From: Phlyctochytrium arcticum
Lineage: Eukaryota; Chytridiomycota; Chytridiomycetes; Chytridiales; Chytridiaceae
DNA length: 64,000 bases
Direction: 5' to 3'
Assembly (NCBI GenBank): GCA_025602905.1
Contig: JAHLKI010000040.1
Location: forward strand, 1 to 64,000
The notes below the pieces were generated by a model. The model was not told the origin of the DNA. It saw only the letters and a program-made list of their open reading frames with translations, and did not search any database. This document shows positions 1 to 64,000 of this stretch, one piece after another. Position numbers and translations under genes: made by a program. The stretch's first letter is position 1; each line of letters begins with the position of its first letter.

Positions 1-902
1 ACACCCAGGGGCGAAGGCATCCGTTCGTTTCGATCGGGAGTTTTTGATTTGCGTGATGATGCAGCACCGTTGGGTGCGACAAATCTGCCTCCACGTCGTA
101 GCGGCGACTGATTTTTGGGGGGGCTACCCGCCATGATTGCTCGGATGTGTCCCGGTGAATATGCTTCAAAATTGAAAGAGAGCGAGGTTAGGTGGTGGTT
201 GGGAGGATCTGAGTATTCTCGTCACCTCACTGTGCAGTGCAACCAAGTTACAGGTCCTGGAAGGGGGGGTCATCTAAAATGGCAATTGCGGTCGAAAAAG
301 TGCACACAAATGATGTCATGGCTACAGTTTCCCGCCCGAATTGTCACATCTCTAAACTAGCATACTCATACTTGAACTTCGAGAGGTTTAAGCGCAACTT
401 TACTACATTTTTTGGCCACTGACAGGTCCATATTGATTTCGCAAGTTGAGTTGGCGGAGCGCGTCAAAACTCTGATTACCTCAGCAAGGCTGGTATGTTC
501 ATTTCGGTGAAAAAGGCAGTTGTGTGCTGGGCGTCGCGATCACTATATTTTTTAGATCTCCGCCAGCGTCAAAAGCACTCTCCAGAATCTTTGACCAGCA
601 TTGCTGCTACTGGAAAGCTCCAAAAGATGGCCTACCGGCGCGACATTTCGCTGAACAAGAAGTATGAGTATCAGATTCATTTGTGGTACAAGCTTCTTTG
701 GCGCCATTTTGTAATGGTTACATCGTGCCAAACGAACATGATTGGCTATTATTTCCCTTCTTTTTTTTGCTGCTCCTGAGCAAGAGGCCAGCTGGAGATA
801 AGTATTGGCATTCACACAGATTGTTTTTGGGCCTATATTCTAACTCGGAATCGAAGGTCAAGCCCATACGGTGTATGCGAAAGCCTCAGGCTGCAAGTCA
901 AG
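1..902. other. No gene recognised
   Basis: I see no supportable gene here. Several short overlapping open frames exist on both strands but none has a recognisable domain or a continuation by splicing. A T-rich tract lies near 761-771. The region probably holds the 5' flank and promoter of the gene that starts at 903. Confidence 0.5.
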
Positions 903-3792
903 ATGAGCGACACCGACGCGATTCTCGATAGTCCGCGAGTCTGTGAACTGAAGAGGGTGAAGAGGAAATCACAGCGGGTAGTGCTATATGCTGCTGGATG
1001 TATGAAGTGTCGGTGCAAAGAATCTGGGAACTTCTACGTTCGTGATCTTTCGGATATTGCCTTTTTACAATCGCATGGATCGAAGCTGCATTATGATAGC
1101 AAGGAGAATTGGATTCTTCAAGCAGTCTTCTGTAACAGATGCTTCAAGAGCTTTGCTGAACAGCATCCTGAAAGATTCGGAAGAAGGACATTGGTGGAGG
1201 ACGAGGCTGCTGTGAGCCACCACACTGATGCCGGTACACAAACTGATACTCCTCCCATTACCATTGTCGCAACACTCCCAACTCCCACCCCCAAACCCAA
1301 ACCCATCAACATCAAAGAATCCACCAAGTTATTACGCGAAAACCCTTTCACCTCTCCAATGCCGTTTGCAGCCAGTCTGGAGGAGTTTATCGACCATCTC
1401 GACTCGAACTGTGACCAACTGGCAACCAAGATGGCGACTTTTCTCGGGTTTGAGGCCTCTTCATGGAAAACAGATTTGGGTAGACGAAGGCGCGTGATCA
1501 TGGTGGCGATCGCAATGCAGGCTGCTAGCTTGCTAGACCATACATCCTCAATTAATTATGTCAAACAGCACGTTCTCACCACCTGCAAATCTCTCACTGA
1601 CACAGACAAGGAGCTGTTGTCTGCACTGAACCTGTCATTTGCACCAAGGCACTGGCGGAAAAAGATGATAGTTACCGTGGATCAGAGCAAGGTCGACTTG
1701 GAGGCTAGAGTCGCTAGCGGTGCGGAAGTGATCATTCTCAAACTTGACGATTTTAATCGCGTTCGCGTTCGAGGAAGCCCGGGATCAGCGAACACTTCCA
1801 AGTTCTCAGAAGCATACACCCAGGCTAACCTGGCTGTCAAATTCTATCAGAAGGCTCCACCGAATGTCTCTGAAAACTTTGGTGAAACCCTTGCCCCACT
1901 CCCAAGACCAGAACAGCCTTACATCGACTTCAGTGTCATGTCGGATCCCACCAAAACTGATGCTGAAGACTTTGTTCTGGCTTCGTTGCCCTCATCCACT
2001 CAATACTCATCATCACTCAACTATGTTGACCACTTTTTGGAGTCTTTGGATGACCGAAAATTTCGAACACTTTATCAATTCGACCTTTCAACAAAAGCGG
2101 CGCAATTGAAAGATTTCAAAATTTTCGCTGCCGTCCCCAATAAGATGAAGACCTGGCAGGATGTCCAAACTCTGGTCCAACTCATGATGGATTTTGTCAG
2201 AGAATACCCAAACGGATGCACGTGGGTAGTAGGGGACTACTACGTGTGGGTCAATGTCCTCAAGGTCATTTGGGGGCAGCCAGGGCGGAGTCTCCGGACA
2301 GCGTTGCTCGCGTGGCCGGACGGCATGCATATCGCCCTCAATGCACAGCAAGGTTTGTGGTAACTGACTTATGGTCTGACAAATTATTAACCGAGCGTCT
2401 ATAGCTTTGATTCTTTGGAACTTTGGGCTCTTTATGCCCATTTGGGGTTCCGCTTTCCCAAATTTCACTGTCTCGGTGGTTAAAATGAGGCCGGCAAGGC
2501 GGGTGATGCTTCTCTCGATGATTTTTTTGGCTTGGAATGAATGTCGTCAAGAGATGAAGGCACTGTATGAAGCACGCAAAGACCAAATGACAGATGTGCA
2601 GCGAACGTTTGTAGAGGCATTGCTGCGCGTTTTCGACGAGGACCTACCTATGGCACTTGACGCCGGCAATGTTATGGCATCTGGTGATATGGGAAAATAC
2701 CGTGATGTTTGCACGCGTCTCCTCCCATTCTTTATCAGATACGGGAAAAAGAATTTTGTCAACATCATCCTATACATTCTCGGCAACCTTCATTACTTCA
2801 AGGGTATGAAAAAGGAGGAGGTTTTGAGAGCCCTCCGCAGCTTCCTCCCCTGGGCAAGCTCGGAAGATCTGGTAGTCTTCCACTCCGTTATTCGTGCCGC
2901 CTTGAGACCGTATGATTCGGAAAACTCCGCTGTTGTAAACACGATGTTCATTACCGCTGTATCCGACATTGGGGCATCCGCGTTTTTAGCGGAAGCAGCG
3001 AAGCAGAACAAGCTGGAGAAGGAAAGGCGCATCGCCCACTCGCATCTCATGGGCTCCTTTCCTGCCAGCGATGCATCGCGGGGTACCGCAGCAAGTGGAC
3101 GCGCAACCTATTACAATGAACAGCTCGCCACCATGGCCACGTATGTCACCAAAATATTCGAGCGAGTCATGGCGGTCGACGGGAGCTTTTCAATTCAAGG
3201 CAGTAAGGAGAAGCAACACTCGGCCTCGCAAAAGCTCGTGCCGGGTTACCAGCTGATGAGTGATCACAGTCTCACCGACGCCATGGAGGCTAGTCCTCCT
3301 AAGCGGAGGAAAGAGAATGGAACTTTTTCTTTCGTAAAACCGGCTCCTGGGGTCTTGGCATTTATCTCAGAGAGAATTCTGCCTTTGCCTTTTTGGAGTG
3401 CGGATTTAAACCTTGGTTCCATCACGAAGCTGGAGGAATACCGTGCCTATGATTTTGTCAAGCAGCCCGAAGACCGCCAACCCCGCCAACCAGTCGCCGA
3501 CAATACTCCCAATGCCCCGAACCTTGAAGACCGCCAGCCGCTGGGCGACATTACGCCGAAGCCAAACGCGAGCGCTTCAAAAGTCAAGCCGGATAAGATA
3601 GAGTGGCTAACCGTCGACTCTCCAGTTTCTAAAATCATTCCCGCCTGTCATTGCGATTCTTTCCAGCAAGATCCGTGTGAGCATCTCATGCAAGAGATTT
3701 GCGTAAGGCATTGGAAAAGTTGGGTCACCAATTTGGCTTGCACATCTGGAGAAGTCGAGTTGGAAGACGATGATGGCGATGACGAAGAATGA
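903..3792 (+). CDS. Large uncharacterised spliced protein, about 945 aa
   Basis: Two long open frames are joined by one clear GT-AG intron (2353-2404, 52 bp). Splicing turns the first frame's ...NAQQ directly into the second frame's ALILWNF in phase, giving about 945 residues. The N-terminal 80 residues contain paired cysteines (CMKCRC and, after a spacer, FCNRC) that could form a zinc-binding domain. The middle has GDYYVW and WPDGMHIALNAQQ, with the intron immediately after the second motif. The C-terminal half is helical, with conserved-looking GKKNFV and LGNLHYFKG segments, and ends in an acidic tail. The layout (N-terminal zinc-like domain, large core, acidic end) recalls the DUF6589-type proteins expanded in fungi and invertebrates, often near mobile elements. 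That assignment is tentative. No catalytic function can be named. Confidence 0.7.
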
Positions 3793-4497
3793 GGTGAGAA
3801 TTACCTTTGTAAACTACCTTTCCCACATTTCCTGAACAAAAGATACTTCCAGATCTCAAAGTCATCACTCCTCTGCTTCAACCACCTCACATTTGGTCGG
3901 TCATTCTTCAAGCATTATCTCTTTCTCTCTACCCTTACATCCTTTCACATTCACAATCTGTCACTCTTTTATAATACTTTAATCTGTCCCCTTTATTTCA
4001 GCACTTTTCAGCCCTCTTCTTCTGTTTCACCATCATGTATCAACACAATTTCATTCTTTGCCCCATCAATACTATCTATTGGGGATCTTACCTGCCCCAG
4101 AACTTCGTAAACACCTTCGTGTTGAAGCAACCCGCTTGGCAGATGACTTATATATGTATATTCAGCAACTATTCAACGTTTCAGCCGCCGAGGCGATGTG
4201 CGAAAAAAGTTAGAGACATCTTTGTGGAAAAGGTGGGGGTCAAGACATCAGATGTTACATGATAAAGACAAAATTGTATATCATTTCCATATGAACTTCA
4301 TATACAAAATCATCTTAAAATACTTGTTAAAAATTGTTCCTGCAATCCCGGGCCAGTCGGGAGAAATCTCATATACAAACTTGAAAGAAAAAAAAACTTC
4401 GGGTAAAGACTATACTTCATTTAACCATATCTGGGAGGTCCGTCCTGGGCGAATATATCTGTCCGGATCTGATAACACAATTCATTCAAACCATTTT
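3793..4497. other. Intergenic, no gene recognised
   Basis: Pyrimidine-rich 3' flank of the preceding gene followed by AT-rich sequence. Short open frames are present but show no domain. Confidence 0.4.
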
Positions 4498-4584
4498 CGA
4501 GAAGGCGGGGCGACCATTCTGAGAGGAGCAAAAATTAAAATGCGAGAAGGCGGGGGCGACCATTCTGAGAGGAGCAAAAATTAA
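4498..4584. repeat. Short tandem duplication, ~41-bp unit twice
   Basis: Two nearly identical copies (4498-4538 and 4543-4584) start with CGAGAAGGCGGGG and end with GAGCAAAAATTAA. They differ by one G in the G-run. The copies are separated by 4 bp. No function is apparent. Confidence 0.85.
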
Positions 4585-5768
4585 GGGTGGACTCCAGCAT
4601 TAGCCATTTTACTAGTAAATGTTTTCGTCGCGTTTTTACACCTGCTCTCTCAATTAGTAAAAGCACGTATTATCGTTAACGATGTCAATTTCGGTTGAAA
4701 TTTCAAGCTAAAAAGTGAGCAGCGAGCTCTCATCAAGACGATGAACGTCCTTTGACAGAATTTTGAATTTCTGTCTGGGTAGCGAGCTATGATGGGAACC
4801 AGTTCTGTGGTTACTTTTGACTAAGGCCGCGCACTGAAATGGCTGCAATTCATTGTAGCCACACACCTTGGGCTTATGAACTTCTGAGTCGAATTGGTTG
4901 AAATCAGCAAGCTGAGTTCTGGTGAGTAGACTAAAGATGTGTATTATAAAGCTACGGGACTAAAGGGAATACAGGACTGGTTTACAAGTAGGGTGTGATG
5001 TGGCGCATATGCAGGGATCTAGCTACAGCTAAGCCACAACCAAGACACTGGGAAGCCGTGGGAAATCTCAACGAAAGGCACAAAATAAAATGATACGTCG
5101 AAATACAGAAGTACCTTTGGGAGCAACAGGACAAGATGGATGAACCCAGGAGACCTCTGATACTGTTTTCATAGGGGGGCAAGGACTAATGGCTGTCACT
5201 GGGGATGATCAACCGTAAAACCAATGTTTTCTCCTATAACATTGATGCTAGGGCGTCGCATTTACTGATTGAGTCTCCAATGTACGGAGGACCAGTTGAG
5301 GACCAAGAATCAGGCTCAAAGAACTTCACCCAGATATCATACTGTACTTGCAAGTCGGGATGACGGTCCATTACAATGGCTTCCCCACAGCTAACGCAAG
5401 ATGAATCTTTCCTTTGTGGACCCGCATTTCAGCGGCGTATATTGCAACATTATTTTCAGTTCGAGTGATTATTGTCTTCGTTAACGTATGGTGTTCAAAA
5501 ACAAAATAAGTGGAATGGGTGGGATTCGATCGTGGGACCCCCTTGGTAAAAGGAACGCATCTGCGCCCCAGTTGCACTAACTGCAGGTGGAACAAATGGG
5601 ACCGTCAGTGTGTCTCCATATACCTTTCACAGCCAAACAGCGGAAAAGTCGAAAATAAAAAATATAGCCAATGGAACATACATTTCTCGTCAACACGAAT
5701 ACGATGCGCGCAATGCGAAGGTCTGAATGTTAAAATTGAAGGCGTTAAGGATTTTACATGCTTCTACT
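4585..5768. other. Intergenic, no gene recognised
   Basis: I see no coding sequence that can be supported between the tandem duplication and the MULE target duplication. A run near 5510-5620 resembles the T-arm of a tRNA but does not fold (see rejected items). Confidence 0.4.
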
Positions 5769-5776
5769 AATTGGAG
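5769..5776. repeat. MULE target-site duplication, left
   Basis: AATTGGAG directly abuts the left terminal repeat and is repeated at 33252-33259 directly abutting the right one. One further G also matches, so the duplication may be 9 bp. Confidence 0.8.
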
Positions 5777-5813
5777 GGGAGCGTCTCGGGCGAGGTAATA
5801 TCCGGTTCCAATC
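5777..5813. repeat. MULE terminal inverted repeat, left
   Basis: The 37 bp beginning GGGAGCGTCTCGGGCGAGGT match the reverse complement of 33215-33251 exactly. The following ~25 bp resemble the inner repeat unit of the right end, so the left end looks like a one-unit version of the two-unit right end. Confidence 0.85.
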
Positions 5814-5959
5814 GCTCGCCGGGGGGAGACAACCAAGCCACCTCCGGACCGACAGCTCGGTAACAACGTCGAGACCAAGGAATTCGAAATACAAGTTCAC
5901 AACATATATTGCCAACCAAAAAAGTTTAAACTATCTATTCGCTCTTCTATCTTCTATTT

Positions 5960-7172
5960 CTAGTGCCATTTCCAAACTTGGGTTGTAGTCTGACTAGTAT
6001 AGCCTTCTAATTGAGCTAAGAATCGTTCCATCATCGCTTCAAAAATGGGGTTTGCTTCAAGGTGGTCCTCGAGCTTGAAATGGAAGCTTTGAAGTTGCTC
6101 CACAGCTGCCTTTACGCGGGTTTTGCGGTGGTTCTTCTTGACCTGCGCCGGAGTCACCACAATTTCCCTGACAGGCGCCGTTCCTCGGCCCCAATAAAGC
6201 TCAAATCCCGATTCTTCAAAATCTCCAATAAACCTTTCCCACGCGGCGTCGGTGAAAGTGGTCTCCTCCGCGCACATGTCTTGGTGAAAGAGATGGACAC
6301 ACGGGAGCATATACTGGCGGGAAACATGCAATTGCAGTCGAGGTTGTCGATTTGGGGCACTGGCTTACCCTTTTCGATGCGAACGGCGACCATCATAATC
6401 TGATCGACCACAAGACGTTGTAATGGATGCGGTAACTTTGCTAGAGCAGGATACTGGGCAGTGTGAGTCAAGCGCTTACGGCGGAACGTGTAATCTTGCT
6501 GTGCCGCGTTTTTAGCGTAGCGCTCGTTGACATTCACAATAGTTTTGACCGCCCCACAAAGTGTAGCAGTTGGCTTGCCAACATCCTTTAATTGCTGGTG
6601 GTAGGACTCGAGAGCGTTGGTCGACGTTATCTGCAGGAGCACTGGCGAATGCTGCCTTGCACCCATCGACCAACATTCAAGATGATCCATGTTGGTCCAG
6701 TTTCTTTTAAGATATGTCGCCATATGTGCAGGAGCTCCGGCGATTGCTTCGTCGACCAATTGACGGCAACCGAGGCGGGTCCTCTTATTAAGAGCATGCA
6801 TCATCTTGGCGTATGTCGCACGGTGACTGGTCAAATGCTTCATAAACGTACGCATGACGTGAACCTGGAATAGTGAGCGTCAGTCTCTCTCCTCGTTAGC
6901 CTCTTTCCTGAATGCCACATTATACAAGGAAAAAGCATGCCAAACCTTGCAATAATAAATACGGGGTGTTTCTTCACCAGCTGCCATGCCTGGAAAAGCC
7001 TTCCGGATGCCAAGGTTCTCAATATGAGATTGGTCAATCATCACATTGTTTGGAATCCACTTCTTTCCAGTTTCAGCGAGAACAAGATTTCGCAAGGCAT
7101 TAAGCCCAGAGTACACATCCTCGCCGTTTTCACGCTGAGCAAAAAATTGTCCGGCTGGAACCCAAGACCCTG
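5960..7172 (-). pseudogene. MULE transposase, C-terminal half (downstream of viral insertion)
   Basis: This is the 3' part of a Mutator-like transposase whose 5' part lies at 32115-33002. It contains the second catalytic aspartate (VMIDQSH), a GT-AG intron (about 6870-6948) joining YYCK to VHVMRTF, and the third acidic residue in NALESYHQQ. The C-terminus has a SWIM-type zinc finger, CNC then LPCVH. Within the SWIM finger (about 6333) the frame slips by one base: the first cysteines read in one frame and the LPCVH half in another. Known role of the family: DDE cut-and-paste transposition. The frame at 7172 is closed off by the viral terminal palindrome. With a split and a frameshift it cannot make a full transposase. 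Confidence 0.85.
7168..7172. repeat. Target-site duplication of viral element, left
   Basis: CCCTG next to the element end; the same bases follow the other end at 32115-32119. Taking one copy away restores the transposase reading frame across the site. ACCCTGT is common to both sides, so 5 to 7 bp are possible. Confidence 0.75.
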
Positions 7173-7228
7173 TGTAACAGTGCATATTCCTTATCCCCTT
7201 AAGGGGATAAGGAATATGCACTGTTACA
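7173..7228. repeat. Terminal palindrome, left, 56 bp
   Basis: A perfect self-complementary palindrome centred between 7200 and 7201 (CCCCTTAAGGGG at the centre). It starts TGTAACAGTGCATATTCC and ends with the complement. The outermost flanking G/C pair (7172, 7229) also matches by chance or through the duplication. The same sequence forms the right end. Such an end could fold into a hairpin, or be the replicated form of a closed hairpin telomere. Confidence 0.95.
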
Positions 7229-7290
7229 CTGCCTGGTTTCCTATATGGCTTTTGACCTGGTCATGGGCTAAAATGCCTGAAATCGGGTGT

Positions 7291-7350
7291 ATGATACAAT
7301 TATATGATACAAGTATATGATACAATTGTATGATACAATTATATGATACA
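7291..7350. repeat. 13-bp tandem repeat, left arm
   Basis: Four and a half copies of ATGATACAATTAT-like units (7291, 7304, 7317, 7330, 7343). A mirror copy is at 31937-31996. Confidence 0.9.
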
Positions 7351-7367
7351 TTTCTATCCTATTAATA

Positions 7368-7477
7368 GAATTCTGACCAGATCCAAAATCGAGTCAAATC
7401 CGAGGGCAACCACCCACATCTTGAATCTTTTGACCAGATCCTGACCAGATTCAAAATCGAGTCGAATCCGAGGGCAA
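7368..7477. repeat. Direct repeat ~45 bp, left arm
   Basis: Two copies of a unit containing GACCAGAT(T/C)CAAAATCGAGTC and ATCCGAGGGCAAC, separated by a short spacer. Mirror copy at about 31810-31919. Confidence 0.8.
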
Positions 7478-7479
7478 CT

Positions 7480-8174
7480 ATGCACAGCTATGCACAGCTT
7501 TATGCACAGCTTTTTTCTTAAAAAAATGCAAAAAGCTTCATCCCCTTCCGAAAAAACACAGCTAACACAGCTAACACAGCTTTTTTCTTAGTTTGTAGAA
7601 AAAGTAATGTAAAGTTATAAAGTATAAAAAAGAAAGAAACCGATAAAAAAGCTGTGGTAGCTGTGTTAGCTGTGTTTTTTTGTTAGCGTGACATTCAAGT
7701 TGCGTATTTTTCAGCAAGAAGCTGTGCATAAAGCTGTGTTTTAGTTGTGTATTCTCACCCGCCATCTTGCCTTTGAATCTCACACTAATCTATCAGTATC
7801 ACTTCTGACTCTATGACGTCTGACATTTCGTAGCCAGATCTGGATAGGAAAGACTCTTGCGCCTCTTCATTGCGGCGTGATAATACACAACTTCAACAAA
7901 TAATACACAGCTATGCACAGCTTTATGCACAGCTTCTTGCTGAAAAATGCGCAACTTGAATTTTACGCTAACAAAAAAACACAGCTAACACAGCTACCAC
8001 AGCTTTTTTATCTGCTTCTTTCTTTTTTATACTTTATAACTTTACATTACTTTTTCTACAAACTCAGAAAAAAGCTGTGTTAGCTGTGTTAGCTGTGTTT
8101 TTTCGGAAGGGGACGAAGCTTTTTGCATTTTTTTAAGAAAAAAGCTGTGCATAAAGCTGTGCATAGCTGTGTTT
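7480..8174. repeat. Nested inverted repeat with CACAGCT iterons, candidate origin, left arm
   Basis: An internal inverted repeat pairs x with 15654-x: arms of roughly 270-280 bp (about 7480-7758 and 7878-8174) around a ~120-bp non-repeated centre. The arms carry about 23 copies of CACAGCT or AGCTGTG in clusters of two or three, alternating with A/T runs. No open frame of interest overlaps it. Clustered short repeats in an AT-rich palindrome close to the element end resemble replication origins bound by initiator proteins. The element encodes a helicase of the origin-binding-protein type, so an origin role is a reasonable inference. A few arm positions differ (for example CTTAG versus CTCAG), so this palindrome is older than the giant one. 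Confidence 0.7.
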
Positions 8175-8380
8175 TTTTGTAATAGCACACACATCCCATG
8201 ACTCATCACCCCTTAAGCCCAATGCTGGGAATAAGAAAATGACACTCTTCTTGGCCTTGTCACTTTGGATTGAACCTTCAACCTATTCGTGTATCATTCA
8301 TACATGTGTCGTACATGCATCGTACATTATTAAAAGCTTTCATATTACAATGTCTGTTTCGAATATATTCTATTTTTTGT
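8175..8380. other. Spacer between candidate origin and capsid gene
   Basis: AT-rich, with three short related words CATACATG, GTACATGC and GTACATTA near 8300-8325. It is the 3' flank of the capsid gene. Mirror at 30907-31112. Confidence 0.4.
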
Positions 8381-9631
8381 CTAGACTACATCGACTAGTG
8401 TCGAGATTGCGAGGGTGACATTTTCACAATATTGGAACACCATGCGACAGTTGGTACTAGGTTGCTGTCCTGCTTCGTGGATAGTCGTTATCTCTAAAAT
8501 ACTATCTGTGTTAACAAACGAAAGTGCAGCACTTGAAGCCTCATCAATACTTTGATAGGAATATCCAGCACTAAAAAACTTGTTCTGGTAGTCAGACAGT
8601 GAGGGTAAATCCATTTCACCTACTGCTGACAGGTAGTTGCCTTTAATCTGCGAAATGAGCAACGTTTCTGGATTGGTAGGACTATTGAGGAATCCAGTAG
8701 TACCATTCGGGGTCACTAGATTACCGATTTGGATGAACCACTCTCGAAGCCCTTTAGAAGATGATATTTCGTTCTTGTCAAGTGCAGGATTAGCAAGAAG
8801 GATTTCATCTGTAAACGAGTAATCGAACGCTTTCAAACTTCGAACACCATTCATGTGAATACGGTAAGTTTGACGAGTAGAACCATTACAAGCCAATTCT
8901 TGAGTACTATACCGCGTGTAATCGTAGTACAATTCTTTACCTGAGGCAATTGAGCGTTGAACAGCAAGTTGGAATTCCGGGGGTGGCTGGAACGTAGGCA
9001 CCATGATTGAAACTTCACTGAGTCTCACTTCATCAACTACATTGTTTTTGAATACCTGATTAGGATCACGCAGTACGATGTAGTAGTCTAACGTCTGATT
9101 GGGGAGCGCCCATATATGCATTAACTGATCATTATCCGGGTGGTGTAATCCTAGTGGAAGATGTGTTGAACAACCAGCCACGCTGCTCGTTTCAAAAATA
9201 TTCGTTACACCATATCCAGATAATGACTTTAAAAATGTCTTTTGCGTCTTTGGTAGATACTTATAGACAGTCTTTAGGTATTCTGGGTAATTATCGATCT
9301 TCTGCAATTCTTTCGAACCGATACAGACTTTTACCGATTGGATCAAACCTTCTAAACCGAGACTGGTATTGATGACTGTATTCCCACTAACTGGTTGGCC
9401 ATTCTTGAATACTTGTACTTTGAAATTTAATAGTAGATTCTGCAATTGCAGTGATCTAGATGCATCATGAAGTGAGATTTTAATTGGAGAGGCTTGTCTA
9501 TTCTTTGATGTGAATACGTCCTGACCGATAGGAAACCATTTGGAAATTGATTCTAGGCGAGGATTGGAATATGGTTGGGCAAACCTGGAGGAGCTAACTA
9601 ACCAGTTCTTCGGTACTTGAATATCGGTCAT
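8381..9631 (-). CDS. Probable major capsid protein, intact copy (left arm)
   Basis: 416 residues, no interruption. It starts MTDIQVPKNWLV and ends LAISTLVDVV. Composition is that of an all-beta structural protein, rich in S, T, N and aromatic residues, without signal peptide or membrane segment. It is the longest gene of a four-gene block that also holds a packaging-type ATPase. That context, and the existence of a diverged paralogue of the same length in the core, make a double jelly-roll major capsid protein the best guess. I cannot assign the fold from sequence alone. Conserved between the two paralogues are NWLV.S, QPYSNPR, PIGQ.VF, LQNLL, LGL..IIQS-like and HVWALP-like stretches. It is transcribed towards the element end, behind the coiled-coil and 214-aa genes. 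Confidence 0.7.
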   Translation of the reverse strand: MTDIQVPKNWLVSSSRFAQPYSNPRLESISKWFPIGQDVFTSKNRQASPIKISLHDASRSLQLQNLLLNFKVQVFKNGQPVSGNTVINTSLGLEGLIQSVKVCIGSKELQKIDNYPEYLKTVYKYLPKTQKTFLKSLSGYGVTNIFETSSVAGCSTHLPLGLHHPDNDQLMHIWALPNQTLDYYIVLRDPNQVFKNNVVDEVRLSEVSIMVPTFQPPPEFQLAVQRSIASGKELYYDYTRYSTQELACNGSTRQTYRIHMNGVRSLKAFDYSFTDEILLANPALDKNEISSSKGLREWFIQIGNLVTPNGTTGFLNSPTNPETLLISQIKGNYLSAVGEMDLPSLSDYQNKFFSAGYSYQSIDEASSAALSFVNTDSILEITTIHEAGQQPSTNCRMVFQYCENVTLAISTLVDVV

Positions 9632-9682
9632 GATTGATGCTTTTGGCGTTGTTTACTATATGAAGAAAAAATAAAAAAACAC

Positions 9683-10138
9683 TTATCCGAATATTCCTCC
9701 AAAGTCATCATTTGAAAATTGTGGAACAGGTGTTGCTTTTCGTGTAGCAACTGGTTTCTTTGGAGCAACATTCTTCTTTTTGGTATTCGATGTCGAAGAA
9801 CGTTCTGCTTTTTTAAGTGCTCTTTCTTCTTTCTTTTTTTGCTTTTCTTGTCTTTTTCTATCTTCTAATTCATTTACCAAATCATAGGCATCTTGAATAC
9901 GTTTCCTTTCGTATTGTATTCGTTTCTCTTCATCTCTTTTATGCTGCATTTCTCTTAATTGACGAGTCCGTTCCTTTTGCGCTTTCATCATATTCGCAGT
10001 CTGTTTCTTTTTCTTCACTTCTTGAATTGGCTCAGGTGAAGGTTCTTGTTCAATGGGTTGTTCAATTTCTTGTTCAATTTCTTCTTCAATGGGTTGTTCA
10101 GTTTCGATTGGTAGCTCATTTTCGTTATGGTCCGACAT
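9683..10138 (-). CDS. Basic coiled-coil protein, intact copy (left arm)
   Basis: 151 residues. The first 45 are acidic with repeated EQPIE/EQE words. The middle (about 50-115) is a very charged K/R/E/Q helix, probably coiled coil, and the end has basic AT-hook-like stretches (KKKNVAPKKP) before FSNDDFGGIFG. It lies 51 bp upstream of the capsid gene and 29 bp downstream of the 214-aa gene, in the same direction. A decayed paralogue sits in front of the second capsid gene in the core, so the pair is a conserved module. A scaffold or DNA-binding core protein is possible; the function is unknown. Confidence 0.75.
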   Translation of the reverse strand: MSDHNENELPIETEQPIEEEIEQEIEQPIEQEPSPEPIQEVKKKKQTANMMKAQKERTRQLREMQHKRDEEKRIQYERKRIQDAYDLVNELEDRKRQEKQKKKEERALKKAERSSTSNTKKKNVAPKKPVATRKATPVPQFSNDDFGGIFG

Positions 10139-10167
10139 TGTTAATTGTATTCTACAAAAAAAATAAT

Positions 10168-10812
10168 TTATTGAACATCAGCCGCGTCGTCGGCTATCAA
10201 TAAACGGACAGTTAATGGTGAATTTAACGCTATCTCTTCCCCTGTTTGCGAATCAATTAGATGAAATTCTACCTTGTTAATTGTATCGTTACAGGGTAAC
10301 CACTCCGAATCGTTTGTGAAGGTCACAACGTCCCCAAACGAATCTGGTACGATAGTAGCGATTACGGTACTTGCAGTGTCATTATAATCAGACAAGTATC
10401 GAACACTTGGTACGTTGATATTCGATGTCAATAGAATCGGATAGCTACCAGATAGATTCACACTATTTTTAAATGTGACAGTTTTTCCCATAGGAGATGC
10501 AGTTCGATTTGAATAACCAGATACAGAATATGCATTAGTTCCTTCATTACCTGGTAATATTTGAAAGTCTTTGTCCACAGCTGTTATAGTAATCCTTCGA
10601 GTGATCTGGTTGTAACTACTTGAATAAGCCTGACTCCCTGCTATAGTCATCGCAGCGGCAATAGATTGGGGGTAGTTGGACACATTATAATTACCAGGGG
10701 GAACACTGGCTTTAATAGTGTCGGTATTCCCGTCCTCTTTGAAAGCGAATACGTTATTGGTACTGTTGATCAAATCGTAGTCTTGAATAAAACTCACTGA
10801 CAATATTTTCAC
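10168..10812 (-). CDS. Probable minor capsid/penton-like protein, intact copy (left arm)
   Basis: About 214 residues from the GTG at 10812. Its second half (YPILLTSN, LSDYNDTASTVIATIVPDSFGD, then INKVEFHLIDSQTGEEI..NSPLTVRLLI) follows a pattern I associate with small beta-sandwich capsid proteins of polinton-like and adintovirus-like elements. No in-frame ATG exists upstream before a stop at the ATPase start, so initiation is unclear: a non-ATG start, or an upstream exon. Head-to-head with the ATPase gene (62 bp apart), so the two probably share a divergent promoter. A decayed paralogue shows the same arrangement. Penton identity is inference. Confidence 0.65.
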   Translation of the reverse strand: MKILSVSFIQDYDLINSTNNVFAFKEDGNTDTIKASVPPGNYNVSNYPQSIAAAMTIAGSQAYSSSYNQITRRITITAVDKDFQILPGNEGTNAYSVSGYSNRTASPMGKTVTFKNSVNLSGSYPILLTSNINVPSVRYLSDYNDTASTVIATIVPDSFGDVVTFTNDSEWLPCNDTINKVEFHLIDSQTGEEIALNSPLTVRLLIADDAADVQ

Positions 10813-10874
10813 AAATGAAACGTTACGCTTCTCTATATTATGTTGGCGTTTGTTATTATCTAAGTAATAAATAA

Positions 10875-11528
10875 ATGATTACGTACAAGGTTAAGCCTAT
10901 ATTCAATCCGAAAGCTATTGAAAGGGATCCTCGTATCCCTGAGCCGTTGCCGTCACACCCCATATGCCTTACATTATGCGCTCCACGCAAATCTGGTAAG
11001 ACAGGTTTGATCATGGGTTTGATTCAAGATGTTTATGCTAATAGATTCGACAAGATTATCATAATGTCAGATACCGTTCGTTATGACACGTGTATTCAAC
11101 AATTTGCCCAGACAACGAAACATAAAAATATTTATTTCAATGACGAAGTCTCAAATGATAGTATTTCCGCCATCGTGAAATACCAACAGGAGAATGATTG
11201 TGAGGATAGAATATTGTTGTTCATAGATGACGCGGCGGATGGTGCGAGATCAAAAGAATTGGCAAAAAAACTTGACCTTTTATATACAAAGGGTCGACAT
11301 TACAATATCAGTATTATAGTATGTTGCCAGTCGATAAAATCCCAACTAAGTGGTAAGCAAAAGGGTTGCACTACAGAATGGATTATATTCAAAAATAATA
11401 GGAAGGACTTCGACACGTTATCAGAGACCTTAGTAACATCCCATGCGACTAAAAAAGAAGTGCTTCAATATTTGATTGATTGTACTAGGACATATAGTTA
11501 CCGATTTACTAAGAGAACCTATAATTGA
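10875..11528 (+). CDS. Packaging-type P-loop ATPase, intact copy (left arm)
   Basis: 217 residues. A Walker A motif, APRKSGKTGL, lies near residue 37, and a Walker B-like RILLFIDDAAD near residue 115. A later QS-containing strand (IIVCCQSIKSQLS) fits the sensor region. Length and layout match the A32/FtsK-HerA family of genome-packaging ATPases found in polinton-like viruses, virophages and large DNA viruses, which pump DNA into preformed capsids. It is divergent from the 214-aa gene and precedes the satellite-like stretch at 11.6-12.0 kb. A shortened, motif-damaged paralogue lies at 12618-13028. Confidence 0.85.
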   Translation: MITYKVKPIFNPKAIERDPRIPEPLPSHPICLTLCAPRKSGKTGLIMGLIQDVYANRFDKIIIMSDTVRYDTCIQQFAQTTKHKNIYFNDEVSNDSISAIVKYQQENDCEDRILLFIDDAADGARSKELAKKLDLLYTKGRHYNISIIVCCQSIKSQLSGKQKGCTTEWIIFKNNRKDFDTLSETLVTSHATKKEVLQYLIDCTRTYSYRFTKRTYN

Positions 11529-11618
11529 ATTTTCTTACTAAGAGAACCTATAGTTCCCGTTACATCCTTCATAGCTTTGCCTTGTATCCAATGAAACGTG
11601 TCTTGGAACAGAATCCAA

Positions 11619-12035
11619 ACTGACATGCGCAGCAAATTTGTTATCGACAAACTTGACTCCCATTTCTGCATCGAACATGCACATCTCCAGCCTTCACCAG
11701 TCCATTTCTGACTCGCAAATCCCATCTGACGTGCGCAGCAAACTTCTTGACAAACTTGACTCCCATTTCCGCATCTCATCATGGCGATGATCATGCAAAC
11801 ATGCATTCACCATTTCTGACGCGCGCAGCAAAACTTGCCACATCATTCATAGAGATGCAACACATGCACAGACAAACATGACTCTTCAACAGAAAGTTAC
11901 AGAGTCCAAACTGACTCCCATTTCTGCATCTCATCATGCACACACTTGCAAACATGCACATCTCAGCCTTTACCATTTCTGATGTGCGCAGCAAAATTGT
12001 TATGACAAACTTCACTCCCACATCCATTCACATCA
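11619..12035. repeat. Imperfect ~100-130-bp tandem repeats, left arm
   Basis: Three to four degenerate copies share the words GTGCGCAGCAAA, GACAAACTTGACTCCCATTT and CTGCATCTCATCATG. There is no coding signal. Mirror copy at 27252-27668. Confidence 0.75.
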
Positions 12036-12181
12036 CAGATGCATGTTGGCGCAAAATTGACAGCATCCTGCTCAAAATATGTCGACAATCAGAAAGGCCG
12101 CAAGGCAATCGAAACTAATGTGCGCGAGGGATGTCTTGTTGTGGTCGCCTCGAATTGTATCTATGATATATATAAAACGAC

Positions 12182-12345
12182 ATCTTAAAAAAGTATCCCT
12201 TGTTCCACCAGAGGGGGGGTACTGTATATAGTAAATCTAGGCTGGTGGAACAACGGATACATTTGATCGAATCAAAAATCCTCTCTCTCCCTCTGCATCC
12301 CAGCCTTCCTCGTCGCCCAGAATCTGACCCCTCTTGTCAATTGAC
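12182..12345 (+). repeat. Repeat R, copy 1 (left arm), with hairpin
   Basis: A ~164-bp sequence present three times in the element. Near one end it can form a hairpin: TTGTTCCACCAG (12200-12211 region) pairs with CTGGTGGAACAA about 30 bp later, with a G-run and TATATA in the loop. It ends in CAATTG. The other copies are at 21845-22009 and 26942-27105, both inverted relative to this one. It may be a remnant of the ends of the older, second viral element. Confidence 0.85.
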
Positions 12346-12364
12346 ACTAAGCCACCGCCTGTTT

Positions 12365-12445
12365 TCGATCATGAAAGAGCATCATCTCCTGCATCATGTC
12401 CTGCATCATGTCAACGATGTTGTGCATCATGGCATGAGACGCAGA
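12365..12445. repeat. Short CTGCATCATGTC-type repeats, left arm
   Basis: Several tandem and near-tandem copies of TGCATCATG words. Mirror at 26842-26922. No coding signal. Confidence 0.6.
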
Positions 12446-12617
12446 GTTGGACTGATGGAGACAACAACAGACAGCTCACTCAGTTTGAACTTTTTGCAGT
12501 GACCATTTTTACATCACGATGCAAACAACATGATGCAAACGCTTAAAAAACTTCAACAGAGATGTATCTTTACACCACTCGATCATAACCAACTAAATAT
12601 ATACACAAATACAAACA

Positions 12618-13028
12618 TCATTCATTCAAAAACTCTAAATCAACCCCGGACCACCATTCCTCAGAGCTAAGGTCTTCAGTTGCCTGCCTCTGCCTTGCCT
12701 TTTTAGGTGCAGGAGGATCGGTGCGAACTATGGCCGCTATAGTGTCTTTGCTTACGTCATCCGTAAACCATATGTTCTTATGTCGAGTCTTTTTAGCTAG
12801 TTCTTGCATCAAGGCATCGAAGCATACCGTGTTTGACATGATGATGACTCTTGAAAAAACCTTCGTATAGACTTCGTTGATCAATCCGCATATAAGAGCT
12901 GATTTGCTGCTTTTGCAGGGTGCTATGACAGTGGTGCACAACGGAGGACTAGCAATGTCTTTAGGGATGCGAGAATTGATTTTTACGCCATGCTGCGGAA
13001 AGATGGGCCTAGGCTTATATGTCATCAT
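12618..13028 (-). pseudogene. Decayed packaging ATPase paralogue (left arm)
   Basis: 136 residues that align with the first two thirds of the intact ATPase (PRPIF, INSRIPKDI, IMSNTVCFDALMQELAKKT.HKNIWF.D.VS.DTIAAIV). The P-loop is damaged (APCKSSKSAL, with the key glycine and threonine replaced), and the Walker B half is lost and replaced by an unrelated basic/acidic tail. It belongs to the second capsid-gene set and is head-to-head with the second 214-aa paralogue, exactly as in the intact set. Confidence 0.8.
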
Positions 13029-13090
13029 TGAATGGTTTTTTCTCTTGAACCACTGGTATATCTCTAGTTAGTGGGAAAAAGTTCTTGCAA

Positions 13091-13803
13091 ATGTATCAAG
13101 AGCTCATTTATTGCAGTTCTAAGCGTAAATCGTTCCCAATCAGTACCAGAAGAGTAGAACAGCTGAAACTGTTGAACGTCTCTTTCCTCCAAGATTGGGA
13201 CTTGGTTTCCAGTGCCAACAATACTATTCTGTTTGCTGAGGCCGTCACTCCTAATGCTGTGAAAATAGCCAAAATCCCCTTTGGAAATTACATTATCAGC
13301 AATTTTGCATCTGCTGTCGTGACTAGTCTAACTCAAGCTGGGTCCCAGGCTTATACGTGTTCTTATGACTCAGTTTCCCGCAGGCTTAGCATTTCTGCTC
13401 CAGATGATTTCAAGATCATTACAAGGAAATCGCGGAACAACATCGTACATGCTGCTAGGCATGAGCGTGAAAGATGAGACTGGCTAAAAATCACACACTC
13501 AAGAATGTTGTTAATCTATCCGGTTCTCATCCAGTTTTCCTGTGTAGCAATTTGCTAGTTAATGGGACAAAGCTCTTAACAGATTTTTCCAACGAAAGCC
13601 AATCCATCTTGGCCGCCATCACTCCCGATAGCTTTGGCGATGTCATTTCATGGACAAATCCAAGTAGCGATTTCTTGCTTGTAGGTGACAATATCACCAA
13701 CATAAGCTTTTTCCTCGTCGACAGTTTGACATCTCAAGAGATTCTATTGAATGGGCCGCTAACAGTCAGTATAGCGATTCTTGATGATCTGCCCGATGTG
13801 TGA
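13091..13803 (+). pseudogene. Decayed minor capsid paralogue (left arm)
   Basis: Similar along its whole length to the intact 214-aa protein: LLNVSFLQDWDLVSSANN near the start, AGSQAYTCSYDSVSRRLSI in the middle, NLSGSHPVFLCSNLLVNGT and TPDSFGDVISWTN later. The frame changes at least twice between about 13425 and 13500, so no single protein can be made. The first ATG is at 13091. Directly downstream on the same strand is the start region of the primase-helicase. Confidence 0.8.
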
Positions 13804-13909
13804 CTAATATAACCTATAGTTGACAACCCATTACTGAGTTTATTCAAAGATTGACACGGATTGCATTATTTTGTTGCCACTTTGACCGAGCTACCCAAAG
13901 GGGATGTGC

Positions 13910-13927
13910 AAGTTTATCGATAAACTT
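13910..13927. promoter_or_regulatory. 18-bp palindrome upstream of helicase (left arm)
   Basis: AAGTTTATCGATAAACTT is perfectly self-complementary and lies 83 bp before the TATA-like box. It is a possible operator or initiator site. Mirror at 25360-25377. Confidence 0.5.
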
Positions 13928-14009
13928 TCCGTTCAAACTTCGACACGGTAAACCATGTTTGTCAATACGTTTGCACCTCAAAGTTGGCAACTCCGATGCC
14001 TCAGAAAAG

Positions 14010-14017
14010 TATAAAAG
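14010..14017 (+). promoter_or_regulatory. TATA box of truncated helicase copy (left arm)
   Basis: TATAAAAG, 190 bp before the first well-placed helicase ATG (14208). In this arm the gene it serves is cut off at 14292. Confidence 0.5.
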
Positions 14018-14207
14018 GGCCGGTGGTTTGTGCCAAATGGCATTCCACCATCATTTTCAACTGTGCATCATACACATTTTTTTTTGTTTGCACAATTGTA
14101 AACTACATCATTACTTTCTGCACATCTCTCATCCCAACAATGCCTCTGCCATTCCGTACCATTACTTACCTTGGACTCACTTGGACTGGCAACAACGCGG
14201 TCGAGCA

Positions 14208-14292
14208 ATGGATCACGTGATCCAGCAACTCGAGCCTGACGAGTTTCCAGTTGTTTCATTTACGACCAGGTACAAACAACTCTATGGGGCGG
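14208..14292 (+). pseudogene. Truncated 5' end of primase-helicase (left arm)
   Basis: The first 28 codons of the primase-helicase (MDHVIQQLEPDEFP...) are present in the left arm. The inverted repeat then ends after GGGGCGG and unrelated sequence with stops follows, so this copy is a promoter plus a stub. Confidence 0.85.
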
Positions 14293-14907
14293 AAGGTATT
14301 ATTTTTATATGCACATATGTCGTTGATTTCGATCGCAGTTCACCTTGCAAAGCCGCACGAATATCCTCATGATGCAAAACTTCATGATGACGGTGGTACT
14401 TCGTTGACGGAAAGAGATCCTCTCCAGCAGTATCTACCTTCTCACTGTCCTTCCGCATAGAGCAAGGGAAGCTCCTCCTGCGCTCCAGTCGTTGTTTCGG
14501 AGGATCTCTGTCCAGTACAGTAGTAATCATTCATTCATTGCTATCATCATCTCCACAGACCTCCACAAGGTACGAGAAGGCATATGGCCGGCAACGAATT
14601 GCGCAGCCTGTCCTATCCGCTTCACCTATTAGTGGTATGCCTAGGTTGCTTGTCTAGATGCATAAGCTTCTTCCGCAAATAATGAGCTGTACTTGATTTG
14701 ACATCTTCTTGTTTGTGTGAAAAAATGTAACTCCGCCAATTACGTAAAATTCTCCTACCCCACCCTCGACTTTAGGGCAATAGGGAAGAACCTGTAGTTG
14801 GAGGAGGATATCCTATTTGGTTATGGACAACGGCTGTCACCGTTGATCACACAATGTGTGGAGAAATATCATAACCTGTCACTTAGAAAGTTGCGCGGGG
14901 GCAGGAT
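14293..14907. other. Core DNA next to the left breakpoint
   Basis: Unique sequence without a confident gene. A minus-strand open stretch at 14282-14530 crosses the breakpoint. Its residues (LFPSTKYHRHHEV, HHEDIRAAL) look mildly protein-like but I cannot assign them. Confidence 0.35.
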
Positions 14908-15165
14908 TCACATCGTAGAACTGTGTTCCTGCACTTTTTGACGTATCCTCTTTCGGGAGGTTCTGGCCAAAGTGCCAGTACCTTTATGCAGAGCCTTCAC
15001 TTCCACGACAAGAAACTCGCTTTTGCTCTCGTTGGCAAAGACCAGATCCCGCACACCAAACTGCGTATAGTAGTCAATGACGTGCCATTCTCCGGCAACT
15101 AACACGGGGAAGCCGGACGGAGGGTTTGCCTTGATTGAATTGACCCAAGACTTTTTCGCCGACAT
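14908..15165 (-). CDS. PD-(D/E)XK-like nuclease fragment
   Basis: 85 residues from the ATG at 15165. The spacing RDLVF, then ten residues later FLVVEVKALHKGTG, fits the D...ExK core of the PD-(D/E)XK nuclease fold, with a hydrophobic strand carrying the E and K. The region GTLARTSRKRIRQKVQE is basic and helical, as often follows. Typical roles are restriction-like cleavage, repair or resolution of DNA branches. The length is short for the fold, so it could be one exon, a fragment, or a decayed gene. It stands alone on the minus strand of the core. Confidence 0.4.
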   Translation of the reverse strand: MSAKKSWVNSIKANPPSGFPVLVAGEWHVIDYYTQFGVRDLVFANESKSEFLVVEVKALHKGTGTLARTSRKRIRQKVQEHSSTM

Positions 15166-15745
15166 CTTACAGAAACTACTTGACCGTCAGCGTTGAAGCT
15201 ACCCAACAAATTTGCAACAGGACTTACTTAGTTGCTCAGCGATTTGACACACAAGAGACAGGAAAGGAGATCGGGGACCGCTACAACTAAATTGTGCTTA
15301 CCTGTGATGTCGCAAGCTCCATACTATGTTCTGGGTCGATCAGAGGTGGAGCATATAATTCTTGTGTCGAAACAGCAGAATCGCCTGGACCTAGTATTGA
15401 TGAAAATGTTTGTCAAAGTGATCGTAGGACGACAGCTTTAAGGTTACTTGACAAATCTCATCCCCTGTCATCGCCTCGAAAGTTCTTGCCATCGTCTCAA
15501 ACTATCTCCGCAAGTCCACCGTCTATATTCCAATATTCCTCGAAATCTGTGCAGAAATGATGAACGTCAGAAACATGACGCATGAACGACCGCGATAAGA
15601 AAACTTGTTGTACCTACTGCATGTCAAAGCTCCAAGCAAGGTCCCAGGTACCGTATATACAAAGTTTGTGATTCATATGTCGAAAAGTTCGAAATGGCTC
15701 TCTCAGTGCCTGGCCACTCCGGCCCACTCAGCCCAACCCTGAAAT
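15166..15745. other. Core DNA, no confident gene
   Basis: Two overlapping plus-strand frames (15232-15441, 15294-15560), the second serine/proline rich, without recognisable domains. Confidence 0.35.
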
Positions 15746-16054
15746 TTGGTGCCAAAAAAGTACATAAGCAAGTCCGACTGTCCGAACGCGATGCGCGAGA
15801 AATTGCTGGCCAAGCCAACGCGCGACCAAGAGAAAATCTCAGTTGATCTGCCTACAATGCGTTGCGAGAAATACTTCAACAAAACAGACCCTTCACGATG
15901 GTCCCTTCCTGGATTTTGTTCTTTCTACGACATGGGAGTTCAGGACGGTCGTTTGTTATTCATTGCAGAATTAAACAAGCGCAGGAACGGGCCTCACAAA
16001 GAGAGGGCCATCGCCCTCATCAAATCGGTAGGTGCACCACGAACAGACGAGTAA
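15746..16054 (+). CDS. Hypothetical protein fragment in viral core
   Basis: An open frame of 102 codons. Residues 35-95 (LPTMRCEKYFNKTDPSRW, SFYDMGVQDGRLLFIAELNKRR) look like real protein sequence. The upstream frame also reads plausibly (GAKKVHKQVRLSERDAREI) in a different phase, which hints at a frameshift or an intron near 15770-15830. I do not recognise the family. Confidence 0.35.
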   Translation: MVPKKYISKSDCPNAMREKLLAKPTRDQEKISVDLPTMRCEKYFNKTDPSRWSLPGFCSFYDMGVQDGRLLFIAELNKRRNGPHKERAIALIKSVGAPRTDE

Positions 16055-16475
16055 ATGGGGACGACGAGGCTAGGCATAAAACCCGCAGAAGCCGGCCGCG
16101 GCCACTAGTGCTCTGGTTTGCTGTATCGTGGAGGGCCTGTTGGTTACTGCACCTGCACCAACCCGCCTGAAGCCACCAGACCGAAAAGAGCCGGCCAAAC
16201 CCCCGTTTCTGCCGCCGCCTGTCGCACACTTCTTGGTCAACGGGCCCCGGTGTTTACCCAGCTGAACTATCAGCTCAGCTTAGAGAGGTATCCGTAGTTC
16301 TAATCATGAGCGTAAACGGATGGAGTAAAGCCCTCTTTTTCAGCCCCTGGCCCCCAGTTTCGAAAGATCTGCGCGCTATGCTCTCGTTGGCTGATCAATG
16401 ATCAACAAGCAGTGGTGTCTCGGGTCCCCAAAGGTTTCTTGAAGCCGACATGTTGCTCACGTTCGCCTACTACAG

Positions 16476-17983
16476 ATGAAAACTGCCAAAGTAGCAGTAG
16501 CGCCGCAAGTAACCTTCATCACAAAAAAATGTCGAATTCGAAACCAAAACACCAACAACGCCGCCCGAGACCTTCGTATCTCTAACACCCTTGCCGAACC
16601 ATATACCCCCACTCCAAAGCGCCAGAGAAACGACGAGACAGAAGAAAATGCACCGCTGGTAGGTTCTTTGGTGCCAATGTGATTCAATATTGCTAAAATG
16701 TTTCGGTGGCTATTTAGAAATTGCGTAAGATTGTAGCCCAAGCGGACAAAAACACCCTCAAGTCGCAAGGGATATTTTGTAGGAATTTCCCCGCCAGCAT
16801 TGAGGCCGAAATCCCCTTAATGATCAACACTGCCGAAGCCACAAGGAACAAGATGCTTGAGGAATCAGAGGTCATGAAAATTTTGAGATCCATGCCCCCA
16901 GGAAATTTTTACGATGCGTTGGCAAAGTTTAAGATGGGCGGAGTGACAGCTGTAATGGACGCGCTCAGCCTCGATGGACGCTTCCAATCAAACATGTTCG
17001 AAATATTTTTATATATGTCCCGAAGGTAGTTGGCATTGAGAATCGTTCAGACTCCGACCATTAACCAGTTTTCACAGCTTTGAGAAGTGGACCAAATTGA
17101 GGTCCGTGACGGATACCTTGGGGGAAAGAACTCTTGATAGGGAGGCTTGGTCCCCCTTGTATGATTTAGCAGAAACCGAGGAAACACTGGTTCATTAGTA
17201 CGTATGTTCCAGACAGTCTGAATGTCTCAGTAGCTAATGCAAGCACGCTGCAGTGGTGAAACCTTCTCTACGTCTGATGCCATGACAGGTAGACCTGGTC
17301 GACGATTCCTGGATTGTAAAAATAGTATGCGATTTTCAATTTGACCAAGGTGTTGAGGTCCATCTTGGTGAAAGCATGGGTACAGCTACGGCCGGCGCCC
17401 TGGATTCTAAGTTGCGGAAGACGCTCCGCTCAGCCCAAGCTCTGGCGGCGAACGTGTACGTACGAACCGGACGAGAAGTTGGTGTCCCCGTTTGTATTTT
17501 TTTCCCCAAAAGGGCGATCCTCTTGGACGTGGTGGTTATTGGGCAATCGGACCATGTCGTGGTGACCTTCGTGACGCGGATATCAAGAATCACCTTTTGG
17601 CTGCCAACGAGGAAGCACTGATTGAAGTTCTAACGACCAACGCTCAGGTGATGCTGCATGTTAAGGTATGATGTCAGTGGTATACCTCACGTTTGGACGC
17701 TATTTGACCATCATATATCCTCGTAGGACAAGATCGATGTATTATCCAGCCTGGTAAAAGAAAGTAGAGGAAATCAGGCAACCATCTTAACGAGGAATCA
17801 TTACCCGCGGACACCAAAATCAAAAAAGAAAGTTTTGCATAAAATGGATAGGTCTCCTCTTATTCGTCTGCCACACCAAATGGTCCCGAGATCGAACCTT
17901 CGAAGTGAAAAACCAGTTCTACCAGTTCAACGCAAGGGGTTGATTAACAGATTCATCAATTTCTTTTCCAAACCGTTTGCCTG
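16476..17983 (+). CDS. Uncharacterised multi-exon gene in viral core
   Basis: Start ATG at 16476. Exon pieces that join at plausible GT-AG sites: 16476-16657; about 16719-17027; a piece from about 17080 beginning SFEKWTKLRSV; a long piece across 17310-17560 (VDDSWIVKIVCDFQFDQGVEVHLGES, ALDSKLRKTLRSAQALAANVYV); one ending LTTNAQVMLHVK near 17667; and a last exon from about 17728 ending FINFFSKPFA at 17983. A frame change near 17560 and stop codons near 17198 mean it may be damaged. No known domain. Introns are unlike the uninterrupted capsid genes, so it may be captured host DNA. Confidence 0.4.
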
Positions 17984-18136
17984 AAAGACGGCGTTTTAAT
18001 TTACCAAACATAGTTTCTTTAGTCAATCTTATATGTATATAGCGATTTGAGGCACAATAACATTCTCTCGCGTTTTGTATTTCTTTGACATCGATTATTT
18101 CTTCACTATATTTAGTAGTTCTCTTTTTTTTTAATT

Positions 18137-18664
18137 TTATTGGTGTTGATGCGATAACGATTCCATTTCGCCAATATAAGGTTGCTCATCTGGTTTTGTA
18201 CACGAAATGGTCGAGCCACTGATGGAGATGTTCTGACCGGCGACATAGGCACCTCTAATTTCGTTGCCCACTCGGGTCACCCCATTGCTGGCAGTCAGTA
18301 TATCTCTTATATTGGTTTTACTTGCGTTCATCTCGAGGGCACCCTCGACGGTAAGATCCAACGATACTTCGTGACTGGAGTTTTCATGAAGACCATTTGA
18401 AAAGGTTCGAACGTCCGTGAGAATCTCCCCGTCAAATTCCAGGTTTCCGCCAGTATGGAGGTCGAGGAAGACCTCGTTATTGTTACGGATACCGAGGTTG
18501 TTGACTGACTGAAAGATCAGACCGGACGTGAGGCGACCATTTGCATCTACCCTGATACTTTGATTATTGACAAACGCACTCGGGTTAACCGACAAGTTTG
18601 CATTGGAGTCCAATCCGAGCGATGTATCTGTTTTAATAGAAATCTCTCGCTGATAAGTCCCCAA
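18137..18664 (-). CDS. Fibre-like beta-repeat protein
   Basis: 175 residues, start ATG at 18664. It consists of short alternating beta segments and turns rich in N, G, S, L and V (LGLDSNANLSVNPSAF, GNLEFDGEIL, VSLDLTVEGALEM, AGQNISISGSTISC). This is the texture of trimeric fibre shafts such as adenovirus fibre, reovirus sigma1 and phage tail spikes, which mediate attachment to the host cell surface. No transmembrane or signal sequence is seen. It is intact and opposite in direction to the decayed coiled-coil and capsid genes next to it. A host-recognition fibre is an inference from composition only. Confidence 0.5.
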   Translation of the reverse strand: MGTYQREISIKTDTSLGLDSNANLSVNPSAFVNNQSIRVDANGRLTSGLIFQSVNNLGIRNNNEVFLDLHTGGNLEFDGEILTDVRTFSNGLHENSSHEVSLDLTVEGALEMNASKTNIRDILTASNGVTRVGNEIRGAYVAGQNISISGSTISCTKPDEQPYIGEMESLSHQHQ

Positions 18665-18875
18665 GTTTGAGATTGAAATGCCTAACCCAGCTTGATATAG
18701 CCCTCCGCGAAGCGGTTAGGATCCTGACCTGTTGTGTTATCGATAACAAAGCACGGCAAGTTCAACGCGACCGACAGTGACCAAAGATCACCCAAAAGAA
18801 CCAATTGCGTAGCAGGTTTTGGTAGCAATGTTGTGTAATTTTTATTTTGCATCAGTATGTTTAGAAAGCGTAGTA

Positions 18876-19410
18876 ATGGAGAGCGACAGAACCACACCGG
18901 AGCCAGTCTCGGAGCCAGCCGAATTGTTACGGAACCAAAGAACGATGCTCCAAAGGTTGATGGGGGCAAAGATGATGACTTACCGGCTGAAAACCGCGTC
19001 GTACTCCTAAGCAAATTGAGGCTCAAAAAAGAGCAACAGCCAAAAGAGCCGAGAATTTGAGAAAGATGCAAGAGAAGCGTGCTCTCGAAGAAGAAAAGCT
19101 CAGGATCGAAGAGGCCAAAGCGTTGCTAAAGAAGACTCGAGAGGAAAAGAAACGACTTCGGGAGGAGAAGGCAGAAAAAGCGAAGTCAGAGAAAGCCATC
19201 TCTAAGCCCAACCCAAAGGTAAAGGACCCCCCCGTAACGAAACCTAAATCGAAACCGCAACCCAAGGCCAAACGATCTCTGCCACCTCCCCAACCTCTGT
19301 ATGAGGATGCAAGTGATGCAAGTGATGGACTGGAAGCAGATGCTGTCGCGCCGAGAAGCTACAAAGTCTCATATGCTGACATTTATGGAATTGGCAGATA
19401 CAGAGGGTAA
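18876..19410 (+). pseudogene. Decayed coiled-coil paralogue (core)
   Basis: Second version of the 151-aa coiled-coil protein: an acidic start (MESDRTTPEPVSEP), a charged helix (LRKMQEKRALEEEKLRIEEA, then KTREEKKRLREEKAEK), proline/lysine-rich linker, and an end (YADIYGIGRYRG) comparable with the DDFGGIFG end of the intact copy. The reading frame shifts at least twice between about 18910 and 19055. It precedes the second capsid gene just as the intact one does. Confidence 0.75.
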
Positions 19411-19449
19411 TTTTTTTTTTCTCGACCTAAGAATGAAAGTCTGTCAAAA

Positions 19450-20685
19450 ATGGCTGGATTGCAGCTTCCCGTAACTGGCTTGTCAATAGCAACACGTTTT
19501 CGCAACCGTATAGCAATCCTAGAGGGGAGGGCCTACTCACAGTCACGCCCATCGGCCAATCCGTTTTTAGTACCAAATCAGGCAAGCTCACACCTATTAA
19601 ACTTGTTTTAGAATCTAATGCGCAAAGTTTGTGGCTTCAGAATCTGTTGATCTATGCAAATGTTACGGCTTACAATCAAGGAGTTCCCGTGAAGGGATTG
19701 GTGAATAGTTACTTGGGTTTAGATTCGATCATTCAGTCTCTGGTCGTGAAAGCGGCCGGGGAAACCGTAACCTCCCTCAACAACTATCCTGCTTATTGTC
19801 AAATGGTTTACAAAAACTTACCAGTTGGAATGAAGACGTTGTTACGAAGCTGTAGCGGTTACAGTCGAACAAATCCGTTTCAGGATGAAACGAACAGGAA
19901 ATATGTCACGCATCCAATGATCGGCTATTTCCATCCCCCCAGCGGGTCAGCTGCACATGTATGGGCCTTGCCGACTCAAGCCATCACGATTGAGCTTACC
20001 CTGAACGACCCAAGCAATGTCTTCACTACAGGAGACGTTGATGAAATATGATTAGACAACATCATCGGTCACGTTCCCTATACCACTCCAATCCCAGTTT
20101 CGTTCAAAAGGTGGTCGAATCGATTAACCAAGGCAACTCAATTTTTTATGATTATGTGCGCTGCACCCAGGTGGAAAACGCTTGTTCCGGTGGAACAAAG
20201 AATGCTTTTAATTTACATATGTCAGGTGTCCGCTCTCTTGCATCATTCCGGACTGTTTCGTTAACGATGACGATCTGACAGACAGGACAAAGGATAAAGC
20301 TCTTTGCTTCAGTTCTCAGAACCTCAGGGACTGGAGAATCATGTTGGGGCCCAATTTGTTCATCCCGGCTGGGTACCCTTTCACTCATGGGCCAAGTGAC
20401 CCAACCACTCTTTTGTTGACTGAAATGAGTAATAATTGAAGCTTCGAGGCTTTAGGTGATCTCGACATGGCTTTCGAAGAGTTTGATCAAAAGCTCTTTT
20501 CCTTCGGTTGGTCCTTTATGAGCCGAGATGAAAGCTCTTTGGCGGCTCTCAATTTCACTGGGACCGATTCAACGATGACTATACAGACAACCCATAGTAC
20601 TGCTCCATCTCAAAAAGTTCGTCTTCTCACCCAGTATTTCGGAAACGTGACCTTGGCCATCGGCCCAGTTGTCAAAGTTGTGTAG
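19450..20685 (+). pseudogene. Decayed major capsid paralogue (core)
   Basis: Full-length diverged copy of the 416-aa protein. Matching stretches run in order: SRNWLVNSNTFSQPYSNPR, TPIGQSVFSTKSGKLTPIKL, LWLQNLLIYANV, LGLDSIIQSLVVKA, HVWALPTQAITIEL, YDYVRCTQVENACSGGT, HMSGVRSLASF, and finally GNVTLAIGPVVKVV. Frame breaks are visible near 19465, 20045, 20270 and 20440. Base composition is less AT-rich than the intact copy, so the two versions likely come from different viruses rather than a recent duplication. Confidence 0.8.
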
Positions 20686-21250
20686 TCTCGCTATTTGCCG
20701 TAGGTCCCTCGCCCCTCTAAAGCTTCAAAAATGTCATAAACGTGTGTTCATTTATGACAATTGAAGTTTACTCGAGCATCATCTGATGCCCCATGATCGA
20801 TAAAAGTTGGATGCATGCAGCTTCTTGCGAATGCGAACCAGAATGCGAACGACGTGCGACATCAACAAAAAATGATCGACTTCAATGCAGTTGTAGAGAT
20901 GGAATGAAGGGAGCGCAGCTGGAGTGATTCGCATAAGCACAAGTGGCTTGCTCTGGACGTGGCTCGAGCATCTGGACGTGGCTTGGGCTGAGAGGCGCAG
21001 CCGCAAGATTATTGCGCTGTGGGAGTTTTTCTTCTTGCCTGCCTTCAGCGTCTTACTCAGTGAGAAAGGCTTCATCGGCTTCATTTGTAGAGACTCTTTT
21101 TCAGCACCCACCATCCACCCCTTCTTCCTCCTTTTGTATTTAGTTTAGTGGTCCTGACGCCTAAAATGTATTGTATTGGTTTTTAATCGCAAGTCATTTA
21201 TTCCCCAGTCATCAGGGTGGCGCGATCCGATTCCTTTCTGACTTGCAAAC
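20686..21250. other. Core DNA, no confident gene
   Basis: Contains a small direct repeat around 20947-20990 (CTGGACGTGGCT twice). Open frames on both strands have no recognisable features. Confidence 0.4.
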
Positions 21251-21258
21251 TATAAAAG
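21251..21258 (+). promoter_or_regulatory. TATA box of small zinc protein gene
   Basis: TATAAAAG, identical to the box before the primase-helicase, 55 bp before the ATG at 21306. Confidence 0.55.
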
Positions 21259-21305
21259 AACCCCGCATCGCCTAAGTCCCAACCCTTTAGACACCGTTCC
21301 GCGAG

Positions 21306-21491
21306 ATGCCACGCAGACCAGATCCCCCTAAACGACTCTGTAGGGGCTGTCAAACAGAAATCGACTGGGTTCAGTATCATGTCCATTGCGGAAAATGTTA
21401 CTCGCCTTGGAAAGAACAGCGAGACCGAGAAAAATGCAAGTTCAGCATTCTTGACTTTGCCGACGACGAGGAAGAGACTTTAGGCACCTAG
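21306..21491 (+). CDS. Small zinc-binding protein, 61 aa
   Basis: The protein starts MPRRPDPPKRLCRGCQTEID and has a second cysteine pair in HVHCGKCYSPW, giving a CxxC-x(n)-HCxxC pattern that would hold one zinc ion. The C-terminal 25 residues are acidic. A TATA box at the right distance supports expression. Small zinc-ribbon proteins of this kind are common in DNA viruses as transcription or regulatory factors; no specific family is recognised. Confidence 0.6.
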   Translation: MPRRPDPPKRLCRGCQTEIDWVQYHVHCGKCYSPWKEQRDREKCKFSILDFADDEEETLGT

Positions 21492-21844
21492 AACGATGTA
21501 ATGGCCGTTGGCTTGGGGTTAACATTTTGTTGCGTTCGTCGAAGCATAGCTCGGTCCGCGATTTTATGAGCCATAGCCCACGCTTGTTTATGATTCGTCA
21601 CTTTGACTTGTACACCTCCCTTACCAGCGTTCCCATCTCAAAATCTTGTAACACTTGGTTGAATATATCCTCCCACTCGCTGCTATGACCTGGTTCCATT
21701 GAAGCGTCTTTATGTCTTCCTCTCTTTGTGTAAGAGTAGTAACAAAAACTTTTTGCAGTGATGTTCACCTGCGTTTGAGACTTGTATATGTACTATTTGT
21801 CTCAATGATGTGACGTGGCTTAGTTGGCTAGGAGACATTGTCAA
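21492..21844. other. Core DNA, no gene recognised
   Basis: Nothing identifiable between the small zinc protein and repeat R copy 2. Confidence 0.4.
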
Positions 21845-22009
21845 TCAATTGACAAGAGGACTCAGATTCTGGGCGACGAGGAAGGCTGGGATGTAGAGAG
21901 AGAGAGAGGATTTTTGATTCGATCAAATGTATCCGTTGTTCCACCAGCCTAGATTTACTATATACAGTACCCCCCCTCTGGTGGAACAAGGGATACTTTT
22001 TTAAGATGT
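21845..22009 (-). repeat. Repeat R, copy 2 (core)
   Basis: About 165 bp, near-identical to the arm copies with a few substitutions (for example an AGAGAGAG run and GGACTCAG instead of GGGTCAG). Weaker similarity continues to about 22080. It lies just beyond the 3' end of the primase-helicase gene, in the same orientation as the right-arm copy. Confidence 0.85.
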
Positions 22010-22082
22010 AACTTGTAGATGCAACTTTGTTTATGAAAAGTAGATACAATTGAAAATGACCATAAGAACATCCCCCTCGCCC

Positions 22083-25079
22083 TTACACAAGAGAGTCCAT
22101 AATATCCAGAATATTTATCGGCTCAACCCCGTCCTCCTCCTTTGGTTGGTTGATTGGGCTATTGACAGAGTAAAGGATGCAGTCTTTACAAAGACGCATG
22201 TACAAGTCACTGGTCACATACTCATAAAGGAGCTTTCCATCCTCCCTTTTCCGTTTCTTCCAGTGGTAGACTTGCATACCAAAGTGAGCGTTAAAAATTT
22301 GCGAAATGACACCGGTTTGCGTGTTCTGGATCCGACGATCGAAATGGTACCGAGCTTTGATAGCATCCAGTGATAGGGAGTGACGCATGCGTTCGGGGAG
22401 AGAATCCCCAAGAGACACCTTGTTCTGTTTCAGGATCTGGTTGATGAAGTTATCGTCCCCTTCTGTCCACAATTGCACCACCCGGTCAACAAAGTCCTGC
22501 TTTGTGTTCCACATATCGCCCAGCGCAGAGTTTCCCTCTGGGGTCTCGGACGCCGATGGGATGAACTTTCGACGAAAAAAGAACTTGTCCAATTGTAAGC
22601 GATCGTCAACAGTTCCTTGACCGTTGTAGACTCGAAGTTGGGCAGCCTTTGCGTCGTCCGGCGACAGGTCAGCAATCTGATCCCAGCAAAAGACCAAGTC
22701 ACATTTCTTTGCCAACGACTCGAGGTACTCCTTGTTGGTGCTGTCCACCATATCCGGTGTTGCAGGAACAAGGGTTATGTTGGCAATCTTGCAGAAGAGA
22801 TTGAACGTCTCCCAGTTCTTCGTGTTGTCGTTGGCTTCGGACTCTATTTGTAGATCTTTCTGCAGCTGCTGATAGATAGAACAGTCTGGATGGCGAACGC
22901 GGGGATCCCTAGAGAAGCCAAAGGTACGAGTTGCCTCCCGGCATAGGATCATTGTATCAGACTTTGGGTGACGAATCCGAAAAACTGCTTGCAGGCAGTC
23001 GCGCACTTGGGTGAAAGGAGCATAGTACGCAAAGATTCGATCGAACACGTTGGGAGTGTTGAAGTTGACACCGACCGAGATGCAACCATTCGTAACGACA
23101 CAACGGAATTCTGGATCGCCCCACACCGACCCCACCTGCGACAGGCTTTTCTTCTCCTTCTCTTTCTCGGCAAAGTAACCAATGATGTGTCGCCCCTCTT
23201 CCCAACCCATTTGTTCCACCAAGGACTTGACAATCATGTCAACACCTTTCTTCCCTGCCTTGTATGGCGTAAAGATATAAAGCTTCTCACCCTTCTTGGC
23301 CGCATTGATAATGGCAAGCAACCAGTCATTAAAGCCTGTGACCTCCATAAACTTGCGAGGGGTAGCGGGTTCGGGACTGTCAATGACTTCGTAGTTGTCA
23401 CCAACGTGGGCATCATGTTGACGGATGATGCCGCGGACAAAGTTGGTGGTCAAGTCTGTGGTGAAGGCGTCCATAAGGATGACTTTCCTTGGCGTTTCCA
23501 TGTGAGAGAGGAGAGTGTGCCAGTTCTTGTCAAGGTTGGATTGGACGAAACCAAATTTGTCAACATGCCAGTAAGTATCTGCGTTGCCTCGGAACGATGA
23601 AAAGATGGTCTCCGACTCGTCAAGAACGACCAAGTCAAATGGTTTTGATGTGTGGTGAAGTGACTGAATGGAGCAAATGACAAAATCCGCAGAGTCCATC
23701 GCTCCTTGTTTGAGTTGTTCCTTTGTGAGCTCCTTATAGTTAACCACTTTGAGACCAGCCGCCTGCAGCCTCGACAACGTGTTTTCAGCCAAAGTGATGC
23801 GTGGGGCAAGCCATCCCACACGCCAGCCCTGTCCGTATCGAGCAATGTAATCAATCACTGCTCCAGTTTTGTTACGGCCCATGGGAGGGTTGAGGATGGA
23901 AAACTTGTGCACTTTTCCGGCTTTCTTAGGGGCATAATACCGACGCACATCATTAGTGGCTGGTGGCTCGACACTGGTTGATGCAACTTGCCTATCTTCT
24001 AGCCTTTGACGCTTGCCAGCAGGGGTTTCTGGTGGTGAGATGTCCACTGCTTGAACAAATGGTCGTTTGCTGACTTTGGCATACTTGGTATTTCTGATGT
24101 TGAACTGTTCCTCCAAGCGTTGGGTGGCTGGTGAGACATAAACGCGTGGATAGTAGCGCTCGAGGAGCACGTCCAAAAATCCCGGCTGGACATCATACTT
24201 CTCGGCGGCTGACCATGCATCAAAGTACTTCTTGTATCGGGTTGCAACAGGGTCCTTTTGTCTGCACCAAGACCAGTAGTTGTCGAATGAGAGGCCAGAC
24301 ACTTTGCACCATAGCATAACCTGCCAACAAAGCTGATGGGAATGGCTGTATTGACCCTCGCGTCGAACAGGATTGGGCAGCAACGCTAGCTTCTCGATGG
24401 GTTGACAGTGAAGACAATCGTAGGAAGCTGGAACCGGGAGATCTTGCTGAGGTATGTCCAGGATCTGCAACGCATACTGCTTGCGTAGCGATTTCTTGCC
24501 GCTGTTGGTCTGTGGCTCACTGGCATCATCAAAGGGAAAGTCGAGAGTTGACACATTGATTGCGTCGTCATCAAACCCGTGCATAACACAGTGTTTGACT
24601 GGATCGTTGCTGCCTTCAATGTACGCTTGAATCGGTTTGCCGGGCTTGCTTTGGTTGATACATTTGAACTGTTGGTTGGTGGAGTAGACCAGTGTGTCAA
24701 AACCATTTGCATCGGCAAAGCGTCGGATGGTTTTCTGTGTTAAGTCAAGATTGTCAGCATAGTAGTTGCTCAAAACAACGTGATAGGAACCAGCTTGATT
24801 GCCATGGGGGTGACGGCCAGATATCTGAAATCTGGCATTGGGGAACTGGGCTAAAATCCTTGATTTGATGTCGTCAAGCGGTAAGCCGTCTTTTGGATCA
24901 ATGTCGAAGTAGACTTTGCGTTTGCGGTCCGGAAGCAGAATCTCATAGAGACCTCGGTTCTTGGCAACAATGGCTGCGAGCTTGCTGCTGGTGACCGCCC
25001 CATAGAGTTGTTTGTACCTGGTCGTAAATGAAACAACTGGAAACTCGTCAGGCTCGAGTTGCTGGATCACGTGATCCAT
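22083..25079 (-). CDS. Primase-helicase (AEP-like domain plus herpes origin-binding-like SF2 helicase)
   Basis: 998 residues from the ATG at 25079. The frame is open up to 25436, but a TATA box at 25270-25277 lies inside that extension, so the internal ATG is preferred. Residues 55-62 (KVYFDIDP) give the DxD of archaeo-eukaryotic primases and residues 97-100 (GSYH) the second AEP motif. A CLHC pair near 222 may bind zinc. The helicase has Walker A NPPMGRNKTG (398-406), DESE box (487-490), VGVNF and a QAVFRIRHP motif VI, resembling the herpesvirus origin-binding protein family. It would prime and unwind DNA for element replication. The gene is fully open although the capsid genes beside it are decayed. 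It runs from the right arm into the core. Confidence 0.85.
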   Translation of the reverse strand: MDHVIQQLEPDEFPVVSFTTRYKQLYGAVTSSKLAAIVAKNRGLYEILLPDRKRKVYFDIDPKDGLPLDDIKSRILAQFPNARFQISGRHPHGNQAGSYHVVLSNYYADNLDLTQKTIRRFADANGFDTLVYSTNQQFKCINQSKPGKPIQAYIEGSNDPVKHCVMHGFDDDAINVSTLDFPFDDASEPQTNSGKKSLRKQYALQILDIPQQDLPVPASYDCLHCQPIEKLALLPNPVRREGQYSHSHQLCWQVMLWCKVSGLSFDNYWSWCRQKDPVATRYKKYFDAWSAAEKYDVQPGFLDVLLERYYPRVYVSPATQRLEEQFNIRNTKYAKVSKRPFVQAVDISPPETPAGKRQRLEDRQVASTSVEPPATNDVRRYYAPKKAGKVHKFSILNPPMGRNKTGAVIDYIARYGQGWRVGWLAPRITLAENTLSRLQAAGLKVVNYKELTKEQLKQGAMDSADFVICSIQSLHHTSKPFDLVVLDESETIFSSFRGNADTYWHVDKFGFVQSNLDKNWHTLLSHMETPRKVILMDAFTTDLTTNFVRGIIRQHDAHVGDNYEVIDSPEPATPRKFMEVTGFNDWLLAIINAAKKGEKLYIFTPYKAGKKGVDMIVKSLVEQMGWEEGRHIIGYFAEKEKEKKSLSQVGSVWGDPEFRCVVTNGCISVGVNFNTPNVFDRIFAYYAPFTQVRDCLQAVFRIRHPKSDTMILCREATRTFGFSRDPRVRHPDCSIYQQLQKDLQIESEANDNTKNWETFNLFCKIANITLVPATPDMVDSTNKEYLESLAKKCDLVFCWDQIADLSPDDAKAAQLRVYNGQGTVDDRLQLDKFFFRRKFIPSASETPEGNSALGDMWNTKQDFVDRVVQLWTEGDDNFINQILKQNKVSLGDSLPERMRHSLSLDAIKARYHFDRRIQNTQTGVISQIFNAHFGMQVYHWKKRKREDGKLLYEYVTSDLYMRLCKDCILYSVNSPINQPKEEDGVEPINILDIMDSLV

Positions 25080-25269
25080 TGCTCGACCGCGTTGTTGCCA
25101 GTCCAAGTGAGTCCAAGGTAAGTAATGGTACGGAATGGCAGAGGCATTGTTGGGATGAGAGATGTGCAGAAAGTAATGATGTAGTTTACAATTGTGCAAA
25201 CAAAAAAAAATGTGTATGATGCACAGTTGAAAATGATGGTGGAATGCCATTTGGCACAAACCACCGGCC

Positions 25270-25277
25270 CTTTTATA
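25270..25277 (-). promoter_or_regulatory. TATA box of primase-helicase
   Basis: TATAAAAG on the minus strand, 191 bp upstream of the chosen ATG. It decides against the upstream in-frame start at 25436. Confidence 0.6.
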
Positions 25278-25359
25278 CTTTTCTGAGGCATCGGAGTTGC
25301 CAACTTTGAGGTGCAAACGTATTGACAAACATGGTTTACCGTGTCGAAGTTTGAACGGA

Positions 25360-25377
25360 AAGTTTATCGATAAACTT
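25360..25377. promoter_or_regulatory. 18-bp palindrome upstream of primase-helicase (right arm)
   Basis: Perfect palindrome AAGTTTATCGATAAACTT, mirror of 13910-13927. Possible binding site for a dimeric regulator. Confidence 0.5.
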
Positions 25378-25483
25378 GCACATCCCCTTTGGGTAGCTCG
25401 GTCAAAGTGGCAACAAAATAATGCAATCCGTGTCAATCTTTGAATAAACTCAGTAATGGGTTGTCAACTATAGGTTATATTAG

Positions 25484-26196
25484 TCACACATCGGGCAGAT
25501 CATCAAGAATCGCTATACTGACTGTTAGCGGCCCATTCAATAGAATCTCTTGAGATGTCAAACTGTCGACGAGGAAAAAGCTTATGTTGGTGATATTGTC
25601 ACCTACAAGCAAGAAATCGCTACTTGGATTTGTCCATGAAATGACATCGCCAAAGCTATCGGGAGTGATGGCGGCCAAGATGGATTGGCTTTCGTTGGAA
25701 AAATCTGTTAAGAGCTTTGTCCCATTAACTAGCAAATTGCTACACAGGAAAACTGGATGAGAACCGGATAGATTAACAACATTCTTGAGTGTATGATTTT
25801 TAGCCAGTCTCATCTTTCACGCTCATGCCTAGCAGCATGTACGATGTTGTTCCGCGATTTCCTTGTAATGATCTTGAAATCATCTGGAGCAGAAATGCTA
25901 AGCCTGCGGGAAACTGAGTCATAAGAACACGTATAAGCCTGGGACCCAGCTTGAGTTAGACTAGTCACGACAGCAGATGCAAAATTGCTGATAATGTAAT
26001 TTCCAAAGGGGATTTTGGCTATTTTCACAGCATTAGGAGTGACGGCCTCAGCAAACAGAATAGTATTGTTGGCACTGGAAACCAAGTCCCAATCTTGGAG
26101 GAAAGAGACGTTCAACAGTTTCAGCTGTTCTACTCTTCTGGTACTGATTGGGAACGATTTACGCTTAGAACTGCAATAAATGAGCTCTTGATACAT
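25484..26196 (-). pseudogene. Decayed minor capsid paralogue (right arm)
   Basis: Mirror copy with the same frame changes (between about 25787 and 25862). It is followed on the same strand by the intact primase-helicase. Confidence 0.8.
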
Positions 26197-26258
26197 TTGC
26201 AAGAACTTTTTCCCACTAACTAGAGATATACCAGTGGTTCAAGAGAAAAAACCATTCA

Positions 26259-26669
26259 ATGATGACATATAAGCCTAGGCCCATCTTTCCGCAGCATGGC
26301 GTAAAAATCAATTCTCGCATCCCTAAAGACATTGCTAGTCCTCCGTTGTGCACCACTGTCATAGCACCCTGCAAAAGCAGCAAATCAGCTCTTATATGCG
26401 GATTGATCAACGAAGTCTATACGAAGGTTTTTTCAAGAGTCATCATCATGTCAAACACGGTATGCTTCGATGCCTTGATGCAAGAACTAGCTAAAAAGAC
26501 TCGACATAAGAACATATGGTTTACGGATGACGTAAGCAAAGACACTATAGCGGCCATAGTTCGCACCGATCCTCCTGCACCTAAAAAGGCAAGGCAGAGG
26601 CAGGCAACTGAAGACCTTAGCTCTGAGGAATGGTGGTCCGGGGTTGATTTAGAGTTTTTGAATGAATGA
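26259..26669 (+). pseudogene. Decayed packaging ATPase paralogue (right arm)
   Basis: Identical mirror copy of 12618-13028, with the same P-loop damage and missing Walker B half. Confidence 0.8.
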
Positions 26670-26941
26670 TGTTTGTATTTGTGTATATATTTAGTTGGTT
26701 ATGATCGAGTGGTGTAAAGATACATCTCTGTTGAAGTTTTTTAAGCGTTTGCATCATGTTGTTTGCATCGTGATGTAAAAATGGTCACTGCAAAAAGTTC
26801 AAACTGAGTGAGCTGTCTGTTGTTGTCTCCATCAGTCCAACTCTGCGTCTCATGCCATGATGCACAACATCGTTGACATGATGCAGGACATGATGCAGGA
26901 GATGATGCTCTTTCATGATCGAAAACAGGCGGTGGCTTAGT

Positions 26942-27105
26942 GTCAATTGACAAGAGGGGTCAGATTCTGGGCGACGAGGAAGGCTGGGATGCAGAGGGAG
27001 AGAGAGGATTTTTGATTCGATCAAATGTATCCGTTGTTCCACCAGCCTAGATTTACTATATACAGTACCCCCCCTCTGGTGGAACAAGGGATACTTTTTT
27101 AAGAT
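26942..27105 (-). repeat. Repeat R, copy 3 (right arm)
   Basis: Mirror of copy 1. With copy 2 it forms direct repeats around the block primase-helicase, decayed 214-aa paralogue and decayed ATPase. Confidence 0.85.
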
Positions 27106-27251
27106 GTCGTTTTATATATATCATAGATACAATTCGAGGCGACCACAACAAGACATCCCTCGCGCACATTAGTTTCGATTGCCTTGCGGCCTTTCTGATT
27201 GTCGACATATTTTGAGCAGGATGCTGTCAATTTTGCGCCAACATGCATCTG

Positions 27252-27668
27252 TGATGTGAATGGATGTGGGAGTGAAGTTTGTCATAACAATTTTGCTGCG
27301 CACATCAGAAATGGTAAAGGCTGAGATGTGCATGTTTGCAAGTGTGTGCATGATGAGATGCAGAAATGGGAGTCAGTTTGGACTCTGTAACTTTCTGTTG
27401 AAGAGTCATGTTTGTCTGTGCATGTGTTGCATCTCTATGAATGATGTGGCAAGTTTTGCTGCGCGCGTCAGAAATGGTGAATGCATGTTTGCATGATCAT
27501 CGCCATGATGAGATGCGGAAATGGGAGTCAAGTTTGTCAAGAAGTTTGCTGCGCACGTCAGATGGGATTTGCGAGTCAGAAATGGACTGGTGAAGGCTGG
27601 AGATGTGCATGTTCGATGCAGAAATGGGAGTCAAGTTTGTCGATAACAAATTTGCTGCGCATGTCAGT
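27252..27668. repeat. Imperfect ~100-130-bp tandem repeats, right arm
   Basis: Mirror copy of 11619-12035. Short open frames in it are rich in M, C and V, as expected of chance reading of the repeat, and are not called as genes. Confidence 0.75.
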
Positions 27669-27758
27669 TTGGATTCTGTTCCAAGACACGTTTCATTGGA
27701 TACAAGGCAAAGCTATGAAGGATGTAACGGGAACTATAGGTTCTCTTAGTAAGAAAAT

Positions 27759-28412
27759 TCAATTATAGGTTCTCTTAGTAAATCGGTAACTATATGTCCT
27801 AGTACAATCAATCAAATATTGAAGCACTTCTTTTTTAGTCGCATGGGATGTTACTAAGGTCTCTGATAACGTGTCGAAGTCCTTCCTATTATTTTTGAAT
27901 ATAATCCATTCTGTAGTGCAACCCTTTTGCTTACCACTTAGTTGGGATTTTATCGACTGGCAACATACTATAATACTGATATTGTAATGTCGACCCTTTG
28001 TATATAAAAGGTCAAGTTTTTTTGCCAATTCTTTTGATCTCGCACCATCCGCCGCGTCATCTATGAACAACAATATTCTATCCTCACAATCATTCTCCTG
28101 TTGGTATTTCACGATGGCGGAAATACTATCATTTGAGACTTCGTCATTGAAATAAATATTTTTATGTTTCGTTGTCTGGGCAAATTGTTGAATACACGTG
28201 TCATAACGAACGGTATCTGACATTATGATAATCTTGTCGAATCTATTAGCATAAACATCTTGAATCAAACCCATGATCAAACCTGTCTTACCAGATTTGC
28301 GTGGAGCGCATAATGTAAGGCATATGGGGTGTGACGGCAACGGCTCAGGGATACGAGGATCCCTTTCAATAGCTTTCGGATTGAATATAGGCTTAACCTT
28401 GTACGTAATCAT
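27759..28412 (-). CDS. Packaging-type P-loop ATPase, intact copy (right arm)
   Basis: Identical mirror copy of the left-arm ATPase, divergent from the 214-aa gene at 28475. Confidence 0.85.
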   Translation of the reverse strand: MITYKVKPIFNPKAIERDPRIPEPLPSHPICLTLCAPRKSGKTGLIMGLIQDVYANRFDKIIIMSDTVRYDTCIQQFAQTTKHKNIYFNDEVSNDSISAIVKYQQENDCEDRILLFIDDAADGARSKELAKKLDLLYTKGRHYNISIIVCCQSIKSQLSGKQKGCTTEWIIFKNNRKDFDTLSETLVTSHATKKEVLQYLIDCTRTYSYRFTKRTYN

Positions 28413-28474
28413 TTATTTATTACTTAGATAATAACAAACGCCAACATAATATAGAGAAGCGTAACGTTTCATTT

Positions 28475-29119
28475 GTGAAAATATTGTCAGTGAGTTTTAT
28501 TCAAGACTACGATTTGATCAACAGTACCAATAACGTATTCGCTTTCAAAGAGGACGGGAATACCGACACTATTAAAGCCAGTGTTCCCCCTGGTAATTAT
28601 AATGTGTCCAACTACCCCCAATCTATTGCCGCTGCGATGACTATAGCAGGGAGTCAGGCTTATTCAAGTAGTTACAACCAGATCACTCGAAGGATTACTA
28701 TAACAGCTGTGGACAAAGACTTTCAAATATTACCAGGTAATGAAGGAACTAATGCATATTCTGTATCTGGTTATTCAAATCGAACTGCATCTCCTATGGG
28801 AAAAACTGTCACATTTAAAAATAGTGTGAATCTATCTGGTAGCTATCCGATTCTATTGACATCGAATATCAACGTACCAAGTGTTCGATACTTGTCTGAT
28901 TATAATGACACTGCAAGTACCGTAATCGCTACTATCGTACCAGATTCGTTTGGGGACGTTGTGACCTTCACAAACGATTCGGAGTGGTTACCCTGTAACG
29001 ATACAATTAACAAGGTAGAATTTCATCTAATTGATTCGCAAACAGGGGAAGAGATAGCGTTAAATTCACCATTAACTGTCCGTTTATTGATAGCCGACGA
29101 CGCGGCTGATGTTCAATAA
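28475..29119 (+). CDS. Probable minor capsid/penton-like protein, intact copy (right arm)
   Basis: Identical mirror copy. The open frame extends upstream to about 28409 without any ATG; 28475 is a GTG and may not be the true start. Confidence 0.65.
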   Translation: MKILSVSFIQDYDLINSTNNVFAFKEDGNTDTIKASVPPGNYNVSNYPQSIAAAMTIAGSQAYSSSYNQITRRITITAVDKDFQILPGNEGTNAYSVSGYSNRTASPMGKTVTFKNSVNLSGSYPILLTSNINVPSVRYLSDYNDTASTVIATIVPDSFGDVVTFTNDSEWLPCNDTINKVEFHLIDSQTGEEIALNSPLTVRLLIADDAADVQ

Positions 29120-29148
29120 ATTATTTTTTTTGTAGAATACAATTAACA

Positions 29149-29604
29149 ATGTCGGACCATAACGAAAATGAGCTACCAATCGAAACTGAACAACCCATTG
29201 AAGAAGAAATTGAACAAGAAATTGAACAACCCATTGAACAAGAACCTTCACCTGAGCCAATTCAAGAAGTGAAGAAAAAGAAACAGACTGCGAATATGAT
29301 GAAAGCGCAAAAGGAACGGACTCGTCAATTAAGAGAAATGCAGCATAAAAGAGATGAAGAGAAACGAATACAATACGAAAGGAAACGTATTCAAGATGCC
29401 TATGATTTGGTAAATGAATTAGAAGATAGAAAAAGACAAGAAAAGCAAAAAAAGAAAGAAGAAAGAGCACTTAAAAAAGCAGAACGTTCTTCGACATCGA
29501 ATACCAAAAAGAAGAATGTTGCTCCAAAGAAACCAGTTGCTACACGAAAAGCAACACCTGTTCCACAATTTTCAAATGATGACTTTGGAGGAATATTCGG
29601 ATAA
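29149..29604 (+). CDS. Basic coiled-coil protein, intact copy (right arm)
   Basis: Identical mirror copy of the 151-aa protein, between the 214-aa gene and the capsid gene. Confidence 0.75.
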   Translation: MSDHNENELPIETEQPIEEEIEQEIEQPIEQEPSPEPIQEVKKKKQTANMMKAQKERTRQLREMQHKRDEEKRIQYERKRIQDAYDLVNELEDRKRQEKQKKKEERALKKAERSSTSNTKKKNVAPKKPVATRKATPVPQFSNDDFGGIFG

Positions 29605-29655
29605 GTGTTTTTTTATTTTTTCTTCATATAGTAAACAACGCCAAAAGCATCAATC

Positions 29656-30906
29656 ATGACCGATATTCAAGTACCGAAGAACTGGTTAGTTAGCTCCTCC
29701 AGGTTTGCCCAACCATATTCCAATCCTCGCCTAGAATCAATTTCCAAATGGTTTCCTATCGGTCAGGACGTATTCACATCAAAGAATAGACAAGCCTCTC
29801 CAATTAAAATCTCACTTCATGATGCATCTAGATCACTGCAATTGCAGAATCTACTATTAAATTTCAAAGTACAAGTATTCAAGAATGGCCAACCAGTTAG
29901 TGGGAATACAGTCATCAATACCAGTCTCGGTTTAGAAGGTTTGATCCAATCGGTAAAAGTCTGTATCGGTTCGAAAGAATTGCAGAAGATCGATAATTAC
30001 CCAGAATACCTAAAGACTGTCTATAAGTATCTACCAAAGACGCAAAAGACATTTTTAAAGTCATTATCTGGATATGGTGTAACGAATATTTTTGAAACGA
30101 GCAGCGTGGCTGGTTGTTCAACACATCTTCCACTAGGATTACACCACCCGGATAATGATCAGTTAATGCATATATGGGCGCTCCCCAATCAGACGTTAGA
30201 CTACTACATCGTACTGCGTGATCCTAATCAGGTATTCAAAAACAATGTAGTTGATGAAGTGAGACTCAGTGAAGTTTCAATCATGGTGCCTACGTTCCAG
30301 CCACCCCCGGAATTCCAACTTGCTGTTCAACGCTCAATTGCCTCAGGTAAAGAATTGTACTACGATTACACGCGGTATAGTACTCAAGAATTGGCTTGTA
30401 ATGGTTCTACTCGTCAAACTTACCGTATTCACATGAATGGTGTTCGAAGTTTGAAAGCGTTCGATTACTCGTTTACAGATGAAATCCTTCTTGCTAATCC
30501 TGCACTTGACAAGAACGAAATATCATCTTCTAAAGGGCTTCGAGAGTGGTTCATCCAAATCGGTAATCTAGTGACCCCGAATGGTACTACTGGATTCCTC
30601 AATAGTCCTACCAATCCAGAAACGTTGCTCATTTCGCAGATTAAAGGCAACTACCTGTCAGCAGTAGGTGAAATGGATTTACCCTCACTGTCTGACTACC
30701 AGAACAAGTTTTTTAGTGCTGGATATTCCTATCAAAGTATTGATGAGGCTTCAAGTGCTGCACTTTCGTTTGTTAACACAGATAGTATTTTAGAGATAAC
30801 GACTATCCACGAAGCAGGACAGCAACCTAGTACCAACTGTCGCATGGTGTTCCAATATTGTGAAAATGTCACCCTCGCAATCTCGACACTAGTCGATGTA
30901 GTCTAG
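29656..30906 (+). CDS. Probable major capsid protein, intact copy (right arm)
   Basis: Identical 416-aa mirror copy of the left-arm gene. It follows the coiled-coil gene by about 50 bp on the same strand, in the order 214-aa protein, coiled coil, capsid, which suggests co-regulated late structural genes. Confidence 0.7.
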   Translation: MTDIQVPKNWLVSSSRFAQPYSNPRLESISKWFPIGQDVFTSKNRQASPIKISLHDASRSLQLQNLLLNFKVQVFKNGQPVSGNTVINTSLGLEGLIQSVKVCIGSKELQKIDNYPEYLKTVYKYLPKTQKTFLKSLSGYGVTNIFETSSVAGCSTHLPLGLHHPDNDQLMHIWALPNQTLDYYIVLRDPNQVFKNNVVDEVRLSEVSIMVPTFQPPPEFQLAVQRSIASGKELYYDYTRYSTQELACNGSTRQTYRIHMNGVRSLKAFDYSFTDEILLANPALDKNEISSSKGLREWFIQIGNLVTPNGTTGFLNSPTNPETLLISQIKGNYLSAVGEMDLPSLSDYQNKFFSAGYSYQSIDEASSAALSFVNTDSILEITTIHEAGQQPSTNCRMVFQYCENVTLAISTLVDVV

Positions 30907-31112
30907 ACAAAAAATAGAATATATTCGAAACAGACATTGTAATATGAAAGCTTTTAATAATGTACGATGCATGTACGACACATGTATGAATGATACACGA
31001 ATAGGTTGAAGGTTCAATCCAAAGTGACAAGGCCAAGAAGAGTGTCATTTTCTTATTCCCAGCATTGGGCTTAAGGGGTGATGAGTCATGGGATGTGTGT
31101 GCTATTACAAAA

Positions 31113-31807
31113 AAACACAGCTATGCACAGCTTTATGCACAGCTTTTTTCTTAAAAAAATGCAAAAAGCTTCGTCCCCTTCCGAAAAAACACAGCTAACA
31201 CAGCTAACACAGCTTTTTTCTGAGTTTGTAGAAAAAGTAATGTAAAGTTATAAAGTATAAAAAAGAAAGAAGCAGATAAAAAAGCTGTGGTAGCTGTGTT
31301 AGCTGTGTTTTTTTGTTAGCGTAAAATTCAAGTTGCGCATTTTTCAGCAAGAAGCTGTGCATAAAGCTGTGCATAGCTGTGTATTATTTGTTGAAGTTGT
31401 GTATTATCACGCCGCAATGAAGAGGCGCAAGAGTCTTTCCTATCCAGATCTGGCTACGAAATGTCAGACGTCATAGAGTCAGAAGTGATACTGATAGATT
31501 AGTGTGAGATTCAAAGGCAAGATGGCGGGTGAGAATACACAACTAAAACACAGCTTTATGCACAGCTTCTTGCTGAAAAATACGCAACTTGAATGTCACG
31601 CTAACAAAAAAACACAGCTAACACAGCTACCACAGCTTTTTTATCGGTTTCTTTCTTTTTTATACTTTATAACTTTACATTACTTTTTCTACAAACTAAG
31701 AAAAAAGCTGTGTTAGCTGTGTTAGCTGTGTTTTTTCGGAAGGGGATGAAGCTTTTTGCATTTTTTTAAGAAAAAAGCTGTGCATAAAGCTGTGCATAGC
31801 TGTGCAT
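31113..31807. repeat. Nested inverted repeat with CACAGCT iterons, candidate origin, right arm
   Basis: Mirror copy of the left-arm structure at 7480-8174, with the same clusters of CACAGCT/AGCTGTG. Confidence 0.7.
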
Positions 31808-31936
31808 AGTTGCCCTCGGATTCGACTCGATTTTGAATCTGGTCAGGATCTGGTCAAAAGATTCAAGATGTGGGTGGTTGCCCTCGGATTTGACTCGATT
31901 TTGGATCTGGTCAGAATTCTATTAATAGGATAGAAA

Positions 31937-31996
31937 TGTATCATATAATTGTATCATACAATTGTATCATATACTTGTATCATATAATTGTATCAT
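31937..31996. repeat. 13-bp tandem repeat, right arm
   Basis: Inverted copy of the left-arm array, units reading ATAATTGTATCAT. Confidence 0.9.
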
Positions 31997-32058
31997 ACAC
32001 CCGATTTCAGGCATTTTAGCCCATGACCAGGTCAAAAGCCATATAGGAAACCAGGCAG

Positions 32059-32114
32059 TGTAACAGTGCATATTCCTTATCCCCTTAAGGGGATAAGGAA
32101 TATGCACTGTTACA
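32059..32114. repeat. Terminal palindrome, right, 56 bp
   Basis: Mirror copy of the left terminal palindrome, centred between 32086 and 32087, with the same CCCCTTAAGGGG centre. It is followed directly by the right copy of the host duplication. Confidence 0.95.
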
Positions 32115-33002
32115 CCCTGTTTTATTCCGCACCATGCACGTAAATAGCCTCCAGTCCCAGCGGTTCGTCTTGTGGGTGGAATCCATCAACACAAGATAAC
32201 TACATTCCTGCAGTACCTTCAATTCTTCTTTTCTGCCAAATGCTAATCCTTCAGTGGCACCAATTTCGTCAGCAACAAGAAAGCGCTGGGTGACATATCC
32301 AGCCTTTTGTAGTTCTTGTTCTGCCTCAACTACATCTGGATCCTGAATTTGCGATTCGGGGTTTGTTTTGAATTCAGGGTCTCTTCTTTTGGCATTCCAG
32401 ACAGTTTTAGCTGTCAAAAGATCGACACCCAGTGTCGCGAAATATTGTGGGTCAAATTCCTTGGCAACCATTACAGGTAAGACGCCTGCGATTTCCTTGG
32501 ACTGGTAGGGCTTGAAAGCCTCGCTATTGATGATCTCCTGTGCAGCAGCGCATATTTTGGGTCGATCGACGTCTTCCAATGTATGGTGTAAGTGCTTTGT
32601 TCCATACTGCGGCTGAAGGTCGACCGAAACCATGGCGGTCTGAGTATCCTCCACAACGCGCAATCTAACGGGACAATCTATAGGAATGTGAGTCGAAGTT
32701 ACTCGTCTCTTGATTGAGCCAGTATCATCTTCACGGGGTCCCGAAGAATGAGGCTGTCGCTTCGCTGCCATTCGACAGGTGTATATTGTCGTGACTTTAA
32801 CGGACCTTCTCGTGCCGGCTGATGCTTTCTTGTTGAGTCTAGTCCACATGTTATCCGCCACTTGCCACTGCTCATCAAACTCTTTCTTGGTCAGTGTAAA
32901 CTTTGCAGCGGGTTGGTAAAGTCGTTCTCGGACTTCTTTGAGGAGTAAACTGGACTGGGTCATTTTCTTGAAACAATTGGTTAAATAACAGACCAAAGGC
33001 AT
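32115..33002 (-). pseudogene. MULE transposase, N-terminal half (upstream of viral insertion)
   Basis: The 5' part of the split transposase. Cysteines and histidines spaced as YTCRM, IDCPVRL and KHLHHTL suggest a FAR1/WRKY-GCM1-like zinc-binding DNA-binding domain, usual at the N-terminus of MULE transposases. The first catalytic aspartate is in LVLMDSTHKT near the insertion point. Reading stops at the viral end: the last host codons (VRNKTG) continue in phase in the left fragment once the viral element and one copy of the target duplication are removed. This shows the insertion hit an intact stretch of coding sequence. The start at 33002 is the first methionine of the frame and is uncertain; a spliced upstream exon is possible. 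Confidence 0.85.
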
Positions 33003-33164
33003 GTGTTGCTGTAACGTTACCTATGCACAGGACTATTGGCGAATTGTACAATTGCGATGTATCGTGAGATCTTGGCAATGTGTGTCGGAGTCGCTTCGCG
33101 CACTCTGAAATTCGCGCACTTTGAAATTTTCGTTTGTTTAGATCTGACCGAGAGGTCGGCTTGT

Positions 33165-33251
33165 CTCCCGGCGATTGGAACCGGATATTACCTCGCCCCG
33201 AGACGCTCCCTGGAGATTGGAACCGGATATTACCTCGCCCGAGACGCTCCC
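33165..33251. repeat. MULE terminal inverted repeat, right, two units
   Basis: Two tandem units each contain GATTGGAACCGGATATTACC followed by CTCGCCC(C)GAGACGCTCCC. The outer unit is the exact inverted partner of the left end; the inner one has an extra C. The duplication AATTGGAG follows at 33252. Confidence 0.85.
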
Positions 33252-33259
33252 AATTGGAG

Positions 33260-33984
33260 GTTGTGTTACAGACGTGGTCTTGTGCAACCATAGGTTGACG
33301 AAAATTATGGATAATGTTGGAGTCCACCCTTAAAATGCGAGGGATCTTGACCCATGGCCGAGGTAGAAAGCCTATGAGGAAACCCATGGCCGAGGTAGAA
33401 AGCCTATGAGGAAGAGATGAATATGATAGATGTTTAGACAGACAAACGAAATGGAACGGCAGGTTTCAAAGAGAAAATAATAGCAGGTAGTTAAACCGTA
33501 CGTAAATGTTTGGCCAGGCAAAAGAAACGTGGTAAATAACCGTGCAATCAAGGGACAGCAAAGATCCCGGTCAAGTACTCGAATGTGAACACGGACTCTG
33601 GCATTCAGGATCTACCAGATCTGATACATTTTGCCCTTCTAGTCCGGAGGGCCGGAGGGCACCAAATGGAATACTCATATAGTTCATGTATATCATAGCA
33701 CGGACGGACGGATTCATTTGCGGGGACTTGAGCGGAATCTATCATATTATATACCAGATCTGTTATAAATCATGCGATTGGATTTGCGTGGAAACTTTCA
33801 GGACTCCATCCAGGTTATATTTCGGGGCAAAAAATCACGAAATGCGAAGGATGAGGCGGGCTAAAAAACGTTTTTTATCATCTGATTTTGAATTGAGAGG
33901 TGGTGGATTGATGCGGAGGTGCAGGGACATCATGTATAACGGTTGTATATAACCACTGGGACACATGCCCCCCCAAAGACCTCC
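33260..33984. other. Intergenic, no gene recognised
   Basis: Host DNA between the MULE and the retrotransposon. It includes a ~29-bp direct duplication (CCCATGGCCGAGGTAGAAAG, near 33351 and 33384). No coding signal. Confidence 0.4.
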
Positions 33985-33989
33985 CATGC
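33985..33989. repeat. Retrotransposon target-site duplication, left
   Basis: CATGC directly before the 3' LTR; repeated at 39315-39319 directly after the 5' LTR. Confidence 0.85.
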
Positions 33990-34228
33990 TATAACAGGAT
34001 TAGCAGGGACGATGTTCCATTGGTGAGGTATAACTTTGTTCAGTGTAAAGTACAGTTGACTAGTACTATTCTGTGGGGGTTGTCGGTTAAGCTACGGGGG
34101 AGGGGAAAACTACCGTAGGCTATATACTTGTAAAATGAAGGAAAGAAAAGACACGGCAGACACTGCGCAGCACGCGTCGCGCGACGCGTCTTGAAACTAA
34201 CAAGGGATTGCGCAGTCAGCTTGTTACA
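33990..34228 (-). repeat. 3' LTR, 239 bp
   Basis: On the coding (minus) strand it begins TGTAACAAGC and ends CTGTTATA. It is identical to 39076-39314 over the full length. It contains a palindromic ACGCGTCGCGCGACGCGT stretch. Confidence 0.95.
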
Positions 34229-34238
34229 CTCCCCTACT
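34229..34238 (-). other. Polypurine tract
   Basis: AGTAGGGGAG on the minus strand, directly before the 3' LTR, the usual plus-strand priming site. Confidence 0.6.
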
Positions 34239-34250
34239 TAGGAGCGAGCG

Positions 34251-37200
34251 TCAGCGTATGTTGTTCTTGGTCTTGTAGTCGCGAAGGATCTGAATGGCTG
34301 CAGGCCCTTTGAAGTTCTGTGTTGGCTCGTACCCTTTCCATTTGACTAGGTACTTGAGTTGGTTTCTGAACTTGCGATGGGCTTCGATGCGTTCAACTTC
34401 ATAGTAAGCTTCGTCGTTGAAAAGTTGTGGTTCTGGTCGGGGGTCAACACGTCGATCGGGGAAGTTCTCCTGGGGGTCGATGTAGGGCTTCAGTTTACTG
34501 ACGTGAAAGGTCGAATGCGCGCGGATGGTACTTGGGAGATCGAGGGTGCAGTTGTCTTTGTCGTCCTTGGCAGTGATCTTGAATGGGCCGAGCCAAAGGG
34601 GTTGCAATTTGGCTACGGGTCTATCACTGGTTGTTTCTTGGACGAGGCCTTGACTAGACAACATGACGCGGGTACCAATGTCGAGGGTAGAAGGGTTGCG
34701 ATGCAGTTTGTTGTATTGCACGGCTTGTCTTTGTTGGGCTGCGGCGATCTGGTCCTGGGCAACCTTGATGGTGGCGTTGATGTGGTTGAGGTAATCGGCA
34801 GCGTCAGGGTTGGCGGGTTGAAAGGAGCTTGGTGGTGTCTTTGGGGTACGCGGGTGTTGTCCTGTGTCGAGGTAGAATGGGGTCATACCAGTCGTGGCGG
34901 AGACTGCGTCGTTGTGAGCGAACTCGGCGAAATGCAGCAAGTCTTCCCAGTTGGCCATATGGTGGTCGACAAATGCGCGTAAATAGGTCTTGAGTTCTTT
35001 GATCGTGATTTCCGCGAGACCGTTTGTCTGTTGGTGTCGAGCTGTGGACATGTGTGCTGCGCAATCCAGCATCTTGAGTAATTCGGACCAAAATTTGCTG
35101 ATGAACTTGGAATCGCGGTCTGAAACGATGATCTGTGGCAATCCGTGGAGCTTGAAAATGTTGGCCATAAACAATTCCGCGGTATCTTTGGCAGTTGCTG
35201 TCTTCCGTGTTGGTAGGAAATGGGCACGCTTGGACAAGCGATCCACCACCACTAAAATTGCGTTGCGTCCGGAAGAAGTCGTGGGGAGGTCTGGGATGAA
35301 GTCCATCGAGATCTGACTCCATCTGGTCGTTGGGGTTGGCAAAGGGTGTAAAAGTCCAATGGGTAGGTGTGTCGATGATTTGTTGCGTTGGCAGGCGTCA
35401 CAAGACTTGATGTACTGTCGGATGTGCTTATACATCTTGGGCCAATAGTAGAATCTTGCTAGCGCTTCGAATGTTCTGTGTATACCAAAGTGTCCAGCGA
35501 TGTGTGTGTCATGGTGGGTCTGGAGCAAGTTGGTTCGTTGTGAGTGTGGTACGTATATCCGATCATGGAAAAATACGAGTCCGTCATTGTGTTTGAGGTG
35601 GGCAAGTCGGGGACGTTCGTCTTTCGCAACTTGGTCAATGGGTTTCTTCAAAAGTTTGATCAAATTTTGAAGTTCAGTGTCTTTCAATGTCCCTTGGGTC
35701 AATGTGTTGAGGGGGGTTTCCGTGGTGAAGATTGTTGTGTTAATGTCGTAATTGTTGAGTGGGGTTCGACATTTGGTACATTTGGGCGCAAGATCTGCTC
35801 TCCTAGAGAGTACATCTGCAACGGTGTTCAGTTTGCCTGGTCCATATCCGATGCGGAAATCATATGATTGAAACTCCATGACCCATCTAACTTGGCGTCG
35901 TGTCAGATGGTGTTGGTCTTGCAACCATTTCAAAGATTCGTGGTCGGATACTACGTTGAATTCCCTTCCTTCCAGATAATGTCTCCAGACTCTGAGAGCA
36001 TCGTGAATGGCGAGGAGTTCTTGTTCGCGAGTATCGTAGCCTAGTTCCGCAGAGGTCATTTTGCGTGAGTGATATGCAACGGGTCGAATGGATTTGCCGT
36101 CATCCTGGCCGAGCCATGCGCCGATAGCAAAGCCAGAGGCATCGGGGTAGACAACAGTGGGTAGTTGAGGGTCAAATGTGCGTAGGACGGGTGCGGATGT
36201 GGCTAAGTCCTTCAGGGCAATAAAGGTCTTTTCGCATTCCGGTGTCCAGATCCAAGGTTGTTCCTTTCGAAGGAGGTCAGTGAGAGGGGTAGCGAGTGAA
36301 GCCAGATTCTTGAGGGAGGCATGGAAGTAATTGACAAGTCCCATAAAGGATCTAACATCACCAACGCTCTCGGGTCGGGGCCAGTCCTTGACTGCTTGCA
36401 CTTTCTTTGGGTCCAGCTTGATTCCTTCGGCTGAGACCACATAACCCAAGAAATTAACTTCATCCTTGAAGAAGTCGCATTTCTTTTGGTTAGCGTACAA
36501 TTTGTGATCTCGCAGTGCTTGGAGGACTTGTTCAATGTGGTGGAGGTGCTCATCCTCCGATGTCGAGTAGATCAAAATGTCGTCGAGGTAAACAATGCAG
36601 AATATGTCCAGGAAGGGTCGTAGAACATCATTCATAAGTTTCATGAAGGTTGCTGGGGCATTCGTCAATCCAAAAGGCATAACAAGGAACTCGTAATGGC
36701 CATAACGCGTCCTGAATGCGGTCTTTGGGATATCTTGGGTTGCAACGCGTATCTGCCAGTAGCCAGCCTTCAGGTCAATCTTGCTGAATACCTTTGCGCC
36801 ATTCAAGCGGTCCATAAGCTCATCCATTCGTGGCAATGGATAGCGGTTCTTGATGGTCAGTTTGTTCAAGGCCCGGTAATCTACGCACATGCGTAAATCT
36901 TTGCTGTCCTTTTTGGTGGTGAAAAGGATGGGGGCGCCATACGGGCTACTGGATGGGCGAATATATCCAGCGTCGAGTAATGCAGCGAGTTGGCGTCGTA
37001 GTTCCTCTAACTCAAGTGGTGACAAGTGGTACGTTGGTCTCCAGGGGGTCTTTGTTTCGTCTGAGAGTGGGATGGTGTGATCAACAGATCGTTCAGGTGG
37101 TAGTCCAGGAGGTAATTCATCGGTGAAAACATCGTTGAATGCCTGGAGTAAAGCATCCAACTTAGCATTTAGGGTCTGATGGCGTGCGTTCTGATCGGTC

Positions 37201-37973
37201 TTGAGAAAAACGGCATACAATTGACTCTTCTTCTTATTCACGAGTCGCTTGATTGCCTTTGCTGAGATCAAGTTGAGTGTCGCTGGTGTCTGTGGGGTTT
37301 TCTCCGGTCGTTGCGCGTGCCATCGCACCAATTTGCCTTGGTTGTTGCTAAACTTCAGTGTGCCATTGTTGTAATCTATCTTAGGGTCCCGCCATTTGAA
37401 CCAAGGAATTCCCAAGATGATGTCGTATCGGATGTCGGCGACGATAAAATCGCCTTGTTCGGTATGCGTTCCCACAGCATAGTGAACGTTCTTCACATAG
37501 CCGTCGCACAGTTTGCTTGAACCATCTGCCATCGAGAAAACTGCGTCGGGTAGAAGCTTCACTTCCAAGTTGAGTTCTCTAACCAAGTGGCGGCTAATAT
37601 ACATTTGATTTCCTCCGTTGTCGGCCAAAATGTTAATTGGGCGTGTCCGTTGTGCCTTCAAAGTGCCTTTGAACAATAACAGCTCGTGGTCGGGGACGGC
37701 TGTCGTGTTGAATTTTGTCAGGCAGTATGGAACCACGTCAATCAACGGTGGACGGGAGGGAATCTCGGGGGTGTCGGGGGTGTCGTCAGGAGTCGGTGAA
37801 GTCAGGGTGTTGTTTGTATCAGTAAGTGTTACCAGTGTGTGATCGTCGGGGGGCTGGATGTCGTCCATAAGGCATTGCCTACTTGCACTTATGTCGACTT
37901 GGAGTTTCCCTGCATCTTGTTGTTCAGAGGGCATTGGGTAAAAGTGTGTCCGGTCTGTCTGCATCGGAAACAA
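34251..37973 (-). CDS. Retrotransposon Pol polyprotein with chromodomain
   Basis: 1240 residues. In order: aspartic protease ([13 protein letters not shown], with DNG at the active-site position), reverse transcriptase with YLDDILIYS, RNase H ([13 protein letters not shown]), integrase with the HHCC zinc finger ([10 protein letters not shown] then CDACQRN) and DDE residues ([15 protein letters not shown]), and a C-terminal chromodomain ([19 protein letters not shown]). It overlaps the 3' end of gag by 85 nt and lies in the -1 frame, so Pol is probably made by -1 frameshifting. The chromodomain usually guides integration to marked chromatin. The frame is intact. Confidence 0.95.
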
Positions 37974-38935
37974 GCGCCGCGCTTTTTGAGTCGCTCTCGT
38001 TCTTCGTTCGAGAGTTTCTGAAGTTTCGGTGCTTGACTTCCTGTTACTGCATTAAGATCCATTGGTTGGACGCCGCCGTTGTCGACAGTGGGAGAACTAT
38101 AGGTCGCGGAGCTGCCTTCCCTGGTGTTTGAGGCATAGTCCGTCTTGCGTCCTTTCTGGTGATAATTCTCGATTTGGTCAAGCCTCTCGGCTTCGTCGGC
38201 GACTTCCTTGTAGCTACTGACTCTGTTGTTGAGCTCGAGTTGTTTTTGGATGTGGGGTTTTAATCCGCGGAGAAACTTGTCAAGTTGTTCCGCGTCCGAA
38301 AAGTCGTCGATTTCAAGAGCCAAAGCGTCGAATTTGTTTTTATAGTCTTGAACTGACTTAATCTGTTTCAATGCTGTGATCTCATCACGGGCATTCTTCT
38401 TGGTGTTGATTGGCGAAAAATCTCTCTTGAGGGCAACTTTCAAATCAAGCCAAGTGGTAATGCGGGTGCCAGAAGTCTCCGGGTTTTGATGACAATGTCT
38501 TTGCCACCAGACTTCAGCGAGACTTTCAAGGTGAACAGTGGCCATGGACAATTTGTCGTATTCCGTCATGTTGGTGGCTTCGAAATACTTGTCCAGGTTG
38601 GTGCAAAAGGTTCGAATGGTTGCTGCGCTACGTTGGCCTTTGTACGATTTGAGACGACCGTGCAGGACTTTGACTAAGTCCGGGGGCGACGAGGTGGGTG
38701 CATTAGGTCTCTCAGGGGGTGTAGTCGTTTGGTTGCTCAACGCAGACTGCATGCTCTGCATGGCGGCAAACATGCTGTCCATCCTCGCTCCTTGGGTGGC
38801 CGTCATTTCTTGCATTTGGCGGTAGGAGTTTTGAAGGTCAGTATGTTGTTGGGTCAACTCAATGAGTCTCGCCATCGCTTGCTCTGCCGTCAGTTCGGTG
38901 GGTGTTGTCATTCTTGATGGAAGTCGAACGGTCAA
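37889..38935 (-). CDS. Retrotransposon Gag protein
   Basis: 348 residues from the first ATG; a second ATG follows after eight residues. The central part ([38 protein letters not shown]) is a typical retrotransposon Gag capsid domain. The C-terminus has a CCHC zinc knuckle ([14 protein letters not shown]) that binds the element RNA. It overlaps the start of Pol. Confidence 0.95.
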
Positions 38936-38936
38936 T

Positions 38937-39035
38937 GGGTTGAGTGGGTCGGTGGGTCCGGTGGGTCCGGTGGGTTCAGTGGGTTCAGTGGGTTCGGTGG
39001 GTTCAGTGGGTTCAGTGGGTTCAGTGGGTCGGTGT
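38937..39035. repeat. 9-bp tandem repeat in retrotransposon leader
   Basis: About ten copies of GTGGGTTCA-like units (variants GTGGGTCCG, GTGGGTTCG) between the primer-binding site and gag. Confidence 0.9.
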
Positions 39036-39065
39036 TGGTACTATTAGGCAAGGAATCGAATGGGT

Positions 39066-39075
39066 GGTGCTACCA
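39066..39075 (-). other. Primer-binding site
   Basis: TGGTAGCACC on the minus strand, directly after the 5' LTR. It fits priming by the 3' end of initiator methionine tRNA, as in many Ty elements. Confidence 0.75.
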
Positions 39076-39314
39076 TATAACAGGATTAGCAGGGACGATG
39101 TTCCATTGGTGAGGTATAACTTTGTTCAGTGTAAAGTACAGTTGACTAGTACTATTCTGTGGGGGTTGTCGGTTAAGCTACGGGGGAGGGGAAAACTACC
39201 GTAGGCTATATACTTGTAAAATGAAGGAAAGAAAAGACACGGCAGACACTGCGCAGCACGCGTCGCGCGACGCGTCTTGAAACTAACAAGGGATTGCGCA
39301 GTCAGCTTGTTACA
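39076..39314 (-). repeat. 5' LTR, 239 bp
   Basis: Identical to the 3' LTR at 33990-34228. Confidence 0.95.
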
Positions 39315-39319
39315 CATGC

Positions 39320-39374
39320 ACAGAGCGTGGGAAAAGAAAGGATGGGATCATATCTCCTTTTCCAGCATAAATCG
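39320..39374 (+). promoter_or_regulatory. Dispersed promoter-like repeat P, copy 1 (split by retrotransposon)
   Basis: ACAGAGCGTGGGAAAAGAAA..., then ATCTCCTTTTCCAGCATAAA. The left remainder of the same unit (CCCCCCCAAAGACCTCCCATGC) lies at 33967-33989, on the other side of the retrotransposon. Related copies are at 41295-41350 and 44008-44090. It lies upstream of the MYND gene. Confidence 0.65.
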
Positions 39375-39560
39375 TCTTGGTCAGCCAAGCCAGCCAAAGC
39401 CGCCAAACTCCGTGTTAACATACCGGTAGCCGTGTCTAGGAGTCTATATCGGGTTTCCCTCTTCTTTACCTTGGTCAGACTTTGCATCAGCAACCTCCAC
39501 TCCCTTCAAACAAAACTCACTCCAACTTTTCTTCGCAATTCCACTTTTGTCCGCAAACAA

Positions 39561-40457
39561 ATGTCTTGCAATCATGTCGACTGCAATCACGTCAATCGAC
39601 CCGCGGCGGCCCGAGTCATGAGCCCAGCCCAACTATCCGACACCAGCGCGCGCTACATGACTATCCTCTTTGCCACAGCGTCAACTGGACATAGTACTCT
39701 CGCGATGGCCCTGGGATCCATCCTGGCACCCGCGACTCGCCCTCTGTATACCAAGGCGTTGGCAGAGGGTTTACTGTCCCATCACCGATTCATCTATACT
39801 GTCGAAGCAAAACTCTTTTTCTTGGAGATGAGCGTGGATGCATTCCTCAACCACGATTTTCCGGGTTCGCGGACGTTTTACTCCATGTTTCTTCTTTTGG
39901 ATGAAGCGTTGCGGTGCCCATCCCTTGAGGCATTCTTCCCGGCTTCGCTTGACGTCGTGACACCTGCCACACCCCATGCTTCCAACATGGTGACGCCATG
40001 GGGAACGCCGTACATGATCCGGCCTGTAGGCACGTCGAGGCTGGATCATGCCAAACCGCAATGCAATATGCTGGAGCGCTTGTCCAAGTCCACCCTCGAC
40101 GAAGACGATTTACTCCAAACTCTACTGGCCAATCCATTCATCACTTGCCACTGCCTCGACGTCGAAAACCCTACTTCAGCGCGGTACAAAGACCGCAATG
40201 CCCGCGACGACCTGTTCCCTGTTCCCCTCTGTAAAAAATCACACCCGTACTTGCTCGACTGCGCCAGGTGCGGTGCCGAGCAGGCAACAAGGACGGGCCC
40301 AAAGTTTCCCATGTGTTCAACGTGCCGCCGCGTGCGCTATTGCTCAAGAGAGTGTCCAAAGGCGGATTGGGGGCGCCATAAGACGACCTGTGAGCGTGAG
40401 CGCAGTTCGTGGTGGGGTAAGGCTGGGGGTAAGGCCGCAAGAAGCGAGACTCTATAA
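39561..40457 (+). CDS. MYND zinc-finger protein, copy A
   Basis: 298 residues from the ATG at 39561 (MSCNHVDCNH); the frame is open further upstream but the paralogue starts at the corresponding methionine. The C-terminus is a MYND-type zinc finger (CARCGAEQ, CSTCRRVRYCSREC, DWGRHKTTC), a protein-interaction module that binds two zinc ions. The N-terminal 200 residues have no recognised domain. A second, inverted copy lies at 42393-43252. Single exon. Function unknown; MYND proteins often act in transcriptional repression or chromatin. Confidence 0.8.
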   Translation: MSCNHVDCNHVNRPAAARVMSPAQLSDTSARYMTILFATASTGHSTLAMALGSILAPATRPLYTKALAEGLLSHHRFIYTVEAKLFFLEMSVDAFLNHDFPGSRTFYSMFLLLDEALRCPSLEAFFPASLDVVTPATPHASNMVTPWGTPYMIRPVGTSRLDHAKPQCNMLERLSKSTLDEDDLLQTLLANPFITCHCLDVENPTSARYKDRNARDDLFPVPLCKKSHPYLLDCARCGAEQATRTGPKFPMCSTCRRVRYCSRECPKADWGRHKTTCERERSSWWGKAGGKAARSETL

Positions 40458-41000
40458 AACGCTCGTATATCCAACTATACGTACAATGATCTCCCTATCC
40501 AATCGCTTCTAACCATGTGTCTTGTATGGTCTGTTCTCTCCCGTCTCGTTTTCTCCTTTTTTTTCTGTATTCCCTGTCAAACGTGCCATCTATCGTCTCT
40601 CTCTCAGAGTCGTTTCAGGGACCTGTCCTCTCTCACTTTCTAGCTCTATTTGAATCCGATAAACGGAGTGCACATTCAACATCTCTTCTCCCATTTGTCG
40701 ATTTCTTTTACCCAGCAAAACTATCTATTGCACCCAACTACTGATGAATTCTTGCCAATCTCTATTTTTTATTTTCTTACGGCACCACCACAAGTATATA
40801 TTGAACCGTCCATTTTACTTCTGACATGGCTGCCAAACAAATCATTTTATTTCTTTCCTGACGATAACTTAAGCTACTGCTTATACGTTTTTTCTTTCCA
40901 TCTCGGATGATTTTGCAAAAGCAAAATCGAGTGCGAAGCGAAGCGAGGCATTTCTTGGGCCCAGACATTTTTTTCCGAAAGGAAAAATGGATGGGGCGCT
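40458..41000. other. 3' flank of MYND gene A, no gene recognised
   Basis: Pyrimidine-rich sequence with similarity to the inverted 3' flank of gene B. No coding signal. Confidence 0.4.
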
Positions 41001-41004
41001 GAAC

Positions 41005-41350
41005 GATTTTGCAGAGAGAAAATTCAATACGGGGTTCACATGAACGTGCAACAATACGACGACCGCCGAGCGTAAGCGAGGGGGAGGAGCATGCGTTTAC
41101 TCACTGACTCGATTGGTTTTGAGGGATGGGATGAGGGGAAGGGACAGGATGAAGGGAAGGAAAGAGAGAAAAAGTAAAAAGTATATACTAACAGAAAGAG
41201 GATATATACATATAGGGCATGCACAAGTCATTCTTGTTTTTACTGGGCCCAGAGGTCGGGAGTTTCGAGCGGTAACAGAAACTGACAAAGTCAGGAAGCG
41301 TGGGAAAGAAAGTCTGGGATAATATCCCCCTTTTCCAGCATAAATGAAAC
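41005..41350. repeat. Dispersed repeat with promoter-like end, copy 2
   Basis: Contains GATTTTGCAGAGAGAAAATT CAATACGGGGTTCAC-type sequence near 41009-41040 and ends in the P unit (AGCGTGGGAAAGAAAGTCTG, ATAATATCCCCCTTTTCCAG). The same two blocks, in the same order, are found at 43838-44090. Confidence 0.7.
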
Positions 41351-42392
41351 AAGAGCCCCGTGGCGCCTGCGGGGAATATATATGGTAAATGGTAAAAGGC
41401 CGCGTGTAAAATATGTAGCAGAGCAGAAAGTAACAGCTATTTTGGCAGGAAAACAATAAATGTGTATAGGATACCCTGGGTGGGACAGGGCGGCCAAATG
41501 TTACAAGTAAGCCAATCCAGCACGATATGGAAAGTAAGCAAGAACCATGTCAAGATATGGGCACGGCGGGATAGGAAGAGACGTAGAGGTCCAGAGTGAT
41601 AGGTAAAGTGTAAATTCGCGCATTTTATGCACCGGTCGGAGGGAACGGTACGGTCAGGCCACGACCTATGGCAAGGGGTTTTTGAAAGATGTGAGTTTTT
41701 CATCATAGGTAGGGATACAATAAAGAGTTGCAACGTGCATAAGTAGGAAACAGAAAACAGATAGAGAAAGATAGATAGATATATAGCGAGATATTTAAAT
41801 GTAAATTTAGGAAGGAGAAAGAAGATGGGAGAAGATATTGCCCAAGCTATACTTGGACCAGGTAAAGAGAGGTGTATAGGTAGAAAAAAAGAAAGATCGA
41901 GTTCGGTTCAGATTGTTTGGCTAATCAAGCCCCAAGATAGAGAGAGAAATTAGAGAGAGAGGGGTAGAGCGAATTAAATATTATATAGATTGCAACCTTC
42001 TTCAGAATTAGCGTGCAATAGATAGTTTGCGGGGTATAGAACTGGAACCGCCGGTCCCACGACAAATGAATGGGACAAGACAGTCTATCAGATGTAAAAT
42101 GCGTGGTGCGTACTCGTTTGCCGGATTCAAACAGAGCTAGAAAGTGAGCATATATGATGTGAGAGGACAGTCCCCTGAAAGACTCGGAGAGAGACGATAG
42201 ATGGCTAGTTTCGTTCGGGACGTTTTGAGCAACTTTTGACAGGGACATATAAATACAGAAAAAAGGGAGAAACGAGACGGGAGAGAACAGAAATGTTCAG
42301 ACAACCACCACAAGACAAATGCTTAGATAGATTGGATTGAGAGAGCGAGAGAGAGAGAGATAATAGTACGTAGTTTCGGTCAAAAACTGCTC
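41351..42392. other. Centre and right flank of the MYND duplication, no gene
   Basis: AT- and purine-rich; includes a GAGAGAGAGA microsatellite near 42338-42362 and ATAGATAGAT near 41770. No gene supported. Confidence 0.45.
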
Positions 42393-43252
42393 TTAAGAGT
42401 CTCGCTTTGGGGCCTTACCCCACCACGAACTGCGCTTGCGTCCACAGGTCGTCTTGTGGCTACCCCAATCCGCCTTCTGACAATCCCTCGAGCAATAGCG
42501 CACGCGGCGGCACTTTGAACACATTGGGAATTTTGGGCCGGTCGGTGGCTGCTCGGTATTGCACTTGGCGCAATCCGTCTTGTACGCTCGTGATTTCTTA
42601 CAGAGATCCACTGGGAAGAGTTTGTCGGCCAGATTGCGTTCATTGTATCGTGCTGAAATAGGGTTCTCGACGTCGAGGCAGTGGCATGTAATCAATGGGT
42701 TGGATAGCATCGCTTGCAGTAAATCGTCTTCGTCGAGGTAGACTTGGATAAGCGCTCCAGCATATTGTATTGGGGTTGCTGGACATCCTCCTCCGACGTG
42801 CCGGCCGGCCAAACAATACAGGATGTGCCCCATGGTGTAATCATTTTTGAAGCATGAGGATGGGCGGTTGTCACGACGTCAAGACAACCCTGCAAGAAAT
42901 GCTCCAAGGATTCGCAGCGCAGGGCTTCGTCCAACACAATATACATCGAATAAAACGTCCGCGAACCAGGGAAATCGTGGTTAAGGAATGCATCCACGCT
43001 CATCTCCAGGAAAAACATCTTTGCTTCGGGAGTATATATGAATCGTTGATGGGTCAGTAATACCTCTGCCATCGTCTCGTTATAGAGAGGGCGTTTCCCG
43101 GATGCCAGAATGTCGGCCACGGCAACCGACAGAGGGTGACCCGTTGACGCTGTTGCGAATAAGACGTCCATATACCGTGCGCTCGTTCGGGCTAATTGGG
43201 CTGGGCCCATGGCTCGGGCCGCCGCGGGTCGCTGGACGTGATTGCAAGACAT
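42393..43252 (-). pseudogene. MYND zinc-finger protein, copy B, frameshifted
   Basis: Paralogue of the 39561-40457 gene, starting MSCNHVQRPAAARAMGPAQL. It reads in one frame to MLERLSKST and then continues in another frame as LDEDDLLQAMLSNPLITCH through the MYND finger (CAKCNTEQ, CSKCRRVRYCSRDC). Compared with copy A one base is missing near 42738-42742 (TCTACCTCGACG against TCCACCCTCGACG). As written it cannot make the zinc finger from the first ATG. An assembly error at this base is the alternative. Confidence 0.75.
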
Positions 43253-43837
43253 TGTTGCGAACAAAGTCGTAGTAGTGAGTTTTGTTGTGAAGTACAGTAG
43301 TCCGGAGTGGAAGTTGAAGTTGCTGGGATGCAATGGTAAAAATATGGAAGACGGCTTTGTTACACAGAGTTGACGCCACAAAGACGTTTCAACGACTTTG
43401 TCATGTGACAGAACCAGCCGCCTAAATTCTGTGATTGGCCCCAACGCCCATGCGTGTAAAGCGAACAAAGTCATCGGCGACTCCACTTGCCATTCATTCA
43501 TCTTGGACGGAATCGGGAATGCATTCCATCTTGTATCTGAACCAGATATGATAAATGTGTTTTTGATTCTTAAGTCCTAATTCTGTTCCGTGTTACAACT
43601 GGAATAATCGATTCTTCTTTGCCGGACCGGAGGGCACCGAAAGAAATGATTTTTTTTGGTGATTCGATCGAGTCGTAGTAGTACGGATGGAAGAGTTTGG
43701 GGGGATATTTACGGAATCCCATCGCGTTCTCAGATCTGATACTAATACTCGTACTCGAGTAAATAATATCGATGATTTTGCGAGCGGGAGCGAGGGAAAA
43801 GATTACTGACCAATCCCTTGCCAAGGGCGAGGAACAC
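43253..43837. other. Intergenic, no gene recognised
   Basis: 5' flank of MYND copy B and unassigned sequence. Confidence 0.4.
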
Positions 43838-44090
43838 GATTTTGCAGAGAGAAAAATCAATACGGGGTTCACAGAGGGTGCCAACAATACCCCGAGGCCA
43901 AAGTGTAGCGAGGGCGAGGAGCTATATGCATCTACAGTCTCGTGTAGTTGCGGAAGTGGATGAATGGATGTGTCATGGGCGATAGGTGGTGAGAGGTGGA
44001 ATGATGAGGCCCCCAAAGACTCCACCCACAGAGCGTGGGAAAGAAAGTACGGGATAATATCCCCTTTTCTAGCACAAATGAAACACGTGT
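43838..44090. repeat. Dispersed repeat with promoter-like end, copy 3
   Basis: GATTTTGCAGAGAGAAAAAT and the following CAATACGGGGTTCACA block, then CCCCCAAAGACTCCACCCAC and AGAGCGTGGGAAAGAAAGTA, GGGATAATATCCCCTTTTCT. It ends about 75 bp before the FAM184-like ATG, so it probably supplies that gene's promoter. GGGATAATATCCCC is palindromic at its edges. Confidence 0.7.
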
Positions 44091-44163
44091 CGACTTAGTC
44101 AGCCATTCTCCGACCTTTGACTTGAAATTTTGGTCAAAACCGGGGGCATTGCATTTCGCAAGC

Positions 44164-47100
44164 ATGTCAAAAACATCATCGACCCGAGGCTCCCACAGCG
44201 ACAACCTCCATAGCCATTCCAGCAGTTCCTCCTCATTAATTAATAAGGAATCAAATGACCTCATCTACAAACTCTCGAAAAAGATTGCCCAATTGACCAA
44301 AGTCATTTATTACCTCAACACCAAGAATGAAGACCATGCGACGGAGGTCCAGAGTTTGGCTGAGGCTTATGAGGATGAAATATCAGAGGTGCGGTTTGGT
44401 TTTTTTTTTTAAAGTGGGGGTGGTAGTTGATGGTGGATTTAGGTTCTGGGAGATGCACGGGCGAGGATTAAAAAGACAAGGGATCAGATGGAGGATGGAC
44501 AACTCAAATTACGGGCTCATGAGGAGGTCATTCAGGTATAACTATCCATTTTGGGATCCCAGACTGCTTGCAGAACCTGATGCTCTATGACGGGGAAAAA
44601 AAACAGTCCTACTTGGAAAAAATCTCGGCTCAGGAATCCAAGATCGCTAGTCAAGATGAAGCTCTTACAGCCGCTACAAGCAGAATCACATCCCTAGAAC
44701 AACAACTCCTCACTTCCGAAAAAGAGAAGGAAGACGCCGCAACTCACCACGCCAAAACCCTCGAGTCCCTCTCCCTCCAACTCTCATCCTCCCAATCCTC
44801 TGAATCCGCCGACCTCCAGTCCTCCTTTGACCGGCGCCAGCGGGACTTGGCCGACCTGCATACCCAAGAACTCACCGACGTGAAAGCCAAAGCTGTGGCC
44901 GAAATGGAAGAGTTGAGGACAGACTTGACGAAAAAAATCAATGGCTTGACGGACGAAAAGGCGAAATTGGAAGAACGGATTAGTCATACTGTTAGTACGG
45001 TCAAGTCCCGGCAACAGGATGAAGTCGAGTTCCAGCAACAGGAAATCAGGCAACTCAAGCAGGCCTTGGAAGATCAAGTCAAAGAGAGTCGGATGCAGAT
45101 TGAGTCTCTGGAGAAACGACTGACAGCCGAACACGCCCAGGAACACCAGGACTTGGCATCGAAACAATCGGCTTTGGCTGAGGCTACGGATAAGTTACAA
45201 CGGTAAGGGTGATTTTTCTTTTGTGACTGAGGTTATGACAGGTGTGTGTTCTGATGGCTTTGTTGAAAATGCAGGAAAAGTGACCGGGTATTGGAACTCG
45301 AAGCCGAAATGGCTCAATTGACGCTTCAGTACCGATCAACCAAAGTCAAAATCGATGACCAGGTCGCCAAATCCGACGCATTAGATAAGGTCATCTTTCC
45401 TGCCTTATTCCTCCCCCAAAACAAGTATCCTCAACTCTCCCACCTTCTCTAGACAATCAAGGACCTAACATCCAAACTGGCCCTCTCGGATTCCCACACC
45501 ACGGACCTCCAATCCGCCATCGATTTTAAAGACCGCAAATTAGCCGACGCCAAGACCGCCTATGCCCAACTCCAGGACAGGATACTGGCCTTGGAAGATG
45601 AAATTGAACTGCTGAAACGGGACCGGGACGGATATATTGAACAGGTCGAGTCGTTGAAAGATGATGTAGTCCTGATACGCGCTGAAAAGGGCGAGTGTGA
45701 GAGAAAGTATTTGGATGAAGGTTAGTATTTTTTTTCTCACACGAGTTTTCTGATTGTGTGTGGTACTAATGTTTGGGAAAAGTTGCTGCAAAAGAAACAT
45801 GTATCCAAGAAATGGAATCTCAGCGCCTCGCCCAGGAAAAGCTGCTCTCCGACTCTTTATCCTCCCAACACGCCACCCTCCAATCCCAGTATTCTCTCCA
45901 ACTCCAAACACAAATCGACCAATCCACCCAAAAGTACGAGCAGGCCATGGCCGAAAAAGCCGCGGAAATCACAGCTTTGATGACGTCGGCAAGGAACGCG
46001 GATATGGCTGCCACACTCCGAATTGAGGAAGCACGTAAAGCGGCCGAGGAAGTTGAAGCGGGACTGAGGGGTACGATTTCACGACTGGAATCCGAGAAAT
46101 CCGACCTAGAGGCCCAATTAAGTGCCACGCAGGCTACACTTGACGAACGCATGATGGATATTAATAAACACTTGTTAACCATCCAGGTCAGTTACCTCTT
46201 TCCCTCTTTCAACCTTTTTCGCAGTCCAACTAAACAGTGAAATAGCACAACCTGGAAAAAATCACCAGCCTGGAAATCGATAAGGCCGACTTGTTCCAGA
46301 AAATGGTGCATATTGATGAATCGATTCGTAAGGAAATGGCGGATCGGTTTGAGAAGGAGCGGGTGGAGATTTCTGAGCATTTGTAAGTATGATTGTCTTA
46401 TTCATTATTGTGACTGGGATGATTGATTTTTTTTGGATAGGGACCACGAATCCAAAATCGAGTTGCAGAGGTTACGGGATACATTAGAATCAAATTATAC
46501 TCAAGATTTACAGGTACCCGTCTCTCCGTCACATTTTTCGCACAATTCCCACACTCATGATTCTTGCAGACGACAATGACCCAACGGGAACGCCAATACG
46601 ACGACCAGATCCAAGCAATAAGAATTACCCAACAAAAAGAGATACAGAAAATGCAGCGGGCCGTCTCGAACGCTGAAGGGACTGCAACGTCACTGGAAAA
46701 AGATAAAGCGTTGCTGCAGAAACACATCAGGGATTTGGAAAAAGTAACAAAAAAAAACATCTTTACCGACCCCCCTCTTTTTTTTAATGTCAACTATTTT
46801 TCACACAATAGAAACACCGCGAAAACGTCGAGACCCTCTCCGAAACACACGCCCAGACTCTCCTTGACGCACAAACCAAATGGGACGCAGAAGCCCAGGC
46901 GAGGGATACGCAACTCAAAGTCGCGTCCACGATTGCATTGGCCCAATTGGAAAAACGACTCCAAGCCGAAAAGGAAGACCTGGAAGCTGCACATCGGAAA
47001 CAGGTCGATGAGTTACGGACGTTTCATACGCTGACCAATATTGCTGCCAAAAAGGTAATGTTTATTTCTTGGGAGTGTGGGAAGTTTTTTTTTGATGATG

Positions 47101-48271
47101 ATGATGAAATAGGAAGCGGAATCTATGCGGCTGGCTGAACTCCACCGTCTCGAAACAGAACATGAACGGACCCTGGCCCAACAACGGCTTGACTTGACGA
47201 CACAAGCCAGTGACCAGATTGAAAAATTGGAATTGGAACATGCGGAGGTTTTACGGCGGGACCGGGATGCCCATGCTGAAGGAATTAGGCTGAAGGAAGA
47301 GGAGATTGAGCGGTTGGAGGGGGTTATTGAGGAAGCCAAGGTTTGTTTGTTTGTTTTTTTGCGTTGTGGAAAGAGGATGGTTTTTTTTTAAATTTATTGA
47401 AAACGATTTGTTTGAACAGGACCGGGAATCACAACTCCGAATCACGATTGCAACGCTCACATCCACAGTCTCAACTCTCGAATCCACCATTCGGGAAAAA
47501 GACCAAACCCTCCATCTCCAACGGTACACCCCCACATCCCTCCTACCTTCAATAAAAAAAATTCTCATATTTATATAAACCATAGAGAAGAATCCACCCG
47601 GGCCGTTGCGGCCGCCCACGCCGAGCACCTAAAAACCCAAGCAGCAGCCATTACCCGACTCAACGAGTCCCATTTGTCTGAAGTCCAGACCATGATCAAA
47701 GAATTCGAACAGGCCCAGGCATTTCTCAAACGGCAAATCCAGAACCAGAAAAACGCGTACGGGGTTTCCTTGTATATACATTCTCCTGAGCAGAAAGAGA
47801 TTTTAATTTTTTTTGTTTTGTTTTTGGGATAGGTTGCAGGAAGCCGACCAGAAATACCTTAACCGCGAACCCCGCGAAATGGATACCCAGCGCATCGCCG
47901 ATTTGGAAAAAGATTTGGGGCGGGGGAAGGATATCATTACTGCTCTCATGGTACGCCCCCTTTTTACATCTCCCTCCATATGTTATGTTAAAGGAATGAT
48001 TTGTAGGAGGAACTTCAGTACTATAAACTCGAAATGAATAATCGGGAGACATCGTTCAACAAAATATTTAATAAGACTCCCATGGTGGGACTTATGCAGC
48101 CTACTCTTGGGTTAAATAAGGTAACAGTCCTACATTAAACAAACCCCGCCTACAACCTTTTCTTCTCTCACACCCGATTTTCACTAGATGAAATCCCCGT
48201 CACGGTCATTGGCCAACTTGGCATCATCGAAATTACCGCCATTGATTAGTTCACCACAGGCACCATCGTGA
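44164..48271 (+). CDS. FAM184-like coiled-coil protein
   Basis: A long coiled-coil protein spread over more than ten exons with short GT-AG introns. After a serine-rich start (MSKTSSTRGSHS), the segment YKLSKKIAQLTKVIYYLNTK matches the conserved N-terminal signature of the FAM184 family. Exons seen include 44164-44388, 44443-44535, about 44573-45205, 45274-45388, 45453-45721, 45781-46185 and further ones to a last exon 48188-48271 (MKSPSRSLANLASS...). The end, NKIFNKTPMVGLMQPTLGLN, also fits the family's C-terminus. Nearly all of it is heptad-rich E/K/Q/L helix. The biochemical role is not known; the family is widespread in animals and flagellated protists. Exact exon borders are approximate. 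Confidence 0.8.
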
Positions 48272-48451
48272 TTTTTATTTTATCTTTCTGTAACTTGGGC
48301 ATTTTTCGGACGTTTTGTGTGTGTCTATTGTACTCTATGTCATAATTTAGAATTTAGATACCCCCCTCCTCCCATCCATCCAAAAAATGACTACGGCTAA
48401 TCTTGTAAATACATAAATTAAAGGGAGAAAATGACAAGTGGAGGGGTATGT

Positions 48452-50294
48452 TCATGCAGCGTCTTCTCCTGCATACCCTTTAGCGATCCCCGTACGTCCC
48501 TGAACGGCCGCTTTAACGCTCGAATTCTCGAGTGCGGGGTCCAGACCACGGAATATCCGGGATTGGAGAAAACTGGCCGCGTGGCTTGTTGCTGATGTCG
48601 TTGACACTTCTCCGGCTGGCGTACGGAGTGTCAGCTGTGAATCATTGGTTGATGAATCGGGCGTAGGTTGAGTGGGACCACGACGTCTTGTTGCCCGCTG
48701 CTTGAATTCTCCCGTCGCCAACGAAAAGTATGGCGTATCATTATCCTCGTCACTAGTCTCATCATCCATCCCACCCCCTTCAACAGCCTCACGCAACCGG
48801 GGCGCAAGCACCCCAAAACTCGTCTCATAAGCCCCAGTCCACTCCTGCGTCTTCCGTAGCGCCATCTCCAATTCAAACGGCGTGACAATCGGGCGAAGGT
48901 ATTCTTTACTATCCAAAATCGAGTTTTCGGGACACGCAATCAGGCAAAATACATCGATTTCGAGAAAATTGCCGAGTTTGGCCGGATTGGGTTTGCCAAC
49001 GGCTAGGAGGTAGGGTTTTTTTCCCGCGAGCTGGATGAGTTTTTTAAGGGAGTTGATGATGTGCAGGTAGGATGCTATGTTTTTGTGGAATTAGGAACCG
49101 GTTGGGGAAGGAGGAGAGAGGGGGGTTCAAGCTTACCAACTCCTAGAGTTCCGACTACGATTCCGACCACATCGGCATCACGCGCTTTTTGGACCATAAA
49201 GTATCGTCGCATTAAAAGCTTGTTGCATGATCCAGACGCTTCAATGATTTCGTTGGTGGCTGGGTCAAACGCGTGGATCTGTGCATCAAATAAGTGAGAT
49301 CATGGACCACAGAGACGATACTTGAGACACTTACAGCGGACGAACTGTGCGTCAGAACTAGATTAGTGAGAGTTAGGCTTTCACCGCCCACGTAAAAAAT
49401 TCTGTGATCCCCCGTGGCTGCTGGAGACTCGGCGGGTGGTATCGATGGGTCGCTATTACCACTGCTATCTACTGCATCACCAGGTGATACAGTGTCGCCT
49501 ACGGGAAAACATATGCTGGGGATTGGGTGATGTGTGACGTTGTATGAGAGGGATGTAAGGGTCTTGACGAGTTCATCTTGATAACATAGTGTAAGTACAG
49601 ATGTCATATCATGGTCTGGAAAAGGTTGAGTACCTGCACATTGCACGTATGAGACATCGAATTTGAGATGAACTGTTTGGTCCGATGTGGATTTGTAGAG
49701 GGAGGTAAACTTTTGTATGCACGCCGGCACGTCGATGGGGAGGAGAGGGAAGCAGTATATCACAGGTAAACGGGTCGTTCTGTTGGGAATTTCGTTATTT
49801 GCTGTTACAAGAGCCAAAGAATGATGGGGAAAACATACGGACTCAGGCATGCACGGCCAAAATGGACTACCACGTCAGCCAAACCATGCTCGGCAGCAAC
49901 CTCATCCGCGCAGCAGCTGGAATTTTCGTAACATTAGCTGAATGTAATGAAATGACGAGGGGTGTTTCTTGACAAACCTCCCAAATGTCGTATCGCCCAG
50001 CACAAACACCTCAGATGAAGTTTGGTCTTGTACGTCTCTCGCCAAGTTCACCGAACTCGGCAAATGTTCATCAGCAAATTGCAACGCAACCTGGTATAAT
50101 GAATCATGGTCAGTAGGCACAGAGAGGAAGGAATCATGTCCAAATCAAACCTTCTTGAACTTGTGGACATTGATTAGGTCTATCACTGGGTTGATGTCAA
50201 ATATGGGGTGTTGGCTTGTCATGCTGACATTGGCCGGGGCACTTTCGATCTGCCGCAGCATTATGTCGCTGGAGTCGGTAGAGAATGCCGCCAT
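48452..50294 (-). CDS. DPH2: Diphthamide biosynthesis protein 2
   Basis: Start ATG at 50294 ([18 protein letters not shown]). The first intron (50091-50150) leads into [20 protein letters not shown], and another intron falls inside [33 protein letters not shown], the hallmark of the Dph1/Dph2 family including the cluster-binding cysteine region. The C-terminal exon (48916 to 48452) has [19 protein letters not shown], also conserved. Dph2 pairs with Dph1 as the radical-SAM-like iron-sulphur enzyme that starts diphthamide formation on elongation factor 2, in the cytosol. At least five exons. The final ~120 residues are low in conservation. It faces the AFG2 gene head-to-head. Confidence 0.9.
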
Positions 50295-50493
50295 GTTTGG
50301 GAGTCGGCCAGTGTTGTTTGGAGATGTAAACTTGAAAAGGGTTTTGGCACAATACTCAAAAGGAATCGCTTCAAATTCCGACCCTCACGTGCAATGCGTC
50401 GTTGCTGCAATTCGGATTTGTGAAATTGTGAAATTGCCACAAAGCCGAGCCAGCAAGAGTTTGGCAACTTGGACAGGTTGTTCTGCGTGGGCT

Positions 50494-53625
<3,132 letters not shown>

Positions 53626-53925
53626 CGTTTTCATTAATTGTATGGGGCATGAAAACTGCTGCTCCGGGAGATAGAAATTGGGATAATTTTGGATGAGGGG
53701 ACCATTTACATGTTCCCAGCGAACTCTGTCGACCTTTTATGAAGAGATTCCCATACAGAAGGGCACTCAAGCCGGGTGGGCCCGTGGGGCCCGTGGGAAC
53801 TTGGACTCTTGGCTGAAATCATTTAGACCAATTTGGAATATATTAAATGCTGTCACTGAAGAGTCAAGACAAAACTCATCCGGATTTGAGTTGCCTTAAG
53901 AAAATCCCGAAGATCGCACTCTAGA
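53626..53925. other. Intergenic between AFG2 and Ku70
   Basis: About 300 bp. An open frame at 53693-53899 has no recognisable features. It most likely holds the AFG2 terminator and the Ku70 promoter. Confidence 0.4.
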
Positions 53926-56718
53926 ATGTCACACTCTATAAGCAGTTACTCCTACGACGATGAGGACTTGGATGAAGCAGAACAGGAGTTCTCCGAAGAG
54001 GTATTAATTTATATGGTGTACTATAAGTAAGATCTCCTGACACTACTTTATCGCCAGCGAGGGTTCTCAGAGAAAGATAATGTCATATTTGTGATAGATG
54101 TAATGTAAAAAGAGTTTACTGTAACTTCCTCAAACTAACAGTATTGTTAAAGGCGACTTTACCAATGCACTCAGCGGATGAAAGTGGAATGACACACTTT
54201 AACGGCGCACTTCGCTGTACTGCTCGTTTTCTGCAAAACAAAATCATTCAGAGCGAGTCCGATCTTATGGGACTTGTATTTTTTGGAACGGTTCGTTATC
54301 GTACTGACGGTTCTATTCTCGAGAGGGCAAGCCATAACTCTCACGAAATTTAGAGGGAAAGCAAGAACGACCAAGAGTTCAAGCATATTTATGTCAAGTA
54401 CGATCTTGATTCTCCGGACGCTGAGCGAATTCTGGAGCTGGAGAAGTTGGAGAACGGTTAGGGCGACGATCTATGGTCTCTTTGTCGCATAGCTAAGCGT
54501 TTGAGACCAGATAGCGACTGGGCTGCGACCACTCTAGGACGCTCCGACGATTATTCCCTTGCTGAGGTCCTATGGACATGCTCAAATCTGTTCTCTGCAA
54601 AGTACGGGTTGAGCAGAACTGCAGTTTGCCAGAAATTGTTCTTAATGCCTTGATGATAGAGGGCAAAAATTCAGCTCTAAAAGAATATTCCTCATTACCC
54701 ACAACGATAATCCTCACTCCAACAATTTGGCATTTCAGCGCAATGCCAAAGTCCGGGCGCAGGTAAGGGCAGGGAAAAACTTTACTGTGGCAAGCAAACT
54801 AATGTTGTGAAGGACTTGCAAGATTTGGGCATTTTAATCGATCTGTTTCCGGTGGAGACATCATCTGCCATATTCGACTTTGAGAAATTTTTCAGGGTCG
54901 GTTAACAGCTTGTGAATTGGATGTTACTATGGTCTGACTATCTTTTAGGATCTACCCGCCATCGTTGGAGCTGAAGCGGAAAGTGGGGAACGTCCAGCAT
55001 CCGCTTCCCGGAAATACGAAGAGATGCAAAGGAAAATTCTGCGACGAGAAGTCAAGAAAAGAACTGCGTTTCGCGTACCCCTTCAATTACATGATAGTCT
55101 TGTAATTGGTGTGCGAGGGTAAGCTTAGCTCTTGGTGTGAATTGTGGAAATGTTTTTCTGATTTCATGGCTAGGTACAATCTGGTGTTGGAGCAAAAGAA
55201 ATCAAACCATACGTACTTGGACAGTCGGAGTAATGCGGAGGTGAAAGCTGGAACTAGCTGGATGTGCTCGGTACGTTTTGTGATTTGGCAGTATTTATAT
55301 TGAGATTTTCCAATCGGGTGTATCTACTTCAGGCGTCCGCACAATTCCTTATGCCAACAGAGATGAAATCGTATTGGACCTATGGTGGCGAAAAGGTTTG
55401 ACGCAATTGAGACCCTTGCTGTATTCCATCACTCAAGCTGTCCCTATTTCTTAGATTGTATTTTCGAAGGAGGAAGTTCAGGAGATAAAATACTTCCGCG
55501 ACCCAGGTGGAATCTAGGACACGCTGTTTTTTTGACAAGGCGCTAATTACCCACTTGTTTGTAGGACTCGTACTTCTGGGATTCAAAGATCAATCGCTTA
55601 TCAAACCGCACTACAACCTCAAGCATGGGGCATTCATTTATCCTGATGAGAGTGTAATGCACTCAGGAACAATATCTCCGGCTCATCTAATGACTTGAAT
55701 CTAGGAATTTACTGGTAGCAGTTCGGTGTTTATTCACTTTCTACACCGATTAGACCTTCGGAAAAAGGTGGCACTCTGCCGCTTTATTCCGCGCAAAAAC
55801 GCAGCACCTCGCTTAGTCGCACTGTTTCCTCAAGTAAGTTCAACTATTGTACATGCAGCGTTCGGATCTTAAATACGGTATTTTTCCAGAAAAGTGGCAT
55901 CGATTCCAATGGAGATGAAGTCCCTTGTGGATTTGACTTGGTGTATATGCCGTACTCTGATGACATCCGCTCCGTGCCCAAACATAATGCTGTACTCGAT
56001 TTGGAGACGGTAGGAGTGGAATCTGTCAACAGCATGAAAGAAATCATTGAAGCTATACCGATACGAAACTACGTAACGTATATCCATTTTGAAGGTTTTA
56101 CCAACCTCTAACTTTTGAACCTCGTAGGACGCGTCAGATTATGAAAATCCTGGTAGGAATTGCTTTTGCCGTTAACCAGAAAGCAGTACTAATATATGCT
56201 GTCTAGTATTACAAAAATGTTACAACAATCTGCAAGCGATTGCCTTACAAAAGGACTTTCCCGAAGAACTGCATGGTAAGCGATATGCCACGGTTAATGG
56301 AAATTTGTCTTCTTATATTATTGTAGATACTACCCTACCGCCAGTGGAGGGTATTCACAGGCTCGCTGGGTCAAAAATACAGCGCCTTTTGGAGAATGCT
56401 GTTGCCGGTATGGTGGAAGTGATCGAGCCACCTAAGCGCAAGCGAGCGGCGGGAGCGGACAGTAGCAATAAGAGGAGTAACGCTGCCGCTGTCGGTCAAT
56501 CGGATATCTTGGAGAAGTACAGAGATGGAAAGGTTCGTCCGCGCGCGTAGTCCTTGCTGGCGGCAACCGTAACTGACATATTTTCTCTGTTATTTATGAA
56601 GCTGACTTCCCTGACTGTCGCCCAATTAAGTGCTTTTGTAAAAGACCACAAGGAGAAGCCATTGAAGAAAAAGGCAGATATCATTGCTCAAGTAGAAGCG
56701 ATTTGCGCCACGTTATAG
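53926..56718 (+). CDS. KU70: Ku70, DNA end-binding subunit
   Basis: Start ATG at 53926 (MSHSISSYSYDDEDLDEAEQ). An intron leads to a von Willebrand A-like domain beginning RGFSEKDNVIFVIDVM, followed by LMGLVFFGT and KRIFLITHNDNPHSNN, typical of Ku70. The Ku core includes FRVPLQLHDS..IGVRGYN-type strands and the segment CGFDLVYMPYSDDIRSV-like near 55930. The C-terminus ends in a SAP domain (LTVAQLSAFVKDH, KKKADIIAQVEAICATL; 56601-56715), which separates Ku70 from Ku80. With Ku80 it loads on DNA double-strand ends for non-homologous end joining in the nucleus. More than ten short-intron exons. Confidence 0.9.
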
Positions 56719-58164
56719 TTTTAGAAAGCATACGGTCCTCTGCCACGCGGCATTTGTATAAAGCCCAAAACCCAATATTTACACATTACAAGATGCTTCG
56801 CCTGCTCCCGCGAATGTTCAAAAGCCGCATTTTATTTGGAAAGGTCCGTGCATCTTGCAGGATATAATCTACAATATGTTGGCGTTCGAAGTCCGCTTGC
56901 AGACTCAGCTTGCTGTTTGGAAACCAAATCACATATCCTGTACCCCGTGCTCTTCTGACGAACGGGTTCAGAGTTCCCTGTAAACCCACGTCCGCCAAAC
57001 CACAGCCTTGTGAGCAAAACGTCGTGCTACTATGTGATTCATCCCGTTGGCGCTTTACTCCACAGGTGAGTTTCGGTCCACTGGTAGAATCTACTAGAAC
57101 CAGTCGGATTGCAAGTATTGTGGCAAAGAGCAGAACAGTCGGGATTGTGCTCCGGTATGGTGTAAAGCACCACCAGGGTTGTCTGTACTTTCACATATGA
57201 TATTGATGCAACGCGCAAAATGTCATTCTGTGTCTTCTTTATCGTATGGTGAAGGGCAAACATTCAGCCTCAACATTATAGAAGTCCGGCGTAATGCGAA
57301 TCGAGAGAAGATGAGTTGTTGATAAATCTTGCGAATGAACGTAGGTCTTTGTCTCAAAACACCAAAGTGGGTTATTCCTCTCACCGGATTTGCAAATGTC
57401 CAACTGATTATCTATCGCCACTACTGAAGCATCATGCGGCTTTTGCTATATCGTAAATATAAAATCGTGTCTCAACTTCCTGAGTAGATTTAATTGCTCC
57501 TTGCGGAAATATAAGCGGTCCCTCCGCGTAGTTCGCTCCTGAACTGGCTCCAGTACTTCCTCAACCAGTTCCGCTGTACTGTCCGCCAAGTTGATTCACA
57601 AAACTTTGAAAGTGTCAGGGCTGGGACGTAAGTCACAAAAACATCCCGATTGGGTGAATCCAAACTGGCGACTTTGTCATTTGACGCTCGTTTCCCTCTT
57701 AAAGCGATTGCGGGGCCTTGTCTTCAGAATTTGACCTACATACAGTACCTTCCGAGAGAACCAAAACACTACCTCGTCCGATAGTTGTTCGAAAGTCGAA
57801 AACCCAAAATCTGAAATCCCAGATCTTGAAGCCGACACGTGACCTTGGAGACGTGGTTGGTGGTTGACCGGTTGAAGCGGGCGCCGGGCAAAGTTGTCGT
57901 GGCGGTATATCTGCGACGAAAGATTACTTTTTGTTTGTTCAAGAGAGTGGGTCGTCTGGGACGGCTTTGCGACACTGCGAAAGGGAGCACCAGGCTCTGG
58001 GCTAGTGGATAATTCGAAAGACCGCGCAAACGGCCAAGCAGAACAACCTGACACGAAAAGCGCAAGATTGCCAAGTAAGGCGCACGGTGTGTAGCAGCTG
58101 GCTACCGGTTGGGTCTTCGGAGTTTTGAACCTGGAGGACGGATAAGGACACCGCACGGGTCGCG
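56719..58164. other. Intergenic; possible minus-strand gene not resolved
   Basis: Minus-strand open frames at 56786-56998, 57039-57263 and 57239-57421 lie in a row and could be exons of one small gene; TLNPFVRRARGTGYVIWFPNS looks protein-like. I cannot connect them with convincing splice sites or name a family. A 166-codon minus-strand frame at 57677-58177 overlaps the next promoter and looks like chance. Confidence 0.3.
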
Positions 58165-60594
58165 ATGGACGACTCACTTACAGTTGACTCGAGAAAGCGA
58201 CCTGCAGATCAGGTTTCCGACGACGAAACCTCGTGAGTATAGCTGTCGGTATTGACGATAACCATACTAAGTTTAGAGTACATCAAGCAATCTCGGAGCT
58301 TCTGTTGACACGTATTCAGATCACAAAGTGAAACGGCCAAGGTCTGCTGAACCTGAAACTCAAGTTGACAATGGTCTTGCGGACTTCGTTACATCAGAGC
58401 TAGCATACGCGGAGGGCCTAGAATCTGATACGATCGGGGGTGCCATGAAAACGACATCTTCAGTAGAAAGTGACCACTATGATGTTGCCTTCCCAGATAA
58501 AAGGCATGAAGAAAATCTGTTCGAGCAAAACTCACGCGTCGACAACCCACAAGTGCCTGCCGTCCCTGGCCGTGATGCCCAAATGAACGGCACTGCTACG
58601 TTCGCAAATGATTTCCTCCCTACATCTCCCCCACAGGAAAAGGTGTGGAACTCTCGTTTGGAGGGCGTGAATAATTTTCTCATCTGATGTGCGTTGCAGA
58701 CCTCGAGTAATGATCCATTACTGCAAGAGCAACTCAAATTTTGCGGCAACGTTCTCAAGTCTATCAAACGTCTGAAAGATGCCAAACCATTTCTCCAACC
58801 GGTTGATCCCATCGCACTGAATATTCCCACTTACTTGGATGTTATTAAGCATCCGATGGATATTTCCACAATGGAGCGGAAATTGAAGCAAAATGAATAT
58901 TCATCCATAGAACACTTTAAGAATGACATGCAGCTTATTCTCGACAATTGTGTAACTTTCAACGGCCCCGATTCCGCTGTCAGCCAAAGTGGGAAGAGCG
59001 TCATTCGGTCGTTTAAAAAATATATGGAGAAGCTTCCTCAGAATGTAAGACCTTTACACTTAAGATACCCCTTACGCTTTTTTTTCACACCTTTTATTAC
59101 AGGTCAAGTTTGATAAATCCCGAAAAAAGTCATTGGCAATGGATTCTCCAGTAAGAGAACTAAAAACTGCACACAATCATCAGGCTCAATCTTAAACATA
59201 TTATTAGAGTGACCAATTCGGGGAAGGAGGAAGACCGAAGCGTGACATACACCCTCCCGTGAAAGAAATTTCCAGAACAGCCAGTCCAACTCCGTTGAAG
59301 GCCGGAACTCCAAAATCCAAGAACGCCGATAAAGATTTGAAATTCTGTGCGGAAGTTTTACGCGAGCTCTACAAAAAGCAGCATGCCGCGTACAATTTTC
59401 CTTTTCTCCTTCCAGTTGACCCTATTGCACTTGGGATCCCCCACTATCACGATGTCATCAAGTTTCCTATGGATCTCTCTACTGTTAAAAAGAAGCTTGA
59501 AAACCAAGCTTACCACTCAACCGAAGAATTTGAGGCTGACGTTCGACTCATGTTCAACAACTGTTATACCTTTAACCCACCCGGCACCGACGTTTATAAT
59601 TACGGTAAAAAGCTGGAGGAAGTATTCGACCGGAAATTGAGAGAGAAACCCCAATTCCAAGCGCATACCCCGGTTCCGATTAGAACCCCACGGCCCTCCA
59701 AGGCCAATATTAAGCCTCAATTTAATGACGCATCTTCCTCATCAGACCCAGATGATGACGATGGTAACTTCCTTCCTATAGTTTCGTCTGCCTTCTCACT
59801 CACTTACCCCCTCTTCTAGACGACACTGATACAAAGCAGCTCATATTACTTCAACAACAGCTACAAGCAATAACAACCCAGATGGCTTGGTTGCAAGAGA
59901 AACGTGCAAAAAAGAAGCAAAAAAAGCGAAGTTTAGGAAACTTAGCAAAGGTTGATGCATCATCGACAAAGCCGCCAAGAATACCCAAATCAAAAGTGAA
60001 ATCATCCACATCCGGCACTCGAAAACAGAAGTCGACCAAAAAGAAGACCTCGGACCAGTACAAGGCACGTCGCCGAGTTGAATATAGCAGCGATGAGGGG
60101 GAGAGCGCCGATAAGCTGCCAGAGCTGACGTACGACCAGAAAGCCGAACTGGTCAATCTGGTGAACGAGTTGACACACGACAATGTCGAGAAAGTTATGG
60201 ACATCATTAGAAGTGGATCAGGTTTCCCAGATGTAAGCGTAATACCCGGAAGACGATTTTGGCGCGATTTTTAACTTTGAGATTCTAGACCATTGACCAA
60301 GGGGAGATAGAGCTGGACATGGCGGCTTTAAGCAAAAGTACACTTTGGAAATTATACAAATTTGTGAAAGGTGCATCATCAAGTGCTGGGCAGCCATCGC
60401 ATACGCAATTGAAGCATCAAAAGCAAGTAAACAAGCACGCAAACAAGGGAGGCCGGCCAGGTACAGCATATCTTTTTACCAGTGAATGAATCCATTCTAA
60501 ATATTGTACAGTTGGGCTAGGTCGAAATAGCGATACCTCGAGCAACGAGTCAGATTCAGGAACAGAGTCTGCGGACTCTGCAGATAGCACATAG
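58165..60594 (+). CDS. BET-family double-bromodomain protein
   Basis: Start ATG at 58165 (MDDSLTVDSRKRPADQ). Bromodomain 1 spans about 58736-59043 (PVDPIALNIPTYLDVIKHPM, ILDNCVTFNGPDSAV), bromodomain 2 about 59337-59650 (PVDPIALGIPHYHDVIKFPM, MFNNCYTFNPPGTDVYNYGK). Both keep the acetyl-lysine-binding asparagine. A basic stretch with QEKRAKKKQKKRSL follows, then an extra-terminal domain (LTYDQKAELVNLVNEL; IDQGEIELDMAALSKSTLWK). It ends with a serine/aspartate-rich tail. Such proteins (Bdf1/BRD4 type) bind acetylated histone H4 and recruit TFIID or elongation factors. Six or so exons with introns of 40-80 bp. Confidence 0.9.
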
Positions 60595-60694
60595 GCATCG
60601 CGCCTGTTGAAAATTTCCTCCTTTTACTCGGGTTCCAGCCCCTTTTGCTCAAACGTGGTTGCCGCATATTGCAAACACACTGTGTGCACATTGT

Positions 60695-61330
60695 TCATGG
60701 CTTCTGAGCCATGGCGGCATCCGCAATCGATTTTTCAAAGCGGTTGGAGTTGATGGGTTTCCGGCTTTCGGGATCGTAGAACGGGTTTGATACAAGATTC
60801 ATATACGCAGCGTGTATTTTGCGAAACAACTGTCATGCGGTAGTTTTAGTATTTTTGTTTGATGTAGAAAGTTAAACCACCAACATTCTTCATTTCCTGG
60901 TCTTTGATGACTACATCGGCCAGGCCGATTACAACAATGAATTTGATGCGAGTATTGGTTATATACCCAAATCTAAAAATATTGCGTTAGCATGAGTTGT
61001 ACGAAGAGATGAACAACTTACACAGCTAAGTCCTCCATAGCGAAAAGCAGTCCCAGGTATTGATCAGTGTGCTTGGCATTGGTGCTGACTGGTATAGTCA
61101 GCGCACCACCTCCTGAGGCTAGATCACATCAATCACCCACTCCTTTCTTCAATAATATCAATCGATGTGTGTGCAATATAGTGATACTTCAAATCTTGAT
61201 GAGTGCTACTAAAATTTTTGATGTACAAGGGATTATTCTATCCTCAAAATTAGGACAGGTAAATAAAAGAATTCCTACGCCATACAACCGTTTTCCCTAT
61301 CACCGCGACACAATTGGTCGTAAACTGCAT
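60695..61330 (-). CDS. TRAPPC2L: TRAPP complex subunit 2-like
   Basis: A short spliced gene, assembled from exon pieces. The first exon starts MQFTTNCVAVIGKT at 61330; then DLKYHYIAHTSIDIIEER (about 61210-61150), TDQYLGLLFAMEDLAV, YGYITNTRIKFIVVIGLADV, and a last exon IHAAYMNLVSNPFYDPESRK ending AMAQKP at 60695. Order and content match the small longin-like TRAPPC2L proteins of about 140-150 residues, subunits of the TRAPP tethering complex acting in ER-Golgi transport. Introns are short. The N-terminal exon border near 61235-61300 is uncertain. Its ATG is only 19 bp from that of the divergent JMJD6-like gene. Confidence 0.75.
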
Positions 61331-61349
61331 CTTCGGTTACCGCCGCGAA

Positions 61350-62780
61350 ATGGGTAGGCAGGAGCGCAAGCTGGAGCTGGATCTTGAAGTCAAACCTCGG
61401 CGGTACGCAAGGAGGTTGAAGTCAGTGAAGAGAGCAGGGCGATCAGGTTTGGAGCAAATGTTGGTGAAGCGTAAGCATTGAGTTTAGTGACAGGCCAACT
61501 CTGTGCAGAGCTTGACGACTTTGGCTGGACCAAGGATGGGCACGCTGCTCGGAGCGTTTGGCCAAACCACGTTACTGAAGTGGAGCGCATCAGCTACCGA
61601 GATGTTTCTGAAAAGGAATTCATTCAGAGATTCGAGAAACCATCTTTGCCTGTCATAATACAGGATGGGACTGCCCACTGGAGAGCGAGCAGAACCTGGA
61701 CGCCCCAAGCGCTCTTAGCTCGGCATAAAAATGAGAAATTTAAAGTTGGAGAAGACGACGACGGGAGCCCAGTGAACATGCAGCTGAAGTACTATCTGTA
61801 CTATGCATTGGTAGACCCAAACGGAGCGAGCAAGGATGATTCTCCACTATATATTTTCGACAGCAAATTCGGTGACAGGAAGGAGAACAATACAGCATGG
61901 TCTGAAAAGAAACGGGCCAAACGCCGCAAGAAAATAGAGAAATACAGAGAGAGAAGGGGTACCAAGCGTCCGAGCTCGTTGGCCCCCGCTAGATTACTAG
62001 AGGACTTCGAGGTGCCGAAATATTTTCGGGACGACTTCTTCCAAATTTGTGGTGAGAAACAGCGGCCACCGTACCGTTGGCTGGTCGCCGGACCTGCGCG
62101 ATCTGGAACAGGAATACATACAGTTCGTCAAATCAGCTTGCGACTTTTAGATATGAGTCTGACACGAAACCGCTAGGACCCCTTAGGAACCAGTGCTTGG
62201 AATGCTCTTTTGTGGGGACATAAACGATGGGTCCTCTTTCCACCAACAACTCCAAAAAAAATGATTGATCCCAAACTCAGTGATTATGAGGCGATAACAT
62301 GGTTCGCGCAGGTGTATCCAACCTTGCAGAGAGCTGGTGCAAATGGAATCTCTCTTGCAGAATCGCTTGGCATGATGGAGTTTCAGCAAGGTCCGGGTGA
62401 AATCGTCTTCATTCCGGGTGGTTGGCATCATATCGTGATAAATTGTGGTAAGTCAAAGAACCGCTCCGTTGGGGTTTCCAAGCTTGTGTTGATGTGCCTT
62501 TGCAGACTTTACGATTGCCATAACCCAGAATTTTTGTTCCAAGACCAACTTTGAAGAGGTCTGGTTGGCGACAAGGTTTTCGCGTCCACGTCTAGCAAAG
62601 CGATTTGAGGGACGGCTGACGCTGCTGGCTAAAACCCGCGCGGTTTACCGGCAGCTCCTTACGCAGATCCAGCAACTGAAAAGTGTCCCCGCAATTGAGC
62701 CGGATTCAACGAGCAGTGATAGTAGTAGCAGTAGCTCTAGCGATAGTGACGACAGCAGTCATGAAGACCATGGCTGGTAA
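61350..62780 (+). CDS. JMJD6-like JmjC oxygenase
   Basis: Start ATG at 61350 (MGRQERKLELDLEVKPRRYA), a basic N-terminus, then a spliced core with KVGEDDDGSPVNMQLKYYL, SPLYIFDSKFGD, VPKYFRDDFFQICGEKQRPP and WLVAGPARSGTGIH. An intron at 62123-62176 splits the iron-binding HxD (IHT/DPLGTSAWNALL). Further on, GHKRWVLFPP, then the distal iron ligand region IPGGWHHIVINC, and ITQNFCSKTNFEEVW. It ends with an arginine/serine-rich tail. This matches JMJD6, an iron- and oxoglutarate-dependent lysyl hydroxylase or arginine demethylase of RNA-splicing factors in the nucleus. Intact by splicing, slightly longer than the animal form in the KKRAKRRKKIEKYRERR insert. Confidence 0.9.
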
Positions 62781-63077
62781 TCGACAGAACTTGCTCACTG
62801 TGGCCCTGATTTGAAGTTTAGCCACTCTGACCAACGCTCCACGCAAAGTTGTCCGATTTGTAAAGGCGTTCCACTTATGACTGCGCCCGATAGCTTCACA
62901 AATAGCTCTTTTTGTTGACCGCTACCAACAAAATCGGAGCATCTCTTTCCAAGGAGGATGTACGGCCGCACCAAGCGCGATATAATCTTCTGATCGTCCT
63001 TACCCTTATTGGATTCGGCTAATGATGAGGAGCTGTTAAATGGCACTGGATTATGATCGATGCGTGAAGGCCAGAAA
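62781..63077. other. Intergenic between two convergent genes
   Basis: About 300 bp between the JMJD6-like gene and the unknown minus-strand gene. A minus-strand open frame (62795-63166) crosses it without recognisable features. Confidence 0.4.
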
Positions 63078-63807
63078 CTACAAATCATACTGATTGTTGT
63101 CCTCACTATTCGTTGTCTCCGGAAATTCGGATGACATGCTTTGCAAATGATTTGTGGTCGAATCAAAATCTTCGGATACTATCAATTGGATACTCTGCTG
63201 AAATACAGACTGTTCAAGATTTCGAGTAAGTATCATATCCCTCAAGTGACATGTTGCTCCCTACCGAGCTATTGTTGGGGTCCGGCCGTTTAGAAAAGCA
63301 TATTAATTGCGCTTTCGGCTCAAGACCCTGCTTCCTCCTCTCTGTTGTCTGCAGTAGTTTTACAAAACAAACTTCATCCCAGCGCCGCGAGTCACTACGA
63401 GTGGCCTGTTGTTTGGGCATAAACTTTCGAAATAGCTCGAGGGACGTGACTTGAGGAGTTGGAGTACGGGAGGGAGATGAGTTTGGAAGCGATTCGGGTG
63501 CATCGGCTCTATCTTGCATCTCTGTGATTCGGGGTTCCTCCTCGGAGGCAGGTCGGTTCTCCATGAGGACAACCTGCTGTTCATTCAGGAAATTGACTCC
63601 TCGAATATTTGCAACTGCCGACTGCCAACTGCCAAGTGGAGCCGAGGCTGCTATGGCTGTGCCACCTACGGGTTCACAATCGAGACCGTATATTTTTGAA
63701 GCGGGATTGTCACCCACAGATCCATGCGAGTGAGTGGTTTCCGACGTTGTAATCTGCTCCAAAGTCTGTTTCAAGCGCACGTCCTCTTTCGTCCAGCTCT
63801 CAGCCAA
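63078..63807 (-). CDS. Uncharacterised protein
   Basis: The main exon runs from the ATG at 63807 ([20 protein letters not shown]) to about 63214 and encodes ~195 residues, mostly polar and probably disordered, with one ordered-looking stretch ([18 protein letters not shown]). A final exon reading [20 protein letters not shown] and stopping at 63078 is plausible, but I could not settle its splice donor. Otherwise the protein ends at 63214. It is divergent from the alanyl-tRNA synthetase gene, with start codons 43 bp apart. No family recognised. Confidence 0.5.
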
Positions 63808-63849
63808 GAAGCGCCAAGACTTTTTCGAACTTTACAAACAAAAGCGACG

Positions 63850-64000
63850 ATGCCGGCCGATCTAGAGTGGCCCGTCGCTCGAGTGCGCCAGACCTTCATT
63901 GACTACTTTGTCAAACAGCATCAACATGTTTTCATCCCTTCATCCTCCACTATCCCTCATAGTGATCCTACTCTTCTCTTTGCCAACTCGGGCATGAACC
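63850..64000 (+). CDS. Alanyl-tRNA synthetase, N-terminal start (cut by window end)
   Basis: The ATG at 63850 opens [20 protein letters not shown], followed by [20 protein letters not shown] and NSGMN. The phrase TFIDYF...SS...P..DPTLLF.NSGMN is the class II signature region of alanyl-tRNA synthetases, which charge tRNA-Ala. The frame is open to the window edge; the remaining ~900 residues lie outside. No clear mitochondrial targeting peptide is seen at this start, so the cytosolic form, or both forms by another start, is possible. Confidence 0.9.

Follow-up and report, generated by a model that had tools for sequence, protein, structure and literature searches.

How did a stretch of almost 25 kb in the genome of the chytrid fungus Phlyctochytrium arcticum come to carry 7.1-kb arms that mirror each other? 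The window analyzed here is the whole 64,000-nucleotide stretch of DNA presented above, and the original prediction was that it contains an endogenous virus-like element in the form of a giant palindrome. The element occupies 7173..32114 (24,942 bp, with TG...CA ends), and both ends named in that prediction were exact to the base. It is flanked by a 5-bp target-site duplication (TSD), CCCTG, at 7168..7172 and 32115..32119. The interrupted gene is a MULE-like transposase gene of the host; a single CCCTG was present at the empty site in all four uninterrupted copies that were fetched, and the gene became continuous once the entire 24.9 kb was removed. The TSD and empty site show that the window element is one integrated unit, and its endogenous virus-like nature is supported. 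A search of the window against Rfam gave no matches.

Two trivial explanations can be weighed at this point. If a 7-kb element had inserted twice, in opposite orientations on either side of other DNA, two inverted copies would result. The target duplication, however, flanks the complete element, and taking out all 24.9 kb restores an unbroken target gene; we give this explanation almost no credence. An assembly artefact, such as one caused by a palindromic long read, deserves consideration because the element is known here from the assembly alone. Such a read would have mirrored the flanks too, whereas the two flanks differ, the 5-bp TSD is present and the target gene is restored; further, two other giant-armed elements (C1 and C6, see below) exist. 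We consider an artefact very improbable.

The left arm (7173..14292) and the right arm (24995..32114) are each 7,120 bp long and enclose a single-copy core of 10,702 bp (14293..24994). The predicted pairing of position x with 39287-x held for all bases of the arms except one (13494, which is C in the left arm and T at the mirrored position of the right arm), confirming a giant palindrome. An inverted-repeat finder reported arms at 7172-14292 and 24995-32115 separated by 10,702 nt, in which the one additional outer base is part of the target duplication. Beyond the arms, identity under the same pairing dropped to 0.22-0.27 in 300-base blocks.

Each arm carries a set of capsid-type genes. The gene for the major capsid protein (MCP, A type) is located at 8381..9631 (minus strand) in the left arm and at 29656..30906 (plus strand) in the right arm. 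Its predicted structure was of low confidence (mean pLDDT, 45.5; Foldseek TM-scores <0.31), and the double-jelly-roll assignment comes from this weak model. Fourteen of the 15 PDB matches of the model at E<=0.001 were PBCV-1/iridovirus capsid or poxvirus D13-type scaffold chains, the fifteenth was complement C5, and the top match in BFVD was an MCP N-terminal-domain protein. By sequence, the MCP had no match in PDB and four relatives among 5.8 billion proteins, all from the same species. Next to it are a protein labelled by eye as charged and coiled-coil-like (9683..10138, minus; 29149-29604, plus) and one that we take, from its position, to be penton-like (10168..10812, minus; 28475-29119, plus), which had no Pfam or PHROG match. 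These are followed by an A32-type packaging ATPase (10875..11528, plus; 27759-28412, minus; Pox_A32, PF04665, E = 5.9e-9). The ATPase is 90% identical to that of a relative in the same genome, C15, over residues 1-210 of 236, and the last ~26 residues are absent, its C-terminus having been lost at ~11492-11501. Further inward, each arm carries broken second (D type) copies of an ATPase gene (12618..13028, minus; 26259-26669, plus; matching residues 1-102 of 236 only) and of a penton-like gene in two frames (13085..13803, plus; 25484-26202, minus). Thus, the arms do not hold the complete capsid module that had been proposed.

The core contains an intact gene for a 998-aa primase/superfamily-2 helicase (22083..25079, minus), which starts inside the right arm and ends in the core. 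This MELD-type replication protein aligns with S2H of 'Powellomyces chytrid fungus MELD virus 2' at 47% identity across 72% of its length; PF02399 is present in its relatives, among them one that bears the name S2H of a Powellomyces MELD virus, and a sequence search of PDB gave two chance-level matches. The core also contains a fragment of a fibre-like protein (18137..18664, minus; 43% identical to residues 353-492 of the 1,888-aa fibre-like protein of C15) and a broken second (D type) MCP gene (19464..20682, plus; three pieces with two TGA codons). The window element is a mosaic of at least two viruses, in which a C15-type capsid end flanks a decayed second virus on both sides. None of the 37 integrase matches in the genome (E<=1e-20; 99 of 186 candidates scored) fell inside the element, and tblastn detected no integrase there at E<=1e-3; we therefore class it as a defective derivative and not as a complete polinton-like/MELD member. 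No protein-primed DNA polymerase B was found among the 10 window ORFs scanned or among the 9 of 17 C15 ORFs (>=130 aa) scanned.

Related elements with both ends mapped numbered ten in this genome: three giant-armed elements, including that of the window, and seven with ordinary terminal inverted repeats (TIRs) and the MCP gene on one side only (C41, C26, C18, C1:1736776, C23, C15 and C4). The ordinary TIRs that were measured span ~0.6-1.1 kb (1,118 bp with no mismatch in C15, 1,038 bp in C41 and 1,081 bp in C26), and the arms in the window, in keeping with the original prediction, far exceed these repeats of related elements. C15 is a fuller member (26.8 kb, ~1.1-kb TIRs) with an rve integrase (PF00665, 4.2e-14) and Prim-Pol and D5_N domains. 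An integrase is present in five of the seven ordinary elements, with stops in the copy of C41. The TSD was 5 bp in all eight elements with two intact ends, as opposed to the 6-bp duplication of Maverick/Polinton elements. The two ends of C18 are 11% apart inside one TSD, suggesting that ends could be exchanged before integration.

The layout had also been called exceptional, but the same genome contains two further cases. C1 (1324571-1330556 and 1337395-1343380) has arms of 5,986 bp with two mismatches, and C6 (97321-133912; TSD TTCCC) has arms of ~7.27 kb. C6 holds an inner element with an integrase-like frame (C6:118694-119872; 33%, one TGA), and the three giant-armed elements therefore do not share the loss of the integrase. 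A symmetric MCP pair at C4:889531/910695 was considered as a fourth giant palindrome and rejected as not recent, its outer flanks being only 84.8% alike.

The two arm/core junctions of the window element are not equivalent. The right junction is continuous within the primase-helicase gene, whereas the left junction truncates this gene after codon 28-29, leaving a copy of codons 1-29 at 14208..14294 (plus). Helicase relatives are unbroken across codon 28-29 at the protein level (for example C27, C7 and C45:3475, aligned from query residue 2). At the DNA level, continuity over the right junction was seen in both arms of C6 and in its copy at C15:728944-729591; note that these DNA-level witnesses are copies of one another. 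The right arm is accordingly taken as the ancestral copy, and this polarity fits one-sided end copying of a linear molecule. No microhomology was visible at the arm/core junctions of the window element or C1, and its lack beyond the left junction of the window element is a point against our preferred explanation. The original proposal of a fold-back or strand switch during replication of a linear genome, captured by integration, is supported in part: one-sided copying fits, and fold-back is one possible mechanism for it.

We consider it probable that the window element is a defective, helper-dependent symmetric recombinant, derived from a family of capsid-coding viruses of P. arcticum that are linear and integrate, and that it arose before integration by the copying of one telomere-bearing end to the opposite side. 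The mosaic composition suggests that ~4.3 kb of a C15-like virus, comprising its capsid end with the telomere and broken in the ATPase gene, would first have been joined in some manner to the remains of a second virus, the carrier of the primase-helicase. The resulting one-telomere molecule would have gained a second telomere when its broken left end was extended by a copy of 7.1 kb from the right end, with the switch at codon 28-29 of the helicase gene; it is the junction polarity that points to this direction. The copying may have occurred during replication, through fold-back priming or a break-induced process. The two-telomere product would then have been replicated and inserted into the MULE-like transposase gene as one unit, presumably by proteins supplied in trans, because the integrase is missing from the element.

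Homologous recombination between ordinary TIRs before integration, in which an extension gained by one end is transferred to the opposite end by a crossover in the TIR and the inner TIR is later lost, could lead to the same layout. It fits C6, in which the terminal palindrome (64 bp) and the 1.1-kb TIR of the inner element lie within the arms and the arms stop where that TIR ends on its inner side; C6 is better explained in this way than by fold-back. That giant arms can also be produced by TIR recombination counts against our preferred explanation. At the window junction, however, neither an inner TIR nor a second palindrome was found, and the junction sits within coding sequence, so that we regard this route as unlikely for the window element.

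Alternatively, a provirus with ordinary TIRs may have integrated, and one arm was later converted in the host by gene conversion or break-induced replication via the TIR. The TIRs would supply the outer homology required, and the decayed D-type genes are common to both arms. Since these broken genes are alike in both arms except for base 13494, their decay preceded the arms becoming alike; had they decayed while resident in the host, the arms must have been converted after integration, contrary to the earlier end copying that we favor. On the other hand, host conversion requires a second, non-homologous junction at 14292, and three such elements exist. Further, the arms (one mismatch in 7,120 bp) are as alike as the TIRs of the youngest ordinary insertions (C15, 0 in 1,118 bp), and the foreign cores and absent integrases of the window element (C40) and C1 fit selection for two telomeres before integration better. 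We judge conversion in the host to be quite improbable.

The ends themselves suggest what such telomeres may be. At its outer end, each arm has a perfect 56-bp palindrome (7173..7228 and 32059..32114) with a 28-bp stem and no loop, a putative hairpin telomere; one further base on each side extends it to 58 bp. These arm-end palindromes were absent from the original prediction. They are the only two in the 64-kb window with a stem of >=14 and a loop of <=5, and no stem exceeded 11 when the sequence was shuffled 20 times by mononucleotide. Including these two, 25 termini (23 of them elsewhere) have perfect stems of 23-34 bp, with at least 13 different sequences, and the terminal palindromes across the family are 47-68 bp long. 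The ends of C23, C45 and C1:1308256 were detected when loops of up to 6 were allowed and not with loops of 0-1. Four ends had no palindrome: two of C1 and one of C46, all truncated, and the mapped TIR end of C3 (~1364000), for which none was present in the scanned stretch. In eight ends forming two groups of identical stems, the unpaired center base was T in four and A in four, and opposite isomers occupied the two ends in three of five informative elements. As read from integrated sequences, this T/A difference in otherwise identical ends is the flip/flop of hairpin telomeres. The window palindrome has no unpaired base, and the flip/flop evidence comes from the family only. These features suggest that the window element and its relatives have hairpin chromosome ends.

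We tentatively extend this into a wider picture, which we hold with less than even confidence. Chytrids may harbor a lineage of capsid-coding DNA viruses that integrate and whose 47-68-bp palindromes with flip/flop serve as hairpin telomeres. The tyrosine-recombinase-like protein of C15 might be the telomere resolvase, with the rve integrase inserting the unfolded ends. Any DNA that captured one telomere-bearing end could become symmetric by end copying, and giant-armed satellites with foreign cores would arise repeatedly, shuffling viral and host genes.

For fungal polinton-like viruses that bear an integrase, hairpin ends seem to be new. Among the papers searched, none combined endogenous polinton-like viruses, terminal inverted repeats and palindromes, none linked a MELD virus with a chytrid, and none brought polintons, virophages and hairpins together with long terminal inverted repeats; the two papers naming P. 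arcticum with a virus concerned tumour microbiota. The window element shows, with a readable direction and a known empty site, how a linear virus genome can regain a lost end from its other end, and suggests that members of this virus family are able to restore a missing end from the remaining one. Further, it points to hairpin telomeres in integrase-bearing polinton-like viruses within a kingdom that a large protist survey excluded by design (Fungi; PMC10120064). The presence of many copies with differing palindromes in this single genome opens the hairpin idea to direct testing.

Among known systems, the family resembles the polinton-like/MELD viruses (Preplasmiviricota) in its MCP, A32-type ATPase, primase-helicase, TIRs and integration in a microbial eukaryote; the rve integrase is also shared, but in a relative of the window element. 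For polinton-like viruses, protein-primed ends are usually expected. The present elements differ in their terminal palindromes with flip/flop isomers and their 6-7-kb arms, although long TIRs may exist in polinton-like/MELD viruses as well: passages of one report give TIRs of 0.2-2.3 kb for EMALE virophages (PMC8547959), and cryptophyte PLVs were filtered for TIRs between 100 bp and 8 kb (PMC12220804).

With the hairpin-telomere viruses (poxviruses, Kaumoebavirus and Tyrannovirus), the family shares terminal hairpins or palindromes, flip/flop isomers and long TIRs. Terminal hairpins or palindromes also occur in PBCV-1, ASFV and parvoviruses. Flip/flop termini are described for vaccinia in passages of PMC8956199, and TIRs of ~100 kb with terminal hairpins are described for Tyrannovirus in passages of PMC12747079. 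In contrast to these viruses, the ends here were read from integrated copies with a 5-bp TSD, the family has an rve integrase, and the closed hairpin is putative.

The copying of one end of a linear genome onto the other, with foreign DNA in the middle, likens the window element to adenovirus 12 SYREC, white-pock poxviruses and kalilo. Adenovirus 12 SYREC and the white-pock poxvirus variants are symmetric recombinants or mirror-image end duplications, and Vierula and Bertrand reportedly described a palindromic deletion plasmid of kalilo in 1992. Unlike those, the present cases are natural and integrated, and three occur in one fungal genome. Finally, TIRs rebuilt after loss of an end were inferred for truncated EMALE virophages, whose regenerated TIRs are described in passages of PMC8547959. 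Those elements are short, whereas the repeat rebuilt in the window element measures 7.1 kb and the direction of copying can be read.

The giant palindrome claimed in the original prediction is real: the element (7173-32114; 24,942 bp) has arms of 7,120 bp on each side (7173-14292 and 24995-32114) that pair with one mismatch (position 13494), and a single-copy core of 10,702 bp lies between them. CCCTG occurs on either side of the element, which has TG...CA ends. When the flanks were fused with a single CCCTG, an open reading frame resulted, all 166 residues of which were matched at 99% in 14 genomic places. Further, the uninterrupted copies that were fetched all had a single CCCTG at the same site (4/4; 1-2 differences per ~240 bp). 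The restored frame and these empty sites therefore show that all 24,942 bp were inserted together, as a single unit. The interrupted gene is a MULE-like transposase copy (6925-7176 and 32112-32369). A Ty3-type LTR retrotransposon (33990-39315; gag, pol with a chromodomain, 240-bp LTRs 100% identical) adjoins the element, and a diverged inverted pair (76-87%), one member of which reads as a MYND zinc-finger gene, is located at 39294-40457 and 42393-43501.

Each arm ends, on its outer side, in a perfect palindrome of 56 bp. The 64-kb window contained no other palindrome with a stem of at least 14 and a loop of at most 5, and the longest stem in 20 shuffles of the window was 11. When the ends of related elements on other contigs (C1, C6 and so on, names also used for the elements) were scanned, 21 of the 23 ends entered were solved, with stems of 23-34 bp without mismatch and loops of 0, 1 or, in C1, 3 nt. 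A further scan detected both C23 ends (30-bp stem, 5-nt loop), C45:20147 (30 bp) and C1:1308256 (31 bp), giving 25 palindromic termini whose stems represent at least 13 different sequences. Among the mapped ends for which the retrieved sequence covered the tip, no palindrome was present at the C46 end, at the C3 end near 1364000 or at the right end of either C1 element, both of which are truncated there. The stems are perfect yet differ in sequence, and therefore the two halves of a stem have changed in step. Two sets of four ends share their stem sequence within each set; among these eight ends, the single unpaired base was T in four and A in four. The two ends of one element carried opposite isomers of this centre base in C26, C41 and C18, and the same isomer in C23 and C6. 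We infer that these termini had a hairpin form.

All eight elements with two intact ends were flanked by 5-bp target duplications: CCCTG in the window element, GTAAC in C26, GACAT in both C41 and C15, CCGTT in C4, TTCCC in C6, GTTAC in C23 and GTCAG in C18. The ends of the C18 element (C18:177965-203193) are 11% apart under one common duplication, and therefore hybrid-ended molecules existed before integration. The outer 47-bp palindrome of C6 (C6:97321-97367) recurs at 15 further places at 94-100%. Because the neighbouring sequence does not match, this suggests a conserved recognition site. These places are probably further element ends; some are paired 22-24 kb apart (C44, C24, C13).

The simple-arm versions for which the original prediction proposed a search exist. 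Using terminal inverted repeat (TIR) queries and fetched ends, we mapped both ends of seven ordinary elements with MCP at one side only, a lower bound biased to A and B types because the search began from TIRs of those types. The TIRs measure 1,038 bp in C41 (99.8%), 1,081 bp in C26 (96.7%), about 1,070 bp in C18 (88.7%), at least 598 bp in C1:1736776 (right end truncated), 1,118 bp in C15 (no mismatch in 210291-210420 or 210400-211408), at least 833 bp in C4 (100%) and at least 811 bp in C23 (99.9%; element 393495-420542). Two A-type capsid loci on separate contigs (C45:15401-19636 and C23:415732-419967) are 99.93% identical over 4.2 kb. A palindrome that resembles the terminal one of the window element at 85% lies inside the C4 element (C4:361613-361671) and may be what remains of a nested end.

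The 31.48-Mb assembly (91 contigs) of Phlyctochytrium arcticum, a chytrid, contains 60 MCP matches, window copies included, and all four proteins found with the window MCP are from this species. C15, a fuller relative, encodes a Prim-Pol/D5 primase-helicase, a response-regulator domain, a fibre-like protein of 1,888 aa that weakly matches adenovirus fibre, an rve integrase with a chromodomain, an ATPase, a penton-like protein and MCP. Alongside the rve integrase is a 255-aa tyrosine-recombinase-like protein (L078:29-796, in a stretch of C15) with RR, LRK, MGHS and NYT motifs, which we take to be those of tyrosine recombinases. It had no Pfam recombinase match; one of its four relatives is named integrase. 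This putative resolver could act on hairpin telomeres.

When 15 C15 proteins were compared, the window element matched only MCP, the coiled-coil and penton-like proteins, the ATPase and a fibre piece; no integrase was detectable in it. The element is a mosaic. DNA similarity between its arm and the A-type (C15-like) copies ends at ~11490, within the ATPase gene, and inward lies a second, broken set (D type), comprising ATPase residues 1-102, a penton-like gene in two frames and MCP with two TGA. Stops in long-read assemblies may be errors, as discussed for EMALEs (PMC8547959). The element also holds an intact 998-aa primase-helicase. Each arm (7483-8171; 31116-31804) contains a smaller 256-bp inverted repeat (97%, 177-bp spacer), with similar pieces at C4:357.1k and 360.0k, and a 165-bp repeat (98%) occurs in both arms (12180-12344, 26943-27107) and in the core beside the helicase 3' end (21845-22009).

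The right junction (24567-25208) is continuous in the C6 arms and their C15 copy (86% and 77% identity); one duplicates the other, and we treat the pair as a single witness. At the left junction the helicase gene is cut short, leaving its first codons; at the protein level, relatives in C27, C7 and C45 are unbroken past codon 28-29. Because the right junction is continuous and the left cuts the helicase, we take the right arm to be the original, from which the left arm was copied. A genome that carried a telomere at one end only and was broken at the other would become symmetric by copying the good end, before integration. With two telomeres, it would then be replicated and integrated by functions that a helper supplied.

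Two other elements have giant arms. In C1, 1324571-1330556 is mirrored by 1337395-1343380 with two mismatches; on the left, the element continues for another 232 bp as far as an intact terminal palindrome, and the right end is truncated. Its core contains frames resembling MULE transposase, as judged by eye, with a single weak match at 1330870, and only MCP and the coiled-coil protein matched among the 15 C15 proteins. C6 (97321-133912), located via its helicase copies and outside the TIR search, has outer palindromes of 47 bp, and arms of about 7.27 kb that are 99.8-99.9% alike. Within these arms are a 64-bp palindrome and a 1.1-kb TIR belonging to an inner element (103482-127750), which has an integrase-like frame; on either side the helicase gene breaks off at residue 171 where it meets this inner element. 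C6 indicates a second route by which giant arms may arise, a crossover within ordinary TIRs. The left side of C6 recurs at C15:722001-730700; because its flank recurs there too, at 99.9%, this stretch is either a duplicate or the end of an allelic contig, and hence no fourth case.

Among the papers listed in a literature search that covered few subscription journals, there was no earlier report of polinton-like viruses whose ends are palindromic or form hairpins, or of viruses of P. arcticum. Adenovirus and poxviruses are known to produce symmetric recombinants and end duplications. EMALEs are described as regenerating their TIRs, with sizes of 0.2-2.3 kb (PMC8547959), and terminal hairpins with long TIRs have been reported for giant viruses (PMC12747079).
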